Shown here piece by piece: positions 1 to 64,000 of a stretch of 64,000 nt of DNA. The notes below the pieces were generated by a model that saw nothing but the letters and a program-made list of their open reading frames with translations, searched no databases and had not been told where the DNA came from. The position numbers and the translations under genes were made by a program. How positions within the stretch are numbered: position 1 is the stretch's first letter; each line of letters starts with the position of its first letter. This DNA is from Microbacterium sp. W4I20 (GTDB lineage: Bacteria; Actinomycetota; Actinomycetes; Actinomycetales; Microbacteriaceae): positions 1,178,001-1,242,000 of the forward strand of contig NZ_JAUSYB010000001.1 in assembly GCF_030816505.1 (NCBI RefSeq), in the 5' to 3' direction.

Positions 1-969
1 TCGGTGAATCAGGCGCTCGGCGCGCTCGGCCGCATCCAGGAGGTGCTCGATCTGCCGACGGAGACGCAGGACGACGAGAAGATCGCCGCCGGCCTCCGCG
101 CGGCACAGCGTCCCGAGGAGTCCCCGCAAGCCGGCGACTCCGCACCCGCCATCGAGTTCCGCGACGTGCGCTTCCACTACCCCGACAACGTCGTGGCGGC
201 CCGCCTTGCGGCGGCGAAGGAAGCCAGGACCCTGCTCGCCGACGCGCACGTGGAACCGGCGGATGCCGACGCCGCGTCGCCCGCGGACCGCGAAGTCCTC
301 CGTGGAGTGTCGTTCTCCGTCGCACGAGGGACCCGGGTCGCCCTCGTCGGTCCGAGCGGTGCGGGCAAGAGCACGATCCTCTCGCTGGTCGAGCGCTTCT
401 ACGACCCGACCGGCGGGTCCATCCGACTGCACGGCCACGACGCCCGCACCTACCCGCGCGACGAGCTGCGCGCCCAGTTCGGGTACGTGGAGCAGGACGC
501 CCCCACCCTGGCCGGCACGCTCGCCGAGAATCTGCGGCTGGCCGCCCCCGATGCGTCCGACGCCGACTGCGAGCGCGTGCTGCGCGCGGTCAACCTCGGC
601 GAGGTGCTCGAGCGGAACCCTCTGGGCCTGCAGGCGCCCGTCGGCGAGGACGGCGTGATGCTCTCGGGCGGTGAGCGCCAGCGTCTCGCGATCGCGCGCG
701 CCCTGCTGACGGATGCGCCGATCCTGCTGCTCGACGAGTCGACCTCATCGCTCGACGGCGTGAACGAACAGCGAATGCGTGAGGCGATCGATGCGGTCTC
801 CACCGACCGCACGCTCGTCGTGATCGCCCACCGACTCTCGACCGTCGTCGACAGCGATCTGATCGTCGTGCTGCAGGACGGCACCGTCGTCGGCCAGGGG
901 ACCCACGCCGAACTCGTCGAGTCGACGCCGCTCTACCGCGACCTCGCGCGCCACCAGCTCCTGGCCTGA
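1..969 (+). CDS. ABC exporter, ATP-binding C-terminal part (5' end outside window)
   Basis: The reading frame is open at the window edge, so this is the C-terminal part of a longer protein, probably a fused membrane-plus-ATPase exporter. The visible part begins with a tail typical of an ABC transmembrane domain and continues into a nucleotide-binding domain. Counting from the first in-frame GTG at base 4, Walker A GPSGAGKST is near residue 116, the signature LSGGERQR near 219, and Walker B ILLLDEST with the H-loop (IAHRLS) follows. About 35 extra Ala-rich residues (roughly 62-96) interrupt the usual beta strands before Walker A, which is unusual. The substrate cannot be told. A convergent gene follows after four bases. 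Confidence 0.9.
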   Translation, partial: SVNQALGALGRIQEVLDLPTETQDDEKIAAGLRAAQRPEESPQAGDSAPAIEFRDVRFHYPDNVVAARLAAAKEARTLLADAHVEPADADAASPADREVLRGVSFSVARGTRVALVGPSGAGKSTILSLVERFYDPTGGSIRLHGHDARTYPRDELRAQFGYVEQDAPTLAGTLAENLRLAAPDASDADCERVLRAVNLGEVLERNPLGLQAPVGEDGVMLSGGERQRLAIARALLTDAPILLLDESTSSLDGVNEQRMREAIDAVSTDRTLVVIAHRLSTVVDSDLIVVLQDGTVVGQGTHAELVESTPLYRDLARHQLLA

Positions 970-973
970 GCCG

Positions 974-2131
974 TCACCCCTCGGGCACCACTGTGGCCTG
1001 CCAGGCCGTCACGTACACGGTTGCTCCCGGGATGATGTCGAGCGGCATGTCCCAGGAGAGCCGTTCCTCTCCCGGGAGCACCGCGACCCAGATGCTGCGG
1101 GCCGCGAGCTGCCCCTGCACCGAGTTCGCGTCCCATCCGATGAACGCCGACGCCGACCCGCCCGGCGGGAGGACGATCGGCGAGGCGCCGGGATCTTCAG
1201 CCATGAAGGAGCGGCCGTGCTCGACCGCCACGTCGAGCAGATGCCCGTTCTGGTCGCCGTACGCGACGTCCGGATACCCGTCGACGGTGCACGGCTCGTC
1301 CGCCACGTTCACGAGCTGCAGCAGCTGACCGCGATGCCCGGTGGCGCCGTCCGGAGGCGATGTCATGATCGTCGTGTTCGCGGCGGTGCATGCCCCATCG
1401 TCCGACGCACCCTCGGAGGGGCCGGCAGTCGGCACAGGGTCGCCCGATGCGGAGGGATCCGGAGCCACCGCTCCGCTCGGATCGGCCTCTGCCTGCGCAG
1501 CGGCCTGTTCTTCGCGCAACTGCTGCTGCATGGCGTCGGCACCGGCCTGGGCCGCGAACGGGAGAAGCACGAGGGCCACTGCGGCGACCAGTGCGACGAC
1601 GGTGAGCGACGATCTCGTGGTCGGGCCAGGCGCAGGGGACGGGTCCTCGTCCCGCATGCGCCCGGAGCGCACAGTCACCAGGGCCGGGATCCACCCCACG
1701 ACCACCGCCCACCACGTCGTCTCCGAGGTGGCGCCCATGGTGCCGATCGCGCCGCGGATTCCGAAATCGGCCGTCCCGACGATGAAGTTCCCGAGATCCA
1801 GAGCGGCACCGACGGCGAAGGACGTCAGGATCGCGGCGAGCCACGCGGTCGCGAAGACGAGTCGGCCCGCCGAAAGCCGGACGGCGAGTGCCGCGAACCC
1901 GGCGACCAGCACCGCCGCCATCAGCAGCTGCACGAGGACCGCCCACAGCACAGGGCTTCCGAAGACGCCGCGGCCCAGGGGCGTCGGAATGAGGGACGCG
2001 AGCGTGGCGAGACTCCCGCCGGCTCCGGACAGGAGATAGGCCAGCCAGCCGGAGACGAACCACAGGACGGCGAGCACCCCGCCGCCGATCAGACCGTGCC
2101 GCACGGCACCCCGCATCACACCGTGTCGCAT
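974..2131 (-). CDS. DUF4232-type membrane protein
   Basis: A 385-residue protein with about five hydrophobic segments in its N-terminal half, a Gln/Glu/Ala-rich stretch, a Pro/Ser-rich linker, and a C-terminal domain of about 150 residues. That domain resembles DUF4232, an extracytoplasmic domain of unknown function found in actinobacteria. Two cysteines in it (CTAANTTI and EPCTVDGYPD) may form a disulfide. A GTG lies 21 bases further upstream, but the ATG at 2131 is preceded by a run of six G at ribosome-binding distance, so that start was chosen. The gene is convergent with the ABC gene and lies downstream of pckG behind two hairpins. Function is unknown. Confidence 0.75.
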   Translation of the reverse strand: MRHGVMRGAVRHGLIGGGVLAVLWFVSGWLAYLLSGAGGSLATLASLIPTPLGRGVFGSPVLWAVLVQLLMAAVLVAGFAALAVRLSAGRLVFATAWLAAILTSFAVGAALDLGNFIVGTADFGIRGAIGTMGATSETTWWAVVVGWIPALVTVRSGRMRDEDPSPAPGPTTRSSLTVVALVAAVALVLLPFAAQAGADAMQQQLREEQAAAQAEADPSGAVAPDPSASGDPVPTAGPSEGASDDGACTAANTTIMTSPPDGATGHRGQLLQLVNVADEPCTVDGYPDVAYGDQNGHLLDVAVEHGRSFMAEDPGASPIVLPPGGSASAFIGWDANSVQGQLAARSIWVAVLPGEERLSWDMPLDIIPGATVYVTAWQATVVPEG

Positions 2132-2222
2132 CGCGATCCCCCCAGACAACACCGCGGACGCGCGGCTCCTTCGACCCTAGCGAAGCCGTCACCGTGCTCT
2201 GGGGATTGCCGAGACACGAAAA

Positions 2223-2285
2223 CGCGAAGGCGGGACACCGGAGACCACTCAGCCATGGGTTCGTCTCTGATGTCCCGCCTTCGCG
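2223..2285. repeat. 63-bp inverted repeat downstream of pckG
   Basis: Perfect 15-bp arms (CGCGAAGGCGGGACA at 2223-2237 and its complement at 2271-2285) flank a 33-base loop that holds a further GAGAC/GTCTC pair. Its size class matches the dispersed 61-bp palindromes elsewhere in the window, but the arm sequence is different. Confidence 0.8.
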
Positions 2286-2292
2286 GGTAAGA

Positions 2293-2318
2293 GGTGCCGG
2301 CTCCCCCGAGCCGGCACC
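2293..2318 (-). terminator. Hairpin after pckG
   Basis: An 11-bp perfect GC-rich stem (GGTGCCGGCTC with its complement) closes a four-base CCCC loop, 11 bases past the pckG stop codon. No strong T-run follows on the minus strand, so this may be a structural rather than a classical intrinsic terminator. Confidence 0.65.
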
Positions 2319-2328
2319 GGTCTGGGGG

Positions 2329-4191
2329 CTACGCCTTGGCGAGGCGGTATCGGAGGGAGGAGAGCTCGGCGCGCAGCGCCGCCGGCACCTTGTCGCCGAA
2401 GGTGTCGTAGAACGCCTCGGTGAGGTCGGCCTCGGTCTTCCAGGCCTCCGCGTCGACCGAGAACAGCTCCTCGAGGTCGGCCGCCGGAATGTCGAGACCG
2501 TCGAGGTTGAGGTCTTCGATCCGCGGCAGGCGTCCGATCGGGCTGTCGATCGCGGGCACGTCGCCCGAGATCCGGCGGATGATCCAGTCGACGACACGCG
2601 AGTTGTCGCCGAATCCGGGCCACAGGAACCGGCCGTCGTCACCGCGACGGAACCAGTTCACCTGGAAGATGCGCGGAGCACGGTCGAAGCGCAGCCCGCG
2701 GCCCACCTTCAGCCAGTGGCCGAAGTAGTCCGCCATGTTGTAGCCGCAGAACGGGAGCATCGCGAAGGGGTCGCGGCGCAGTTCGCCGACCTTGCCCTCG
2801 GCCGCCGCCGTGCGCTCGGACGAGATGTTCGAGCCGAGGAAGACGCCGTGCGTCCAGTCCGTCGCCTCGACCACGAGAGGCACGTTGCTGGCCCGGCGTC
2901 CGCCGAACAGGATGACGTCGAGCGGAACCGCCTCTTCCCAGTCCTCGGCGATCTGCGGGCACTGCGCCGCCGACACCGTGAAGCGCGAGTTCGGGTGCGC
3001 GGCAGGGCGGCCGGAGTCCGGCGTCCAGTCGTTGCCCTCCCAGTCGATGAGGTTCGCGGGAGCGTGATCGGTCAGACCCTCCCACCAGACGTCGCCGTCC
3101 GGGCGGAGCGCCACGTTGGTGAAGATGGTGTTGCCCCACAGGGTCTCGACCGCGGTGACGTTGGTCGACTCGCCCGTGCCGGGCGCGACACCGAAGAAGC
3201 CGGCCTCGGGGTTGATCGCCCACATGCGGCCGTCCTCCCCCGGGCGGATCCACGCGATGTCGTCGCCGAGCGTCTCGACCTTCCAGCCGGGAATGGTCGG
3301 CCGCAGCATCGCGAGGTTGGTCTTGCCGCACGCCGAGGGGAATGCGGCGGCCACGTGGTAGGCCTTGCCCTGCGGGTCGATCACGCGGATGAGCAGCATG
3401 TGCTCGGCGAGCCAGCCCTCGTCACGGGCGATCACCGAGGCGATGCGCAGCGCGAAGCACTTCTTCGCGAGGATCGCGTTGCCGCCGTAGCCGGAGCCGA
3501 AGGAGTACACCTCGAGCGTCTCGGGGAAGTGCACGATGTACTTCTCGTCGTTGCACGGCCATTCGACGTCCGGCTCGCCGGCGCCCAGCGGCGCACCGAC
3601 GGTGTGGACGGTCTTGACCCAGTGCGCGCCCTCGGCGATCTGCCGCGTGACGGCGTCGCCGATGCGGGTCATGATGCCGATGGATGCCACGGCGTAGGCG
3701 CTGTCGGTGACCTGCACTCCGATGTGGGAGAGCGGGCCGCCGATCGGGCCCATCGAGAACGGCACGACGTACATCGTGCGGCCGCGCATGGAACCCTCGA
3801 AGATCCCGTCCATCTTGGCGTGCATCTCGGCGGGGTCGGCCCAGTTGTTCGTGGGTCCGGCATCCTCTTCGCGCTCGGAGGCGATGTAGGTGCGTCCCTC
3901 GGTGCGGGCGACATCGCTCGGGTGCGAACGGGCGAGGTAGGAGCCGGGACGCCACTCGGGATTCAGCTTGATGAGCTTGCCCTCGTCGACCAGGCCGCGC
4001 AGCAGCCAGTCGTTCTCGGCACGCGAGCCGTCGACCCAGTGCACCGACTCGGGCTGGGTGAGGGCGCGGATCTCTTCGACCCAGGCGGCCAGCTCGGCCA
4101 TCGCGGGAGTGTCATACGTCGGTGCCGCACCGAACGTGCGCGTCGGTGCGACGGGAGACGTGCGGGGGGTGATGACTTCGGCCATGGCCAT
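2329..4191 (-). CDS. pckG: Phosphoenolpyruvate carboxykinase (GTP)
   Basis: A 620-residue cytosolic enzyme converting oxaloacetate and GTP to phosphoenolpyruvate, the committed step of gluconeogenesis. The length is normal for the GTP-dependent family. The kinase P-loop FPSACGKTN contains the reactive Cys of GTP-type enzymes, and the family blocks [13 protein letters not shown] and FLWPGFGDN are present. The start at 4191 has AAAGGAG five bases upstream; a second in-frame ATG lies two codons on. It is divergent from a RamB/ScfR-like regulator, and the shared 109-base intergenic region carries direct repeats. Growth on aromatic compounds, which yields acetyl-CoA and succinyl-CoA, would need this enzyme. 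Confidence 0.97.
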
Positions 4192-4236
4192 GACTGCTCC
4201 TTTGAAGTGTGGGGCGTTGAACCCATCTTCTTAGGG

Positions 4237-4284
4237 ATCGGTCGGTACTTTCCGGAATATCGGTCGGTAAGAATTTCGATTCTT
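4237..4284. promoter_or_regulatory. Operator-like repeats between pckG and its divergent regulator
   Basis: An 11-base direct repeat ATCGGTCGGTA occurs at 4237-4247 and 4259-4269, 22 bases apart (two helical turns). The 8-bp palindrome TTCCGGAA lies between them at 4250-4257. The second copy runs into the stem AAGAAT-TTCG-ATTCTT (4269-4284). The repeat differs by one base from half of the PaaR-like site at 30843-30853. Which regulator binds here is inference. Confidence 0.6.
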
Positions 4285-4288
4285 TCGT

Positions 4289-4294
4289 TAGACT
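4289..4294 (+). promoter_or_regulatory. Leaderless -10 element TAGACT
   Basis: TAGACT ends exactly six bases before the ATG at 4301. This is the spacing expected when transcription starts at the start codon. Confidence 0.6.
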
Positions 4295-4300
4295 CAAGGA

Positions 4301-5743
4301 ATGGCGTCCTCCGGCATTCACCTCACGACTCTCGGCCACCGCATCCGTCATCACCGACAGGAGAGCGGCTTCACCCTCGACGAACTCGGCGCCCTCGTCG
4401 GCGTCGCGGGTTCGCAGCTGAGCCTCATCGAGAACGGCAAGCGCGAGCCGAAGCTGTCACTGCTGCAGGCGATCGCGCAGGCCACCGGCACCCAGGTGAC
4501 CGACCTCATCTCCGGTGAGCCGCCGAACCGTCGCGCCGCGCTGGAGATCGAACTCGAGCGCGCGCAGGAGAGCCCGGTCTTCCGCCAGCTCGGCATCGCC
4601 CCGATCCGCGTCACGAAGGGCACCAGCGACGAGACGATCGAGTCGGTCCTCGGCCTGCACCGCGAACTGCAGCGACGCGAGCGCGAGGCCATCGCCACCC
4701 CGGAGGAAGCACGTCGCGGCAACACCGAACTGCGCCTGCGGATGCGCGCGCAGAACAACTACCTGCCCGAGATCGACAAGCTCGCCGAGAAGCAGCTCAA
4801 GTCGGCGGGCCACGTGCAGGGCGCACTCACACACCGCACCGTGAGCATCATGGCCGAGAAGCTCGGTTTCGAGCTGATCTACGTCAACGACCTGCCGCAC
4901 TCCACGCGCTCGGTCACCGATCTCGAGAACGGCCGCATCTACCTGCCGCCCGCCTCCATCCCCGGCGGACACGGCCTGCGCTCGATGGCGCTGCAGGCGA
5001 TGGCGCACCGACTGCTCGGGCACACCCCGCCCACCGACTACGCGGACTTCCTGCAGCAGCGCCTGGAGATCAACTACTTCGCCGCCTCCTGCCTGATGCC
5101 GGAGACGGCATCGGTCGCCTTCCTGCAGCAGGCGAAGAAAGACCGCAACCTCGCTGTGGAGGACTTCCGCGATGCGTTCGGGGTGACGCACGAGGCGGCC
5201 GGGATGCGGATGACCAACCTCGTGACGCAGCACCTGGGCATGCCCCTGCACTTCCTCCGCGTCGATGCCACCGGCGCGATCACCCGCGTCTACGAGAACG
5301 ACGACCTGCCGCTGCCGATGGACGTCACCGGCGCGGTCGAGGGTCAGCGGGTGTGCCGCAAGTTCCAAGCGCGAGCCGCCTTCACGCAGCAGAACCGCAC
5401 CACCGAGCACCACCAGTACACCGACACCCCCTCCGGGACGTTCTGGTGCGCGACGCAGACCGGTTCGTCGAGCGACGGCGAGTTCTCGATCACGGTCGGC
5501 GTGCCCTTCGACGACGCGCGGTGGTGGCGCGGCCGTGAGACGAGCGACCGCGCCGTGTCGACCTGCCCGGACGAGGCCTGCTGCCGGCGCCCCTCGAGCG
5601 ACCTGACGGAGCGCTGGAGCGGCAAGGCCTGGCCGAGCGCCCGCGTGCACACGCACATGTTCTCGCCGCTCCCCCGCGGCGCCTTCCCCGGCGTCGACGA
5701 CAACGAGGTGTACAACTTCCTCGGGCGGCACGCCGACGAGTGA
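4301..5743 (+). CDS. RamB/ScfR-like transcriptional regulator (XRE plus M78-like domain)
   Basis: A 480-residue regulator of the RamB/ScfR type, which in actinobacteria senses acetate or short-chain acyl-CoA status and controls carbon metabolism genes. Residues about 10-65 are an XRE helix-turn-helix. Residues about 150-300 resemble the ImmA/IrrE (M78) domain. The C-terminal part is the family-specific domain with a Cys-rich stretch (STCPDEACCRR) and an HTHMFSPLPRGAFPG block. The zinc-peptidase HExxH appears degenerate here (AHRLLGH), so peptidase activity is doubtful. It is divergent from pckG and probably regulates it, itself, or both; that is inference. Confidence 0.85.
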   Translation: MASSGIHLTTLGHRIRHHRQESGFTLDELGALVGVAGSQLSLIENGKREPKLSLLQAIAQATGTQVTDLISGEPPNRRAALEIELERAQESPVFRQLGIAPIRVTKGTSDETIESVLGLHRELQRREREAIATPEEARRGNTELRLRMRAQNNYLPEIDKLAEKQLKSAGHVQGALTHRTVSIMAEKLGFELIYVNDLPHSTRSVTDLENGRIYLPPASIPGGHGLRSMALQAMAHRLLGHTPPTDYADFLQQRLEINYFAASCLMPETASVAFLQQAKKDRNLAVEDFRDAFGVTHEAAGMRMTNLVTQHLGMPLHFLRVDATGAITRVYENDDLPLPMDVTGAVEGQRVCRKFQARAAFTQQNRTTEHHQYTDTPSGTFWCATQTGSSSDGEFSITVGVPFDDARWWRGRETSDRAVSTCPDEACCRRPSSDLTERWSGKAWPSARVHTHMFSPLPRGAFPGVDDNEVYNFLGRHADE

Positions 5744-5750
5744 GGTCCGC

Positions 5751-6797
5751 TCAGCTCGAGAGGAACTCGTCGAAGCGGGCGAGCGCCTCGGCGACGGCCT
5801 CCGGATCGGCGGGCGCCGCGAAGTACTCGGGCGGCACTCCCCTGCTCGCGGTCGCGTGCATCCAGCATCCGATCACCCGGCCGTCCTCGACGAGAGTGGC
5901 CCGGACCATGCCGTTCTTGCCCGGTCCCACGGACGCCAGGTTCTCGGGCGCACAGACCGTCGTCCGGTCGGCGTACGAGAGGTAGTACTCGTCGAAGGCT
6001 CCCAGAGCCAGGACGGATGCCGCACCGGCAGCCCGGCGAGCACGGTCGGGCACGAGGAAGAGCCCATCCGCGACCTCGGTCACCCGTCCGGCGGCGCGCT
6101 CCCGCGCCTCGCGCGCCTGACCGAGCGTGAGTCCTGACCACCACGCGAAGTCGGCGACACCCGCGGGGCCGTGTCCGGTGACGTACCGCACGAAGAGCTC
6201 GGCGAGCGGGTCGTCGGGCTGCGCGTGCTCGCGGATGTGGTCCGCCACCAGGACGAAGCGCTGCTCGCGCGTCACTCCGTCTCGGGCGACGACGGGGCCC
6301 TGGCAGATGAGCCCGTCGATCGTCAGCACGAACAGCAGGTGCAGCCCGCGCTGACCGGTCGGATCGATGCCGACGTCCTCGAGGGTCTCGAAGATCTCCG
6401 CGCGCGTACGGCCGCCGTCGTGCAGCGCGGGGGTCAGAGCCCGCACCGCGCGGGCGACCATGTCGTCGTCGATGCCGAGGTCGCGGTGCCGGCCCGCCGC
6501 CTGCTGCCGCTGCCGGGCGGCCGTGACCGAGAGCACCCAGCCGAGGTCGCGCGCCGGGATGGTGTGCAGCGTGCCGCGCATCGGCCACGCCCGCACGATG
6601 TCCCCCGCGTCGAACGCCCGGTCCAGGTCGCTGAGACCCGGCCGGCCCCGCGTGCGGGAGGCGAGCGCCCATCGCCCCGCGGTGAAGTCCTGGCTCTGCA
6701 CCGCGAGCATGTGCTGCGCGGCATCCGACACCGTGCGCGCCGGCGCGGTGAGACGGTGGGATCGCAGACGCTCGGCCAGCAGGGTCGCGGTCTTCAT
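5751..6797 (-). CDS. Winged-helix DNA glycosylase-like protein (AlkZ/YcaQ, HTH_42 family)
   Basis: A 348-residue protein of the HTH_42 family, whose characterised members (AlkZ, AlkX/YcaQ) are DNA glycosylases acting on interstrand crosslinks or bulky lesions. An early AVQSQDF motif fits the Q-x-Q active-site signature of the AlkX branch. The WPMRGTLHTI block and a FDEYYLSY segment in the C-terminal half are typical of actinobacterial members. The reading frame extends 12 codons upstream, but the ATG at 6797 with GGGGG before it is preferred. It converges with the regulator at 5743 and is followed upstream by gapB on the same strand. Glycosylase activity is inferred from family membership only. 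Confidence 0.75.
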   Translation of the reverse strand: MKTATLLAERLRSHRLTAPARTVSDAAQHMLAVQSQDFTAGRWALASRTRGRPGLSDLDRAFDAGDIVRAWPMRGTLHTIPARDLGWVLSVTAARQRQQAAGRHRDLGIDDDMVARAVRALTPALHDGGRTRAEIFETLEDVGIDPTGQRGLHLLFVLTIDGLICQGPVVARDGVTREQRFVLVADHIREHAQPDDPLAELFVRYVTGHGPAGVADFAWWSGLTLGQAREARERAAGRVTEVADGLFLVPDRARRAAGAASVLALGAFDEYYLSYADRTTVCAPENLASVGPGKNGMVRATLVEDGRVIGCWMHATASRGVPPEYFAAPADPEAVAEALARFDEFLSS

Positions 6798-6842
6798 GCC
6801 CCCATCATGCCGGTCGCGACCGACATGGTGCACTCGCGCACG

Positions 6843-8291
6843 TCAGGCGTACAGAGTCACCTCGCGGCGCGCGGGGAGCACGACGGGATGAGAGCCGGCC
6901 ATGACCTCGAGCACGCGGATCACCTGGCACGAGTACCCGTACTCGTTGTCGTACCAGACGTAGAGCACGACATCGCGGTCGTTCGCGATCGTGGCCAGAC
7001 CGTCGACGATGCCGGCGCGGTGCGATCCGACGAAATCGGTGGACACGACCTCGGGGCTCTCGACGTAGTCGATCTGCTGGCGCAGCTTCGAGTGCAGCGA
7101 GACGCGCCTCAGGTAGTCGTTGAGCTCGTCCTTGACGGCCGGGCGCTCGAGGCTGAGGTGCAGGACCGCGAGCGACACGTCGGGGGTGGGCACCCGGATG
7201 GCGGAACCCGTGAGCTTGCCCTCCAGCTCCGGCAGCGCACGGGCCACTGCCTTCGCCGCGCCGGTCTCGGTGATGACCATGTTCAGCACGGCGGAGCGGC
7301 CGCGACGGTCGCCGCTGTGGAAGTTGTCGATGAGGTTCTGGTCGTTGGTGAACGAATGCACCGTCTCGACGTGGCCGCGGGCGATGCCGTACGCCTCGTC
7401 GATCGCCTTCAGCACGGGCGTGATCGCGTTGGTCGTGCAGGATGCCGCGGTGATGATGCGGTCGTCGGGTCCGATGGTCGAGTCGTTGATGCCGTGCACG
7501 ATGTTCTTCAGCGCGCCCTTGCCCGGAGCCGTGAGCAGCACACGGGCGACTCCGGTCGACTCCAGATGACGGCTGAGCCCGGCCTCATCGCGCCAGCGGC
7601 CGGTGTTGTCGACCACGATCGCGTCATGGATCCCGTAGGACGTGTAGTCGATGGATGCTGGGTCGTCGGAGTAGATCACCTGGATGCGGGTGCCGTTGGC
7701 GATGATCTGCGAAGCCTCCTCGTCGACCGTCACGGATCCGGCGAACCGGCCGTGCACGGAATCGCGCAGCAGCAGCGATGCGCGCTTGGTGAGGTCGTCG
7801 TCCGATCCGCGGCGCACGACGATCGCGCGCAGTCGCAGACCGCTGCCGCCGCCCGTGTGAGCGATCAGGATGCGGGCGAGCAGACGCCCGATCCGCCCGA
7901 AGCCGTAGAGCACGACGTCGGTGGGTGCGGCGGCCACGGCGCCCACCGCGGGCGCGAGCGCCTGCGCGAGATACGCGTCGAGGGACTCGCCGCTCTCGGC
8001 ATGTCCGGAGACCAGCCGCGCCACGTCGAGAGATGAGGCGCCGGGGGCCAGGGCGTGAACGGCTTCGAGAACCGCAAGGGTGTCGTCGAGCGCGAGCTGC
8101 TCGTGGCCCAGCTGGGCGACACGCTCGTGCACCTCGACGAGCCCCGTGGCGGAGAGCCCGAGCAGCCGGTGACCGTGGAGCGAGGTCACCACGTCGTTGT
8201 CGCGGCGGAGCGCGCCGATGAGCGGGATCATCCGCTCGGCCAGCTCCTCCCGTGCCGTCCAGTCGTCGAGGGGTGCGCCGGAATCGTTCAT
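6843..8291 (-). CDS. gapB: Glyceraldehyde-3-phosphate dehydrogenase, long GapB type
   Basis: A 482-residue GAPDH. The Rossmann fold begins near residue 124 (LYGFGRIGR), and the catalytic cysteine lies in ASCTTNAITP. About 120 extra mostly helical residues precede the catalytic part, matching the length of Corynebacterium GapB (about 480 residues), which works mainly in the gluconeogenic direction. Standard glycolytic GAPDH is about 335 residues. The start at 8291 has AAGGA five bases upstream; the reading frame runs another 39 codons upstream without support. Proximity to pckG fits a gluconeogenic role. Cofactor preference cannot be read from the sequence. Confidence 0.88.
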   Translation of the reverse strand: MNDSGAPLDDWTAREELAERMIPLIGALRRDNDVVTSLHGHRLLGLSATGLVEVHERVAQLGHEQLALDDTLAVLEAVHALAPGASSLDVARLVSGHAESGESLDAYLAQALAPAVGAVAAAPTDVVLYGFGRIGRLLARILIAHTGGGSGLRLRAIVVRRGSDDDLTKRASLLLRDSVHGRFAGSVTVDEEASQIIANGTRIQVIYSDDPASIDYTSYGIHDAIVVDNTGRWRDEAGLSRHLESTGVARVLLTAPGKGALKNIVHGINDSTIGPDDRIITAASCTTNAITPVLKAIDEAYGIARGHVETVHSFTNDQNLIDNFHSGDRRGRSAVLNMVITETGAAKAVARALPELEGKLTGSAIRVPTPDVSLAVLHLSLERPAVKDELNDYLRRVSLHSKLRQQIDYVESPEVVSTDFVGSHRAGIVDGLATIANDRDVVLYVWYDNEYGYSCQVIRVLEVMAGSHPVVLPARREVTLYA

Positions 8292-8510
8292 CTGCGTCCT
8301 TGCATGTGTGAGCGCGCCGAGATCTCCGGCGCGCGAGCTTGCCGGTGAGGTTCGGGGGATACCACCAGCGTACGCGCCGCGAGGTGCGGCATCCGAATCG
8401 CGGGTCATTCGCCGCCGCCATCACCGCCGCCGAGCGGTTCACCGGCCGGTCAGGGAATCCTGCAAGCATCGAACACGTTCTCCCCGTCGAACCTCTCGAA
8501 AGGCACGCCC

Positions 8511-8882
8511 ATGTCGGACCGCACCCGCCCGTCGGCGTGGCCGCCCCTCCTCATCGCGATCGCACTCGAGGTCTCGGCGACTCTCGCTCTGCGCGCAGCC
8601 GAGGGCTTCACGCATCCGTTCTGGCTCATCGTGGTCGTGATCGGTTACAGCGGTTCGCTCTGGCTGCTGTCGATCGTCCTGGACCGCGGGATGCCGGTGG
8701 GTGTGGCCTACGGCATCTGGTCGGCGATCGGTGTGGTGCTGACTGCCGTGCTCGGCACCGTCCTGTTCGGCGAGACTCTCGGCGCCGTGCAGATCCTCGG
8801 GGTCGGCGTGATCGTGGTCGGCGTGCTACTGGTCGAGCTGGGATCCCATAAACGGGAGCCGGTAGTCGAGGTCGCGTCATGA
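8511..8882 (+). CDS. SMR-family efflux protein, first subunit
   Basis: A 123-residue, four-helix small multidrug resistance protein. The membrane-embedded glutamate that binds proton and cation is present in helix 1 (IALEVSATLALRAAEGF), and the family block GVAYGIWSAIGV follows. It overlaps the next SMR gene by four bases (ATGA), so the two are probably translated together and form a heterodimer, as in EbrAB or NepAB. A 14-residue cytoplasmic N-terminus and a charged C-terminal tail distinguish it from its partner. AAAGG lies upstream of the ATG. Substrate is unknown (quaternary cations or guanidinium-like compounds are typical of the family). Confidence 0.88.
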   Translation: MSDRTRPSAWPPLLIAIALEVSATLALRAAEGFTHPFWLIVVVIGYSGSLWLLSIVLDRGMPVGVAYGIWSAIGVVLTAVLGTVLFGETLGAVQILGVGVIVVGVLLVELGSHKREPVVEVAS

Positions 8883-9202
8883 CGTGGCTGCTGCTCGCCC
8901 TAGCGATCGCGAGCGAGGTCACCGCGACTCTCAGCCTCCGCGCCTCGGAGGGTCTGCGCCGCAGGCGGTGGATCCCCGTGATCGTCGTCGGCTACCTCGC
9001 CGCCTTCACACTGCTGGGCACGATCCTCGCCCTGGGGATGCCGGTCGGTGTCGCGTACGGCATCTGGGCCGCCGCCGGCGTCGCCCTCACCGCCGTGCTC
9101 GGTCGGCTGATCTTCAAGGACCACTTCTCGCTGCTGATGGGCATCGGGGTGGCGCTCATCGCCGCCGGCGTCGCGATGATCGAGTTCGGCGGCGGGCACT
9201 GA
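8879..9202 (+). CDS. SMR-family efflux protein, second subunit
   Basis: A 107-residue partner of the preceding gene with the same four-helix plan. The conserved glutamate is in IASEVTATLSLRASEG, and MPVGVAYGIWAAAGV is shared with the partner. The N-terminus is short, and the C-terminus ends soon after helix 4. The charge pattern at the ends differs from the first subunit, as expected of antiparallel heterodimers. The start codon overlaps the stop of the first gene. It is convergent with the SDR gene, with about 50 bases between the stops. Confidence 0.88.
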   Translation: MTWLLLALAIASEVTATLSLRASEGLRRRRWIPVIVVGYLAAFTLLGTILALGMPVGVAYGIWAAAGVALTAVLGRLIFKDHFSLLMGIGVALIAAGVAMIEFGGGH

Positions 9203-9251
9203 GAAGCGAGAACTCGGCTCCTCGGAGATCCGTGCGTCAGCGCTCGGCGGG

Positions 9252-9917
9252 TCAGAACTCCGCCGAGAACGCCCCGTCCGATTTCAGCAGCTGCCCCGAG
9301 ATCCAGCGTCCCTCGTCGGACACCAGGAACTCCACCACGGCGGCCACATCGGCCGGCGTGCCGAGTCGACCGAGCGGCGTCATTCCGCCCAGACCCGTTC
9401 GGGTGTCGTCGTCCATCCAGCCCGTGTCGATCGGCCCGGGGTTCAGCACGTTCGCCGAGATCCCCCGCGGGCCGAACTCCCGCGCCGCGGAGATCACGAT
9501 GCGGTCCAGAGCGCCCTTGGACGCGCCGTACGGCAGGTTTCCGGTGACGTGGTCGCTGGTGAGCGCGACGATCGCTCCACCCGTGTCGCCGATCTGACGC
9601 GCGAACGCCGCGATCAGCAGCAGGCTCGCCCGTGCGTTGACCGCGACGTGTCGGTCGAAGCTCTCGGCCGTCGTGTCGAGGATCCCGGACTCCACGTCAT
9701 GGGCATGGCTCAGAATGAGCGCGGAGATCGTGCCGTGCTCCCGGGTCACCGCGTCGATCAGCGCCTCCGGCCCGTCGGCGGTCGAGAGGTCGGCGGGGTG
9801 ATCGGCGTCGTGCAGGTCGCTGTTGACGACGGTCCAGCCCGCGGCGCGCAGACGCGGGACGATTCCTGCTGCGATGCTGTTCGCGCGCGCGGCTCCGGTG
9901 ATCAGTGCGAGAGGCAT
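9252..9917 (-). CDS. Short-chain dehydrogenase/reductase
   Basis: A 221-residue cytosolic oxidoreductase of the SDR superfamily. The nucleotide-binding turn is TGAARANSIA, a departure from the usual TGxxxGIG. The catalytic Tyr-Lys pair is in YGASKGALDR, preceded by a Ser in the LTSD strand, and NPGPIDTGWM is the usual post-active-site loop. The length is slightly short of the 250 typical of classical SDRs. Substrate is unknown. The gene has a leaderless-type promoter (TAGCGT six bases before the ATG) and so is probably transcribed alone. Confidence 0.85.
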   Translation of the reverse strand: MPLALITGAARANSIAAGIVPRLRAAGWTVVNSDLHDADHPADLSTADGPEALIDAVTREHGTISALILSHAHDVESGILDTTAESFDRHVAVNARASLLLIAAFARQIGDTGGAIVALTSDHVTGNLPYGASKGALDRIVISAAREFGPRGISANVLNPGPIDTGWMDDDTRTGLGGMTPLGRLGTPADVAAVVEFLVSDEGRWISGQLLKSDGAFSAEF

Positions 9918-9923
9918 CCGACC

Positions 9924-9929
9924 ACGCTA
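9924..9929 (-). promoter_or_regulatory. Leaderless -10 element TAGCGT
   Basis: On the minus strand TAGCGT ends six bases before the ATG at 9917, the same geometry as at 4301. Confidence 0.55.
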
Positions 9930-9945
9930 ACGGATGCCAGAGGCG

Positions 9946-10476
9946 TCAGAACCCGAGGCACATGACCGCGAGCCCGGCGGCCATCGCCCAGGCCTCGGTC
10001 GTCAGCAGACGCGCGGTGCGTCCGTGGTGCACCGGCTCGAGGAACCACTCCGCCACGACGGTCCACAGCACGACGCCGATCACCCCGACGACGACGACCA
10101 CCGAGAGGAGACCCGACATGCCGTGACCGTGACCGTGACCGGTCGACGCCACCGCCTCGCCCGTCGACGCGGTCTCGAACGCGCAGAGCGCCATCACGAG
10201 CGAGACCAGTGCGCGGTGGCAGCAGGTGGCCGCGGCGGGCGTGCCACGCACCCCCATCGTGCCGATCATCGCCGAGACCAGCAGTGCGGCGCCGAGGATC
10301 AAGCCGGTGCCGGGTGCACCGTCGCTCACCGCCACCAGCAGCATCGCGACCGCCATCACGAGCGCCGATTGCTTTCCCTGCCAGGGAACGGCGCGCCACG
10401 CCGCCACACAGGCCGCGGCTGAGACGATCGCTGCCGCGGCCATCAGCCACGGCGCCGCCGGCAGAAGATGTTCCAC
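9946..10476 (-). CDS. Small integral membrane protein, function unknown
   Basis: A 176-residue protein with about five hydrophobic segments. Between segments lies a His/Gly run (GHGHGHGMSG) encoded by a GTGACC micro-repeat around 10122-10141, which could bind metal. A pair of cysteines (TCCHRA) sits in the middle. It resembles DUF5134-type actinobacterial membrane proteins, some of which lie near copper genes, but no copper gene is present here. Translation starts at a GTG with TAGACT six bases upstream, so it is probably leaderless. It is divergent from the HAD gene. Confidence 0.65.
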   Translation of the reverse strand: MEHLLPAAPWLMAAAAIVSAAACVAAWRAVPWQGKQSALVMAVAMLLVAVSDGAPGTGLILGAALLVSAMIGTMGVRGTPAAATCCHRALVSLVMALCAFETASTGEAVASTGHGHGHGMSGLLSVVVVVGVIGVVLWTVVAEWFLEPVHHGRTARLLTTEAWAMAAGLAVMCLGF

Positions 10477-10482
10477 TCGCGA

Positions 10483-10488
10483 AGTCTA
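10483..10488 (-). promoter_or_regulatory. Leaderless -10 element TAGACT
   Basis: On the minus strand TAGACT ends six bases before the GTG start at 10476. Confidence 0.6.
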
Positions 10489-10584
10489 TTTACCGGCGGT
10501 GCGCCTCAGGCGTGAGCCACGATCGCGTCGCGCAGGATGCCGTCGGCAGCGGGGAGCACGCATCCGCGCGAAGTCGGGTGCGGT

Positions 10585-10590
10585 TAGCCT
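10585..10590 (+). promoter_or_regulatory. Leaderless -10 element TAGCCT
   Basis: TAGCCT ends six bases before the GTG start at 10597. The intervening GAGGGG is too close to the start to serve as a normal ribosome-binding site. Confidence 0.6.
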
Positions 10591-10596
10591 GAGGGG

Positions 10597-11247
10597 GTGA
10601 CCGAGACCATCCACGCCCGCGCCGCCCTGCTCGACATGGACGGCACGCTTGTCGACTCGACCGCCGTGGTCGAGCGGCTCTGGCTCGCCTGGGCGGAGCC
10701 CCACGGGCTCGATCCGCAAACAGTTTTGAGCGTCGTGCACGGGCGCCAGGGACATCAGAGCATGGCGATCATGCTTCCGGAGCGCGACCATGCCATCAAC
10801 CTCAGCGAGAACGACACCATGCTGGCGACGGAGACCGATGACACCGAAGGCGTGATCGAGATCGCAGGCGCTGCTGCATTCCTCGGCTCTCTGCTCCCCC
10901 ACCCGCACGCCATCGTGACCTCGGCAAACGTTCCGCTCATGACGGCACGGATGATGGCAGCCGGGCTCACCGTGCCCGCCGTCGCCGTGACCGCGGAGAG
11001 CGTCTCCGCATCCAAGCCGGACCCGGAGGGCTTCCTGCTCGGCGCCGAGCTCCTTGGGATCGCGCCATCCGATTGCCTCGTCTTCGAGGATTCGGGCGCG
11101 GGTATCCAGGCAGGCCTCGCCGCCGGGATGCGTGTTGTCGGTGTCGGGAGGCATGCGCTCGCGCATCGTCCGACGTACTTCGTCGAGGACCTCACGCAGG
11201 TCGCCGTCGCCCCTGCTGTCGATGGTTTCGTGCTCACGATCCGTTGA
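10597..11247 (+). CDS. HAD-superfamily sugar-phosphatase
   Basis: A 216-residue HAD subfamily IA hydrolase that dephosphorylates small phosphorylated metabolites in the cytosol. Motif I is LLDMDGTLVDS (nucleophile Asp and acid/base Asp), motif II is the Ser/Thr in AIVTSAN, motif III is the Lys in ASKPDPEGF, and motif IV is FEDSGAGIQAG. The best known relatives are glycerol-3-phosphate and sugar-phosphate phosphatases. The protein ends with a short extension past the core. It starts with GTG and is probably leaderless. Its exact substrate is unknown. Confidence 0.87.
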   Translation: MTETIHARAALLDMDGTLVDSTAVVERLWLAWAEPHGLDPQTVLSVVHGRQGHQSMAIMLPERDHAINLSENDTMLATETDDTEGVIEIAGAAAFLGSLLPHPHAIVTSANVPLMTARMMAAGLTVPAVAVTAESVSASKPDPEGFLLGAELLGIAPSDCLVFEDSGAGIQAGLAAGMRVVGVGRHALAHRPTYFVEDLTQVAVAPAVDGFVLTIR

Positions 11248-11310
11248 GGCCCAAAGCCCCGACTGGTTCCGGACGACGTTCGCGGTGCGCGCTGCCGACT
11301 TCTCAGCGTC

Positions 11311-11910
11311 TCACCGAGTGCGGAGGCCGTCCAGCGCGACCGTGAGCACATCCCGGGCGAGGGCGTCGGCGTCTTCCGCGCCGCCCGGCCGGTACCACTC
11401 GACGAGCGAGTTGACCATGCCGAAGAGCAGTCGGGTCGCGACCGAGGCGTCGACGTCTGGGCGGACGGCGCCGTCCTCCTGCGCGGCCCGGACGATGCCG
11501 GTGACCTCCTGGTCGAAGGCGCGGCGGCGTTCGAGTGCCCGCCGTTCGACCTCGCTGTTGCCCCGCACCCTCAGCAGCAGCGTCACGGACGGCAAGTGCG
11601 CGGCGAGCACGCGCACGGCACCCTGCAGCACGGCGGCGAGGCGCTCCCCCGGGACGACGGTGCGCGTGTCGGTGAGCACGCCCTCGAGGCCGTCGAGCGC
11701 TTCGCCCAGCGCGGTCTCGAGGATCTCCTCCTTGGAGGAGAAGTGGTGGTAGAGCGCCGCCTTCGACAGTCCCAGCCGGGTCGCGAGCGCGGCGACCGAG
11801 GTGGCGTCGTAGCCGGACTCGTTGAAGACGGCGACGGCGGCGTCGAGCAGTCCGCGCCGATCGAACCCGGGGCGCCCGCGCCGCGCCGCGCCGTTCTCCG
11901 TCTGACTCAC
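11311..11910 (-). CDS. TetR-family regulator (candidate PaaR)
   Basis: A 199-residue TetR repressor. The N-terminal helix-turn-helix is intact (SVAALATRLGLSKAALYHHFSSKEEIL), and the C-terminal ligand domain contains LLFGMVNSLVEWYRPGG, common in regulators of acyl-CoA or phenylacetate catabolism. It lies 0.7 kb from the bkd-paa operon, and the paaABCDE promoter carries a TetR-type operator resembling the PaaR site, so it is a reasonable candidate for PaaR with phenylacetyl-CoA as inducer. This is inference from position and motif. It starts with GTG and has CAGACT six bases upstream. Confidence 0.8.
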   Translation of the reverse strand: MSQTENGAARRGRPGFDRRGLLDAAVAVFNESGYDATSVAALATRLGLSKAALYHHFSSKEEILETALGEALDGLEGVLTDTRTVVPGERLAAVLQGAVRVLAAHLPSVTLLLRVRGNSEVERRALERRRAFDQEVTGIVRAAQEDGAVRPDVDASVATRLLFGMVNSLVEWYRPGGAEDADALARDVLTVALDGLRTR

Positions 11911-11916
11911 AGCCCC

Positions 11917-11922
11917 AGTCTG
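11917..11922 (-). promoter_or_regulatory. Leaderless -10-like element CAGACT
   Basis: On the minus strand CAGACT ends six bases before the GTG at 11910. The first base departs from TANNNT, but A2 and T6 are kept. Confidence 0.4.
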
Positions 11923-11935
11923 GCAGTCGCCCGCT

Positions 11936-11996
11936 GTTCCCGTGGCAGCTGTCGTGGGTTCGGGGCCGCTGAAGCCGCAGCAACTGCCACGGGAGC
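11936..11996. repeat. 61-bp palindromic element A1
   Basis: Perfect 11-bp outer arms (TCCCGTGGCAG at 11938-11948 and its complement at 11984-11994) with a partly paired interior. It lies between the Lrp gene stop and the TetR gene start, both on the minus strand. It belongs to the group of elements at 35537, 40308, 40846 and 44204. Confidence 0.85.
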
Positions 11997-12006
11997 GGAG
12001 CAGGCG

Positions 12007-12438
12007 TCAGGCGAAGTCCTCGAAGATCAGCGTGGTCCGCGTCGAGCGGATCGAGGGGATCGCCTGGATGTCCTCGAGCACGATGCGCCGCAGATCTCGC
12101 GCGTCGTTGGCACGCACGAGGAGGATCACGTCGAAGTCTCCGCCGACGAGTGCCATGTGCTCGATCTCGGGGATCCTGCGCAGCCGATCCCGCACGTCCT
12201 GCCAGGTCGCCTGTTCGATCGCGAGGGTCACATAGGCGCTCGCATGGTGCCCCAGAAGCACCGGATCGGTGCGCACCGAGTAGCCGGTGATGACCCCGGC
12301 ATCCGTGAGTCGCTTGATGCGGGCGTGCGCGCCGGCGCGGGAGATGTGCACGGCCTCCGCGATCGCCGTCATCGATGAGCGGGCGTCGCGCCGGAGCTCG
12401 TCGAGGATCGCGCGGTCGGTGTCGTCCAGCGTCGTCAT
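12007..12438 (-). CDS. Lrp/AsnC-family regulator (BkdR-like)
   Basis: A 143-residue regulator: an N-terminal helix-turn-helix (TAIAEAVHISRAGAHARIKRL) and a C-terminal Lrp ligand-binding (RAM) domain with the GGDFDVILLV strand. It is divergent from the 2-oxoacid dehydrogenase genes, the classic arrangement for BkdR, which responds to branched-chain amino acids or their keto acids. GAGGGGG five to six bases upstream supports the ATG at 12438. An upstream ATG (12465) and a longer frame to 12543 lack such a site. The 152-base divergent intergenic region (12439-12590) probably holds the operator, but no clear repeat was seen in it. Confidence 0.87.
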   Translation of the reverse strand: MTTLDDTDRAILDELRRDARSSMTAIAEAVHISRAGAHARIKRLTDAGVITGYSVRTDPVLLGHHASAYVTLAIEQATWQDVRDRLRRIPEIEHMALVGGDFDVILLVRANDARDLRRIVLEDIQAIPSIRSTRTTLIFEDFA

Positions 12439-12590
12439 GGGAACCCCCTCGTTCGTCGTCGACATTCTGACACTTCGATCTCGAATACGGCAATCCGACA
12501 CGGTTCGTCCAGCATTCACCGCTGTCTCTTGGATGACTGTCACCGACGAGGCATGCTTGCCCCATCGAGTTCGGCAAGGAGGGCGGACGG

Positions 12591-13709
12591 ATGCTGCACA
12601 CGGAGATGCTCCCGCGAGACACCGCGGTACGACTGATCGACGAGAACGGCGAGCGCGTCATCGACGAGCACTACGCCCTTCCCGACACCGACACCCTGCT
12701 CCGCGCGTACCGGGGGCTCGTCGAAGGACGACGCATCAACGACCAGGCCGGCGCCCTGGTGCGTCAGGGCCGCCTCGCGGTCTACCCGTCATCGCACGGA
12801 CAGGAGGCGTGCCAGGTCGGCGCCTCGCTGGTCCTCGGTGAGTCCGACTGGCTGTTCCCGACCTACCGCGACTCGGTCGCCGTCATCTCCCGCGGCGTCG
12901 AGCCGGCGGACGCGATGGTGCTCCTCAAGGGCGACTGGCACTCGGGCTACGACGTGCGCGCCCATCGGGTCGCTCCCCAGGCCACGCCCCTCGCCACGCA
13001 ACTGCTGCATGCCGTCGGCTTCGCGCAGGCGGCGAAGCACCGCGGCGAGGACACGGTCGTGCTCGCGCTCTGCGGCGACGGGGCCACGAGCGAGGGCGAT
13101 TTCCACGAGGCGATGAACTTCGCGGCGGTCTTCCACGTCCCCGTCGTGTTCTTCGTGCAGAACAACGAGTTCGCGATCTCGGTGCCGCTGTCCCGCCAGA
13201 CGGCCGCGCCCTCGCTCGCACACAAGGCGATCGGGTACGGCATGCCGGGGCAGCGGGTCGACGGCAATGACGTGGCCGCCGTCCTCGCCGTGCTCGGCGA
13301 GGCTGTCGATCGCGCACGTACCGGCGGCGGACCCTCGCTGATCGAAGCGCACACCTACCGGATGCAGGCGCACACCAACGCCGACGACGACACGCGCTAC
13401 CGCGAGCGCGACGAGGTGCAGGCGTGGATCGCCCGCGACCCCCTGCTCCGCCTGCGCGCGCATCTGACCGAGACGGGCGTGCTCGACGCGGAGGCCGAGG
13501 AGCGCTTCGCCGCCGGCGCCGAGGAGATCGCCGCCGCGATGCGCACGGCACTGAACACCGATGCCGACCTCGACCCCGAAGACCTCTTCCGGTTCGTGAC
13601 CGATACCCGCTCGCCGCAGCTCGAGGAGCAGTGGCAGCTGCTGCGCGGCGAGATCGAACGATCGCAGCTCGCCGAGACGGAAAGCGCACACACCGGAGGT
13701 GCTCGATGA
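12591..13709 (+). CDS. bkdA: 2-oxoacid dehydrogenase E1 component, alpha subunit
   Basis: A 372-residue thiamin-diphosphate subunit that, with the next gene, decarboxylates a 2-oxoacid and passes the acyl group to E2. The ThDP motif GDGATSEGDFHEAMN with a following NN is present, and the phosphorylation-loop region YRMQAHTNADDDTRYR is as in BCKDH/PDH E1alpha. The divergent Lrp regulator and the E1-E2 order point to a branched-chain type complex. The operon then runs straight into phenylacetate genes, so aryl-pyruvates are an alternative substrate (inference). GGAGGG precedes the ATG by seven bases. No E3 gene is in the window. Confidence 0.88.
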   Translation: MLHTEMLPRDTAVRLIDENGERVIDEHYALPDTDTLLRAYRGLVEGRRINDQAGALVRQGRLAVYPSSHGQEACQVGASLVLGESDWLFPTYRDSVAVISRGVEPADAMVLLKGDWHSGYDVRAHRVAPQATPLATQLLHAVGFAQAAKHRGEDTVVLALCGDGATSEGDFHEAMNFAAVFHVPVVFFVQNNEFAISVPLSRQTAAPSLAHKAIGYGMPGQRVDGNDVAAVLAVLGEAVDRARTGGGPSLIEAHTYRMQAHTNADDDTRYRERDEVQAWIARDPLLRLRAHLTETGVLDAEAEERFAAGAEEIAAAMRTALNTDADLDPEDLFRFVTDTRSPQLEEQWQLLRGEIERSQLAETESAHTGGAR

Positions 13710-14740
13710 CCATCGCCCCTGACGACGTGGACACCCGGACCGGTTCACCGGCTCGGGAGGTGGCGACCATGAGCATGGCCGCCGCGCTCAACCGGGCACT
13801 GGCGGACGCGATCGAGGCCGACCCGGATGTGGTCGTCTTCGGTGAGGACGTCGGCGCGCTCGGCGGCGTCTTCCGCATCACCGACGGGCTCACCGCCCGG
13901 TACGGCGAGGAACGCTGCTTCGACACCCCGCTCGCGGAATCGGGCATCGTCGGCACCGCCGTCGGCATGGCCATGAACGGCATGCGCCCGGTCGTCGAGC
14001 TGCAGTTCGACGCGTTCGCTCTCCCGGCCTTCGAGCAGGTGGTCAGTCACGTCGCGAAGCTCGGCAACCGCACCCGCGGGGGCATGCGGATGCCGCTGGT
14101 GATCCGCATCCCGTTCGGCGGCGGCATCGGCGGGGTCGAGCACCACTGCGATTCCTCCGAGGCCTACTACGCGCACACCCCGGGCCTCACCGTGGTCAGC
14201 CCCTCGACTCCCCAGGACGCGTACTCGCTGCTCCGCGCGGCCATCGCCTCGCCCGACCCGGTCGTCTTCCTCGAGCCGAAGAAGCTGTACTGGAGCAAGG
14301 GCGAGGTCGACACGTCGATCACGGCCGAGATCGGATCGGCCCGCATCGCGCGGGACGGCACCGACGTCACACTGCTGGCCTACGGCGCCGCGGTGCCGCT
14401 CGCGATGGAGGCCGCTGAAGCGGCAGCATCCGAGGGTCGCAGCGTGCAGGTGGTCGACGTGCGATCGCTCTCCCCGTTCGACGACGCGACCGTGACGGCC
14501 GCGGTGAAGTCCACCGGCCGGGCCGTCGTGATCGCGGAGGCTCCGGGCTACGCCTCCGTGGCCTCTGAGATCCAGGCGCGGGTGTTCGAGCGCTGCTTCG
14601 AGTTCCTCGAGGCGCCGGTGCGTCGCGTCACCGGCTTCGACGTGCCGTATGCCCCGCCGAAGCTCGAGCACTGGTATCTGCCCGACGTCGACCGCGTCCT
14701 CGACGCCATCGACACGCTGCACTGGGACGAGGAAGCATGA
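13706..14740 (+). CDS. bkdB: 2-oxoacid dehydrogenase E1 component, beta subunit
   Basis: A 344-residue partner of E1alpha (transketolase-like pyrimidine-binding plus C-terminal domain). Conserved segments include FGEDVGALGGVFRIT, FDTPLAESGIVG and MPLVIRIPFGGGIGG. The reading frame is open for another 94 codons upstream, but the ATG at 13706 overlaps the E1alpha stop (ATGA), has CGGAGGT upstream, and gives the family length. The subunits form an alpha2beta2 heterotetramer bound to the E2 core. Confidence 0.92.
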   Translation: MTIAPDDVDTRTGSPAREVATMSMAAALNRALADAIEADPDVVVFGEDVGALGGVFRITDGLTARYGEERCFDTPLAESGIVGTAVGMAMNGMRPVVELQFDAFALPAFEQVVSHVAKLGNRTRGGMRMPLVIRIPFGGGIGGVEHHCDSSEAYYAHTPGLTVVSPSTPQDAYSLLRAAIASPDPVVFLEPKKLYWSKGEVDTSITAEIGSARIARDGTDVTLLAYGAAVPLAMEAAEAAASEGRSVQVVDVRSLSPFDDATVTAAVKSTGRAVVIAEAPGYASVASEIQARVFERCFEFLEAPVRRVTGFDVPYAPPKLEHWYLPDVDRVLDAIDTLHWDEEA

Positions 14741-16175
14741 GCACGCCCACCGTGGGCACCGCGCAGGTGTTCCGACTTCCCGATCTCGGCGAGGGGCTGA
14801 CCGAGGCAGGTCTCGTGCAGTGGCTCGTCGCCGTGGGCGACACCATCACGACCGATCAGCCGATCGCCGAGGTGGAGACCGCGAAGAGCATCGTCGAGCT
14901 CCCCTCGCCGTTCGCGGGTGTCGTGACCGCCCTGCACGGCACGGCCGGCGACACGATCGACGTCGGCTCTCCCGTGCTGGAGGTGGCGGATGCCGCGGCT
15001 GGCGCCGCTTCCGAACCCACCCCCGGCCCCACCTCCGGAGGTGCCGTGGAGCAGGAGGCCTACCGGGAGGAGGAGCGCGCCGGTTCGGGCAACGTGCTCA
15101 TCGGCTACGGCACCAACGAGCGCGCAGCATCCGGGCGCCGCCGCCCCGCCGTCACCCCCGCGAAGCGCGGAGACTCGGCCGTCTCCCGGACGATCTCGCC
15201 CGCATCGCCCGAGCACGAGCCGATCGTCCGAGAAGCGGATGCCGGTCACCGCCGCCCGGTCGCCGTCCGCTCCCCACTGGTGCGGCGTCTGGCCCGCGAC
15301 CTCGGTCTCGACGTGCACGCGATCACCGCGACCGGAGCCGACGGCGCCGTGACTCGCGCCGACGTGCTGCGCGCGGCGGTCGACAACGCCGTGGACGGCG
15401 CCGCCGCGCACCACACAGCCGCGAACACCACATCGAACGCTGCGTCGATCGGCGATGGCACCGGCGAGACCGTCGACGGGCTCGCGGTGCGCGCCCGCGA
15501 GCGGATGTCGCCGCTGCGCAAGGCTGTCAGCGCCAAGCTCACGCGCAGCCGGTCCGAGATCCCGGAGGCGACGGTCTGGGTCGACGTCGACGCGACCGCG
15601 CTGTGGAACCTCCGCGCCGAGATGGCACCCGAGGGAGTCAAGCCGCCGTCGATCACCGCCCTCCTCGCCCGCTTCGTACTCCTCGCCCTCGAGGACTACC
15701 CGATCCTCGCCTCGCGCCTGAGCGAGGATGCCGGTGAGCTGATCTCCTTCGACGGCGTGAACCTCGGCGTCGCGGCCGACACCGAGCGTGGGCTGATGGT
15801 CCCGGTGATCCCGGGTGCGCACACCCTCAGCGTGGAGCAGCTCGACAGCGCGTTGCGCGAAGTCGCGGCATCCGCCCGGTCGGGATCGATGCCGCCCGAG
15901 CGACTCCGCGGATCGACGTTCACCCTGAACAACTACGGCGGGCTCGGGGTGGACGGCTCCGCGGCGATCATCAACCACCCGGACGTCGCGATCCTCGGCA
16001 TCGGCCGGATCATCGAGCGCCCCTGGGTCGTGGAGGGCGAGATCGTCGTCCGACGCATCGCCCAGCTCTCCCTGGTCTTCGACCACCGGGTCTGCGACGG
16101 AGGATACGCGGCCGGGTTCCTGCGTCGCGTGACCGAGCTCATCGAGCATCCGCTGCGCGCTTTCGGGAGGGTCTG

Positions 16176-16176
<1 letters not shown>
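14737..16176 (+). CDS. bkdC: 2-oxoacid dehydrogenase E2 component (dihydrolipoamide acyltransferase)
   Basis: A 479-residue E2 core protein. It has one lipoyl domain with the lipoylated Lys at residue 50 (VETAKSIVE), a long Ala/Pro/Glu-rich linker, a peripheral-subunit-binding domain (SPLVRRLARDLGLDV, about residues 180-215), and the acyltransferase domain with the catalytic DHRVCDGG near the C-terminus. A single lipoyl domain is typical of branched-chain complexes; many actinobacterial pyruvate/oxoglutarate E2 proteins carry two or three. The start overlaps the E1beta stop by four bases, and the stop overlaps the thiolase start by one base. Confidence 0.92.
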
Positions 16177-17359
<1,183 letters not shown>

Positions 17360-17363
<4 letters not shown>

Positions 17364-18094
17364 CAGTGCGGGTCGAGGAGCGAGCCGACCGGGTCGTCGC
17401 GACCCTGGATCGTCCGGAGAAGCGCAACGCCATCGATCAGGAGACCATCGACGCCCTGCACGACCTGTGCGCGCTGCTCGAGGAGAACCCGCGCACGCTC
17501 ATCCTGACCGGCGCAACAGGTGTCTTCGCGGCCGGCGCCGACATCGCGCAGCTTCGGGAGCGCACGGCCGACGACGCGCGCCGAGGCATCAACGCGACCG
17601 CGTTCATCCGCGTCCGCGAACTGCCAATGCCGGTGATCGCGGCGATCGACGGATATGCGCTGGGCGGCGGCGCCGAGCTCGCCTATGCCGCCGACATCCG
17701 TATCGGCACCCCCGCGCTGCGGATCGGGAACCCCGAGACCGGGCTGGGGATCATGGCCGCGGCCGGAGCCGCCTGGCGTCTGCCCGAGATCGTCGGCGAG
17801 GCCAGGGCGAGTGAGCTCCTGCTCACCGGTCGCACGCTCGACGCCGACGAAGCCCTCGCCTGGGGGCTGGTCTCCGCACTGCACCACCCCGACGACCTGC
17901 TCACCGCGGCGCACGCCATCGCCGACCGGATCGCGGCGAACGACCCGCTCGCCACCCAGCACACCAAGCGGGCCCTGCGAACGCCGCGGGCCGGACACCC
18001 TGCGATCGAGCTCGAGCTGCAGGCCGAGCTGTTCGAGTCGCCGGAGAAGCACCGCCGGATGACGGCTTTCCTCGAGAGGCGGGCCGCGCGATGA
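17360..18094 (+). CDS. paaF: Enoyl-CoA hydratase (PaaF-like)
   Basis: A 244-residue crotonase-fold hydratase. Both catalytic glutamates of true hydratases are present with the normal 20-residue spacing: one in GGGAELAYAAD and one in GNPETGLG. The oxyanion-hole segment AAGADIAQL is also present. In the phenylacetate pathway PaaF hydrates 2,3-dehydroadipyl-CoA. The second crotonase in the window (34758) lacks these glutamates, so the two are functionally distinct. The ATG overlaps the thiolase stop by four bases; an upstream in-frame start at 17312 would lie deep inside the thiolase gene and was not used. Confidence 0.86.
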
Positions 18095-18960
18095 ACCCGA
18101 CAGCAGAATCACCGGCGCGCGTCGGCGTCCTCGGCGGTGGGCGCATGGGCGCCGGGATCGCGCACGCCTTCCTGCTCGCGGGCGCCAGGGTGAGCGTGGT
18201 CGAGCGGGACGAGCCGAGCGCTCTCGCCGCAGCGGAGCGCATCGGCGACAGCATCCGTCGCTCCGTCGAGCGCGACCCGACTCTGGATGCCGGCGAACTG
18301 CGCGACCGCGTCGACTCCGGCACCGAGGTCGCGGTGTTCCGCGACTGCGACCTCATCATCGAGGCCGTGCCGGAGGACCGCAGGCTGAAGGACGACGCAC
18401 TGCAGCGGGCAGAGGCGGCGATGCGCAGCGATGCGATCCTCGCGACCAACACCTCGTCGATCTCGATCGACGACCTCGCCCTCGGCCGGCAGCGCCCAGG
18501 CGCGTTCCTGGGGCTGCACTTCTTCAATCCCGTTCCGGCATCGGCGCTGGTCGAGATCGTCCGCGGTTCGACGACCGACGACGACGTCGTCGAGCGGGCC
18601 GCGGGGTGGGTCGACGCCCTCGGCAAGACGCCGATCGTCGTGAAGGACTCCCCCGGCTTCGCCTCATCGCGCCTCGGCGTGATGCTCGGTCTCGAGGCGA
18701 TCCGGATGCTGGAGGAGGGCGTCGCGAGCGCCGCCGACATCGACGCGGCGATGACGCTCGGCTACCGGCATCCGACCGGTCCGCTGCGCACGACCGACAT
18801 CGTCGGCCTCGACGTGCGGCTCGGCATCGCCGAAGAGCTGGCGGCTGCACTCGGCCCACGATTCGAACCACCCGCGCTGCTGCGCGCGATGGTCGCCGAC
18901 GGAAAGCTCGGCCGCAAGAGCGGCGAAGGCTTCTACACCTGGAATGAGGAGACGCCATGA
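18091..18960 (+). CDS. paaH: 3-hydroxyacyl-CoA dehydrogenase (PaaH-like)
   Basis: A 289-residue NAD-dependent dehydrogenase, the short single-function form. The Rossmann motif is GVLGGGRMGAGIAHAF. The catalytic His-Glu pair lies in GLHFFNPVP and in the EIV segment that follows, and the C-terminal domain ends GRKSGEGFYTW. In the phenylacetate route it oxidises 3-hydroxyadipyl-CoA to 3-oxoadipyl-CoA, which the thiolase two genes upstream cleaves. Four-base overlaps couple it to both neighbours. Confidence 0.9.
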   Translation: MNPTAESPARVGVLGGGRMGAGIAHAFLLAGARVSVVERDEPSALAAAERIGDSIRRSVERDPTLDAGELRDRVDSGTEVAVFRDCDLIIEAVPEDRRLKDDALQRAEAAMRSDAILATNTSSISIDDLALGRQRPGAFLGLHFFNPVPASALVEIVRGSTTDDDVVERAAGWVDALGKTPIVVKDSPGFASSRLGVMLGLEAIRMLEEGVASAADIDAAMTLGYRHPTGPLRTTDIVGLDVRLGIAEELAAALGPRFEPPALLRAMVADGKLGRKSGEGFYTWNEETP

Positions 18961-21053
18961 CCGAGTACCTTCCGAGCTACGTCGAGGGATCCTGGTGGAC
19001 CCCGGCCCTTCGACAGGCTCAGGGACCAATCACGGGCACCGAGGTGCGCGACGCGTCGACCGGCGAGGTCGTGACCCGGGTGAGCACCGACGGGCTCGAT
19101 CTGGCCGCCGCGCTCGAGCACGCTCGCACGGTCGGGCAGGCCAGCCTGGGTGCGCTCACGTTCCACCAGCGCGCCGTGCTGCTGAAGAAGTTCGCGCTCG
19201 CTCTGACCGAGCGCAAGGAGGAGCTCTACGCTTTGTCCGCGCGGACCGGGGCGACGAAGACCGACTCCTGGGTGGACATCGACGGCGGCATCGGCGTGCT
19301 GTTCTCCTACTCCGGCAAGGGTCGCCGCGAGCTGCCGAACAGCAGGGTGCATGTCGACGGGCCGGTGGAGCCGCTCTCGAAGGACGGCTCGTTCCTGGGT
19401 CGGCACATCCACACGACGCTTCCCGGCGTGGCCGTGCAGATCAATGCCTTCAACTTCCCGGTGTGGGGGTCGCTCGAGAAGCTGGCCCCGGCCTTCCTCG
19501 CGGGCATGCCGACGCTCGTCAAGCCGGCGACGCCGACCGGCTACCTCGCCGAGGCGATGGTGCGGATCCTCGTCGAGTCGGGCCTTCTGCCGGATGGTTC
19601 GCTGCAGCTCGTCAGCGGCAGCGTTCCGACGCTGTTCGATCACCTGCGGCTCGGCGACATCGTCGGCTTCACCGGCAGCGCCTCGACGGCCGAGAGCCTG
19701 AAGGCCCACCCCGCGGTACAGACGGGCGGGGTGCGGTTCACCGCCGAGACCGACTCGATCAACGCCTCCGTGCTCGGCACGGACGCCGTGCAGGGCACGC
19801 CCGAGTTCGATGCCTACGTGCGCCAACTCGTGACGGAGATGACGACGAAGGCAGGCCAGAAGTGCACGGCGATCCGACGGGCCATCGTGCCAGCTGGATC
19901 GGCGGATGCTGTGATCGATGCGGTCCGCGTGCGGATCGCCGACAAGACGGTGCTGGGCGACCCGCGCGTCGAAGGCGTCACGATGGGGCCGCTGGCCTCC
20001 ACCGCGCAGCGCGACGAGGTGCTCCGACAGGTCGGCAGGCTGCAGGATGCCGGTGGACGCATCGTCGTCGGATCGACCGACGCCCCCGAGGTGAGACGCG
20101 CCGACGGCAGCACGGGCGCGGTGGTGGACGGTGCGTTCGTCTCCCCCATCCTGCTGCGCTTCGACGACTCGCAGACCGAGGCTGCGCACGAGGTCGAGGC
20201 CTTCGGGCCGGTGTCGTCGCTGCTGACCTACGACACGATCGCCGAGGCCGCGGAGCTCGTGGGCCGCGGCGGCGGATCGCTGGTCACGAGCATCGCGACG
20301 CACGATCCGGTGCAGGCCGTCGACCTCGCCACCCGCATCGCCCCGTTCAACGGACGCATGCTGCTGCTCGACCGCGACGACTCCCGCTCCTCGACGGGGC
20401 ACGGTTCCCCGCTCCCGAACCTCGTGCACGGTGGTCCCGGCCGTGCGGGTGGCGGCGAGGAGCTCGGCGGCATCCGTGCCGTGCTCCACCACATGCAGCG
20501 CACGGCCGTGCAGGGTTCGCCCGAGATGCTGACCGCTCTCACCGGCGTGTGGCATGCGGGCTCGGCGGCGCGGAGCGAGGGGCGGCATCCGTTCCGCAAG
20601 GCGCTCTCCGAGCTGCGCATCGGCGACCAGGTCGTGTCGGCGTCGCGCGAGGTGACGCTCGCCGACATCGAGACCTTCGCGCACTTCACCGGCGACACGT
20701 TCTATGCGCACATGGACGAGGAGGCCGCCGCCGCGAACCCGTTCTTCCCCGGGCGCGTCGCGCACGGCTACCTGCTCGTGTCCTGGGCGGCCGGGCTCTT
20801 CGTCGACCCCGAGCCCGGACCTGTGCTCGCGAACTCCGGCCTGGAGAACCTGCGCTTCGTCACCCCGGTGTCGCCGGGCGACGAGATCCGCGTCGAGCTC
20901 ACCGCGAAGCAGATCACCCCGCGCGAGACCGACGAGTACGGCGAGGTGCGCTGGGACGCCGTCATCCGGAACCAGGACGATGAGATCGTCGCGACCTACG
21001 ACGTGCTGACCCTCGTCAGCAAGGAACCGGCTGCGGTAGCGGTCCCGGCATGA
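18957..21053 (+). CDS. paaZ: Bifunctional oxepin-CoA hydrolase / 3-oxo-5,6-dehydrosuberyl-CoA semialdehyde dehydrogenase
   Basis: A 698-residue fusion. An N-terminal aldehyde dehydrogenase (about residues 30-530, catalytic Cys in KAGQKCTAIRR) is followed by a C-terminal MaoC-type hydratase (about 545-690, with the GDTFYAHMD and HGYLLVS blocks). It opens the oxepin-CoA ring and oxidises the resulting aldehyde. E. coli PaaZ is about 680 residues. Residues 17-24 (ALRQAQGP) are encoded by a dispersed repeat (19006-19027) inserted in an N-terminal loop, where E. coli PaaZ has no matching segment. Four-base overlaps link it to paaH and paaI. Confidence 0.95.
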   Translation: MTEYLPSYVEGSWWTPALRQAQGPITGTEVRDASTGEVVTRVSTDGLDLAAALEHARTVGQASLGALTFHQRAVLLKKFALALTERKEELYALSARTGATKTDSWVDIDGGIGVLFSYSGKGRRELPNSRVHVDGPVEPLSKDGSFLGRHIHTTLPGVAVQINAFNFPVWGSLEKLAPAFLAGMPTLVKPATPTGYLAEAMVRILVESGLLPDGSLQLVSGSVPTLFDHLRLGDIVGFTGSASTAESLKAHPAVQTGGVRFTAETDSINASVLGTDAVQGTPEFDAYVRQLVTEMTTKAGQKCTAIRRAIVPAGSADAVIDAVRVRIADKTVLGDPRVEGVTMGPLASTAQRDEVLRQVGRLQDAGGRIVVGSTDAPEVRRADGSTGAVVDGAFVSPILLRFDDSQTEAAHEVEAFGPVSSLLTYDTIAEAAELVGRGGGSLVTSIATHDPVQAVDLATRIAPFNGRMLLLDRDDSRSSTGHGSPLPNLVHGGPGRAGGGEELGGIRAVLHHMQRTAVQGSPEMLTALTGVWHAGSAARSEGRHPFRKALSELRIGDQVVSASREVTLADIETFAHFTGDTFYAHMDEEAAAANPFFPGRVAHGYLLVSWAAGLFVDPEPGPVLANSGLENLRFVTPVSPGDEIRVELTAKQITPRETDEYGEVRWDAVIRNQDDEIVATYDVLTLVSKEPAAVAVPA
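19006..19027 (+). repeat. 22-bp short repeat R1a inside paaZ
   Basis: The unit centred on CTTCGACAGGCTCAGGGA is read in frame as LRQAQGP within the paaZ N-terminus. Similar units occur at 32160, 33008 and, inverted, at 34720. Confidence 0.85.
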
Positions 21054-21433
21054 GGGAGATGATGCGGCGCGATGCCGCGTCGGCCGCGCTCGGCATGGTC
21101 GTCGACCTCGACGAACCCGGCCGTTCCGTCGTGTCGATGCTGGTGCGGGACGACATGCTCAACGGCTTCGCCATCACGCACGGGGGCCTCGTGTTCGCGC
21201 TCGCGGACACGGCCTTCGCCCTCGCCTGCAATGAAGACGAACGCGTCACCGTCGCGGCGGGAGCGGACATCACGTTCCTGAAGTCGACGCACGCCGGACA
21301 GACCCTCACCGCGACGGCGATCCGACGCGTACGCTCCGGACGCACCGGTCTCTACGACGTCACGGTGACGGATGACATGGGGGACGTCGTCGCGGAGTTC
21401 CGCGGCCGCTCCGTCACGACGAACCGGCGCTAG
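21050..21433 (+). CDS. paaI: Hydroxyphenylacetyl-CoA thioesterase PaaI
   Basis: A 127-residue hot-dog-fold thioesterase. The core has NGFAITHGGLVFALADTAFALACN, matching the PaaI signature with the catalytic Asp and the HGG loop. It is thought to release CoA from dead-end acyl-CoA intermediates so the free-CoA pool is not depleted. The ATG at 21050 overlaps the paaZ stop (ATGA); ATG codons at 21059 and 21062 are alternative starts. It is the last gene of the coupled run; a convergent lipoprotein gene follows after six bases. Confidence 0.9.
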   Translation: MREMMRRDAASAALGMVVDLDEPGRSVVSMLVRDDMLNGFAITHGGLVFALADTAFALACNEDERVTVAAGADITFLKSTHAGQTLTATAIRRVRSGRTGLYDVTVTDDMGDVVAEFRGRSVTTNRR

Positions 21434-21439
21434 ACCGGC

Positions 21440-22750
21440 TCAGCCCTCCCCGACGAAGACATACTCCCGGCGAAGCGTTCCGTCTTCCGCGGTGATGCCG
21501 ATGATGCTCGCCCCCTCCTCCGAGACCTCCCGGTCGGAGTGGAAGATCAGAAGGCGCCCGTCCCGGGTGGAGACCTCGTACTGATGGATTCCGGCCGAAA
21601 CGATGCGCACGGACGTGCCCTCCGGGAACGCGGTCATCGCGCTCGACACCGGGTCGCCCACACCGACGTCCCCGGCACGGGGAAGAACGGAGCCGTCGGC
21701 CGGCGCGTCTCCGTACAGAGCGATGCTCCCGGCTCGGATCGCCGAGACGACGGTGGCCTCCTCCTTCGGCACGACCGAGAGTCGGGCGTTCCCGTCCGGG
21801 CTGACCAGCTGCCACTCGCCGAGCCCACCCTCGGGCTTCTCGACCTCGGCGCCGGGCGCCGCGGCGGCGACCGTCTCGATCTCCGCGCCGAGTTGCAGCG
21901 GGCCCACCCCGTCGAAACCGATCTGCCATTGGTTCCAGGGCGCGCTCGCGTCGACCTCGACCTCTTCGCGCTCGACAGGAGGATTCGCCGTGAGCTCGTC
22001 GACGAGTCGGTCGGCAGCATCCTGTGCGCGATCGGCCAACAGCTGCGCTGCCGCCGCCGTGTCGAGCGCCGGCTCTCCTTCGAAGGGGTGCCAGAACTCG
22101 ACCAGCACATTCCCCACCGAAGCCACTCCGTAGTAGAAGCGGGTGTCTTCGCCGGTGTTCGAGCCGAAGTCGAGCACGAGTGCGCCTGCGATGGCGCGCA
22201 CCCCCTCACCCTCGTCGATCACGGTGCTCGTGTAGGAGGACGCATGGCCGTCCAGAGTGAACTGCTCACATCCCGCTGCAGCCTCCGCGTAGTCGTCCAT
22301 CCGGTTCTGAGCCTGCGTCTCATCGGCGAACTGGAGGACGTGGAACGATCCTCCCCGCTGGATGTCCGCGGCGTCCCCCGGCCACGTGATCGAGCGCGCG
22401 CCGATCGACCCCAGCGACGCCTCGGTGAGAAAGAGGACGCAGAGTTCCGGAGCCACCTGCGTGCCGAATCCGTCCGAGATCTGTACCAGCGACGCCGACG
22501 GCTCGCCGACGTCGGTGACACCCGGGATCGTGGCTGTGATCTCGTCCGCGGTGGGCAGGAACCAGTCCAGTTCGGCTCCGAAGAACTGCAGCGGTCCTGC
22601 GTACGGCTCCGGCGCCGGGGTCTGCGGTGCCGCGGACGAGGTCTCGGTCGGGGTCGGTTCGGGTTCCGGCGCGCAGGCGGACAGAGCGAGAAGCGACCCG
22701 ACGGCGACGACGCCGATCACGGTCGTGGTGAGTGAACGCAGACGTGACAT
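21440..22750 (-). CDS. Secreted lipoprotein of unknown function
   Basis: A 436-residue lipoprotein. A signal peptide with a basic start and hydrophobic core ends in the lipobox LSAC near residue 27. A Pro/Thr/Glu-rich stretch and two globular regions follow: about residues 55-255 (contains paired Cys, PELCVLF and AAGCEQF) and about 275-436. The second half has a pattern seen in actinobacterial lipoproteins with unknown ligand. GGAGGG precedes the ATG. No operon partner is present: it stands alone between paaI and dhaM. Function is not recognised. Confidence 0.75.
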   Translation of the reverse strand: MSRLRSLTTTVIGVVAVGSLLALSACAPEPEPTPTETSSAAPQTPAPEPYAGPLQFFGAELDWFLPTADEITATIPGVTDVGEPSASLVQISDGFGTQVAPELCVLFLTEASLGSIGARSITWPGDAADIQRGGSFHVLQFADETQAQNRMDDYAEAAAGCEQFTLDGHASSYTSTVIDEGEGVRAIAGALVLDFGSNTGEDTRFYYGVASVGNVLVEFWHPFEGEPALDTAAAAQLLADRAQDAADRLVDELTANPPVEREEVEVDASAPWNQWQIGFDGVGPLQLGAEIETVAAAAPGAEVEKPEGGLGEWQLVSPDGNARLSVVPKEEATVVSAIRAGSIALYGDAPADGSVLPRAGDVGVGDPVSSAMTAFPEGTSVRIVSAGIHQYEVSTRDGRLLIFHSDREVSEEGASIIGITAEDGTLRREYVFVGEG

Positions 22751-22904
22751 CGTGCCCTCCGGTGATGAACGTTCGTCGCGGAGCGACGCCCCTGAGCTGA
22801 GCGTAGAGCCCGCTCGCCCAGAGCAAACGCACCCCCGTGCATGTCGAGATCAGAATGATAAGGATCGCATGCCGACAGCCGTATACGGGCGGCGGGCGAA
22901 CCGA

Positions 22905-25400
22905 TCACCCGACGTGCACGGCGGACATCACGGTCGATGCCGCCGCCCGTGCTTCTGCGGCCGTCGCTGCGCCGAGTGCCGCCTTCGCCGCACGTCGACA
23001 GGTCCCCTGATCGGCCTCGGCGAGCGCCGCGGCCACCCGGCCGAGCGATCGTGCCGTCATCGACAGCGAGGTCACGCCGAGGCCGACGAGAACGGGAGCG
23101 AGCGCCGGGTCACCGCCGGCCTCGCCGCAGACCCCGACCGGCTTCCCCGCCGCACGCCCCGCATCACCGACCGCGCCGATCAGGCGCAGCACCGCCGGCT
23201 GCCACGGATCGTTCAGATCGCCGAGCTCGCTGAGCAGGCGGTCGGCCGCCAACGTGTACTGCGCGAGATCGTTGGTCCCGATGCTGACGAAGTCGACGAT
23301 CTCGAACAACTCGACAGCCAGCACTGCGGCCGACGGCGTCTCGATCATGATCCCCACGCGGTCGAGACCCGCCGCACGACAACGATCCGCGAAGTCCCGC
23401 GCCTCCTCGACGGTCGCGACCATCGGAGCCATCACCTCCACCTGCGCCGATTCGGCGGCGGCGGCACGGGCGAGCGCCTCCAGCTGATCATCGAGGAGCT
23501 GCGGAGAGCGGCGAGCGATGCGCAGCCCTCGCACACCGAGAGCCGGATTGTCCTCGTGGTCCGCGTTGGCGAACGGCAGCGGCTTGTCGCTGCCCGCGTC
23601 GAGTGTGCGTACGACCACCTTGCGGCCGGGGAAGGCGGCGAGCACGCCGCGGTAGGCGTCGACCTGCTCGTCGACGCTCGGCGCCTCCGTCCGGTCCAGG
23701 AAGCAGAACTCGGTGCGGAAGAGTCCGACGCCTTCGGCGTGCGCGGACGCGGCAGTCGCAGCATCCGCCGCTCCGCCGACATTCGCGAGCAGAGGCACGG
23801 GATGGCCGTCTGCCAGCGCGCCGGAGCCGTCGAACGCGACGACGACGGCAGCCGCCCTCGCCTCAGCCACACGTTCAGCGGGAGGGTCCACCTCGACCGT
23901 TCCGCGCTCGCCGTCGACGAGGAGCAGCGACCCGGCGACCACTCCCGTGGCCCCGGTCGCGCCGACGACCGCCGGCAGCCCCAGGGACCGGGCGATGATC
24001 GCGGTGTGCGACGTCGGTCCGCCCTGCTCCGTGACGAGGCCCACGCACTGCCCGCCCTCGAGCGACGCCGTGTCGGCGGGCGCGAGATCTGTGGCGACGA
24101 GCACGAACGGCTCATCCCGTTCCGGCACGCCGGGCATGTCGACCTCGAGGATCTCGGCGATGATCCGATCCCGCACATCCCGGATGTCCGCGACGCGTTC
24201 CGCCATCCGGCCGCCGAGCGCGGCGAGCCCCTTCTCGTGCGCGGCCGCGGCCTCCCACACGGCTCGCGCGCCGCTGCGCCCCTTGGTCCGCACGAGTGCC
24301 GTCGCATCGGCGACGAGCTCCGGATCGGACGCGAGGAGCCGGGATGCGTCGAGGATCGCCCTCGCCTCTCCTGTGGCCTGAGCCGTGCGCGACCGCAGCT
24401 GATCCGCGACGGCCACGGCCGCCCACTCGATGGCGGAGACCTCGTCGGCACGGTTCTCGGGCGCGATCACCGCGGCCGCATCGGGTTCCGGAAGAGGAGG
24501 GGCGAGCAGCACAGCGGGTGCCGCGACCCGTCCGGCGCTCACTCCGCGCCCGCGGAGCACGCCGGACGCGATGGCGGCCGGCATCTCGGCGGGGCCGTCC
24601 GCCGCACCGGCGTGCAGCGAGGCAGAACCGGGCGATGCAGAGGCCGGCGCTTCCGAGGGCGCGGCGTCCGTGCCCTCGCCGAAGCCGTCGTCGAACAGCG
24701 CCACCACACGTTCCAGCGCCGCGTCGGCACCCGCGCCGCTGACGCTCACCTCGACGTCGTCGCCCTGCCGCGCACCGAGGATCAGCAGTCGCGACAGACT
24801 CGCCGCCGACGCCTCGGGGCCGTCGGGCAGCCGGCGCAGACGCACCTCGGCGCCTGCCGATGCCTCCGCGATCAGAGCGGCGGGGCGAGCATGGATGCCG
24901 AGCGCATTGCGCACCCGCACCCGGCGCACCAGCGCGTCGGAGGGCGGCGCGTCAGCCCGCACGTCTGTCGATGCGGGCTCGGGCTCTCCCAGCTGCCCGG
25001 TCTTCGCCCCGAGCGCGGCTCCGGCCTCCGCGGCGACGTCGTCGAGCGATCCGCCGGCCGCCGCCGACACCACCGCTGCGAGCAGGCCCTCGACGAACGG
25101 GGCTGGGGCGAGCGTCACGGGCACGTTGCTCACACGTAGCTCGAGGGCCAGTTCCGCGCTGAGCACCGCGGACCCGAGGTCCATCAGCACCAGCACGCCC
25201 TCGCAGTCGACAGCCAGCTCGTCGATCGCGCCCGCGACCGCGACCGCATCCGTCCCGAGGATCGGAGCGCCGTCGGGATCGGTACCTGCTCCCGCTGCGA
25301 CCTCGACCCGCACGTTGCCGCCCTGGACCATCTGCAGGGCAAGCTCCAGCGCCGCCTCCCCGAGTCGAGCGCTGTGGGAGACGGCGACGATCCCGATCAT
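22905..25400 (-). CDS. dhaM: PTS phosphocarrier DhaM with HPr and complete Enzyme I domains
   Basis: An 831-residue three-part phosphotransfer protein that passes phosphate from PEP to the ADP held by DhaL. Residues 1-120 are the EIIA-like DhaM domain (phospho-His9 in VSHSARLGE). Residues about 155-240 are HPr (phospho-His170 in GIHARPAA). Residues about 275-831 are Enzyme I with phospho-His465 in GGPTSHTAIIAR, the PEP-binding FRTEF block and the C-terminal catalytic Cys in VGVCGEAGGDP. E. coli DhaM keeps only part of Enzyme I; here all EI catalytic landmarks are visible. Its start overlaps the dhaL stop. Confidence 0.92.
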   Translation of the reverse strand: MIGIVAVSHSARLGEAALELALQMVQGGNVRVEVAAGAGTDPDGAPILGTDAVAVAGAIDELAVDCEGVLVLMDLGSAVLSAELALELRVSNVPVTLAPAPFVEGLLAAVVSAAAGGSLDDVAAEAGAALGAKTGQLGEPEPASTDVRADAPPSDALVRRVRVRNALGIHARPAALIAEASAGAEVRLRRLPDGPEASAASLSRLLILGARQGDDVEVSVSGAGADAALERVVALFDDGFGEGTDAAPSEAPASASPGSASLHAGAADGPAEMPAAIASGVLRGRGVSAGRVAAPAVLLAPPLPEPDAAAVIAPENRADEVSAIEWAAVAVADQLRSRTAQATGEARAILDASRLLASDPELVADATALVRTKGRSGARAVWEAAAAHEKGLAALGGRMAERVADIRDVRDRIIAEILEVDMPGVPERDEPFVLVATDLAPADTASLEGGQCVGLVTEQGGPTSHTAIIARSLGLPAVVGATGATGVVAGSLLLVDGERGTVEVDPPAERVAEARAAAVVVAFDGSGALADGHPVPLLANVGGAADAATAASAHAEGVGLFRTEFCFLDRTEAPSVDEQVDAYRGVLAAFPGRKVVVRTLDAGSDKPLPFANADHEDNPALGVRGLRIARRSPQLLDDQLEALARAAAAESAQVEVMAPMVATVEEARDFADRCRAAGLDRVGIMIETPSAAVLAVELFEIVDFVSIGTNDLAQYTLAADRLLSELGDLNDPWQPAVLRLIGAVGDAGRAAGKPVGVCGEAGGDPALAPVLVGLGVTSLSMTARSLGRVAAALAEADQGTCRRAAKAALGAATAAEARAAASTVMSAVHVG

Positions 25401-26044
25401 CAGGAAGTGCCGGAGACCGCTGCGGCCAGCGTCTCGAAGAGGATCGTGGTGGAGGCCGAACCGGGATCGAGATGCCCGGCACTGCGTTCGCCGAGGTAGC
25501 TCGCACGGCCCTTGCGGGCGACGAGCGGCTCGGTCGCATCACGACCGGCGGCGGCAGCAGCAGCCGCCTTCTGCACCGCATCCGCGACCGATGATCCGTC
25601 GGCGAGAGCCGCATCCAGCGCGTCGACGGCCGGCGCCATGGCGTCGAACATCGTCTTGTCCCCCGCCTCGGCCTTGCCGCGGGCGACGATGCCGTCGAGG
25701 CCCGCCCGAAGCGCCGCGGCGAGCCCCGCGGCGTCGAGCTCGGACACGGCGCCTGCCGTCATCCCCATCCGCAGGAAGAACGTCCCGTACAGCGGACCGC
25801 TCGCGCCGCCCACCGAACTCACCAGGGTCATCCCGACCGATTTCAGCAGCTCGTCGACGGTGCCCGGTGCGCCGGAACCCAGCTTCTCGCCCACCGCATT
25901 CATACCGCGCGCCATGTTGGCTCCGTGGTCAGCGTCGCCGATCGCGGAGTCGAGCTCGGTGAGCCATTCTCGTTTCTCGGTGACGGCCGCCCCGAAACGG
26001 GTGATCCAGTCGACCAGGATGTCGGTTCCGATGGTGTCAGTCAT
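25400..26044 (-). CDS. dhaL: Dihydroxyacetone kinase, ADP-binding subunit DhaL
   Basis: A 214-residue alpha-helical barrel subunit that holds a permanently bound ADP and phosphorylates dihydroxyacetone on DhaK. Family motifs are AIGDADHGANMARG (Mg-ADP-coordinating Asp and His residues), SSVGGASGPLYGTFF and LVARKGRASYLGERS. AAGGA eight bases upstream supports the ATG at 26044; the frame extends ten codons further. It lies between dhaK (separated by a 61-bp palindrome) and dhaM (stop overlaps start). Confidence 0.94.
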   Translation of the reverse strand: MTDTIGTDILVDWITRFGAAVTEKREWLTELDSAIGDADHGANMARGMNAVGEKLGSGAPGTVDELLKSVGMTLVSSVGGASGPLYGTFFLRMGMTAGAVSELDAAGLAAALRAGLDGIVARGKAEAGDKTMFDAMAPAVDALDAALADGSSVADAVQKAAAAAAAGRDATEPLVARKGRASYLGERSAGHLDPGSASTTILFETLAAAVSGTS

Positions 26045-26080
26045 ACGTGCAGTCCTTCGTGGGTACGAGTTCAAGATTCT

Positions 26081-26141
26081 GTTCCGGTCGCGATATTCCA
26101 GGCATCCGGGGTCGATTCGGCTGGAATATCGCGACGGGAGC
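26081..26141. repeat. 61-bp palindromic element B1, inside the dha operon
   Basis: Perfect 15-bp arms GTCGCGATATTCCAG (26087-26101) and its complement (26121-26135), extended outward with one mismatch to a G(C/T)TCC edge. It sits between dhaK and dhaL on the same transcript, so full termination here would cut the operon. Confidence 0.87.
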
Positions 26142-26165
26142 GAGGTGGGTGGGGTGGCGGGCGGC

Positions 26166-27158
<993 letters not shown>

Positions 27159-27196
27159 CGTTCGATCTCCTTCGATCTGTCGTCTCCCGCGATGAC

Positions 27197-27234
27197 TTTC
27201 GCGAAAATCCGAAAGCAATTCGTTAATGTCGAAT
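27197..27234. promoter_or_regulatory. Candidate operators between dhaK and the IclR gene
   Basis: Two palindromes lie in the AT-richer divergent region: perfect TTTCGCGAAA (27197-27206) and ATTCGTTAATGTCGAAT (27218-27234, 5-bp arms, 7-base spacer). The second resembles the spacing of the IclR sites at 43415 and 43435. Assignment to the adjacent regulator is inference. Confidence 0.5.
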
Positions 27235-27321
27235 ATGCTCGGACCCGGTCGGGTTGTCAAGATCAATCCTGACGACCCACCATCAGCCGGCTCGACGATG
27301 CACCGGAAGGAGAAGAGACCT

Positions 27322-28089
27322 GTGATCCAAGCGATCGACCGCGCAGCGAAGATCCTCGAACTGCTCCAGGGCGCCCGCCATCTGGGCATCACCGACCTCT
27401 CCGCCGCCCTCGGCCTCCCACCGTCCACCGTGCACGGCATCGTGAAGTCGCTGCGCTCGCACGGACTCGTGGCGAAGGAACGCGGCGGTCAGCGGTACAT
27501 GCTCGGCCCGACGCTGCTGCGGCTCAGCAACGTGTATCTCGACACGCTCGACGTGCGGGCGCGCGCCATGCGCTGGACACAGGAACTCGCCCGACGCACG
27601 AACCTCTCGGTCCGCCTCGGTGCCCCGCACTTCACCGACGTGCTGGTCATCCATCACAACCTGCGGCCCGACGACAGCCAGCAGATGCTGGAGACCGGCG
27701 TCGCGATCCCCGCCCACGCCTCAGCGATGGGAAAGGTACTGCTCGCCTACGACCTCGGCTTCCAGCGGAGCGTCTTCGAACAGCCGCTGCGCAGCCTCAC
27801 CGGCGACACGGTCACCGACGTCGCCCGGCTCACTCTGGAGTTTCCGGTGATCGCGGAACGCGGCAGCGCGAGCGAGGTCGATGAGGCGGTGCTCGGGGAA
27901 TCGTCGATCGCCGCCCCCATCGCCGATGCCTCGAACGACATCGTCGCCGCGGTGGCCGTGGTCATGCCCTCCTCTCAGGCCGCGGAGACCGACGCGGTGC
28001 TCGACGCTCTGCGCGAGACCGCCCGCAACATCTCGCGAGAGCTCGGGGCGACGTCGTGGCCGCCCCGCATCGCCCCTGCGGAGGACTGA
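27322..28089 (+). CDS. IclR-family regulator of the dha operon
   Basis: A 255-residue regulator: winged helix at the N-terminus ([25 protein letters not shown]) and an IclR effector domain. The GTG at 27322 has AAGGAG nine bases upstream and yields the standard family start at the first helix; ATG codons at 27226 and 27298 would add N-terminal residues without a binding site. It is divergent from dhaK, so it probably controls dhaKLM in response to glycerol or dihydroxyacetone, as GylR does for glycerol genes. Effector assignment is inference. Confidence 0.87.
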
Positions 28090-28158
28090 GCACTCACGCG
28101 TTGCGAGATCAGCCAAGCACTGCGTCGGCCTGGCAGGGTCCTCAGCCGCGCCGGGCCG

Positions 28159-30282
28159 TCAACCGCGCAGGGCTAACGCGAGCGGGAGCACCTCGGTCGC
28201 ACCCGCTTGGCGCAGCGCACGGGCGGCGACGGTCATGGTCCACCGGCTGTCGACCAGGTCGTCGACGAGCAGCACTGGGCCCGCGGGCACATCGAGGTGC
28301 TGGGCGCCGAACCGATCCCAGAGCCCCGCGAGCCGGAAGACGCTGTTGCCACCCGACTGCCCGGTCGGCCCACCGCTCACCGGCTCGAGTGCACCGAGGT
28401 ACGGCAGCCGCCCGACTTCGGCAAGACCGCGGGCGAGGGAGTCGACCAGCAGCGGACGCGACCGTGACGGCAGCGCTACGATCGCCACGGGCCGCTCGGT
28501 CCACCCCCACCCGGCGAGCACCCGGACGCACGCCTGGAGCAGCTGCGGCGTCACCGCGGCATCCGTCGCACCCGCCGCGAACATCTCCCGCAGCGTGTTC
28601 CCCCATCCGAGATCCGTGAGGCGCGCGAGCGCCCGGCCCTCCCCCGCCTGTTCCTCGGCGGCGATGCGCCCCTTGACCGGCACGCCGAGCCGATCGGCGC
28701 CGGTGGGCCAGGCACGGCGCGGTTCGATCGGGACGCCCACCCGATCGAGCGACTCCGCCGCCTGACTGCTCGCCCCCACCCCGATCTCCTGCGGGAACCA
28801 GACGCCAGCGCAGTTGTCGCAGCGCCCGCAGGGCGCAGCCGTGGCATCATCGAGCGAGCGCTGCAGGAACTCCATGCGGCATCCGTCGGTCTGCTCGTAC
28901 TCGATCATGTGCTGCTGCTCGGCGAGCCGCTCGGCCGCGATGCGCTCGTAGCGCTCGGCGTCATAGCTCCACGGCGCACCCGTCGCGACCCAGCCGCCCT
29001 GCACCCGCCGCACCGCCCCATCGACGTCGAGCACCTTCAGCAGCAATTCGAGCGGCGTGCGACGGATGTCGACCATCGCCTCGAGCGCCGGCGTCGAGAT
29101 CGGCGCATCGCCGAGAGCGCCGATCACCCGCTCGGCGCGCTCGCGGTCGGGCATCGACGCGGTGGCGAAGTAGTGCCAGATGTCGCGGTCCTCGACGCCC
29201 GGCAGCAGCAGCACATCGGCGCTCTCGCTGGCGCGCCCGGCACGACCGACCTGTTGGTAGTACGCCACCGGCGAGGAAGGGGCGCCGAGATGCAGCACGA
29301 ACCCCAGGTCGGGCTTGTCGAACCCCATGCCCAGCGCGCTGGTCGCGACGAGGGCTTTGACCTCGTTGCGCTTGAGCATCCCCTCGGACTCCTCGCGCTC
29401 CTCGGTGTCGGTCTGGCCGGTGTACGCCCGCACATCGTGGCCGTGGTCGCGCAGCAGCCGAGCGGTGTCGACGGCGGCGGCGACCGTCAATGTGTAGATG
29501 ATGCCGGAGCCGGGAAGATCATCGAGATGGCTGAGCAGCCAGGCCAGGCGGCTCGCCGAATCGCGCAGCCTCAGCACCCCGAGGCGCAGCGAGGTGCGGG
29601 CGAGCGGCCCGCGGATCGTGAGCACCGGCGCGGCACCGTCCCCCGTTCCCTCGGTCAGGCTGCCGAGCTGCTCCGCGACGTCGGCGACGACCCGGCTGTT
29701 GGCGGTCGCGGTGGTCGCGAGCACGGGCACGTCGGCCGGCATCTGCGCGATGAGGTCGCGCAGCCGCCGGTAGTCGGGACGGAAGTCGTGCCCCCAGTCG
29801 CTGATGCAGTGCGCCTCGTCGACCACCAGCATCCCGATCCGCCGGACGAGCGCCGGAAGCTGCTGCTCGCGGAACGCCGGATTGTTGAGCCGCTCCGGCG
29901 AGACGAGCAGCACGTCGACCTCATCGCGATCGAGCTGCGCGAGCACGTCGGACCACTCGTGGGCGTTGGTCGAGTTGATCGCGACCGCGCGCACCCCGGC
30001 GCGCTCGGCGGCGGCGATCTGGTCGCGCATGAGCGCCAGCAACGGTGACACGAGCACGGTGGGGCCGGCTCCCTGCCGCCGCAGCAACAGGGTCGCGACG
30101 AAGTAGACGGCGGACTTGCCCCAGCCCGTACGCTGCACCACGAGCGCGCGACGGCGCCCTTCGACTAGCGCCTCGATCGCCTCGTACTGTCCGTCGTGGA
30201 AGTCGGCGTCGGGGCGGCCGACGAGCTCGCGGAGTGCGGCGAGCGCGGCCTCGCGGGTGTCGGCGGGAGCTGCGGTGGTCAT
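28159..30282 (-). CDS. RecQ-type helicase fused to a phosphoribosyltransferase-like domain
   Basis: A 707-residue superfamily 2 DNA helicase: RTGWGKSAVYF (motif I), VVDEAHCISDWGHDFRPDYR (motif II and RecQ aromatic loop), ATTATA (motif III), and YYQQVGRAGRA (motif VI). A zinc-binding block follows (CRMEFLQRS, CGRCDNC). The C-terminal 170 residues end in VLLVDDLVDSRWTMT, the PRPP loop of phosphoribosyltransferases. The open frame upstream (to 31827) is antisense to other genes and was rejected; the ATG at 30282 has a GTGGGGG run before it. The joint role of the two domains is unclear; salvage of damaged nucleotides or regulation by PRPP is speculation. Confidence 0.87.
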   Translation of the reverse strand: MTTAAPADTREAALAALRELVGRPDADFHDGQYEAIEALVEGRRRALVVQRTGWGKSAVYFVATLLLRRQGAGPTVLVSPLLALMRDQIAAAERAGVRAVAINSTNAHEWSDVLAQLDRDEVDVLLVSPERLNNPAFREQQLPALVRRIGMLVVDEAHCISDWGHDFRPDYRRLRDLIAQMPADVPVLATTATANSRVVADVAEQLGSLTEGTGDGAAPVLTIRGPLARTSLRLGVLRLRDSASRLAWLLSHLDDLPGSGIIYTLTVAAAVDTARLLRDHGHDVRAYTGQTDTEEREESEGMLKRNEVKALVATSALGMGFDKPDLGFVLHLGAPSSPVAYYQQVGRAGRASESADVLLLPGVEDRDIWHYFATASMPDRERAERVIGALGDAPISTPALEAMVDIRRTPLELLLKVLDVDGAVRRVQGGWVATGAPWSYDAERYERIAAERLAEQQHMIEYEQTDGCRMEFLQRSLDDATAAPCGRCDNCAGVWFPQEIGVGASSQAAESLDRVGVPIEPRRAWPTGADRLGVPVKGRIAAEEQAGEGRALARLTDLGWGNTLREMFAAGATDAAVTPQLLQACVRVLAGWGWTERPVAIVALPSRSRPLLVDSLARGLAEVGRLPYLGALEPVSGGPTGQSGGNSVFRLAGLWDRFGAQHLDVPAGPVLLVDDLVDSRWTMTVAARALRQAGATEVLPLALALRG

Positions 30283-30363
30283 GCCCCCACTCTGCCTCAC
30301 GCCACCGACACGTCGTCCGGCCCATCCACAGGTTCGACGACCCGCGACGGTCGGAGCGTCGTC

Positions 30364-30369
30364 TAGCGT
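30364..30369 (+). promoter_or_regulatory. Leaderless -10 element TAGCGT
   Basis: TAGCGT ends six bases before the ATG at 30376. Confidence 0.6.
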
Positions 30370-30375
30370 GAAGGG

Positions 30376-30795
30376 ATGATCACCCGTGAACTCGCCGTCG
30401 AGCTGCGCGAAGCCGGCCTCGGCTGGCACCCCGCCGAGGGCGACCGCTTCCAGCTCGACCTGCCGAACGAGGTGGAGCTCGAAGCCGAGGCCGACGTCTT
30501 CACGGTCAGCGAGATGACGATCGAGGCCCGCCAGACGCCGAGCGGCACCGACCTGGCGTTCAACGGCACCACCGAGTGGGCGCTCGATGCGGTCACCCTC
30601 GCCGACGCGGTGTGGCTGCCGCGCGAGGATCAGCTCCGCGACCTGCTGCGCGGCACCTTCCGCTCCCTCGTGAGACTCGAGGACACCTTCCGCGTGGAGA
30701 TCGAGATCGCCGAGGAGACACTGGCGTACGAGCATCCGGATCCCGCCGAGGCCTACGGTCGCGCGCTGCTGGAACTGATCTCCCGCTCGAACTGA
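30376..30795 (+). CDS. Small acidic protein, conserved in actinobacteria, unknown function
   Basis: A 139-residue acidic cytosolic protein without signal or membrane segment. It has a repeated short beta pattern and the block FNGTTEWALDAVTLADAVWLPR, which I associate with a widespread actinobacterial family often mislabelled as pilus assembly protein CpaE. Nothing in the sequence supports a pilus role: there is no P-loop and no receiver domain. It is probably leaderless and lies between the divergent helicase and paaA. Confidence 0.7.
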   Translation: MITRELAVELREAGLGWHPAEGDRFQLDLPNEVELEAEADVFTVSEMTIEARQTPSGTDLAFNGTTEWALDAVTLADAVWLPREDQLRDLLRGTFRSLVRLEDTFRVEIEIAEETLAYEHPDPAEAYGRALLELISRSN

Positions 30796-30830
30796 CCCCC
30801 GTCTTGAGGAACCCCGTCGTTCTGTGTCAG

Positions 30831-30852
30831 AATAACCTAACGATCGGTCAGT
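30831..30852. promoter_or_regulatory. PaaR-like TetR operator upstream of paaA
   Basis: The 22-base site follows the spacing ACT-N-ACCG-NN-CG-NN-CGGT-N-AGT that I recall for PaaR of Corynebacterium glutamicum, with two mismatches in the left half (AAT and ACCT) and a perfect right half (CGGTCAGT). It lies 25 bases before the paaA start, a repressor position. A TTGAGG (30804-30809) may be the -35 element. Confidence 0.6.
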
Positions 30853-30876
30853 AAAGATGCTGAATGAGGAGCGACG

Positions 30877-31854
30877 ATGACCAGCCCCGCAGACCTCTCC
30901 CTCGTCCCGAGCGAGATCTCGGACGAGGAGCGCGTGTTCGACGAGCTCATCGCGAACGAGCAGCGCATCGAACCCCGCGACTGGATGCCGGAGGCGTATC
31001 GCAAGACGCTGATCCGGCAGATCTCCCAGCACGCGCACTCCGAGATCATCGGGATGCAGCCCGAGGGCAACTGGATCACCCGCGCACCGAGCCTCAAGCG
31101 CAAGGCGATCCTGATGGCGAAGGTGCAGGACGAGGCAGGACACGGGCTGTACCTGTACTCCGCTGCCCAGACCCTCGGCATCACCCGCGACGAGATGATG
31201 GATCAGCTCATCAGCGGCAAGGCCAAGTACTCCTCGATCTTCAATTACCCCACCCCGACCTGGGCCGACATGGGCGCGATCGGCTGGCTCGTCGACGGTG
31301 CCGCGATCGTGAACCAGGTGCCGCTGTGCCGCGCATCGTACGGTCCGTACGGCCGCGCCATGGTGCGCGTGTGCAAGGAGGAGTCCTTTCACCAGCGCCA
31401 GGGTTTCGAGATCCTGCTCTCGCTGATGCAGGGTTCCGAAGAACAGCGCCAGATGGCGCAGGATGCCGTGAACCGCTGGTACTGGCCGAGCCTGGCGATG
31501 TTCGGCCCGCCCGACGAGCAGTCGCCGAACTCCGCGCAGTCGATGAAGTGGAAGATCAAGCGCTTCTCGAACGACGACCTGCGCCAGCGTTTCGTCGGGA
31601 TGCTGGTGCCGCAGGCCGAGATCCTCGGCGTCACACTCCCCGATCCCGATCTGCACTTCGACGAGGAGACCGGTCAATACGCCATCGGCGAGATCGACTG
31701 GGACGAGTTCTTCGAGGTGCTGCGCGGCAACGGTCCGTGCAACGCCGAGCGTCTCGAGCGCCGGCGCACCGCGCACGACGACGGCGCCTGGGTGCGTGAG
31801 GCCGCGGCGGAGTATGCCCGTAAGCAAGCCCTCAAGACGAAGGCGGTCGCGTGA
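30877..31854 (+). CDS. paaA: Phenylacetyl-CoA 1,2-epoxidase, catalytic subunit A
   Basis: A 325-residue ferritin-fold diiron subunit that, with PaaC, PaaB, PaaD and PaaE, epoxidises phenylacetyl-CoA. Iron-ligand segments [14 protein letters not shown] and [13 protein letters not shown] are present, along with the family motifs [17 protein letters not shown] and [10 protein letters not shown]. The length matches other PaaA proteins. GAGGAG lies seven bases before the ATG. It is first gene of the operon, just downstream of the TetR-type operator, and its stop overlaps paaB. Confidence 0.97.
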
Positions 31855-32159
31855 TGGCCTCGCCCGGCGCTGACGAGCGTGAACCGTGGCCCCTGTGGGA
31901 GGTCTTCGTCCGCGCGAACCGTGGACTGAGCCACGTGCACGTGGGCTCGCTACACGCCCCGGACGCCGAGATGGCGATCCGCAACGCCCGCGACCTGTAC
32001 ACGCGGCGCGGCGAGGGCGTGTCGATCTGGGCGGTGCCGGCCGACGCGATCACCACGAGCGACCCCGACGCGAAGGGCGCCTACTTCGAGAGCCCCGCGG
32101 GCAAGAACTACCGGCACGCCGTCTACTACACGGCGTCCGAGGGGGTGCCGCACCTGTGA
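31851..32159 (+). CDS. paaB: Phenylacetyl-CoA epoxidase subunit B
   Basis: A 102-residue structural subunit that bridges PaaAC heterodimers. The signature [21 protein letters not shown] is near-invariant in the family, followed by [20 protein letters not shown]. The start could be the GTG at 31851 (four-base overlap with paaA) or the ATG at 31854 (one-base overlap); the difference is one residue. The stop TGA abuts the dispersed repeat R1b, which begins the next gene. Confidence 0.95.
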
Positions 32160-33007
32160 CCCTTCGACAAGCTCAGGGACCCACCGAGGATGCCGACGTA
32201 CATGGCGACGTCTCCGTCGACGCGCTCCAGCTCAGCGCCGAGCTCTCGGGCACGGGCGCCACGGCCGATTCGGCTGACATCGCCGAATACGCGCTCCGCC
32301 TCGGCGACGATGCACTGATCCTGTCGCAGCAGCTCGGTGAATGGATCTCCCGCGCACCCGAGCTCGAAGAGGACGTCGCTCTCGGCAACATTGCGCTCGA
32401 CCTGCTCGGACACGCCCGCTCGTTCCTCCACTACGCCGGTTCCTACGACGGCCGCAGCGAAGACGATCTGGCGTTCTTCCGCGACGAGCCGGAGTTCCGG
32501 TGCGCCTGGATCGTGCAGCAGCCCAACGGCGACTTCGCTCAGACCATCGCCCGGCAGTTCGTCGTGTCGACGTACATGTTCGAGCTCTATTCGGCGCTTC
32601 GGGCGAGCAGCGATGAGACGTTCGCGGCCATCGCGGAGAAGTCCCTCAAGGAGGTCGACTATCACCGGGATCACGCCGTGCAGTGGATGCTGCGCCTTGC
32701 CGGAGGCACCGAGGAATCGCGATCGCGCATCACCCGCGCCGTCGGCGACGTCTGGCCCTACGTCGATGAGCTGTTCCGGGACGACGACCTGATCGAACGG
32801 CTCGGAGCCGCGGCGGCTCGTCTCTCGACACTTCGCGCGGGGTTCGACGCCGTCGTCGACACGGTGTTCGGCGAGGCCGACCTGTCGGTTCCGGCCGTGG
32901 CCGCCTCGTCAGCCGGCGGGCGTCGCGGCGCGCACGCCACTCCCCTCGGCCATATCCTCGCCGAGATGCAGGTGCTCGCGCGCCGGCATCCGGGGGCATC
33001 ATGGTGA
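32156..33007 (+). CDS. paaC: Phenylacetyl-CoA epoxidase subunit C, with repeat-derived N-terminus
   Basis: A 283-residue ferritin-fold partner of PaaA (core from about residue 40: AEYALRLGDDALILSQQLGEWISRAPELEED). E. coli PaaC starts only a few residues before this core. Here about 38 residues precede it, beginning VTLRQAQGP, which is the translated repeat R1b. No other in-frame ATG, GTG or TTG exists between the GTG at 32156 and the core, so the repeat must be part of the protein. The start overlaps the paaB stop by four bases. Confidence 0.94.
   Translation: MTLRQAQGPTEDADVHGDVSVDALQLSAELSGTGATADSADIAEYALRLGDDALILSQQLGEWISRAPELEEDVALGNIALDLLGHARSFLHYAGSYDGRSEDDLAFFRDEPEFRCAWIVQQPNGDFAQTIARQFVVSTYMFELYSALRASSDETFAAIAEKSLKEVDYHRDHAVQWMLRLAGGTEESRSRITRAVGDVWPYVDELFRDDDLIERLGAAAARLSTLRAGFDAVVDTVFGEADLSVPAVAASSAGGRRGAHATPLGHILAEMQVLARRHPGASW
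32160..32181 (+). repeat. 22-bp short repeat R1b at the start of paaC
   Basis: The unit CTTCGACAAGCTCAGGGA with CC flanks begins immediately after the paaB TGA and encodes LRQAQGP of PaaC. Confidence 0.85.
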
Positions 33008-33534
33008 CCCTTCGTCAGGCTCAGGGACCGGAAGGGACTCAGGCTCAGGGACCGGTTCGATCGCGCGCCTGGCGGATCGCGGCCTCCGTGCCCGATCCCG
33101 AGGTGCCGGTGCTCACGATCGAAGACCTCGGGGTGCTCCGTGCCGTCGAGGCCGACGGCGACCGTGTGCGCGTCGACATCACGCCCACCTACAGCGGATG
33201 CCCCGCGATGGACACGATCCGCGACGACGTGATCATGTCGTTGACGGCGGCGGGCTTCGCCGATGTCGAGGTTCGTCTCGTCCTCTCCCCCGCCTGGACG
33301 ACGGACTGGATGTCGGATGCCGGCAAGCAGAAGCTGACCGAGTACGGCATCGCCCCGCCCTCCGGGCGCGCGGCCGTCTCGTCCGGGCCCATCCGCTTGG
33401 CGATCAGCGTGCGCTGCCCGCGGTGCGGCTCGCTCGACACTCGCGAGACCTCTCGATTCGGCTCGACCTCGTGCAAGTCGCTCTTCGAATGCCGCGCATG
33501 CCTCGAACCCTTCGACCACTTCAAGGTGCACTGA
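33001..33534 (+). CDS. paaD: Epoxidase maturation protein PaaD, with repeat-derived N-terminus
   Basis: A 177-residue protein: a DUF59/MIP18 iron-sulfur assembly domain (about residues 25-100, with TPTYSGCPAMDTI) and a C-terminal zinc ribbon (CPRCGS and CRAC). It is required to mature the epoxidase, presumably by metal-centre delivery. The first 20 residues, [20 protein letters not shown], come from repeat R1c and a second partial copy. The ATG at 33001 overlaps paaC by seven bases; the GTG at 33004 is an alternative. Confidence 0.93.
   Translation: MVTLRQAQGPEGTQAQGPVRSRAWRIAASVPDPEVPVLTIEDLGVLRAVEADGDRVRVDITPTYSGCPAMDTIRDDVIMSLTAAGFADVEVRLVLSPAWTTDWMSDAGKQKLTEYGIAPPSGRAAVSSGPIRLAISVRCPRCGSLDTRETSRFGSTSCKSLFECRACLEPFDHFKVH
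33008..33053 (+). repeat. Short repeat R1c, one full plus one partial copy, at the start of paaD
   Basis: A full unit (33008-33029) begins immediately after the paaC TGA. A partial second copy with ACTCAGGCTCAGGGACC follows at 33037-33053. Both are translated as QAQGP. Confidence 0.85.
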
Positions 33535-34700
33535 TGTCGCTGTTCACATCTCCCCGGGTCGCAGCCGCGGCATCCGTCCCTCCGCGTCGCGCCGTCGGTG
33601 AGCGCAAGCGGGCGCGTTTCCACACGCTCGCGGTGGAGGACGTGCGTCCGCTCACCGACGATGCGGTCGAGGTGACCTTCACGGTGCCTGCGGAGCTCGC
33701 CGACGAATACGACCACCTGCCGGGGCAGTACGTCGCTCTGCGAACAACTCTCGACGGCACCGAGGTGCGCCGGTCGTATTCGCTGTGCCGCGCTCCCGAG
33801 CACCGCACCGACGGACAGCCCACACGCCTGAGCGTCGCGGTCAAGCGCGACGAGGGCGGCCTGTTCTCCACGTGGGCGCAGACCGGCCTGCACCCGGGCT
33901 TCGAGATCGACGTGATGAGTCCGCAGGGGACGTTCACCTCGGGACTCGACGACCTCGATCACGCGCACGTGGTCGGCATCGCCGCGGGCTCCGGCATCAC
34001 ACCGCTGATGGCTCTCGCGCACACGGTGCTCACCCGCTCGACGACCTCGCGATTCACCCTGCTGTACACGAACCGCTCGACGCTTGACGTGATGTTCCTC
34101 GAGGACCTTGCCGACCTCAAGGACCGCTTCCCGACGCGCGTGACGCTCCACCACGTGCTCTCGCGCGAGCAGCGCACGGCGCCGGTGCTGTCCGGGCGGA
34201 TCGATGAGGACAAGCTCCGGACGATCTTCGGCACGCTCATCGACCCGGCAGACGTGGACGAGTGGTTCCTGTGCGGACCGCTCGCGCTCGTCGACCTGTG
34301 CCGCGAGGTGCTCGCCGACGTCGGTGTCGCGCGTGAGCACATCCGCTTCGAACTGTTCACGACGGGTGACGAGCCGCTGCGTACCGCTCGACCGGTCGCT
34401 GTGCGCGCCGGTTCGAAGACGTTCCGCATCGAGGTGAACCTCGACGGTGTCTCGTCCACGGTGGAGAGTCCGGTCGACGCGCACGAGTCGGTGCTGAACG
34501 CGGCGCTGCGGGTGCGGCCTGATGCGCCCTTCGCCTGCGCCGGCGGCGTGTGCGGCACCTGCCGCGCTCGCGTGATCGAGGGCAGCGTGACGATGACCGA
34601 GAACTACGCCTTGGAGCCCGATGAGCTCGAGCGCGGCTACGTGCTCACCTGCCAGTCCCATCCCACCAGCGACCGCGTGGTCGTCGACTACGACGTGTGA
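33534..34700 (+). CDS. paaE: Phenylacetyl-CoA epoxidase reductase subunit E
   Basis: A 388-residue flavoprotein that carries electrons from NADPH to the PaaAC diiron centre. It has an FAD-binding domain (RRSYSLCRAP), a nucleotide-binding domain (GIAAGSGITPLMAL) and a C-terminal plant-type 2Fe-2S domain with CAGGVCGTCRARV and a distal Cys. The reading frame is open 112 codons upstream, but the ATG at 33534 overlaps the paaD stop by one base and gives the family length. The paaABCDE order is standard. Confidence 0.96.
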   Translation: MSLFTSPRVAAAASVPPRRAVGERKRARFHTLAVEDVRPLTDDAVEVTFTVPAELADEYDHLPGQYVALRTTLDGTEVRRSYSLCRAPEHRTDGQPTRLSVAVKRDEGGLFSTWAQTGLHPGFEIDVMSPQGTFTSGLDDLDHAHVVGIAAGSGITPLMALAHTVLTRSTTSRFTLLYTNRSTLDVMFLEDLADLKDRFPTRVTLHHVLSREQRTAPVLSGRIDEDKLRTIFGTLIDPADVDEWFLCGPLALVDLCREVLADVGVAREHIRFELFTTGDEPLRTARPVAVRAGSKTFRIEVNLDGVSSTVESPVDAHESVLNAALRVRPDAPFACAGGVCGTCRARVIEGSVTMTENYALEPDELERGYVLTCQSHPTSDRVVVDYDV

Positions 34701-34719
34701 CCGGAGCCCTGACAGGCCC

Positions 34720-34741
34720 GGTCCCTGAGCTTGACGAAGGG
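34720..34741 (-). repeat. 22-bp short repeat R1d, inverted, before paaG
   Basis: The complement of the R1 unit (CCCTGAGCTTGACGAAGG) lies in the 57-base gap between paaE and paaG, ending 16 bases before the paaG ATG. Confidence 0.85.
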
Positions 34742-34757
34742 TCCCGGAAGTAATCTC

Positions 34758-35528
34758 ATGATCGATCTCACCATCGCCGATGATGTCGCGAGCATCGTCC
34801 TGAACGCCCCGGCGAAGCTCAATTCTCTCGACGAACAGGCGCTTCGCGACCTGGGTGCCGCGTACGACGATGCCGAGGCAGCCGACGTGCGCGCCCTCGT
34901 TCTGCGCGGCGAGGGCAGGGCGTTCTGCGCCGGCCGCGACATCTCCGGCGTTGACCCGCGCGACGACGACGTGATGGGCTACCTCGGCGGACTCGTCTCG
35001 CCGCTGCTGCAACGCATGTCGCGCTTCCCCGCGCCCACGTTCGCCGTGGCGCACGGCGCGTGCCTCGGCGTCGGGCTGGGGCTGCTGATCGCCACCGATG
35101 TGGTCTACGTCGGGGAATCCGCGAAAATCGGCTCCCCGTTCGCCGCGCTCGGAGCCACGCTCGACTCCGGCGGGCACGCGCTCTTCCTCGACCGGCTCGG
35201 TGCCCACAAGACGCTCGACCTCATTTACACGGGCCGCCTGATGACCGGAGCCGAAGCCGTGGCATCCGGGCTCTTCTCGCGGGTCTTCCCTGACGACGAG
35301 GTCGTCACCGCGACGACGGATGCCGCCGCCACCGCAGCCCACGGAGCCACGGCCGCCTTCCTCGCCAGCAAGCAGCTGGTGGCGCGGATCCGCGACGAGC
35401 GCCTGACGCTGTGGGAATCCGTCGACATCGAGAACGCCGCGCAGGCCGCGCTCTGCGACACGGACGACTACCGCGAGGGCTTCGCCGCGTTCCAGCAGAA
35501 GCGGAAGCCGGAGTTCCAGGGCCGCTGA
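34758..35528 (+). CDS. paaG: 1,2-epoxyphenylacetyl-CoA isomerase (PaaG-like crotonase)
   Basis: A 256-residue crotonase-fold enzyme. The positions of both hydratase glutamates are changed (GVGLGLL and GSPFAAL), while the aspartate typical of PaaG isomerases is kept in GATLDSGG. This supports ring expansion of the epoxide to oxepin-CoA rather than hydration. It follows paaABCDE with a 57-base gap filled mostly by the inverted repeat R1d. The ATG at 34758 has GGAAG upstream; the frame extends nine codons into the repeat. A 61-bp palindrome follows the stop. Confidence 0.88.
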   Translation: MIDLTIADDVASIVLNAPAKLNSLDEQALRDLGAAYDDAEAADVRALVLRGEGRAFCAGRDISGVDPRDDDVMGYLGGLVSPLLQRMSRFPAPTFAVAHGACLGVGLGLLIATDVVYVGESAKIGSPFAALGATLDSGGHALFLDRLGAHKTLDLIYTGRLMTGAEAVASGLFSRVFPDDEVVTATTDAAATAAHGATAAFLASKQLVARIRDERLTLWESVDIENAAQAALCDTDDYREGFAAFQQKRKPEFQGR

Positions 35529-35536
35529 CGACCCCT

Positions 35537-35597
35537 GCTCCCGTGGCAGTTCGTGTGGGTTCACCGCCGGCGAAGCCGCACGAACTGCCACGGGAGC
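35537..35597. repeat. 61-bp palindromic element A2
   Basis: Perfect 19-bp arms, GCTCCCGTGGCAGTTCGTG (35537-35555) and its complement (35579-35597), with a 23-base interior. It lies between convergent genes paaG and the P-loop kinase and could terminate both. Confidence 0.92.
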
Positions 35598-35609
35598 GAT
35601 AGGTCCGGC

Positions 35610-36254
35610 TCAGGAGCGGCGGATCACGGGGCGGTCGAGGTCGCGGTAGTCGACGAGGATCGTGGCACGATCGACCGGTCGGCATTCGGCCAGGTACCGC
35701 TCCTGCCCTCCGATGTAGCGCGCATTCTCGGCGGCCAGCGGTTCGGGCGGAGACCCGTCCCGCAGTGACATGCGGCGAACGGATTCCACGAACGGGACGT
35801 CCAGGAAGACCGACATGTCCCAGACGTCGATCAGTTCCGGACGGTGCAGGAAGATGCCGTCGACGAGCAGGATGCTCCCCCGCGGAACGTCGACGCGGGG
35901 ACCGGTGAGGACTCGGTCGGAGTCGACGTCGTGGGCCGCGGGCAGGTATGTGCCGTGACCGCGGCGGAACGGATCGACGACCTCCCGGCGGAAGACGTCG
36001 TAGTCGTACGAGTCGAGCCAGAATCCTTCGGGAGAGTCTCTGCCCCGGCGATAGCGGCGGGACCGGACGTCGTGGAAGCCGTCGATCGAGACCCGCACGG
36101 CGGCCGGTATCAGGGCGGCCAGCTCGTCGGCCAGCACCGTCTTGCCGGATCCGTCGACGCCGTCGATCCCGACGATGACATTCCGGCCGTCCGGCTCGGG
36201 GGTCGGCATCGACGCCCACAGTTCGTCGAGGAACTCGGTCCGCTGCTCGGCCAT
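35610..36254 (-). CDS. Uridine kinase-like P-loop phosphotransferase
   Basis: A 214-residue P-loop kinase of the uridine kinase/phosphoribulokinase-like group. Walker A is GIDGVDGSGKT. A conserved acidic residue in SIDGFHDVRSRRYRRG and the LLVDGIFLHRPE strand are typical. Relatives are annotated as uridine kinases or nucleoside/nicotinamide riboside kinases; the substrate is uncertain. The ATG at 36254 (MAEQRTEF) was chosen; its ribosome-binding site is weak and close (GGAG), and a GTG sits directly before it. It is convergent with paaG and divergent from ligB. Confidence 0.78.
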   Translation of the reverse strand: MAEQRTEFLDELWASMPTPEPDGRNVIVGIDGVDGSGKTVLADELAALIPAAVRVSIDGFHDVRSRRYRRGRDSPEGFWLDSYDYDVFRREVVDPFRRGHGTYLPAAHDVDSDRVLTGPRVDVPRGSILLVDGIFLHRPELIDVWDMSVFLDVPFVESVRRMSLRDGSPPEPLAAENARYIGGQERYLAECRPVDRATILVDYRDLDRPVIRRS

Positions 36255-36326
36255 CACTCCGCCTCTCGTCAAGACCTCCGATCGTGCCACACCCGCCATG
36301 TCCGAGGTCGGTGCGACAATGCGAGG

Positions 36327-37850
36327 ATGAAGCTCTCGGAGCTCGTCTCCACCACCGAAGAGGTCGCCGCCACGTCGTCGCGACTGGCGAAGATCGATGC
36401 CCTCGCGCGGTTGCTGGCCACAGCGGAGCCCGACGAGATCGCACCCCTCGTGGGGCTACTGCTCGCGTCGCCGCGCCAAGGACGTCTCGGGGTCGGCTGG
36501 CGAGGGATCGCTGCTCTCGACGTCACGCATGCGGCCGATTCGAGTCTGACCATCGCCGACGTGGATGAATCCCTCGATGCTCTGGCTGCGGCATCCGGCG
36601 CCGGATCGGCAGCCTCGCGCAGCAGCATCCTCGGCGGCCTCGCCGCTCGCGCGACCGTTGACGAGTGGGACTTCCTGACCCGCGCCATGCTCGGCGAACT
36701 CCGCACGGGTGCCCTCGGCGGCGTGGTGCTCGACGCGATCGCCCGAGCTTCCGACCGGGCGGCGGCCACCGTCCGGCGCGCCGCCATGCTGTCCGGCGAC
36801 CTCGGCGTCACCGCGCAGTTGGCGCTCACGGGCAGCATCGAAGAGCTCGAAGCCGTGGGGCTGCAGGTCGGCCGTCCCGTGCTGCCGATGCTGGCTGCGA
36901 CCGCCGCGACTCCGACGGCGGCGCTGGAGATCACCGGCGAGGCATCGGTGGAGTACAAGCTCGACGGCGCTCGCATCCAGGTACACCGGCACGGCGACGA
37001 GGTCGGCGTCTACACGCGCAGCCTGGCCGACATCACCCACCGCGTGCCGGAACTGGTCGACATCGTGCGATCGCTTCCGGCGCGCGACCTCATCCTCGAC
37101 GGCGAGACCCTGTCGCTCGACGAAGACGGCGGACCCCGTCCGTTCCAGGAGACGATGTCGCGATTCGGCGCCGATGTCGAGCGCGAACTCATCCTTCGCC
37201 CGTGGTTCTTCGACGTGCTGCATGTCGATGGGCGCGACCTTCTCGACGAGCCCCTCTCGGTGCGACTCGCCGAACTCGAGCGCGTGGCCGGCGAATGGCG
37301 GATGCCGGGAGTGATCACGGCCGACGCGGAAGCCGCCGAACAGCTCTCGCGTGAGGCCCTCGCCGCCGGACACGAAGGGGTCGTCGTCAAGTCCATCGAT
37401 GCGCCGTATGCCGCCGGACGTCGCGGCAAGTCCTGGGTCAAGGTGAAACCCGTCCTGACCTACGACCTCGTCGTACTGGCCGCCGAATGGGGTTCCGGAC
37501 GCCGGCGCGGATGGTTGTCGAACCTGCACCTGGGCGCACTCGACGCCGAAGGCGAGTTCGGCGAACCGGGCGGCCACGTCATGGTCGGCAAGACGTTCAA
37601 GGGGCTCACGGATGAGCTGCTGCGCTGGCAGACCGAGACGTTTCCCAAGTTCGAGACACGCCGCACGCAGAACACCGTCTTCCTCCGCCCCGAGATCGTC
37701 GTCGAGATCGCGATCGACGGAGTGCAGCGCTCACCTCGCTATCCGGGAGAGATCGCGCTGCGCTTCGCCCGGGTGAAGGGCTACCGCGCGGACAAGCTGC
37801 CCGCCGACGGCGACACCATCCAGACCCTGCGAGCGCTGCTCCGCGGGTGA
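36327..37850 (+). CDS. ligB: ATP-dependent DNA ligase, LigB type
   Basis: A 507-residue ligase, the same length as mycobacterial LigB. An N-terminal DNA-binding domain (residues 1-190) precedes the nucleotidyltransferase domain with adenylated Lys211 in EYKLDGARIQ, then VVKSIDAPYAAGRRGKSWVKVKP and a C-terminal OB domain. It seals nicks and is a non-essential, repair-associated ligase beside the NAD-dependent LigA. No Ku or LigD polymerase gene is nearby. The frame extends 161 codons upstream, antisense to the kinase; GCGAGG and the family length fix the ATG at 36327. Confidence 0.93.
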   Translation: MKLSELVSTTEEVAATSSRLAKIDALARLLATAEPDEIAPLVGLLLASPRQGRLGVGWRGIAALDVTHAADSSLTIADVDESLDALAAASGAGSAASRSSILGGLAARATVDEWDFLTRAMLGELRTGALGGVVLDAIARASDRAAATVRRAAMLSGDLGVTAQLALTGSIEELEAVGLQVGRPVLPMLAATAATPTAALEITGEASVEYKLDGARIQVHRHGDEVGVYTRSLADITHRVPELVDIVRSLPARDLILDGETLSLDEDGGPRPFQETMSRFGADVERELILRPWFFDVLHVDGRDLLDEPLSVRLAELERVAGEWRMPGVITADAEAAEQLSREALAAGHEGVVVKSIDAPYAAGRRGKSWVKVKPVLTYDLVVLAAEWGSGRRRGWLSNLHLGALDAEGEFGEPGGHVMVGKTFKGLTDELLRWQTETFPKFETRRTQNTVFLRPEIVVEIAIDGVQRSPRYPGEIALRFARVKGYRADKLPADGDTIQTLRALLRG

Positions 37851-37859
37851 GGTCGGGCT

Positions 37860-38369
37860 TCAGGCCGAAGGCGGGAGCCCCAGATCCTCTTCCCGCACAG
37901 TGCCCTGGAACGACCACGGGAAGTTGATCCACATGTCCGTGTCCTTCCAGGCGTAGTCGGGCTGGATGATCGTCGACGGCTTCGTGTAGATCGTGACCGA
38001 GCGCACGTCGGCACCCTTGTCCTTCAGCAGCTCGACGGCGAGAGCCAGCGTACGACCGGAGTCGGCGACATCGTCGACGAGCAGCACCCGGCGTCCGTCG
38101 AGATAGGCCATGTCGAGCTCGGGCGGAAGAACCTCCGGAGCGTCGAGCACCGTGCCGATCCCGGTGTAGAACTCGACGTTGATCGCGCCGCAGTTCTTGG
38201 CGCCGAGGCCGTAGGCGATGGCACCGGCAGGGAGGAGCCCGCCGCGGGCGATCGCCACGACCACCTCCGGCTCGAAGCCGCTCTTGAGGATGTCGCGTGC
38301 GAGATCGCGCGTCGCCGCTCCGAACCCGTCCCAGGTGAGCGTCTCGCGCTCGGTCGATGCATCAGTCAT
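37860..38369 (-). CDS. Purine phosphoribosyltransferase-like protein
   Basis: A 169-residue type I phosphoribosyltransferase. The PRPP-binding loop is VLLVDDVADSGRTLALA, and an early VVVAIARGGLLPAGAIA matches xanthine/guanine phosphoribosyltransferases. It probably salvages a purine base with PRPP; the base is not certain. The C-terminal INFPWSFQGTVREEDLGLP resembles actinobacterial members. AGGAG lies nine bases before the ATG at 38369; an ATG six codons earlier overlaps that site. It converges with ligB (nine bases between stops). Confidence 0.85.
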   Translation of the reverse strand: MTDASTERETLTWDGFGAATRDLARDILKSGFEPEVVVAIARGGLLPAGAIAYGLGAKNCGAINVEFYTGIGTVLDAPEVLPPELDMAYLDGRRVLLVDDVADSGRTLALAVELLKDKGADVRSVTIYTKPSTIIQPDYAWKDTDMWINFPWSFQGTVREEDLGLPPSA

Positions 38370-38421
38370 CGGCCTATTCTCCTGCATCCGCGCCCGGCGC
38401 GCCCCGGTAGACTGACGAGGT

Positions 38422-38457
38422 CCGGCGCCTCCCCGCCGGTGCCTGAAAAAGAGGCAC
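38422..38457 (+). promoter_or_regulatory. Two abutting hairpins in the leader of the ThDP enzyme gene
   Basis: Stem CCGGCG/CGCCGG (38422-38427 with 38434-38439) and stem GTGCCT/AGGCAC (38439-38444 with 38452-38457, loop GAAAAAG) share base 38439, so they cannot both form completely. They lie about 80 bases before the start codon and could form a leader RNA switch. No known riboswitch class was recognised. Confidence 0.4.
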
Positions 38458-38534
38458 GAAGCACCCCGCGCAGATGCGAGGGCGAGACACATACGGATCC
38501 TTCACTCTCCGTCCCTGTCTCGAAAGGCATCAAC

Positions 38535-40289
38535 ATGCCCACCGTCTCCGCGCACGTCGCGCTCACCCTCGCTCAGCACATCGATGCCGTCTTCGGCGTC
38601 ATGGGCAACGGCAACGCCTACTTCCTCGATGCCATCGAGACGCAGACGGATGCCGTCTTCACGGCGGTCCGTCACGAGCAGGGCGCCGTCGTCGCCGCCG
38701 ACGCGCACTTCCGCGCCTCGGGACGCATCGCGGCGGGCACCTCCACCTACGGTGCCGGCTTCACGAACACGCTCACCGCTCTGGCCGAGGCCGTGCAGGC
38801 GCACGTGCCCCTCGTGCTCGTCGTCGGCGACGAGCCGACCTCGGGCCCGCGCCCGTGGGACGTCGACCAGATCGCCCTGGCCTCGGCCGTCGGCGCCCGC
38901 ACCTACACCGTCGGACGCACGGATGCCGCCGCCACGACCGTCATCGCCATCGAGCACGCCCTGACGTATCGCGTGCCCGTGGTGCTCGCGATCCCCTATG
39001 ACGTCGCGTCGCTCGAGGCGGGGCCGGTGGCCGAAGCACCCTCGCCGCGCCTTCCCGCGCCTCTCGCACCGAAGGGCGAGTTCGCCGAAGGAATGCTCGA
39101 CGAGATCGCCGACGCGCTGCGCTCCGCGGAGCGTCCGTTCCTGCTCGCCGGCCGCGGTGCGTGGCTGGCCGGGGCGAGCAAAGCCCTGGGCGAGATCGCG
39201 GAGCGCACCGGCGCGCTCACCGCATCGTCGGCACTGGGCCGCGGGGTCTTCCCCGACGGCCGGTACGACCTCGGCGTCACGGGCGGATTCGGCGCGGACG
39301 GGGCGATGGAGTTGATCCGCACCGCCGACGTCGCCGTCGTCTTCGGCGCCTCCCTGAACCAGTTCACGATGCGATTCGGCGAACTCTTCGCCCCGGGTAC
39401 GCGCGTGTTCCAGATCGACATCGCCCCCGCGGCCACGCACGCGCACATCGGCGGGTTCGTCCGGGCCGACGCCAGGGTCGCCGCCGAGGCGATCGCGGAG
39501 CGCCTGGGTGCGGCATCCGCCTCTTCCATCGCTGCGGGTGGGCGCAGCTTCGGAGACGAGCCGCGACTCGCCGAGCCGGTCGCGACTTCGGCCGGCGTGT
39601 CGGCGGCGGGATCCGAAGCCGGGCACGCACAGCCCTGGCGCGAGACCGTCGACGTGGCCTCCGCCCGCAGCTACGACGCCGGCGACGACCTCGCCGCCGA
39701 CGGACGCCTCGACCCGCGCTCGGCCGCCCGCCGCATCGCCGAGCTGCTGCCGGAGGATCGCGTGGTCGTGTCGGACGGCGGGCACTTCATCGGCTGGGCG
39801 AACATGTACTGGCCGGTCACGTCGCCCGACCGGATGATGATGATCGGCACGGCGTTCCAGTCGATCGGGCAGGGCTGGCCCAGCGTCGTCGGCGCCGCTC
39901 TCGCCCGCCGCGAATCGACGGTCGTGCTGACCTCGGGCGACGGCGGCGGGCTGATGGCCATCGCCGACCTCGAATCGGCTGTTCGCGCTGCGGGCGGGCG
40001 CGGGATCGCGGTGATCTGGAACGACGCCGCCTACGGCGCCGAGGTGAACCTCTACGGACTCAAGGGCCTCGCCGAGGGACCGATGCGCATCCCCGAGGTC
40101 GACTTCGCCGCCTTCGGCGCCGCGGTGGGCGCGGAAGGCGTCGTGGTCCGCACGCTCGCCGACCTGGATCGCCTGGCGGCCTGGACCGACGAGGATGCCG
40201 CGACCCGCCGCTTCCTGCTCCTCGACCTCCGCATCTCGGGCGACGTGATCGCGCCCTACCAGCAGGAGATCATCCGCGTGAACTCCTGA
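38535..40289 (+). CDS. Thiamin-diphosphate enzyme (acetolactate synthase-like)
   Basis: A 584-residue enzyme of the acetolactate synthase/benzoylformate decarboxylase superfamily with pyrimidine-binding, central and PP-binding domains in that order. The catalytic Glu is in VRHEQGAVVAADAH. The cofactor motif is SGDGGGLMAIADLESAV with WNDAAYG downstream. A Gly/Ala-rich insertion (about residues 325-385) separates the central and PP domains. The reaction is unknown: it could be acetolactate synthesis or a non-oxidative 2-oxoacid decarboxylation. It stands alone, with a structured leader of about 165 bases. AAAGG precedes the ATG at 38535. Confidence 0.82.
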   Translation: MPTVSAHVALTLAQHIDAVFGVMGNGNAYFLDAIETQTDAVFTAVRHEQGAVVAADAHFRASGRIAAGTSTYGAGFTNTLTALAEAVQAHVPLVLVVGDEPTSGPRPWDVDQIALASAVGARTYTVGRTDAAATTVIAIEHALTYRVPVVLAIPYDVASLEAGPVAEAPSPRLPAPLAPKGEFAEGMLDEIADALRSAERPFLLAGRGAWLAGASKALGEIAERTGALTASSALGRGVFPDGRYDLGVTGGFGADGAMELIRTADVAVVFGASLNQFTMRFGELFAPGTRVFQIDIAPAATHAHIGGFVRADARVAAEAIAERLGAASASSIAAGGRSFGDEPRLAEPVATSAGVSAAGSEAGHAQPWRETVDVASARSYDAGDDLAADGRLDPRSAARRIAELLPEDRVVVSDGGHFIGWANMYWPVTSPDRMMMIGTAFQSIGQGWPSVVGAALARRESTVVLTSGDGGGLMAIADLESAVRAAGGRGIAVIWNDAAYGAEVNLYGLKGLAEGPMRIPEVDFAAFGAAVGAEGVVVRTLADLDRLAAWTDEDAATRRFLLLDLRISGDVIAPYQQEIIRVNS

Positions 40290-40307
40290 CGCGGCGCAGC
40301 ATCCGTC

Positions 40308-40368
40308 GCTCCCGTGGCATTTGCAGTGGGTTGCGAGCCCCCGAACCCGCAAGAACTGCGACGGGAGC
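40308..40368. repeat. 61-bp palindromic element A3
   Basis: Outer arms GCTCCCGTGGCA and GCGACGGGAGC pair with one mismatch; the interior pairs partly. It lies between two genes in the same direction (ThDP enzyme and Nudix). Confidence 0.85.
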
Positions 40369-40383
40369 AAGGCCCGGATCAGC

Positions 40384-40389
40384 TAGCCT
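40384..40389 (+). promoter_or_regulatory. Leaderless -10 element TAGCCT
   Basis: TAGCCT ends six bases before the ATG at 40396, so the Nudix gene has its own promoter just after element A3. Confidence 0.6.
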
Positions 40390-40395
40390 TCCGGG

Positions 40396-40830
40396 ATGCC
40401 CTCGATCCGCAACATCGCCGTCGGACTTCCGATCAAGGAAGGTCATCTGCTCGCGCTCGAAGGCTTCGATCCCTCCCGTGAGTTGGCGTTCCTGCGCGCG
40501 ATCGGCGGCGGCATCGAATTCGGCGAACCCGCGGAGGTCGCGCTGCGCCGGGAGTTCATGGAGGAGCTCGGGGTGGTTCTCGAGTCGGCCTCGCTCCTCG
40601 GCATCCGCGAGAACATCTTCACCTACGAGGGCGAACCCGGGCACGAGATCGCGCACATCTTCGCCGTACGATCGGCGGAACTCGACTCGGTTCCCCTGGA
40701 TGCCGAGCTGCATGTGCTGGATGAGGGCAGCCCGGTGCGGTGGGTGCCCATCGACGACATCGGTTCGGGCAGACGCACGCTCTTCCCCGACGGCGCACCG
40801 GAACTGCTCGCCACTCTCGTCGGCGGCTGA
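40396..40830 (+). CDS. Nudix hydrolase
   Basis: A 144-residue hydrolase of nucleoside-diphosphate-linked compounds. The complete Nudix box is visible: GGGIEFGEPAEVALRREF followed by MEELGVV (G-x5-E-x7-REUxEE). Members hydrolyse dinucleotides, damaged NTPs or sugar nucleotides; the substrate is not deducible. It is probably leaderless and flanked on both sides by 61-bp palindromes A3 and A4. Confidence 0.9.
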   Translation: MPSIRNIAVGLPIKEGHLLALEGFDPSRELAFLRAIGGGIEFGEPAEVALRREFMEELGVVLESASLLGIRENIFTYEGEPGHEIAHIFAVRSAELDSVPLDAELHVLDEGSPVRWVPIDDIGSGRRTLFPDGAPELLATLVGG

Positions 40831-40845
40831 GAGGCCGCAGCTCTC

Positions 40846-40906
40846 GCTCCCGTGGCAGCTCCTGCGGGGTGAGAGACGCCGAATCCGCAACAGCTGCCAC
40901 GGGACC
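40846..40906. repeat. 61-bp palindromic element A4
   Basis: Arms TCCCGTGGCAGCT and AGCTGCCACGGGA (13 bp, perfect). The right edge reads GGGACC instead of GGGAGC. It lies between the convergent Nudix and VOC genes. Confidence 0.87.
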
Positions 40907-40908
40907 GG

Positions 40909-41289
40909 TTACTCGGCGGCACCGTAGTCCGGGAGCTCCTGCAGCGTCCAGGTGTTGCCATCCGGGTCGTCGAACGTCACGAAGCGACCCCAGCCCTGCT
41001 CGTCGACACCCTGCGCCTCGACGCCCACCCCGCGCAGATGCGCGAGAGCCTCGTCGGCGTCCGGCACGACGACCTGGATCGTGTTCTGCTGCCCGGGCTC
41101 GAGGTCGACCCCGAGCCCCGTCCCGAACGCGATCGAGCACGCCGACCCGGGAGGGGTCATCTGCACGAAGCGCATCCCGTCGAACGGCACCTGGTCATGG
41201 TCGGCGTTGAAGCCGATCTTCACGTAGAAGTCCTTCGCACGGTCGACATCCGTCACCGGCACGAAGATGAGCTCGATCTTCCAGTCCAT
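40909..41289 (-). CDS. VOC-family (glyoxalase-like) protein
   Basis: A 126-residue single-domain vicinal-oxygen-chelate protein with the expected beta-alpha-beta3 repeats (LIFVPVTDVDRAKDFYVKIG and VTFDDPDGNTWTLQEL). Possible metal ligands include the acidic residue near the C-terminus. Relatives include glyoxalases, fosfomycin-resistance proteins and dioxygenases; none can be chosen. AGGAGGAG upstream supports the ATG at 41289; the frame extends 28 codons further. The 188 bases between this gene and mobA show no clear signal. Confidence 0.82.
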   Translation of the reverse strand: MDWKIELIFVPVTDVDRAKDFYVKIGFNADHDQVPFDGMRFVQMTPPGSACSIAFGTGLGVDLEPGQQNTIQVVVPDADEALAHLRGVGVEAQGVDEQGWGRFVTFDDPDGNTWTLQELPDYGAAE

Positions 41290-41477
41290 CACGCACTCCT
41301 CCTGGCGAGCGCCGTCGCCCGTCCGCGACCACGGTACGACGACCGGGCACTCTGCACCAGAGGTCGTGCACACCTGCGGGCGTCGCCTCGGGCGGAAGAC
41401 TCACCGTCGGGCTGAGGAATCCGGGGGATTTCTCCTTCCCTCACCGAGAACTCAGCCCCACAGCGAGTACGGGCCGC

Positions 41478-43349
41478 TCAGCTCGCGGGAAGGAACGCCC
41501 CCTCCAGGAAGGCGCCGAGCTCGTCGACCCCGCCCAGCGGCAGGATCGCCGAGACGTACTGATCCGGCCGCACCACGATCACCACTCCGTCTCGCGACAG
41601 CTCCCGCGCCTCGTAGATGTCGGTCTCCGTCCACTTCGACGGCCCGGCGGCGTAGACCTTCTCCCAGTCCGTGAGACCGAGAGGTCCGGTCTTCGGCTGG
41701 AACAGCGCCGGAGCCGACGTGACCTCGATCTCCTCGTACCCCTGCTGGTACACGGCCTTCACATCGAACACCGCGTCGACATCGGCCTCCGCCGGGGTGA
41801 ATCGCGCGAACAGCGGCGTCGCCTGCTCGGCCCAGGCCGCGAGCGCCTCGCCGGTCCGGTCGCCGAAGGCGTAAACGCGCCAGCGCCCATCCGCCCTGGC
41901 ATGGTGACCGAGGTGGACCACGTTCCCGTCGCCGACGCGGATGACCTCGGCCGACTTGAACCGCTTGCCCAGCGGGAACCCGCCTGCCAGCGCCTGATGG
42001 GTGTCGGAGCCGGTGATCATCGACGACGTGTACTGCGTCATGAACCCGGAGGGGAACTCGGCCGTGGCCAGGTAGTAGGTGGCCAGCTCATTGGGGTCGG
42101 AGATCTCGCCCGGCTTCCGCGCCATGAGCGTCGACCATTCCCGGTCGAAGTCGATCAGCTGCTGCGCGACCGGGCGGCGCTCGGCGCCATACGTCGCGAG
42201 CAGCGACTCGGGCGCGAGGCCTGTCAGCACCGAGCCGAGCTTCCAGCCGAGGTTGAATCCGTCCTGCATCGAGACGTTCATCCCCTGGCCGGCCTTGGCG
42301 CTGTGGGTGTGGCACGCATCACCGGTGAGGAAGACACGCGGCATGCGATCCGATTCCTCGAGCACGTCGTCGAAGCCGTCGGTCACCCGGTGCCCGACCT
42401 CGTACACGCTGTGCCAGGCGACCTCCTTCACGTCGATCGAGTACGGGTACAGGATGTCGTTCGCCTTGCGGATGATCTCCTCGATCGGCGTCTGCCGTAC
42501 CCGGTGGTCGTCGTCCTCCGCCACCTCGCCGAGGTCGATGTACATCCGGCTGAGATACCCGCCTTCGCGCGGGATGTGCAGGATGTTGCCCGCCTCGGAG
42601 TTGATCGCGCACTTGGTGCGCCAGTCGGGGAAGTCGGTGTTCACCAGCACGTCCATGACGCCCCACGCGTGCGCGGCACTGCCGCCGACGTGGGTGCGAC
42701 CGATCGCCTGCCGCACTCCGCTGCGCGCGCCGTCGCAGCCGGCGACGTACTTCGCCCGGATGGTCTGCTCCTCGCCCGCGCGCTCCCCCGCCACATGGCG
42801 GACCCGGACCTCGACGGGGTACTCGCCCTCGTCGTGCACCGTGAGTCCCACGAACTCGATGCCGTAGTCGGGCGTGATGCGCCCGGGGCCGTCGGCGGCC
42901 GCCTCGGCGAAGTAGTCCAGCACTCGCGCCTGGTTCACGATCAGGTGCGGGAACTCGCAGATGTCGTAGGCGTAGTCGGCCGTGCGGGTGGTGCGGATGA
43001 TCTCGCGAGGATTCTCCGGGTTCGGGCTCCAGAAGTTCATCCAGCCGATGTTGTACGCCTCGGCGACGATGCGCTCCGCGAAGCCGAAGGCCTGGAAGGT
43101 CTCGACGCTGCGCGGCTGGATGCCGTCGGCTTGGCCGAGCACGAGGCGCCCCTCGCGCTTCTCGATGATGCGCGTCGAGATGTCGGGGTACTGCGACATC
43201 TGCGCGGCGAGCAGCATGCCGGCGGGACCGGAACCGACGATGAGGACGTCGACCTCGTCGGGGAGGTGCGCCGGTCGATCCGTTCCCAGACCGGCGGCAT
43301 CCTGCACGCGCGGATCTCCGGAGACGTACCCGTGGTGGTGGAACTGCAT
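41478..43349 (-). CDS. FAD-dependent aromatic hydroxylase, MobA (3-hydroxybenzoate 4-monooxygenase) type
   Basis: A 623-residue class A flavin monooxygenase: FAD Rossmann motif VGSGPAGMLLAA, the CDGARSGVRQ block, and GDACHTHSAKAGQGMN, followed by a thioredoxin-like C-terminal domain seen in phenol hydroxylase/MobA. It should add a hydroxyl next to a phenolic hydroxyl using NAD(P)H and oxygen. MobA makes protocatechuate. Here the neighbouring operon degrades homoprotocatechuate, so a hydroxyphenylacetate substrate is possible (inference). It is divergent from the IclR regulator, with two operator palindromes between. AAGG precedes the ATG. Confidence 0.85.
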   Translation of the reverse strand: MQFHHHGYVSGDPRVQDAAGLGTDRPAHLPDEVDVLIVGSGPAGMLLAAQMSQYPDISTRIIEKREGRLVLGQADGIQPRSVETFQAFGFAERIVAEAYNIGWMNFWSPNPENPREIIRTTRTADYAYDICEFPHLIVNQARVLDYFAEAAADGPGRITPDYGIEFVGLTVHDEGEYPVEVRVRHVAGERAGEEQTIRAKYVAGCDGARSGVRQAIGRTHVGGSAAHAWGVMDVLVNTDFPDWRTKCAINSEAGNILHIPREGGYLSRMYIDLGEVAEDDDHRVRQTPIEEIIRKANDILYPYSIDVKEVAWHSVYEVGHRVTDGFDDVLEESDRMPRVFLTGDACHTHSAKAGQGMNVSMQDGFNLGWKLGSVLTGLAPESLLATYGAERRPVAQQLIDFDREWSTLMARKPGEISDPNELATYYLATAEFPSGFMTQYTSSMITGSDTHQALAGGFPLGKRFKSAEVIRVGDGNVVHLGHHARADGRWRVYAFGDRTGEALAAWAEQATPLFARFTPAEADVDAVFDVKAVYQQGYEEIEVTSAPALFQPKTGPLGLTDWEKVYAAGPSKWTETDIYEARELSRDGVVIVVRPDQYVSAILPLGGVDELGAFLEGAFLPAS

Positions 43350-43413
43350 CGTCGTCGATCCTTCCGGACTGCGGTGTCGGGGTGGTGCTCAGCTCTTGCC
43401 ATCCGAACTCACG

Positions 43414-43450
43414 TGTTCTATATTCGAACAGCAAGTTCTACTATTGAACA
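43414..43450. promoter_or_regulatory. Two tandem IclR operators
   Basis: GTTCTATATTCGAAC (43415-43429) and GTTCTACTATTGAAC (43435-43449) are 15-bp sites with GTTC/GAAC arms, each followed by A and centred 20 bp apart. They lie in the divergent promoter region of the MobA-like gene and the IclR gene. Confidence 0.75.
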
Positions 43451-43490
43451 CAGCTTATTCGCGACCGCCCGCAGACGCAAGGAGTCACCG

Positions 43491-44195
43491 ATGGCTGACG
43501 CCCCCTCCCCCGCATCGCAGACGCTGAGCCGCGGCATCCGGATCCTTGAGATCGTGGCCGATGCCGCCGGCCCGCTCGCGATCGACGAGGTCGCGGCAGA
43601 ACTCGGCGTGCATCGCTCGATCGCCTATCGCCTTCTGCGCACTCTCGAGGACCATGGCCTCGTGGTGCGCGACGCCGGCGGAGGCGTGAGCCTCGGAGCG
43701 CGGATGGCGGCCCTCGCCGCGGGCGTCGCGCACGATCTGCAGGCGGAAGCCCTGCCTGAGCTCACTGCTGTGGCGAACGAGCTGGGTATGACGTGCTTCC
43801 TCGCAGTGCTCGACGGCGAGGACTGCATCACGCTCGCGAGCGTCGAGCCGCGGCACGCGATCGCGAGCGTCGCGCAGCGCCCCGGCGCCCGGCACCCGGT
43901 CACGGTCGGCGCCCCGGGCAAGGCGATCCTCGCCCAGCTCCCCCGCGCCGAGTGGCCCTCCGACGCCTCTGCCGAGCTCCGACGCGATGTCGACCTCACG
44001 CGCGAACGCGGGTACGGGACGAGTCACGACGAGGTCATCCCTACGGTGCAGTCGGTGGCTGCCCCGCTGGTCCTCCGCGGCCGCCGCCCCGCCGCCATCG
44101 CCGTGGTGCACGTCGCGACATCACTCGACGACGCGGCGATCGCCGCTCGCCTGCAGCGCTCCGCCACGGTCATCCGCGACGCCCTCGACGGCTGA
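43491..44195 (+). CDS. IclR-family regulator
   Basis: A 234-residue regulator: winged helix (LAIDEVAAELGVHRSIAYRLLRTL) and an IclR effector domain, slightly shorter than the usual 250. The ATG at 43491 has AAGGAG six bases upstream. The frame is open far upstream (to 41901), but that part is antisense to the hydroxylase gene. It is divergent from the MobA-like hydroxylase and probably controls that gene and itself through the paired GTTC-N7-GAAC sites. Relatives (PobR, PcaR) respond to hydroxybenzoate or protocatechuate-pathway compounds. Confidence 0.88.
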   Translation: MADAPSPASQTLSRGIRILEIVADAAGPLAIDEVAAELGVHRSIAYRLLRTLEDHGLVVRDAGGGVSLGARMAALAAGVAHDLQAEALPELTAVANELGMTCFLAVLDGEDCITLASVEPRHAIASVAQRPGARHPVTVGAPGKAILAQLPRAEWPSDASAELRRDVDLTRERGYGTSHDEVIPTVQSVAAPLVLRGRRPAAIAVVHVATSLDDAAIAARLQRSATVIRDALDG

Positions 44196-44203
44196 GAAGA
44201 GCT

Positions 44204-44264
44204 GCTCCCGTGGCAGTTCCTGTGGGTTGCCGAGGAGACAACCCACAGAAAGTGCCACGGGAGC
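44204..44264. repeat. 61-bp palindromic element A5
   Basis: The longest arms in the group: 25 bp with two mismatches, from GCTCCCGTGGCA inward to CTGTGGGTT (44204-44228 with 44240-44264). It lies between the convergent IclR and transporter genes. Confidence 0.92.
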
Positions 44265-44280
44265 GAAGAAGCGAACCGGA

Positions 44281-45663
44281 TCAGACCTTCGCGAGACCGC
44301 GGATCGGGCTGACCGACTGCTCCTCCTCATGGTCGGGACCGAGCGGGATGCCGGAACGGTCGCGCAGCAGCAGCGTCGCGATCAGTCCGAGCACCGTCAT
44401 GCCGGCGAGGTACCACGTCACGGCCTGGGTCGAACCGGTCGCCTTCACGATCGCGGTCGCGATGGTCGGAGCGAAGGCCCCGCCGGCGATGGCGCCGATC
44501 GCATACGAGATCGAGACACCCGAGAAGCGGATGCTGGCGGGGAACAGCTCGGTGTACAGCGCGGCCTGCGGGCCGTACGTGAAACCGAGCCCGATCGTCA
44601 GGATCGCGATGCCGGCGAAGAGGAGTCCGATCTCGCCCGTGTTGACCAGCGGGAACAGCGTGAACACGCCGACGAGCTGCAGCACCCAGCCGATGAGGTA
44701 CGTCGTACGGCGGCCGATGCGGTCGCAGATCCATCCGGCCAGCAGAGTGGTGATCAGCCAGGTGACCGCCGAGCCCGCGACCGCCCACAGCACCGGACCG
44801 CGCTGCAGGCCGATCGGGCCTTCAGGGTTCGTCGCGTAGCCCTGGATGTACCCGCCCGTGGTCATGTAGCCGACGGCGTTGTTGCCGGCGAAGACGAGTG
44901 CCGCGATGATCACGAGCAGCGCGTGCTTGCGGAAGAGCTGCACGATCGGCATCTGCGCCTTCTCCTTGCGGGCGGCGAGCTCCGCGAACACCGGGCTCTC
45001 CTCGACCTTGCGGCGCACGTAGTAGCCGACGAGGATCAGCACGACGCTGAGCAGGAACGGCACGCGCCAGCCCCAGGCGAGGAACTGGTCTCCCGGAGCG
45101 ACGACGGTCATCAGCGCCATCACGCCCGAGGCGAGCAGCAGGCCGAGCGGCACACCGATCTGCGGCGCCGCCCCGAAGATGCCGCGCTTCTGCCGCGGGG
45201 CGTGCTCGACAGCCATCAGCACCGCGCCGCCCCACTCTCCACCGGCCGAGATCCCCTGGAGGATGCGCAGCAGGATGAGGAGGATCGGCGCCGTCATGCC
45301 GATGGCCTCGTAGGTCGGCAGGATGCCGATGAGGGCGGTCGCGACGCCCATCATGATCAGCGTCCACATGAGCACGGTCTTGCGACCGAGCTTGTCGCCG
45401 AAGTGACCGGCGAGGAACGCGCCCAGCGGCCGGAAGAGGAAGCTCAGGCCGACCGTGATGAACGCGATGACCTGCTCGGCGTCCTTGCCGAAGCCGGAGA
45501 AGAACAGCTGGCCGAACACGAGTCCGACCGCGGTGGCGTAGATGAAGAAGTCGTACCACTCCACCGTGGTTCCGACGACGGTGGCGAAGACGACGCGGCG
45601 GCGATCGGCCGCCGTCGCGATGGTTCCGGTGGGCGTGAACCCACCCTGTGACTGCCCGCTCAT
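44281..45663 (-). CDS. MHS-family (metabolite:proton symporter) MFS transporter
   Basis: A 460-residue, 12-helix transporter of the MHS subfamily (relatives KgtP, ShiA, ProP). The loop 2-3 signature GHFGDKLGRKTVL and the helix 4-5 block RILQGISAGGEWGGA are present, with the second-half counterpart GWICDRIGRRTTY. It probably imports an aromatic or dicarboxylic acid for the surrounding pathways. It is divergent from the homoprotocatechuate operon, sharing a 154-base promoter region. GGAG-type sequence (AAAGGAG) precedes the ATG. Confidence 0.88.
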   Translation of the reverse strand: MSGQSQGGFTPTGTIATAADRRRVVFATVVGTTVEWYDFFIYATAVGLVFGQLFFSGFGKDAEQVIAFITVGLSFLFRPLGAFLAGHFGDKLGRKTVLMWTLIMMGVATALIGILPTYEAIGMTAPILLILLRILQGISAGGEWGGAVLMAVEHAPRQKRGIFGAAPQIGVPLGLLLASGVMALMTVVAPGDQFLAWGWRVPFLLSVVLILVGYYVRRKVEESPVFAELAARKEKAQMPIVQLFRKHALLVIIAALVFAGNNAVGYMTTGGYIQGYATNPEGPIGLQRGPVLWAVAGSAVTWLITTLLAGWICDRIGRRTTYLIGWVLQLVGVFTLFPLVNTGEIGLLFAGIAILTIGLGFTYGPQAALYTELFPASIRFSGVSISYAIGAIAGGAFAPTIATAIVKATGSTQAVTWYLAGMTVLGLIATLLLRDRSGIPLGPDHEEEQSVSPIRGLAKV

Positions 45664-45726
45664 GGGGTGTCTCCTTTGGTTGTGACCGCATTGTCACGGC
45701 GTGCAGCGGACGTGAATCCGGACCGC

Positions 45727-45756
45727 TTGCCGAGGGGTGAACCGATGATATATGAT
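45727..45756 (+). promoter_or_regulatory. Candidate promoter of the homoprotocatechuate operon
   Basis: TTGCCG (45727-45732), 18 bases, then TATGAT (45751-45756) within an AT-rich patch ATGATATATGATTTCGAAT. This is 60 bases before the GTG start of the first gene. A GntR operator may overlap it, but no clear palindrome was assigned. Confidence 0.5.
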
Positions 45757-45817
45757 TTCGAATACGACGCACAAGGCGTCTCGCAGGACAACGCAGACGA
45801 GCGCAAGGAGGCGCACC

Positions 45818-47317
45818 GTGACGGACGCCATCACCCGCCCCGGCAAGATCATCGCCATCCATCTGAGCTACGCGTCTCGCGCCGATCAGCGCGGCCGGCG
45901 CCCCGCTGCCCCCTCCTACTTCTTCAAGCCGGCCAGTTCCGTCGGCGTCTCCGGCGGCACGGTCGAGCGCCCTGCCGGCACCGAGCTGCTGGCTTTCGAG
46001 GGTGAGATCGCGCTCGTGATCGGCACCGCCGCGCGCCGCGTCTCACTGGCGGATGCTTGGGCGCACGTCGGCTGGGTCACCGCGTCGAACGACCTCGGCC
46101 TCTACGACCTTCGCGCGAACGACAAGGGGTCGAACGTGCGCTCGAAGGGCGGCGACGGCTACACGCCACTCGGTCCGAACCTCATCGACGCACGCACCGT
46201 CGACCCCGCGGCGCTGCGCGTGCGCGCCTGGGTCAACGGTGAGCTCCGTCAGGACGACACGACCGCCGGGCTCATCTTCCCGCTCGCACAGCTCGTCGCC
46301 GACCTCTCGCAGCACTTCACCCTGGAACCCGGCGACGTCATCCTCACGGGCACGCCCGCGGGATCGTCGGTGATCGTCCCCGGCGACGTGGTCGAGATCG
46401 AGGTGGATGCTCCGGATGCCGCGGGCGCGCCGACCTCGGGACGCCTGGTGACCACCGTCACGCAGGGCGAGGTGCCCTTCGACCCCGAGCTCGGCTCGCT
46501 GCCGGCGGTCGACGACCTCCAGCGCACCGAGGCCTGGGGCTCTGCAGAAGCCGCCGGGCTCACCGAGCACCCGGTTCCTGAGCGAGCGCAGCGAGACGAA
46601 GGGCCGGAACGAGCGCAGCGAGACGGCGAGCTCTCCCCCGAGCTCCGCGCCCAGCTCCTCGAGGCTCCGACGGCCGGTCTTTCCGCACAGCTGCGCAAGC
46701 GCGGCCACCACTCCTGCTTCATCGACGGAGTCTCGGCGAACATCGCCGGCACGAAGATCGTCGGCACCGCCAAGACACTGCGCTTCGTGCCCTTCCGCGA
46801 AGACCTGTTCACGACCCACGGCGGCGGATACAACGCCCAGAAGCGGGCGTTCGACGCGGTGGAGGAGGGCGAGATCATCGTGATCGAGGCCCGCGGCGAC
46901 GCGACGACCGGCACGCTCGGCGACATCCTCGCTCTCCGTGCCCAGACCCGCGGCGCGGCCGGTGTGGTCACCGACGGCGGCGTGCGCGACTTCGACGCGG
47001 TGGCCGAGATCGGGCTCCCTGTCTTCTCGCAGGGGGCGCACCCCTCGGTGCTCGGGCGCAAGCACGTGCCGTGGGATGTCGATGTGACGATCGCCTGCGG
47101 CGGAGCATCCGTGCAGCCCGGCGACATCATCGTCGGAGACGGCGACGGCGTGATCGTGATCCCTCCGTCACTCGTCGAAGAGGTCGTCCGAGACACGCTC
47201 GCCCAGGAAGTCGAAGACGCCTGGATCGCCGAGCAGGTCGCCGCCGGGAACCCCGTCGATGGACTGTTCCCGATGAACGCCGAGTGGCGCGCACGCTACG
47301 AAGAGGCGCAGAAGTGA
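45818..47317 (+). CDS. Fused fumarylacetoacetate hydrolase-RraA-like protein (HpaG-like)
   Basis: A 499-residue fusion. Residues about 10-215 form an FAH-fold domain (EGEIALVIG, SNDLGLYDLR, LTGTPAGSS, with metal-binding acidic residues). Residues about 280-499 form an RraA/aldolase-like domain (GVVTDGGVRDFDAV, DIIVGDGDGVIVIP). The linker contains two near-copies of PERAQRDEG encoded by a dispersed repeat. In E. coli the corresponding HpaG has two FAH domains (isomerase and decarboxylase); here RraA seems to take one role (inference). The GTG at 45818 has AAGGAGG six bases upstream. Confidence 0.87.
   Translation: MTDAITRPGKIIAIHLSYASRADQRGRRPAAPSYFFKPASSVGVSGGTVERPAGTELLAFEGEIALVIGTAARRVSLADAWAHVGWVTASNDLGLYDLRANDKGSNVRSKGGDGYTPLGPNLIDARTVDPAALRVRAWVNGELRQDDTTAGLIFPLAQLVADLSQHFTLEPGDVILTGTPAGSSVIVPGDVVEIEVDAPDAAGAPTSGRLVTTVTQGEVPFDPELGSLPAVDDLQRTEAWGSAEAAGLTEHPVPERAQRDEGPERAQRDGELSPELRAQLLEAPTAGLSAQLRKRGHHSCFIDGVSANIAGTKIVGTAKTLRFVPFREDLFTTHGGGYNAQKRAFDAVEEGEIIVIEARGDATTGTLGDILALRAQTRGAAGVVTDGGVRDFDAVAEIGLPVFSQGAHPSVLGRKHVPWDVDVTIACGGASVQPGDIIVGDGDGVIVIPPSLVEEVVRDTLAQEVEDAWIAEQVAAGNPVDGLFPMNAEWRARYEEAQK
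46573..46625 (+). repeat. Short repeat R2, full plus partial copy, in the FAH-RraA linker
   Basis: The unit GAGCGAGCGCAGCGAGAC with CCT and GAAGGG edges (46573-46603) is followed by a second copy containing GAACGAGCGCAGCGAGACG (46607-46625). Both are read in frame as ERAQRD. Confidence 0.85.
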
Positions 47318-48000
47318 GCACGGTGTCCGAGGCCAGCAAGTCGGAGCAGGCGTACGCCTGGATCCGCTCGCGCATCGCCGCCCACGCCTTCGGCCCCGGC
47401 TACCGGCTCGTCCTCGGGCCGATCGCCGAGGAGTTGGGCATGAGTGTCGTGCCGGTGCGCGAAGCCATCCGCCGGCTCGAGGCCGAGGGACTGGTGACCT
47501 TCGAGCGCAACGTCGGGGCGCGGGTGACCCTCGTCGACGAGAGCGAGTACGCGCACACCATGCAGACGCTCGGGCTGGTCGAGGGGTCGGCCACCGCCCT
47601 CTCCGCTCCCCTGCTCGACGGCGACGCTCTCGCCGAGGCCGCCGAGATCAACGACCGGATGGCGCGGCTGCTCGACCACTTCGACGCGCACACGTTCACC
47701 GAGCTGAACCGCCAGTTCCACTCCGTGCTCTTCGAGCCGTGCCCCAACCCGCATCTGCTCGACCTCGTGCATCGCGGATGGGCCCGGCTGTCCGGCATCC
47801 GCGACACGACGTTCGCCTACGTGCCCGGTCGCGCCCAGCACTCCGTCGAAGAGCACGCCCAGATCCTCGAACTCATCCGCGAGGGCGCAGAGCCGCTCGA
47901 GATCGAGCTCGCCGCCCGCAACCACCGCTGGCGCACGAGGGATGCCTTCCTCGATGCGCTGCACGCCCGTTCCGCCCACGCCACAGGAGAAGCCTCATGA
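47314..48000 (+). CDS. GntR-family (FCD) regulator within the homoprotocatechuate operon
   Basis: A 228-residue regulator: an N-terminal GntR winged helix (YRLVLGPIAEELGMSVVPVREAIRRLEAEGL) and a C-terminal all-helical FCD ligand domain with likely metal-binding residues (FHSVLFEPCPNPHL, EEHAQILELI, RNHRWRTRD). It lies between the first and third genes of the operon with GTGA and ATGA overlaps, so it is co-transcribed and probably autoregulatory, with a pathway intermediate as inducer. The GTG at 47314 was chosen over upstream frames inside the previous gene. Confidence 0.87.
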   Translation: MSTVSEASKSEQAYAWIRSRIAAHAFGPGYRLVLGPIAEELGMSVVPVREAIRRLEAEGLVTFERNVGARVTLVDESEYAHTMQTLGLVEGSATALSAPLLDGDALAEAAEINDRMARLLDHFDAHTFTELNRQFHSVLFEPCPNPHLLDLVHRGWARLSGIRDTTFAYVPGRAQHSVEEHAQILELIREGAEPLEIELAARNHRWRTRDAFLDALHARSAHATGEAS

Positions 48001-49493
48001 CCGACTCGCGCATTCCCGCCGACCTTCCTGACCACATCCAGCACTACATCGACGGCGCATTCGTCGATTCGGTCGACGGCGACACCTTCGACGTGCTCGA
48101 CCCGGTCACGAACCAGACCTACACGACGGCAGCCGCCGGCAAGAAGGCCGACATCGAGCTGGCCGTGGCCGCCGCGAAGCGCGCCTTCGAAGAGGGACCG
48201 TGGCCGCGGATGCTGCCGCGCGAGCGTTCGCGTGTGCTGCACAGGATCGCCGACATCGTCGAGTCCCGCGATGCGCGTCTCGCCGAGCTCGAGTCCTACG
48301 ACTCCGGCCTGCCGATCACCCAGGCGCTGGGCCAGGCCCGCCGTGCCGCCGAGAACTTCCGCTTCTTCGCCGACCTGATCGTGGCGCAGTCGGATGACGC
48401 GTTCAAGGTGCCCGGTCGCCAGATGAACTACGTGAACCGCAAGCCGATCGGCGTCGCCGGCCTCATCACCCCGTGGAACACCCCGTTCATGCTCGAGTCG
48501 TGGAAGCTCGGCCCCGCCCTCGCGACCGGCAACACCGTCGTGCTGAAGCCCGCCGAGTTCACGCCGCTCTCGGCATCGCTCTGGGCGGGCATCTTCGAGG
48601 AGGCGGGGCTCCCCCAGGGCGTCTTCAACCTCGTGAACGGGCTCGGCGAGGACGCCGGCGACGCGCTCGTGAAGCACCCCGATGTTCCGCTGATCTCGTT
48701 CACCGGGGAGAGCTCGACCGGGCAACTGATCTTCGGCAACGCCGCTCCGTTCCTCAAGGGGCTCTCGATGGAGCTCGGCGGCAAGTCCCCCGCCGTCGTC
48801 TTCGCGGATGCCGACCTCGAGGCCGCGGTCGACGCCACGATCTTCGGCGTCTTCTCGCTCAACGGCGAGCGCTGCACGGCCGGATCGCGCATCCTCGTCG
48901 AGCGTTCGATCTACGGGGAGTTCGTCGAGCGCTACGCCGCCCAGGCGAAGCGCGTGAAGGTGGGCTACCCGCACGACCCGGCTACCGAGGTCGGCGCGCT
49001 CGTGCACCCCGAGCACTACGACAAGGTGATGAGCTACGTCGAGATCGGGAAGACCGAGGGGCGCCTCGTCGCCGGCGGCGGACGCCCCGAGGGCTTCGAC
49101 GAGGGCAACTTCGTCGCTCCGACCGTCTTCGCGGACGTCTCCCCCGACGCGCGCATCTTCCAGGAGGAGATCTTCGGCCCGGTCGTCGCGATCACGCCGT
49201 TCGACTCCGATGACGAGGCGCTGTCGCTCGCGAACAACACGAAGTACGGGCTCGCCGCCTACATCTGGACCAACGACCTGAAGCGCGCGCACAACTTCGC
49301 GCAGGCGGTCGAGGCCGGCATGGTGTGGCTGAACAGCAACAACGTGCGCGATCTGCGCACCCCGTTCGGCGGCGTGAAGGCCTCGGGCCTCGGTCACGAG
49401 GGCGGCTACCGCTCGATCGACTTCTACACCGATCAGCAGAGCGTGCACATCACCCTCGGGGGCGCGCACAACCCGACCTTCGGCAAGAACTGA
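47997..49493 (+). CDS. hpaE: 5-carboxymethyl-2-hydroxymuconate semialdehyde dehydrogenase
   Basis: A 498-residue NAD-dependent aldehyde dehydrogenase. The Rossmann/cofactor region is TPWNTPFMLESWKLGPALA, the catalytic Glu is in SMELGGKSP, and the catalytic Cys in NGERCTAGSR. It oxidises the ring-cleavage product of HpaD. Context (regulator before, HpaD, HpaH and HpaI after) supports HpaE over a general aldehyde dehydrogenase. The start overlaps the GntR gene by four bases. A 61-bp palindrome lies between this gene and hpaD. Confidence 0.92.
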   Translation: MTDSRIPADLPDHIQHYIDGAFVDSVDGDTFDVLDPVTNQTYTTAAAGKKADIELAVAAAKRAFEEGPWPRMLPRERSRVLHRIADIVESRDARLAELESYDSGLPITQALGQARRAAENFRFFADLIVAQSDDAFKVPGRQMNYVNRKPIGVAGLITPWNTPFMLESWKLGPALATGNTVVLKPAEFTPLSASLWAGIFEEAGLPQGVFNLVNGLGEDAGDALVKHPDVPLISFTGESSTGQLIFGNAAPFLKGLSMELGGKSPAVVFADADLEAAVDATIFGVFSLNGERCTAGSRILVERSIYGEFVERYAAQAKRVKVGYPHDPATEVGALVHPEHYDKVMSYVEIGKTEGRLVAGGGRPEGFDEGNFVAPTVFADVSPDARIFQEEIFGPVVAITPFDSDDEALSLANNTKYGLAAYIWTNDLKRAHNFAQAVEAGMVWLNSNNVRDLRTPFGGVKASGLGHEGGYRSIDFYTDQQSVHITLGGAHNPTFGKN

Positions 49494-49509
49494 CTCGCAC
49501 ACCCTCTCC

Positions 49510-49570
49510 GTTCCGGTCGCGATATGTCAGGCTTCTAGCCCCCATATCACTGACATATTGCGACCGGAAC
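49510..49570. repeat. 61-bp palindromic element B2, inside the hpa operon
   Basis: Arms of 21 bp with one mismatch (GTTCCGGTCGCGATATGTCA at 49510-49529, plus one more G) and a 19-base interior. It lies between hpaE and hpaD, within one transcription direction, as B1 does in the dha operon. Confidence 0.92.
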
Positions 49571-49590
49571 CCTCAAGCAAGGACGCTGAC

Positions 49591-50727
49591 ATGACCGACC
49601 GCGAAGACATGACTCTGACCTCCGCCGGATACTACGTCTCTCAGGAGGCGCCGATCCGCACGGACAACCCCGTGAGCACGCCCCAGAGCTCGCCGCCGGA
49701 CATCCTCCGCTGCGCCTACATGGAGCTCGTCGTCACCGACCTCGCGGCCTCCCGCGTGTTCTACGTCGACGTGCTCGGCCTGTACGTGACCGAGGAGGAT
49801 GACGAGGCGATCTACCTGCGCTCGACCGAGGAGTTCATCCACCACAACCTCGTGCTGCGCACGGGTCCGGTCGCTGCAGTGGCCGCGTTCTCGTATCGGG
49901 TCAGGTCCGCAGAGGACCTCGACCGCGCCGTCGAGTTCTACACCGAGCTCGGCTGCGACGTGCGCCGCAACCCGGACGGCTTCGTCAAAGGCGTCGGCGA
50001 CTCGGTGCGCGTGGTCGACCCGCTCGGATTCCCGATCGAGTTCTTCCACCAGTCCGACCACGTCGAGCGGATGTCGTGGCGCTACGACCTGCACATCCCG
50101 GGCGAGCTGGTGCGACTCGACCACTTCAACCAGGTCACCCCCGACGTGCCGCGCGCGGTGAAGTTCATGCAGGACCTCGGCTTCCGCGTCACGGAGGACA
50201 TCCAGGACGACGAGGGCACGGTCTACGCCGCGTGGATGCGTCGCAAGCCCACCGTGCACGACACCGCCATGACCGGCGGCGACGGTCCGCGCATGCACCA
50301 CGTCTGCTTCGCCACGCACGAGAAGCACAACATCCTCGCGATCTGCGACAAGCTCGGCGCCCTCCGCCGTTCGGATGCCATCGAGCGCGGCCCCGGCCGT
50401 CACGGCGTCAGCAACGCGTTCTACCTGTACCTGCGCGACCCCGACGGCCACCGCGTCGAGGTGTACACGCAGGACTACTACACCGGCGACCCCGACAACC
50501 CGGTCATCACGTGGGATGTGCACGACAATCAGCGCCGCGACTGGTGGGGCAACCCCGTCGTGCCGTCCTGGTACACGGATGCCTCGCTCGTGCTCGACCT
50601 CGACGGCACCCCGCAGCCCGTCGTCGCCCGCACCGACAGCAGCGAGATGGCCGTGACCATCGGCGCCGACGGCTTCTCCTACACGCGGCCCGACGAGGGC
50701 GAGAAGAAGCTGGGCAACCAGCTGTGA
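49591..50727 (+). CDS. hpaD: Homoprotocatechuate 2,3-dioxygenase
   Basis: A 378-residue type I extradiol dioxygenase (two VOC repeats) that cleaves 3,4-dihydroxyphenylacetate. It is very close to the structurally known Brevibacterium fuscum enzyme as I recall it. With an offset of 23 residues, the metal ligands are His178 (RLDHFNQVTPD), His237 (MHHVCFATHEK) and Glu290 (GHRVEVYTQDY), and the catalytic His200 equivalent is His223 (TVHDTAMTGG). The N-terminus is about 23 residues longer than B. fuscum. AAGGA supports the ATG at 49591; an ATG six codons later is an alternative. Confidence 0.96.
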   Translation: MTDREDMTLTSAGYYVSQEAPIRTDNPVSTPQSSPPDILRCAYMELVVTDLAASRVFYVDVLGLYVTEEDDEAIYLRSTEEFIHHNLVLRTGPVAAVAAFSYRVRSAEDLDRAVEFYTELGCDVRRNPDGFVKGVGDSVRVVDPLGFPIEFFHQSDHVERMSWRYDLHIPGELVRLDHFNQVTPDVPRAVKFMQDLGFRVTEDIQDDEGTVYAAWMRRKPTVHDTAMTGGDGPRMHHVCFATHEKHNILAICDKLGALRRSDAIERGPGRHGVSNAFYLYLRDPDGHRVEVYTQDYYTGDPDNPVITWDVHDNQRRDWWGNPVVPSWYTDASLVLDLDGTPQPVVARTDSSEMAVTIGADGFSYTRPDEGEKKLGNQL

Positions 50728-51512
50728 CGCTGTCAGACGAAAGCATCGCGCAGATCGCAGCGGAGCTCGCGGAGGCCGATCGCACGCACAGCGTGATCCC
50801 GCGGATCACCGCGCGGTATCCGGATGCCGTCATCGAGGACTCGTATGCGATCCAGGGCGTCTGGCGGGACTCGCAGATCGCTGCGGGCCGCCGTCTCGTC
50901 GGCCGCAAGATCGGCCTCACCTCGAAGGCGATGCAGCAGGCCACCGGTATCACCGAGCCGGACTACGGCGTGATGTTCGACGACACCGTCTACGAGTCGG
51001 GTGCTGAGATCCCGGTCGATCACTTCTCCAACGTGCGCATCGAGGTGGAGCTCGCGTTCGTGCTGAAGCTTCCGCTCGAAGGTCCCGACTGCACCCTGGA
51101 CGACGCGCTCGCGGCGATCGACTACGCCGTCCCCGCTCTCGAGGTGCTCAACTCTCACATCGAGCTCGAAGGCCGCACGATCGTCGACACGATCAGCGAC
51201 AACGCGGCCTACGGCGCGATGGTCCTGGGAGATGTGCACAAGCGCCCGGACGAGATCGACCTGCGCTGGGTACCCGGGGTCCTGTCGCGCAACGGCGAGA
51301 TCGAGGAGACCGGGGTCGCGGCCGGCGTCCTCGGCCATCCGGCCACCGGCGTCGCGTGGCTGGCGAACAAGTTCCATCAGCACGGCGCGCGCCTGGAGGC
51401 GGGAGAGATCATCCTGGCAGGATCGTTCACACGCCCGATGTGGGTGTCGCGCGGCGACGAGGTGCTGTGCGACTACGGACCGATGGGAACAATCGCATGC
51501 CGCTTCGTCTAG
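50724..51512 (+). CDS. hpaH: 2-oxo-hept-3-ene-1,7-dioate hydratase
   Basis: A 262-residue hydratase of the FAH-like hydratase/decarboxylase family (HpaH, MhpD, XylJ). The metal-binding Glu residues lie in [12 protein letters not shown], with the family blocks [19 protein letters not shown] and AGSFTRPM. It adds water to 2-oxohept-3-enedioate after decarboxylation. A GTG start overlaps the hpaD stop (GTGA). The C-terminus overlaps the next gene by 16 bases. Confidence 0.92.
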
Positions 51513-52297
51513 ACCCGTCGTTCCGCGAAGGCCTCGCCGCGTCCGACCGTGCGCTGATCGGGATGTGGGCGTGCTCCGGCAGTGCCCTTGTCACCGAGGT
51601 CGCCGCAGGGTCGGGCCTCGATTGGCTCCTCATCGACATGGAGCACGCGGCGAACACCCTCGAGTCGGTGCTGCTGCAGCTGCAGGTCGTCGCGGCCTAT
51701 CCGATCGTCCCGGTCGTGCGGGTGCCCGCCAACGACGCGGTCGCCATCAAGCAAGTGCTCGACCTCGGTGCACAGAACCTGATCGTGCCGATGGTGTCCT
51801 CCGCCGACGAGGCGCGCGCCGCCGTGGCTGCTACCCGCTACCCGCCGGAGGGCGTGCGCGGCGTCGGCAGTGCCCTGGCTCGCAGCGCCCGCTGGAACCG
51901 GGTCGACGGTTATCTGCAGGAGTCCGCCACGCACACGTCGCTCACCGTGCAGATCGAGACCGCCGCCGGGGTCGCCGCCGCCGCCGAGATCGCTGCGGTC
52001 GACGGGGTCGATGCGGTTTTCGTGGGTCCCTCCGATCTCTCGGCATCCATGGGCCTCCTCGGCCAGCAGACGCATCCCGAAGTCATCGCCGCGGTCGAGA
52101 CGGTGTTCGCCGCCGTCCAGGGCGCAGGCAGGCCGGTCGGCGTGAACGCGTTCGACCCGACCGCCGCCGATGCGTACATCGCCGCCGGTGCGGACTTCGT
52201 GGCCGTCGGCGCCGACGTGGCACTGCTCGCCCGAGCATCCGAGGCACTGGCCGCCCGTTTCATCGCCGCCGACGGAACTGCCCGCGCGAGCTACTGA
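51497..52297 (+). CDS. hpaI: 4-hydroxy-2-oxoheptanedioate aldolase
   Basis: A 266-residue class II aldolase of the HpaI/HpcH family. It cleaves 4-hydroxy-2-oxoheptanedioate to pyruvate and succinic semialdehyde. The catalytic His is in LLIDMEHAANTLES, the metal-binding Glu is in VQIETAAGV and the Asp follows in VFVGPSDLSASMG; PPEGVRGVGS is also typical. GGGA lies upstream of the ATG at 51497, which is within the end of hpaH. No succinic semialdehyde dehydrogenase is in the window. Confidence 0.92.
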   Translation: MPLRLDPSFREGLAASDRALIGMWACSGSALVTEVAAGSGLDWLLIDMEHAANTLESVLLQLQVVAAYPIVPVVRVPANDAVAIKQVLDLGAQNLIVPMVSSADEARAAVAATRYPPEGVRGVGSALARSARWNRVDGYLQESATHTSLTVQIETAAGVAAAAEIAAVDGVDAVFVGPSDLSASMGLLGQQTHPEVIAAVETVFAAVQGAGRPVGVNAFDPTAADAYIAAGADFVAVGADVALLARASEALAARFIAADGTARASY

Positions 52298-52306
52298 CCT
52301 CCCCCG

Positions 52307-52369
52307 CTTTCGAATCGCGCAACTGGGGGTTTCTCCACGTGTTTTGCTACCAATTGCGCGATTCGAAAG
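52307..52369. repeat. 63-bp inverted repeat after hpaI
   Basis: Arms of 20 bp with one mismatch, CTTTCGAATCGCGCAACTGG (52307-52326) and the complement (52350-52369), with a 23-base interior. It is related in size, not in edge sequence, to the 61-bp elements. It may separate the hpa operon from the MFS gene. Confidence 0.88.
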
Positions 52370-52417
52370 TTGCCGCGCATGGCAGGATTGCCAGGTGCAC
52401 AGGAGCGAGGCGATGAC

Positions 52418-53650
52418 GTGAGGCGCGGACTCGCCGCCATGCAGGACCGCAACTTCCGCTGGTTCTTCCTCGCCAGGGCGATCACGATGATCACCGGCTC
52501 GATGTCGTCGATCGCGCTCGCGTTCGCGGTGCTCGAGATCGACAACGACGCCCGTTCCTTGTCGTTCGTGCTCACCGCGTTCACGGTCAGCAACATCGTC
52601 TTCCTGCTGTTCGGCGGGGTCGTTGCCGATCGGCTGCCGCGGGCACTGATCATCCAGACCTGTTACGTGATCGACATCCTCACCATCGGCGCGATGGCGG
52701 CCCTGCTGTTCACGGGTTCAGCGACGGTTCCTCTGCTCATTCTGCTCTCGGTCGTGAACGGCGCCTCCACGGCGTTCGTCCTCCCGGCGATGCAGGGCAT
52801 CATCCCGCAGCTGACGAATCCGGAGAACCTGCAGCAGGCGAACGCCATGCTCTCCTTCGTGCGGTCCGCGGTCACGATCGGCGGTCCGATCATCGCCGGA
52901 ATCCTGGTCGCCACCGCAGGGCCCGCCTGGGCGATGGTGGTGCAGGCGGCGGGGTGGCTCGTTGCCATCCCCGTACTCGCCCTCGTCAAGCTCCCGCCGC
53001 CGGGGCATTCCGGCGGCACCTCGATGTTCCACGATCTCCGCATCGGCTGGACCGAGTTCTGGAGCCGTTCCTGGCTCTGGACGATCGTGCTCGCCTTCAT
53101 GGTGATGAATGCGATCCACGTCGGTGCCTGGAGCGTCATCGGACCCTTCATCGCGAAGAACAACGATCTGCTCGGCATCGCCGGCTGGGGGTGGGTGCTG
53201 AGCGCCGAGGGCGTCGGCGTGCTGCTCATGACGCTGATCCTGATGTGGTTCCCGCTCAAGCGGCCCCTGCGCTACGGCATGCTCGGCATGGCCGCCTTCG
53301 CCCTCCCGATCACCATGCTCGGCGTGCACCCCGCCGTCGTGCTCCTCGCCATCGCGGCGTTCATCGCGGGCGCCGGCGTCGAGGTCTTCAGCACCGGCTG
53401 GAACCTGGCGATGATGGAGAACGTTCCGGGCGAGAAGCTCTCCCGCGTCTCCAGCTACGACATGCTCGGCAGCTACGTGGCGATGCCGATCGGCACGCTG
53501 GTCTACGGCTGGCTGATCACCCATGCGGATGCTGCGACCGTGCTCATCGCGTCCGGAATCGTTTATGCGGGCGTCGCCCTCGCCACCCTCGCCGTGCCGA
53601 GCGTCTGGCGCATGGGACGCCCCGCCGACGCCCTCGCCCCCACCGGCTGA
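52418..53650 (+). CDS. MFS exporter (MFS_3/EntS-like)
   Basis: A 410-residue, 12-helix major facilitator with the pattern of EntS/macrolide-efflux MFS proteins (FLARAITMITGSMSSIALAFAVLE; loop GGVVADRLPRALI; VVNGASTAFVLPAMQGIIPQLT). It probably exports a small hydrophobic compound or siderophore; it may also help tolerance to aromatics, but no direct evidence links it to the hpa operon. The GTG at 52418 with GAGG seven bases upstream was preferred; the longer frame (52370) starts at the edge of the palindrome. Alternative start: ATG 52439. Confidence 0.82.
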   Translation: MRRGLAAMQDRNFRWFFLARAITMITGSMSSIALAFAVLEIDNDARSLSFVLTAFTVSNIVFLLFGGVVADRLPRALIIQTCYVIDILTIGAMAALLFTGSATVPLLILLSVVNGASTAFVLPAMQGIIPQLTNPENLQQANAMLSFVRSAVTIGGPIIAGILVATAGPAWAMVVQAAGWLVAIPVLALVKLPPPGHSGGTSMFHDLRIGWTEFWSRSWLWTIVLAFMVMNAIHVGAWSVIGPFIAKNNDLLGIAGWGWVLSAEGVGVLLMTLILMWFPLKRPLRYGMLGMAAFALPITMLGVHPAVVLLAIAAFIAGAGVEVFSTGWNLAMMENVPGEKLSRVSSYDMLGSYVAMPIGTLVYGWLITHADAATVLIASGIVYAGVALATLAVPSVWRMGRPADALAPTG

Positions 53651-53689
53651 CCCTGGCGCATTCATAGCAATACGGGCGAGACTGTCACC

Positions 53690-54412
53690 ATGACCTTCGC
53701 CGCGCTCCAGCCCCTCGCCGACCGTGCCGCCCTGTTCACCGCACTCCGCCAGGATGCTCTCTCCACCGCCGCCGACGCGCTGGGCGAGCACCGCTGGGAC
53801 GCGGACATGACGGCCGGCACGATCACCTTCACGGCCAACGCCGATCCGAGCCGCCAGCTCGTCGCGCGCGCCCACCTGATCGCGACGATCGCTCCGGGGC
53901 CGCGATCGATGCTCTGGGCGTGGGCGCACCCGCAGGGCGACGGCCAGGGTGTCGCGGCGCAGCTGCACGCGTACGGCGCCGAGCACGGCATCGCCGAGCT
54001 GACCACCCCGGAAGTCCCCTTCCCGGCGGATGCGGCGGGCGACGAGGAATGGATCGCACAGGCGGCGCACGTCGTCGGCGGCGTCGCGGTGGAACTCACC
54101 GGACGATCGCCCTACTACTCCGCCCCGGTCGGCGGCGGAACGCGCGCGGTCTTCCTGCTCGATGCGCCGCTGCCTCCGCTGGCGGTGTCGGATGCCGTCA
54201 TCGCGCTGCCACGCATCCTCTCCGGCCTGTCGCTGAGCGACGCCCGCACTTCGGTCTGGGATCTCGCCCGTCTCGCGGGCTGGTCGCTCACGTGGACCGA
54301 CGATGCCTTCTCCGGCGCGACAGTCGTGGACGCGTCGGGCTCGGCCACCTTCCGCTTCGACGAGCAGGCACGCATCAGCGGCATCGAGGGCTCGCTGCAG
54401 GCGCAGAGCTGA
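53690..54412 (+). CDS. DUF6882-like protein of unknown function
   Basis: A 240-residue cytosolic protein with no signal or membrane segment. Aromatic blocks LGEHRWDADMTAGTITFTAN and PGPRSMLWAWAHPQG match the DUF6882 pattern seen in actinobacteria, as far as I recall. No catalytic motif is recognised. GAGACT ends six bases before the ATG, a weaker form of the leaderless arrangement. It follows the MFS gene by 39 bases in the same direction. Confidence 0.65.
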   Translation: MTFAALQPLADRAALFTALRQDALSTAADALGEHRWDADMTAGTITFTANADPSRQLVARAHLIATIAPGPRSMLWAWAHPQGDGQGVAAQLHAYGAEHGIAELTTPEVPFPADAAGDEEWIAQAAHVVGGVAVELTGRSPYYSAPVGGGTRAVFLLDAPLPPLAVSDAVIALPRILSGLSLSDARTSVWDLARLAGWSLTWTDDAFSGATVVDASGSATFRFDEQARISGIEGSLQAQS

Positions 54413-54489
54413 GTCGGGCGGCGCGCACGCCGCGCCGGAGCAATGCGTCAAACTCCGCCGGACTGCTCGCGGTGTGGGATTCTGGTCGC

Positions 54490-55053
54490 ATGAAGAACGG
54501 AATCGTCCGGTTCGTATCGCTCTATGTGTTCAACGTCGCGGTCCTGCTGCTCATCGGCGTTCTGCTGCGCGGTGTCTCCGTCGGTCTGAACGCGCTGTGG
54601 GCGGCCATCATCCTCACCCTCGCCGCGCTCTTCGTGAAGCCGCTGCTGCGCACGGCCTTCCGGCGTTCGGCCGCGAAGTCCGCCGGCGATCGCACGAGGA
54701 CGGGCGAGAAGGTCGTCCAGTACGTGCTGGTGTACCTCGTCGAACTGATCGTCTGGGTGCTCACGGTGTGGCTGAGCGGGGTGCGGTCCTCGAGCTTCTG
54801 GGGCTATGTCATTCCGCCGCTGCTTCTTCTGGTCGGCTGGGTCGTCTACGACCGGATCGACGACATGCTCCACGCCAAGGCCTCGCAGGTGTACGACGCG
54901 GTGCAGGCGCGGGTGCGGGGCGGCTCGAAGCCCGCGGCATCCGCTTCGTCGGCCGCTCCCGCCTCTGAGCACCGCGAGACGTCGGCCGCTCGCGACGAGC
55001 TCAAGGACGGCCTGACTCCCGAGCAGCGACGCATGTTCGACGAGCTGGGCTGA
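54490..55053 (+). CDS. Small membrane protein with charged C-terminal tail, unknown function
   Basis: A 187-residue protein with about four hydrophobic segments (VSLYVFNVAVLLLIGVLL; ALWAAIILTLAALFV; VLVYLVELIVWVLTVWL; YVIPPLLLLVGWVV) and a cytoplasmic Ala/Ser-rich tail ending LTPEQRRMFDELG. It resembles small actinobacterial membrane proteins without assigned role. The frame is open far upstream, but the ATG at 54490 marks the natural membrane-protein start; GATTCT lies six bases upstream. A strong bidirectional hairpin follows. Confidence 0.65.
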   Translation: MKNGIVRFVSLYVFNVAVLLLIGVLLRGVSVGLNALWAAIILTLAALFVKPLLRTAFRRSAAKSAGDRTRTGEKVVQYVLVYLVELIVWVLTVWLSGVRSSSFWGYVIPPLLLLVGWVVYDRIDDMLHAKASQVYDAVQARVRGGSKPAASASSAAPASEHRETSAARDELKDGLTPEQRRMFDELG

Positions 55054-55063
55054 CCCCAGCCCC

Positions 55064-55124
55064 GCTCCGGTCGCGAAAAGGCACCCATTTCACGGTGGAA
55101 TGGGTGCTTTTTCGCGACGCGAGC
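55064..55124. terminator. 61-bp palindromic element B3 acting as bidirectional terminator
   Basis: Perfect 9-bp inner stem GCACCCATT/AATGGGTGC followed by TTTTT on the plus strand and by CCTTTT on the minus strand, plus outer arms TCGCGAAAA/TTTTCGCGA and GCTCC/GCGAGC edges. It is flanked by two convergent gene ends, so it can terminate both. Outer length is again 61 bp. Confidence 0.88.
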
Positions 55125-55129
55125 TGAGT

Positions 55130-56008
55130 TCAGACGACCCGCTCGGCCGCCTCGACCACGTTGGTCATGAGCAGTGCCACGGTCATCGGTCCGACCCCGC
55201 CCGGGTTGGGCGAGAGGTATCCGGCGATCTCGGCCACGTCGGGGTGGACGTCTCCGAAGACGAGGCTCTTGCCGGTCTCCGGATCGCTTTCCCGCGTGAC
55301 GCCGACGTCGAGCACCGCGGCACCGGGCTTCACGTCTTCCGCACGGATGAGGTGCTTGACCCCGGCGGCGGCGACGATCACGTCGGCTTCGCGCAGGTAC
55401 CGCGGCATGTCGACGGTGCCGGTGTGTGTGAGCGTGACGGTGGCGTTGAGGTCGCGCCGCGTGAGCAGCAGCCCGATCGAACGGCCGATCGTGACCCCGC
55501 GTCCGACGACGACGACATGCTTTCCCTTGAGGTCGTAGTCGTTGCGCAGCAGCAGCTCGATCACGCCGCGCGGCGTGCACGGCAGCGGGGTGTGGATCGG
55601 GCTGTTCACGTTCAGCACGAGTCGCCCGAGGTTGGTCGGGTGCAGGCCGTCTGCATCCTTCGCGGGGTCGATCCGCTCGAGGATCGCATCGGTGTCGATG
55701 TGCTTCGGCAGCGGCAACTGCACGATGTAGCCGTGGCAGGCTGGGTCGGCGTTGAGCTCGTCGATCAGAGCCTCGACATCGGCCTGCGTGGCATCGTCGG
55801 GCAGCTCGCGCTGGATCGAGTTCATCCCGATGGCTTCGGACTGCCGGTGCTTCATGCCCACGTACAGCTGGGATGCGGGGTCGGCGCCCACGAGAACCGT
55901 GGCGATGCCCGGCGTGATGCCACGTTCCTTCAGCGCGGCGACCCGCTCGATCAGTTCGGCGCGGATCTCGGCGGCCGCCGCCTTGCCGTCGAGGACGACA
56001 GCGGTCAC
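55130..56008 (-). CDS. folD: Methylenetetrahydrofolate dehydrogenase/cyclohydrolase
   Basis: A 292-residue bifunctional folate enzyme interconverting 5,10-methylene- and 10-formyl-tetrahydrofolate. The catalytic Lys is in [17 protein letters not shown], and other landmarks are [25 protein letters not shown] and [20 protein letters not shown] start; four-base overlap with the glyA stop. It belongs to the glyA-folD operon controlled by the upstream ZTP riboswitch, which links one-carbon supply to purine synthesis. Confidence 0.96.
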
Positions 56009-57279
56009 TGCTGCAGGTCCGGGTAGAGCGGGAACGCCGCGGCGAGCGCGTCGACGCGGGCACGCAGCGCGTCGAGATCAGCACCCTGAATCAGCGCGAG
56101 GGCGATGATGTCGGCGACCTCGGTGAACTCGGCGTCGCCGAAGCCGCGGGTGGCGAGCGCCGGCGTGCCGATGCGCAGCCCCGAGGTGACCATCGGCGGA
56201 CGCGGGTCGTTCGGCACCGCGTTGCGGTTGACCGTGATGCGGATGTCGTGCAGCAGGTCTTCGGCCTGCTTGCCGTCGACCTGGGCGTCGCGCAGGTCGA
56301 CCAGCACCAGGTGCACGTCGGTGCCGCCGGAGCGCACGCCGATGCCGGCATCCTTCACGTCCTGCTGTGAGAGACGCTCCGCGAGGAGGGCGGCGCCGCG
56401 CAGGGTGCGCTCCTGGCGCTCGGCGAACTCGGGTGTCGCGGCGAGCTTGAACGCGGTCGCCTTGGCGGCGATCACGTGCATGAGCGGTCCGCCCTGCTGG
56501 CCGGGGAACACGGCGGTGTTGATCTTCTTCGCGATGTCGGCGTCGTTCGTGAGGATGAAGCCCGAGCGCGGTCCGCCGATGGTCTTGTGCACGGTCGATG
56601 AGACGACGTGAGCGTGCGGTACCGGGTTCGGGTGCAGGCCGGCGGCGACGAGGCCGGCGAAGTGCGCCATGTCCACCCAGAGGAGCGCACCGACCTCGTC
56701 GGCGATCGCGCGGAAGGCCTCGAAGTCGAGCGTGCGAGGGTAGGCCGACCAGCCGGCGATGATGACCTTCGGCTTGTGCTGGATGGCGAGCTCGCGCACC
56801 TCGTCCATGTCGATGATCGAGGTCTCGGGGTCGACGCCGTAGGCGACGATGTCATAGAGACGGCCCGAGAAGTTGATCTTCATGCCGTGCGTGAGGTGCC
56901 CACCCTGGTCGAGCGAGAGACCCAGCAGCGTGTCGCCGGGGCGGGCGATCGCGTGCAGGACAGCGGCGTTCGCGGAGGCACCGGAGTGCGGCTGGACGTT
57001 GGCGAACTCGGCCCCGAAAAGGCTCTTCGCCCGCTCGATGGCCAGCGACTCGGCGACGTCGACCTCTTCGCAGCCGCCGTAGTACCGGCGGCCGGGGTAG
57101 CCCTCGGCGTACTTGTTGGTGAGCACGGAGCCCTGCGACTGCAGCACCGACACCGGGACGAAGTTCTCGGAGGCGATCATCTCGAGGAACGTCTGCTGAC
57201 GCTTCAGCTCACGGTCGAGGACCTGAGCGATCTCGGGATCGACCTCGGAAAGCGGGGCGTTGAAGTAACGGTCGGTCAT
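56005..57279 (-). CDS. glyA: Serine hydroxymethyltransferase
   Basis: A 424-residue PLP enzyme that transfers the hydroxymethyl carbon of serine to tetrahydrofolate. The PLP lysine is in [14 protein letters not shown], with [26 protein letters not shown] and HFAGLVAAG. The ATG at 57279 has GAGGAG eight to nine bases upstream; the frame extends 43 codons into the riboswitch region. It is first gene of glyA-folD, under a ZTP riboswitch. Confidence 0.97.
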
Positions 57280-57317
57280 GGTGACATGCTCCTCTGACAA
57301 CGGATTCGAAAGGGTGT

Positions 57318-57397
57318 ACCGATCGGCCCAGGCGCGCGGTCGAATTCCGTGGTCAGTCGCTCCCCGGTGGTAGTCCACCCAGACGCCAGTTGCGACG
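57318..57397 (-). promoter_or_regulatory. ZTP riboswitch (pfl motif) upstream of glyA
   Basis: On the minus strand the leader carries the conserved pieces of the pfl motif in order: AACTGGCG (complement of 57384-57391), a GTGG/CCAC hairpin, ACCACCGGGGAGC (complement of 57359-57371) with GTCGC/GCGAC closing pairs, and CCGCGCGCCTGGGC (complement of 57326-57339). It binds ZTP or ZMP and turns on one-carbon genes when 10-formyl-THF is low. The glyA start is about 40 bases downstream. Confidence 0.9.
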
Positions 57398-57453
57398 GTT
57401 ACGAGCATACCGGATCGTCGCTGCCGGCTGGGCCGCGAGAAAGCGCCACGGCA

Positions 57454-57855
57454 TCATCCGACCGATACGACATGGACGTCGGCATGCGTGCCCGGCACCG
57501 TGGCGAGTTTGCGGTCGACGGTCAGCACCCGCGCCCCGAGCACCTCCCCCAGCACGAGGTACGCCGCGTCGTAAGCTGTGGCATTCATGGCGAGGTCGCC
57601 TATTCGCGACAGGAGCGGCGACACCGGGAACAGCACGAGTTCCATCCGCTGGAGCAGCGCGAGTTGCCCACGGAACTCGTCATCGTTCGCCAGACGGGCG
57701 AGACGCAGTCCACGAAGAGCGTTCGCGACTTCCGTCGGACCATGTGCGGGCATGGCCCAGTCACTATCGCCCAGCATGGCCTCCCGCACCTGGTCTCCCC
57801 GATCACCGAGGTCGGTGATCGCCTCGACCACGGCCGATGCATCGAGCACGATCAT
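57454..57855 (-). CDS. vapC: PIN-domain toxin (VapC-like)
   Basis: A 133-residue PIN-domain ribonuclease. Acidic active-site residues are visible in MIVLDASAVVEA, HGPTEVANALRGL, TAYDAAYLVLGE and VLTVDRKLA. VapC toxins cut RNA and are neutralised by the antitoxin encoded directly upstream. Its start overlaps the antitoxin stop by four bases. The operon lies between glyA and the hexosaminidase gene. Confidence 0.9.
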   Translation of the reverse strand: MIVLDASAVVEAITDLGDRGDQVREAMLGDSDWAMPAHGPTEVANALRGLRLARLANDDEFRGQLALLQRMELVLFPVSPLLSRIGDLAMNATAYDAAYLVLGEVLGARVLTVDRKLATVPGTHADVHVVSVG

Positions 57856-58127
57856 GATTCGACTGGCTTGCCCAGCGCATCGCCGATGCGTTCGTCTCGT
57901 TCGCCTCGGCCTTCGCGGATCAGCTCTACGATGCCGTCCGCGGATATCTCACCGGAGACCGGAATCGGTGCCATCGCACGCAGAAACTCACGGTTTCGCG
58001 ACTTCCTCGCCTCGACTTCCAGGACTTCGCGGAGGAACACCTGCAGGGACTGCCCCCGCTCGCGCGCTGCCCGCACGAGGTCGTCTCTGATCGCGCCCGG
58101 CACGTCGCGGACTTGAATCGCCACCAT
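57852..58127 (-). CDS. vapB: Antitoxin (VapB/FitA-like)
   Basis: A 91-residue antitoxin with an N-terminal ribbon-helix-helix (VAIQVRDVPGAIRDDLVRAARERGQSLQVFLREVL) of FitA type and a C-terminal segment that would fill the toxin active site. The ATG at 58127 gives the usual family start; the frame continues upstream through the palindrome and far beyond without support. No ribosome-binding site is visible; TACCTT seven bases before the ATG suggests leaderless transcription. Autorepression through the 18-bp palindrome is likely. Confidence 0.85.
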   Translation of the reverse strand: MVAIQVRDVPGAIRDDLVRAARERGQSLQVFLREVLEVEARKSRNREFLRAMAPIPVSGEISADGIVELIREGRGERDERIGDALGKPVES

Positions 58128-58140
58128 GGGATCGAAGGTA

Positions 58141-58158
58141 GCATGCAGATCTGCATGC
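58141..58158. promoter_or_regulatory. vapBC operator palindrome
   Basis: GCATGCAGATCTGCATGC is a perfect 18-bp palindrome directly upstream of the -10-like TACCTT (58135-58140, minus strand), so it fills the promoter spacer. Binding by the antitoxin's ribbon-helix-helix domain is inference from other vapBC systems. Confidence 0.75.
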
Positions 58159-58310
58159 ATACTGCTCGTTATCGACATGGCAGGAATGTAGCGCGCGGGA
58201 GGAAGCGCGACGCGCGTTGTCCACAGGCGCCGAGCGCGGTCTCCAGGACACCCCGCAGAATCGGCAGAATCGATTCGACTTCGCCCATTCCGCTGGCCGT
58301 TCCCGCCCGG

Positions 58311-58316
58311 TAGGTT
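58311..58316 (+). promoter_or_regulatory. Leaderless -10 element TAGGTT
   Basis: TAGGTT ends six bases before the ATG at 58323. This supports that start over the TTG at 58317. Confidence 0.6.
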
Positions 58317-58322
58317 TTGTTC

Positions 58323-59834
58323 ATGGTCTTTACTCAAACCCTGCCGCTCGTTCCGGCTCCCGTGTCCGCCGTCGCACGGGAAGGACGGATGCCGGTCACC
58401 GCAGCGACGCGCGTGCAGGGCTCCTCCCCCGCCGCTGTACAGCTGATCGAAGCGGTCGCTCGCCGGACCGGCATCCGCCTTTCCGCGGCCGACACGGCTG
58501 ATGCCGACATCGTCCTCCGCATCGATCCCGCTATGGGAGCCGCCGAAGGGTACGTCCTCACCGTCGCCGAAACGGCCGAGATCGTCGGCGCCGACGAGGC
58601 GGGCCTCTTCTACGGGGTGCAGACGCTGCTGCAGCTGCTGCGCGAAGACGAGAGCGGCTGGGGCTTCCTCCGCGCCGAGGTGCACGACGCCCCGCGCTTC
58701 CCCCGCCGCGGCGTGATGCTCGACGTCACCCGTCACTTCTTCGGCGTGGCCGATGTCAAGAAGTTCATCGACGCGACCAGCGCTCTCAAGTTCAACCAGC
58801 TGCACCTGCACCTGAGCGACGACCAGGGCTGGCGCGTGCACATCGACTCCTGGCCGAAGCTCACCGAGCTCTCGTCGTCGACGGCGGTCGACGGCGAGCC
58901 GGGCGGCTTCTACACGAAGGACGACTACCGCGAGATCGTCGCGTACGCCGCTTCCCGCCACATGCTCCTGATCCCCGAGATCGATCTGCCCGGCCACACC
59001 CACGCCATCGGCGTCGCGTACCCGGAGCTCGTCGAGTCGCCGGTGCTGAGCGAGGCGTTTCTCGCCGAATCGGCGAAGAACGGCCAGGCGCTCCCCGTTC
59101 ACGGCGAGAGCTACCTGGGCACGGGCGTCGGCCACTCCAGCGTGCGGATCCACGAGGAGCGCACCTACGACTTCGTGCGCGACGTGGTCCGCGAACTCGC
59201 CGAGATGACGCCTGGACCGTACATCCACATCGGCGGAGACGAGTCGCTCGGCACGCCTCAGGCCGACTTCGACCTCTTCGCGGAACGCGCGACGGCCATC
59301 GTCGTCGAGGCGGGGAAGACACCGGTCGCGTGGCATGAGATGGGTTCGGCGGCGGGTATCGCCGAGGGGACGATCGGCCAGTACTGGGGGAAGACCACTC
59401 CGGAGGGCACGCACGCCGAGGAGGCTTCACACTTCGTCGAGCGCGGGGGTGCGCTGATCATGTCGGCCGCCGACGCGGCGTACCTCGACATGAAGTACTC
59501 CGAGGACTACCCGCTCGGCCTCACCTGGGCGGCGATCATCGACGTGCGCGCCGCCTACGAATGGGAGCCGACCGCCGTCCTCGACGTCCCGGACGCGGCG
59601 ATCCTGGGCATCGAGGCGCCGCTCTGGGCGGAGACCACCCGGACGCTGAGCGACGTCGAGCGGCTGGTGTTCCCCCGCGCGGCTGCGCAGGCCGAGATCG
59701 GCTGGTCTCCGAGGAGCGCGCCCGAGCGGAACTGGGAGTCGTTCCGCGGCAGGCTCGGCACCCTGGCACCCCTGTGGAAGGCTGAGGGGGTCGATTTCCA
59801 CCCCGCAGCCGAGGTTCCCTGGAGCGAACGTTGA
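58323..59834 (+). CDS. Beta-N-acetylhexosaminidase (GH20)
   Basis: A 503-residue glycoside hydrolase family 20 enzyme. An N-terminal GH20b-type domain (about 1-115) leads to the catalytic barrel; the Asp-Glu pair is in HIGGDES, with LMLDVTRHFF-like and FNQLHLHLSDDQGWRV blocks. There is no signal peptide, so it acts in the cytosol on imported chito-oligosaccharides or muropeptide sugars. It is translationally coupled to nagA (TTGA), fitting amino-sugar catabolism. Confidence 0.93.
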   Translation: MVFTQTLPLVPAPVSAVAREGRMPVTAATRVQGSSPAAVQLIEAVARRTGIRLSAADTADADIVLRIDPAMGAAEGYVLTVAETAEIVGADEAGLFYGVQTLLQLLREDESGWGFLRAEVHDAPRFPRRGVMLDVTRHFFGVADVKKFIDATSALKFNQLHLHLSDDQGWRVHIDSWPKLTELSSSTAVDGEPGGFYTKDDYREIVAYAASRHMLLIPEIDLPGHTHAIGVAYPELVESPVLSEAFLAESAKNGQALPVHGESYLGTGVGHSSVRIHEERTYDFVRDVVRELAEMTPGPYIHIGGDESLGTPQADFDLFAERATAIVVEAGKTPVAWHEMGSAAGIAEGTIGQYWGKTTPEGTHAEEASHFVERGGALIMSAADAAYLDMKYSEDYPLGLTWAAIIDVRAAYEWEPTAVLDVPDAAILGIEAPLWAETTRTLSDVERLVFPRAAAQAEIGWSPRSAPERNWESFRGRLGTLAPLWKAEGVDFHPAAEVPWSER

Positions 59835-61000
59835 GCATCCATTCCTCCTCGACCGGGTCGCTGGTCATCCACTCGGCCCGCATCGTGGACGAGGGCGAGA
59901 TCGCCGAAGACGGGTGGGTCCGGGTCGAGGACGGCGTGGTCGTCGCGCGTGGTTCGGGCGACGACTGGACGCCGGCCGATCTAGTGATCGACGCGGCGGA
60001 GACCGCCGGACCGGGAGCTGTTCTCACACCCGGGTTCGTCGACATCCACGGCCATGGCGGCGCCGGCGCCGCATTCGACGACGGGGTGGAGGCGATCCGC
60101 ACCGGGCGCGCCCTGCACCGGTCGCACGGTACGACGCGCGCGGTGATCTCGCTCGTCACCGCACCCCTCGACGACCTCGCCCGCAGCGTGGGCATGATCG
60201 CCGACCTGATGGAGACGGATGCCGACATCCTCGGCTCGCACCTGGAGGGACCCTTCCTCGACCCGGGCCATCACGGCGCACACGAGCCCTCACTGTTGCG
60301 CACCCCCGAGACCGACGACGTCGCGCGCCTGCTGAAAGCGGGCCGCGGCACGATCCGTCAGGTCACGATCGCCCCGGAACTGCCCGGTGGGCTCGACGCG
60401 ATCCGACAGATCGTCGCCGCCGGTTCCGCGGCTGCCGTCGGCCACACCGACGCAGACGCCGCAATGGCGGTCGCCGCGTTCGAGGCCGGCGCCTCGATCC
60501 TCACCCACGCCTTCAACGCGATGCCCGGGATCCACCATCGCGCTCCCGGTCCGGTGCTCGCCGCCGCCGCAGACCACCGCGTGGTGCTCGAGGCGATCGC
60601 CGACGACGTGCATCTCGATCCGCACGTGGTCAAGCTCATCTTCGACTCGGCGCCTGGACGCGTGGCGCTGATCACCGATGCGATGGCCGCGGCAGGCAGC
60701 GCGGACGGCCACTACGACCTCGGCGCCGTGAGCGTCACCGTCGAGAACGGCGTGGCCCGAGCCGACGACACCGGATCCATCGCCGGATCGACCCTCACCC
60801 AGGATGTGGCGCTCCAGCGAGCGGTGCGCGCGGGTGCGTCGCTCCCCGAGGCAGTGCGCGCCCTCACCGAGACACCGGCCAGGGCGATCGGACGCGACGC
60901 GGTGCTCGGCAGCCTGCGTGCGGGGATGACCGCGGATGCGGTGCTGCTGGATGCGGAACTGCGCGTCGCGCGCGTGTGGGTGGGGCCCCGGCTGCCGTAA
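59831..61000 (+). CDS. nagA: N-acetylglucosamine-6-phosphate deacetylase
   Basis: A 389-residue amidohydrolase. Metal-binding and catalytic blocks are FVDIHGHGG, SHLEGPFLDPGHHGAH, GHTDAD and ITDAMAAAG. It removes acetate from GlcNAc-6-phosphate, giving glucosamine-6-phosphate. The TTG start overlaps the hexosaminidase stop. No nagB or PTS permease is in the window; a kinase or PTS elsewhere must phosphorylate the sugar. Confidence 0.93.
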   Translation: MSIHSSSTGSLVIHSARIVDEGEIAEDGWVRVEDGVVVARGSGDDWTPADLVIDAAETAGPGAVLTPGFVDIHGHGGAGAAFDDGVEAIRTGRALHRSHGTTRAVISLVTAPLDDLARSVGMIADLMETDADILGSHLEGPFLDPGHHGAHEPSLLRTPETDDVARLLKAGRGTIRQVTIAPELPGGLDAIRQIVAAGSAAAVGHTDADAAMAVAAFEAGASILTHAFNAMPGIHHRAPGPVLAAAADHRVVLEAIADDVHLDPHVVKLIFDSAPGRVALITDAMAAAGSADGHYDLGAVSVTVENGVARADDTGSIAGSTLTQDVALQRAVRAGASLPEAVRALTETPARAIGRDAVLGSLRAGMTADAVLLDAELRVARVWVGPRLP

Positions 61001-61179
61001 AGGAGCCGACCCTCGCGCGACGACGCGCAGCCCTGCGCTCTCCGGTACTGTTTCGGCGGTGCGAGCCGCTTCTCCCCAGATCGGCGACCTCTACCCGCTC
61101 ACAGAGAGGGGGGCCGGGAACTCCTCCCCCGAGGCTCCCGACCCGCCCAGCCGATGCGATTGCCCCCGCATCAGCGCCT

Positions 61180-61203
61180 GAACTCCTCCCCCCGGGGGAG
61201 TTC
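61180..61203 (+). terminator. GC-rich hairpin in the nagA-sigma intergenic region
   Basis: GAACTCC pairs with GGAGTTC around a C-rich/G-rich inner stem (10 bp, one GT pair). No T-run follows, so it may be a leader structure rather than a terminator for nagA. Confidence 0.45.
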
Positions 61204-61392
61204 GTATGGCTGTCTCTATGGGATGAGACGACGCCGCTGTCGTTTCATTACGCGAGTTCCCGGTTTTTCTTCGCACTTTCCGGAGCCAGTATCGATAAAG
61301 CGCTTCCGAACGGGAGTTTCCTGGGATTCATCTTTCCGATGAGACTTCCCGAGAAGGGTGGCCCCGGGAGCGATTTCAGGAGAGAATGGGAA

Positions 61393-61424
61393 AGACGCGT
61401 GATGAGAGTCGCTCTCGCGCGTCT
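61393..61424 (+). other. Hairpin 39 bases before the sigma-factor start
   Basis: Outer stem AGACGCG/CGCGTCT and inner stem GAGAG/CTCTC form a long interrupted hairpin just upstream of the sigma gene. It could act in the mRNA leader; function unknown. Confidence 0.5.
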
Positions 61425-61462
61425 CTTCCTGTGGAGGCGCTCCCGCGCCCCGGGACCGATGG

Positions 61463-63556
61463 ATGAAAGTGCACCAGGACAACTCGATCTCCGAAGAACC
61501 GATCAGCGACGCCGACCTGATCCTCCGCACCCGCTCGGGTGACACGGAGGCATTCGGGGAACTCTGGCGACGCCACTACCCGTCCGGCCTCTCGGTCGCG
61601 CGCTCGGTGACCTCGTCGATCGATCCGGACGACCTCGTCCAGGAGTCCTACACGCGCATCTACCAGGCCATCATCAAGGGCGGCGGCCCCAACGGATCGT
61701 TCCGCGCGTACCTCTTCACGAGCATCCGCAACACTGCCGCGGTCTGGGGACGCTCCCGTCGCGAGACCGCGATCGACGAGCTCGACACGGTGGCCGATCC
61801 CGACAGCACCGATCAGGCCGCCAACGAGGCGCTCGACCGCAGCCTCACGGCTCAGGCCTTCCGCAGCCTCCCTTCCCGTTGGCAGGAGGTGCTCTGGTAC
61901 ACCGAGATCGAGCAGATGAAGCCGCAGGATGTGGCTCCGTTGCTCGGCATGAAGTCCGGAGCGGTGTCCCAGCTGGCATTCCGTGCCCGGGAAGGCCTCC
62001 GCGAGGCGTGGATCCAGGCGCACCTGCGCAGCGCGGCACCCGGCTCGGACTGTCAGTGGACCATCGAGCATCTCGGCGCATACTCGCGCGGTAACCTCGG
62101 CACCCGCGATCACAAGCGTCTCGAACTGCACCTCGACGAGTGCGCGCGATGCATGATCGTCGCCGCCGAGGCGAAGGACGTCTCCACCCGACTCGCCCTC
62201 GTGCTGCTCCCCCTCGTGCTCGGCGTGACCGGCGCGGCCGGATACCTGGCGACGTTGCAGGGCGGAGGCGCTCCCCTCGTGGCTCTCGCCGCCATGCCGA
62301 GTGACATCCCGAACGGTGTCTTCGCCGGTGACCTCGGAGCGGGTGCTGCCGCGGGCAGCGCCACCGCGTCGAGCACCGGTGCCGGGTCGGGCGGTGCTGC
62401 CGGTTCGGGCAGCGCGGCCCTCGTCGGGAGTGCCGGCGCCTCCGGCGGCATCCTCACCGGCATGGGAGCCCTCGTCGGCATCGGCTCCGCCGCACTGGTC
62501 GTCGCCGGCGTCGTCGCGGCCGCCACGATCATCCCCGGCCTCGCAGGCGTGGGGCCCACCGCCTCTCTGCCCAGCGCCGGAGACGTCGACTCCTCGTCGA
62601 TCACCACCGACGTGGGTCCCGACGACTCGCTCGATCTGGAAGAGCCGATCATCATCGATGAACCGGTCGTCCAGCCGGAGCAGGAACCCGTCGTGCCGGT
62701 CGAGGAGGAGGCCGCGCCGCCGAGTCCGGAGCACACGGGTCCGGTCACCGCGCCCCCGACGATTCCCGCGGCGCCGGCTCCCCCGGTCGTGATCGATCCG
62801 GAAGAGCCCGGAACCGGAGAACCCGGCACCGGCGAACCCGGAACCGGAGAACCCGGCACCGGCGAACCCGGAACCGGAGAACCCGGCACCGGAGAGCCGG
62901 GAACGGGCGAACCAGGGACGGAAGAGCCCGGGACCGGCACCGGAGAGCCGTCGGATCCGACCGTTCCGCCCGTCTGGGCGACGGCCGACATCTGGATCGA
63001 TACGAACCTCAAGACTCATTTCAGCGTGCCGATCACCGGTGCCCCGGGAACCACGGTGGAGGCGCTGCTCAACGACAGTGCTGACGGCGGCGGCCAGGTT
63101 GTCCTCGATGCCAACGGCGCCGGCATCATCGACCTCCGTCCTGACCTGGCTCAGATCCTCCGGTTGTCGACCACCAAGGTCACGTTCCGCTACGTGCTCG
63201 CCACCGGGCCTGGACCGTCCGTCGACACGACGCTTCGAGCGCTCAGCGGTGTCGACATCGATGCGCTCCTCGTCCTTGAGTCCGAGAGTGCGACGACCGA
63301 CGACCCGGGAGTCCTCGCGGAGGCTGCGGACGACTCCGCTGTCGAGCCGACGCCTGCGCCGGCAGAGAAGGCCGTGCCGGCTGAGACGACGGCGCCCGCC
63401 GCGCCGGTAGCACCGGCTGAACCCGTGGCCCCGGCCGTACCGGCGCCTCCCGCGGAGCCTGCTCCGGTGGCGGCCCCGACCGCGCCCATCGACACGACTC
63501 CGGCCGCGACCGAGCCCGCACCTGCACCGGCCGAGGAGTCCGCGCCCGCCGAATAG
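61463..63556 (+). CDS. ECF-type sigma factor with fused zinc finger, membrane segments and Pro-rich tail
   Basis: A 697-residue protein. Residues about 15-90 are sigma region 2 (DPDDLVQESYTRIYQ) and 125-185 are region 4 (QDVAPLLGMKSGAVSQLAFRAREGL). An anti-sigma-like zinc finger follows (HKRLELHLDECARC, about 218-231), then hydrophobic segments near 238-262 and 335-362 around a Gly/Ala/Ser-rich stretch. Next are a Pro/Glu-rich region with GEPGT repeats, a beta-rich domain (about 505-610) and an Ala/Pro tail. It recalls actinobacterial ECF groups with C-terminal extensions. Start codon support is weak. Confidence 0.88.
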   Translation: MKVHQDNSISEEPISDADLILRTRSGDTEAFGELWRRHYPSGLSVARSVTSSIDPDDLVQESYTRIYQAIIKGGGPNGSFRAYLFTSIRNTAAVWGRSRRETAIDELDTVADPDSTDQAANEALDRSLTAQAFRSLPSRWQEVLWYTEIEQMKPQDVAPLLGMKSGAVSQLAFRAREGLREAWIQAHLRSAAPGSDCQWTIEHLGAYSRGNLGTRDHKRLELHLDECARCMIVAAEAKDVSTRLALVLLPLVLGVTGAAGYLATLQGGGAPLVALAAMPSDIPNGVFAGDLGAGAAAGSATASSTGAGSGGAAGSGSAALVGSAGASGGILTGMGALVGIGSAALVVAGVVAAATIIPGLAGVGPTASLPSAGDVDSSSITTDVGPDDSLDLEEPIIIDEPVVQPEQEPVVPVEEEAAPPSPEHTGPVTAPPTIPAAPAPPVVIDPEEPGTGEPGTGEPGTGEPGTGEPGTGEPGTGEPGTGEPGTEEPGTGTGEPSDPTVPPVWATADIWIDTNLKTHFSVPITGAPGTTVEALLNDSADGGGQVVLDANGAGIIDLRPDLAQILRLSTTKVTFRYVLATGPGPSVDTTLRALSGVDIDALLVLESESATTDDPGVLAEAADDSAVEPTPAPAEKAVPAETTAPAAPVAPAEPVAPAVPAPPAEPAPVAAPTAPIDTTPAATEPAPAPAEESAPAE
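62811..62950 (+). repeat. 15-bp tandem repeat encoding GEPGT
   Basis: About eight to nine in-frame copies of a 15-bp unit (type GGAACCGGCGAACCC) encode GEPGT repeats in the Pro-rich region of the sigma fusion. Copies alternate between two codon versions, which suggests expansion of a 30-bp pair. Copy number is likely variable between strains. Confidence 0.9.
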
Positions 63557-63559
63557 ACT
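63554..63559 (+). promoter_or_regulatory. Leaderless -10 element TAGACT
   Basis: TAGACT ends six bases before the ATG at 63566. Its first three bases are also the stop codon of the sigma-factor gene. Confidence 0.6.
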
Positions 63560-63565
63560 GGATGC

Positions 63566-63937
63566 ATGTCCCAGGATTCCGCACCCGTCCCCGGCGTCGC
63601 CCGTCCGGTCATCACCGTTCTCGATATCGTCCGCGTCGTGGTCCTGGTCGTCGCGGTGGCATCCCTCGTCCTCTGGGGTTTCGCCAGTTCGACCCTCCCC
63701 TGGAACCTGATCCTGGGCATCGGCGTTCCGATCGTCGTGATCCTGTTGTGGGCCGTCTTCCTCTCGCCCCGGCCGGTTCTCAGCGTCCACCCCTTCCTGC
63801 GCGCGGTCGTCGAGTTGTTCATCTACGTCGGTGTCACGATCGCATGGTGGTCGATGGGACAGGCGCTCATCGGTTCGGCCTTCGCGCTCGTGGCGATCGT
63901 CGCCGGCGTCCTCAGCGGCCGACGCGCACTCGCCTGA
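63566..63937 (+). CDS. DUF2568-type membrane protein (YrdB-like)
   Basis: A 123-residue protein with about four hydrophobic segments and a short cytoplasmic N-terminus, matching small YrdB/DUF2568 membrane proteins of unknown function. It is transcribed from its own leaderless-type promoter that overlaps the stop codon of the sigma gene, so it may be expressed apart from it. Confidence 0.75.
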   Translation: MSQDSAPVPGVARPVITVLDIVRVVVLVVAVASLVLWGFASSTLPWNLILGIGVPIVVILLWAVFLSPRPVLSVHPFLRAVVELFIYVGVTIAWWSMGQALIGSAFALVAIVAGVLSGRRALA

Positions 63938-63947
63938 GCAGCGCATC

Positions 63948-64000
63948 ATGAGCGCACTCCCGCTGCTGCAGCAGTCGCTCGGCGGCCTCGTCGACGTCAG
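63948..64000 (+). CDS. Possible start of a further gene, cut by the window edge
   Basis: An ATG opens a frame with strong G/C third positions (MSALPLLQQSLGGLVDV) that runs off the window. No ribosome-binding site is evident. A minus-strand frame ending near 63913 is a weaker alternative. Nothing more can be said. Confidence 0.35.
   Translation, partial: MSALPLLQQSLGGLVDV

Follow-up and report, generated by a model that had tools for sequence, protein, structure and literature searches.

Dispersed fixed-length palindromes in Microbacterium sp. W4I20 as candidate sites of a selfish nuclease-palindrome system

The window analysed here, a stretch of 64,000 nucleotides from Microbacterium sp. W4I20, contains eight palindromic elements of exactly 61 bp with GCTCC or GTTCC edges (Table 1). 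An initial annotation had described these elements, their constant span and their two arm classes, five of the GTGGCA type and three of the GTCGCGA type. On re-checking, all eight coordinates were exact and both the span (8/8) and the classes were confirmed. The elements had also been placed strictly between genes and after stop codons, which agrees with a simple, purpose-made gene caller: all eight lie between called genes, with the nearest stop codon 2-24 bp away. The element at 52308, of a third class, was absent from the earlier list. When the whole window was compared with Rfam at gathering scores, the sole match was a ZTP riboswitch.

Table 1. Palindromic elements located in the window.
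Feature	Position	Strand	Length	Neighbouring genes and remarks
Palindrome class A (GTGGCA half-sites)	11936..11996	+	61 bp	
Palindrome class B (GTCGCGATATTCC)	26081..26141	+	61 bp	Dak1 / Dak2 genes either side
Palindrome class A	35537..35597	+	61 bp	Convergent genes
Palindrome class A	40308..40368	+	61 bp	3' of TPP-enzyme gene
Palindrome class A	40846..40906	+	61 bp	Convergent NUDIX / glyoxalase-like genes
Palindrome class A	44204..44264	+	61 bp	Convergent IclR / MFS genes
Palindrome class B	49510..49570	+	61 bp	Aldehyde dehydrogenase / dioxygenase-like genes either side
Third-class palindrome (TTTCGAATCGCGCAA...)	52308..52368	+	61 bp	
Palindrome class B (GTCGCGAAAAGGCACCC)	55064..55124	+	61 bp	3' of THF dehydrogenase/cyclohydrolase (folD-like) gene, convergent

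Further copies, which the annotation had proposed looking for, are present both in the rest of the genome and in relatives. A model search identified at least 46 GCTCC-family places in the genome, plus one third-class element, making 47 places in all; weak copies may be uncounted because 150 of 1422 first-look candidates were scored. The claimed fixed length stands in this genome, where 45 of the 46 places span exactly 61 bp and one spans 62 bp, but is less strict elsewhere, with 7/23 GCTCC-family elements from other species measuring 59, 60 or 62 bp. In family E, three places span 85 bp and two others 86 and 98 bp. The listed elements are unevenly spread over 1.07-3.65 Mb of the 4.18-Mb contig, and one of them, at 1.069 Mb, lies inside a called ORF. 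One weak extra match of 71 bp, at 0.26 Mb, was alone among the matches listed for two sampled 200-kb stretches. Given this uneven placement, and with dnaA at 2.576 Mb, an origin or terminus signal was rejected. For class A, a model-free check with a 13-base arm pattern gave 30 matches in this genome, 29 of them inside listed elements, and 0-2 matches in each of 38 other genomes; the reversed control pattern gave 3 matches here and 0-7 in each other genome. Wherever both arms matched, their offset was 46 bp (9/9 places).

The arms had been described as co-varying, and across the eight window elements pairing is indeed kept: standard pairs fill 88% of 200 arm cells, compared with 71% after shuffling, and both sides changed in 16/25 arm pairs, a count equalled in 0/500 shuffles. 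However, this is mostly a between-class difference. Within class A (25 copies), 280/350 cells are paired versus 266 for independently shuffled arms (p 0.004), little above the shuffled arms, so that both arms conform to a single half-site consensus. Because class A arms co-vary little beyond this consensus, reading the stem purely as RNA was rejected. As for the selected DNA or RNA structure first suggested, a pair of half-sites held at fixed spacing fits the near-constant length better than does a selected RNA hairpin.

Outside the window, at 1.384 Mb, two class-A elements bracket a single ORF encoding a DUF559-like protein, the one ORF with known homologues identified between them. In the structure model of this protein the N-terminus is AbiEi-like, while the C-terminal domain has the catalytic-domain fold of EDxHD / Vsr-like nucleases and finds its best structural matches in Vsr and I-Bth0305I. 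The best Foldseek E-value for the model was 0.067, and a PDB sequence search with the nuclease gave no match. Weak AbiEi profile matches were found in 4/6 of the genome's own DUF559 proteins, the class-A-bracketed one not among them, and one source name reads 'type IV toxin-antitoxin system AbiEi family antitoxin domain-containing protein'. The bracketed gene probably encodes a DNA-cutting enzyme and is a candidate partner of the palindromes. Within 200 kb of it lie 11/23 class-A solos (expected 2.2), but 3/23 within 100 kb; the clustering varies with the distance chosen and is not significant when compared with class B (p 0.12). A phage search gave no match and plasmid records gave two distant ones, and on these grounds a phage or plasmid home was rejected.

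The same arrangement recurs at other DUF559 genes. Using score cut-offs chosen after the data were seen (17 and 13), matching flanking repeats were found at all 8 DUF559 genes identified in this genome, at 57/67 scored DUF559 loci in the genus and at 18/25 in the order, compared with 3/150 and 8/300 control genes, own and order loci having 30 more upstream bases than controls. No clear repeat pair was present at 10/67 genus and 7/25 order loci. Long palindromes flank both sides at 34/67 genus and 11/25 order loci, and at 12/300 controls. The genus sample derives from 84 DUF559 matches, of which 70 loci were taken (30, and 40 of the other 54) and 67 kept, leaving out L195 and L204 (uncertain gene position) and L222 (short flank). 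The order sample, in which one locus is from the genus and two are from the same family, consists of 29 loci minus four (L274, already counted; L288, L291 and L294, short or doubtful). DUF559 matches occur in 53/79 genomes of the order. An alternative null, drawn from the flanks of different DUF559 loci, has a 99th percentile of 37.4, exceeded by 17/69 loci; we think that it is raised by families common to several loci and by two loci with bad placement, and control genes were used as the basis of comparison.

Palindromes and enzymes also appear to vary together. Palindrome similarity tracks protein similarity (Mantel p 0.0005, species relatedness uncorrected), and one palindrome family, sought in 39 genomes, is present only in the genome carrying its nuclease. 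At 1 model row instead of 4, the latter cut-off also having been chosen after the data were seen, the association between nuclease and palindrome across genomes is 7/8 versus 8/27 (p 0.011). Exceptions are G002, with 20 model rows and no nuclease match, and G034, with 8 model rows and distant nucleases only.

Orthologous loci in relatives, whose comparison had likewise been proposed, differ in presence and absence and show class switching at one site. At 52308, for example, some relatives have nothing, and others carry a lone palindrome, a complete palindrome-nuclease-palindrome unit (as at L075) or a decayed unit. The site at 49510 has its palindrome present, absent or swapped for other palindromes, and at 44204 relatives show arms of class B, palindromes of another kind or ordinary hairpins. 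The query used for relatives' loci, ORF 41901-44195, is an over-extended frame covering two divergent genes; the region retrieved is still correct. No target duplication was noticed at 49510 and 52308, where empty and filled pairs are not base-exact. Some elements keep their orthologous positions from one species to another, and the host may be making use of them.

The initial reading as a non-autonomous mobile palindrome is supported by presence and absence, class switching and a single-gene unit between two copies, but not in its suggested partner. Searches for Y1_Tnp (RAYT/IS200) drew no match in this genome or in the 39 genomes of the genus, the same search being positive in 5/14 control genomes. 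At this sensitivity a RAYT/IS200 partner was rejected, and the candidate partner is the DUF559/Vsr-like nuclease. Dispersed intergenic palindromes, two of which bracket a nuclease-like gene, would also be expected if a RAYT (Y1 HUH) transposase were mobilising REP elements; given that search, and elements built as 61-bp inverted half-sites, this explanation is very improbable.

Chance hairpins are common in G+C-rich spacers, but they are ruled out, as the annotation had argued, by the shared sequence, the near-constant length and the counts of two arm patterns, which match 22 and 30 times in one genome each when their reversed versions match 0 and 3 times there. Another reading is host selection for bidirectional terminators or mRNA 3'-end stabilisers, with the nuclease gene merely lying among them. 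Convergent calls surround 17/47 places versus 47/280 spaces of at least 60 bp in the same stretches (the gene caller missed the nuclease gene, and the true arrangement at one of these 17 is tandem), certain element positions are conserved across species, and at site 44204 many relatives carry some other hairpin in that place. Nevertheless, no T-rich tract follows the 47 places and no A-rich tract precedes them (T in 2-13/47 per position over ten positions 3', A in 1-13/47 before), and 6/47 lie between divergent genes. Two of the eight window elements, at 26081 (Dak1-Dak2) and 49510 (aldehyde dehydrogenase-dioxygenase), sit between operon-like same-strand genes, which speaks against a plain terminator. 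Terminators would not have to belong to one sequence family or keep a near-constant length, and they leave the matching repeats around DUF559 genes unexplained, making this origin improbable.

The palindromes might instead serve a defence or toxin-antitoxin-like system as operators or marker sites, in which case the AbiEi-like part would bind them and regulate or steer the nuclease without transposition. The AbiEi-like N-terminal fold, the weak profile matches in sister proteins, the antitoxin domain in the source name and the repeats flanking the gene are all compatible with such a role. Dozens of solos distant from the gene and beside unrelated metabolic genes speak against it, as do the bracketed interval, where a single ORF has known homologues, and the presence or absence of palindromes and whole units at orthologous loci. 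We regard this role as unlikely.

The 61-bp elements probably belong to a selfish two-part nuclease-palindrome system, as its cognate sites and its solo copies. Its unit would be a gene for an AbiEi-like/DUF559 nuclease (Vsr- or EDxHD-like) between two copies of its own palindrome, with solo palindromes dispersed between genes besides the bracketed unit. Two nuclease protomers, putatively a dimer, would read two inverted half-sites of ~25 bp each around an 11-bp centre, and the 61-bp length would arise because they do so at fixed spacing. Cutting at or near the palindrome may then lead to the palindrome or the whole unit being copied into new intergenic places, solos being non-autonomous copies or remnants of units that lost their gene. 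Binding, cutting and moving of palindromes by the nuclease are all inferred. For the last step, copying to new places has about an even chance; it is less likely that the gene homes into solo sites already present, and less likely still that another route is taken. Placement after stop codons is probably tolerated rather than selected.

Several known systems come close to this proposed nuclease-palindrome system. MITEs and IS terminal repeats are likewise short, scattered and non-autonomous, and resemble the ends of some larger unit; here, a solo is one end palindrome rather than a shortened unit, and no target duplication was noticed at the two sites named above. The AbiEi antitoxin of AbiE type IV toxin-antitoxin systems, which have an adjacent AbiEii toxin gene, differs in that the AbiEi-like part here is fused to a nuclease-like domain, in a unit without a recognised second gene. 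Work on REPtrons and REPINs describes a nuclease gene between two palindromes, dispersed intergenic solos, enzyme-palindrome co-change and abundance tied to the gene (PMC2817692, PMC3116915, PMC8266576). The same layout is found here with another enzyme, AbiEi-like/Vsr-like and not a Y1 HUH transposase, and so are co-evolution and abundance with the gene, the two exceptions and uncorrected relatedness aside. The palindromes here are also longer, measuring 61-66 bp and at most about 100 bp, whereas REPs are put at 20-40 bp in PMC3733652. The homing endonuclease I-Bth0305I, reported in PMC3943268 to sit as a dimer on nearly 60 bp of target, differs from the present protein in that the latter has an AbiEi-like N-terminus, an intergenic, palindrome-bracketed gene and many solo sites per genome.

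The bracketed gene for a probable nuclease, together with relatives in which different palindromes accompany correspondingly different enzymes in the same pattern, suggests undescribed selfish DNA. It is somewhat more likely than not that this extends across the order as AbiEi-like/DUF559 nucleases, each dimer reading and spreading a private fixed-spacing inverted repeat, in a non-homologous counterpart of REP/RAYT. Searches of open-access papers for DUF559 or Vsr together with palindromes, transposons or mobile elements showed nothing relevant among the papers listed. DUF559 is without an assigned function in Pfam, and the private palindromes suggest a testable one, that of a sequence-specific dimeric nuclease. 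A nuclease-palindrome system would account for several families of long intergenic palindromes together, and cautions that long intergenic hairpins of this kind need not be host terminators. The many natural enzyme-site pairs would serve the study of how nuclease specificity evolves. If true, a homing-type nuclease would have turned keeper of dispersed palindromes independently of REP/RAYT, a second, unrelated solution to that lifestyle.

The eight dispersed palindromes reported in the initial annotation were all confirmed at their coordinates, each spanning exactly 61 bp (8/8), as were their two arm classes, with half-sites GTGGCA (class A) or GTCGCG (class B). Arm pairing lies far above that of shuffled arms, and the nearest stop codon is 2-24 bp away in each case, according to gene calls made by our own caller. 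Co-variation of the arms held only in part: co-change between classes and sub-classes is striking, but within class A a single consensus underlies both arms, and changes in one arm are nearly independent of those in the other. Judged by eye, some class B elements resemble hybrids of two sub-classes.

Copies occur genome-wide. A covariance model built from the eight elements, with 150 of 1422 first-look candidates scored, identified 46 GCTCC-family places in the 4.31-Mb genome of Microbacterium sp. W4I20, and 45 of the 46 listed are exactly 61 bp long. A complete search with a 13-base class-A pattern found just one place beyond those listed, and the arm pairs that it hits share an identical offset (9/9). 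One weak match (L166:688-758, a locus at 0.26 Mb; 71 bp, 30.8 bits), remote from every other listed element, is either divergent or unrelated; because it exists, weak copies may be missing from the model list. Model matches were found in 18/58 genomes (W4I20 included; 93 candidates scored per genome), with patchy abundance. The supposedly fixed length is mostly 61 bp in relatives too, but 7 of the 23 displayed measure 59, 60 or 62 bp.

Palindromes and a neighbouring riboswitch in the window
Feature	Position	Strand	Length	Remark
GCTCC-family elements (starts)	11936, 26081, 35537, 40308, 40846, 44204, 49510, 55064			
Third-class palindrome	52308-52368		61 bp	solo (no adjoining nuclease gene)
Further long palindrome, CGCGAAGGCGGGACA...	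2223-2285		63 bp	in spacer; matches no family recognised here
ZTP riboswitch	57319-57403	-		Rfam RF01750

The riboswitch lies upstream of a minus-strand gene pair (57279-55130) whose second gene is folD-like; element 55064 adjoins the pair on its 3' side.

At 1.384 Mb in the same genome, a single 331-aa ORF is enclosed by two class-A elements separated by 1.1 kb. This ORF matches Pfam DUF559 weakly, under the cut-off. A protein search recovered 371 relatives at E 1e-5 among 7992 candidates scored, and those with an organism name among the 120 listed are mostly Microbacterium. In 42 aligned relatives, acidic, histidine and arginine positions of the C-terminal domain are invariant. The AlphaFold model is confident. 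VIA-align groups its C-terminal domain with Vsr and the homing endonuclease I-Bth0305I, and matches AbiEi to the N-terminal part; the best Foldseek E-value was only 0.067, to I-Bth0305I.

Relatives of this nuclease were found by profile search in 37/39 genus genomes (84 matches in total). With score cut-offs chosen after the loci had been seen, a matching repeat across the gene (350 bp per side) was present at 57/67 genus loci scored, compared with 3/150 control genes in W4I20 and 8/300 in named relatives, and long palindromes stood on both sides at 34/67 loci versus 3/150 and 12/300. Order-wide, 18/25 scored loci fit, with palindromes on both sides in 11/25; the layout does not fit 10/67 genus and 7/25 order loci. 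In W4I20, repeats flank 8/8 DUF559 genes found (5/8 above the Pfam cut-off), 6/8 with one palindrome family on both sides, and two of the flanking families had already been found as dispersed palindromes by an unbiased scan. Families vary by locus (e.g. GCTCAGGTATGAGTT, CCGGTTCGCCAGTGCGGGC, GAGTGTCCAAGACACG). The third class (7/7) and the family of genus genome G032 (6/6 pairs) each keep one spacing throughout, as do the 4 distinct places of family D; in family E the spacing is 85 bp in three places, and 86 and 98 in two others. At three W4I20 DUF559 loci (L245, L246 and L247; 0.18, 1.11 and 4.17 Mb), the flanking palindromes are longer, about 78-90 bp, and resemble nested doublets of a short motif, perhaps reflecting a different recognition mode.

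Palindrome similarity, set against protein similarity in a Mantel test that ignores species relatedness, climbs with protein identity. Across five identity classes of locus pairs, from lowest to highest (n = 501, 681, 149, 37 and 10), palindrome matches of at least 14 make up 0, 1, 9, 32 and 70%. Arms of the G032 palindrome were hit 22 times in its own genome and not once in 38 others, and class A, by its 13-base pattern, is nearly private to W4I20. Genomes G002 and G034 hold 20 and 8 model matches, respectively, with no close nuclease at E 1e-10, and in G002 no nuclease was detected, which counts against the proposed pairing; these elements may be relics or be served by a more distant enzyme. 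The association between elements and nuclease across genomes drops to p 0.011 if any model match counts. In G032, half of the 14 solos (7/14, against 0.9 expected) are found no more than 100 kb away from their nuclease (C1, 1.50-1.71 Mb), a clustering that suggests local spread. Around the class-A nuclease of W4I20, solo clustering was not significant against class B.

In keeping with the mobility considered in the initial annotation, orthologous loci carry palindromes in some relatives and lack them in others (sites 49510 and 52308). For example, the spacer between the aldehyde dehydrogenase and dioxygenase-like genes at 49510 measures 97 bp in the window. The element is present in seven of the species listed (spacers of 86-93 bp) and absent from spacers of 13-33 bp in many others. 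Further species have unrelated long palindromes there, including GGTCGTTGAGCGAGCGAAGCGAGACGAAACG-like (L051, L067, L071, L086, L087) and CCCTTCGACAGGCTCAGGGACC-like (L091, L108, L119) repeat families. Relatives differ at 44204 too, where some have palindromes with class B arms, some have other palindromes and some have ordinary hairpins. Elements have therefore been gained, lost or exchanged at these two sites.

At 52308, locus L075 holds palindrome, intact nuclease ORF and palindrome between the same two genes that flank the window solo. In L085, a nuclease remnant (the end only; 37/37 residues as in protein P0024) adjoins one palindrome. Nuclease genes with a different palindrome family occupy the site in L051, L052 and L087, of which L087 stops short of the downstream gene, and L048, L049, L081 and L120 have short spacers that lack the palindrome. 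Similarly, the class-A unit of W4I20 recurs at its own locus in genome G005 with nuclease and both palindromes, and is absent from a short spacer in G022, where both neighbours are ~85% identical.

I-Bth0305I reportedly forms a dimer on a target of nearly 60 bp (PMC3943268). Two inverted half-sites at constant spacing, whose consensus is kept even where pairing is not, are what selection by a dimeric protein that recognises double-stranded DNA would produce. Probably, a nuclease dimer reads the two inverted half-sites; it would bind and cut its own palindrome, and cutting may drive spread, whether by gene homing into solo sites or by solos being copied to new places. Insertion boundaries were not base-exact in the loci compared. 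There is also room for host use of the palindromes as terminators or mRNA stabilisers, which conserved element positions across relatives would favour; some places are old, despite gain, loss and exchange.

REP/RAYT systems share the layout seen here (PMC2817692, PMC3116915, PMC8266576). The Y1 transposase that defines them, and which the suggested RAYT partner would supply, was looked for and not found in W4I20 and 39 genus genomes, so the palindromes are not counted as members. No paper linking DUF559 with palindromes or transposition was found in a search that covered literature outside subscription. The way of life looks alike, but enzyme class and element design differ, and because of these departures the palindrome-nuclease system is regarded as new in kind; grouped by way of life instead, it would be a variation on REP/RAYT.
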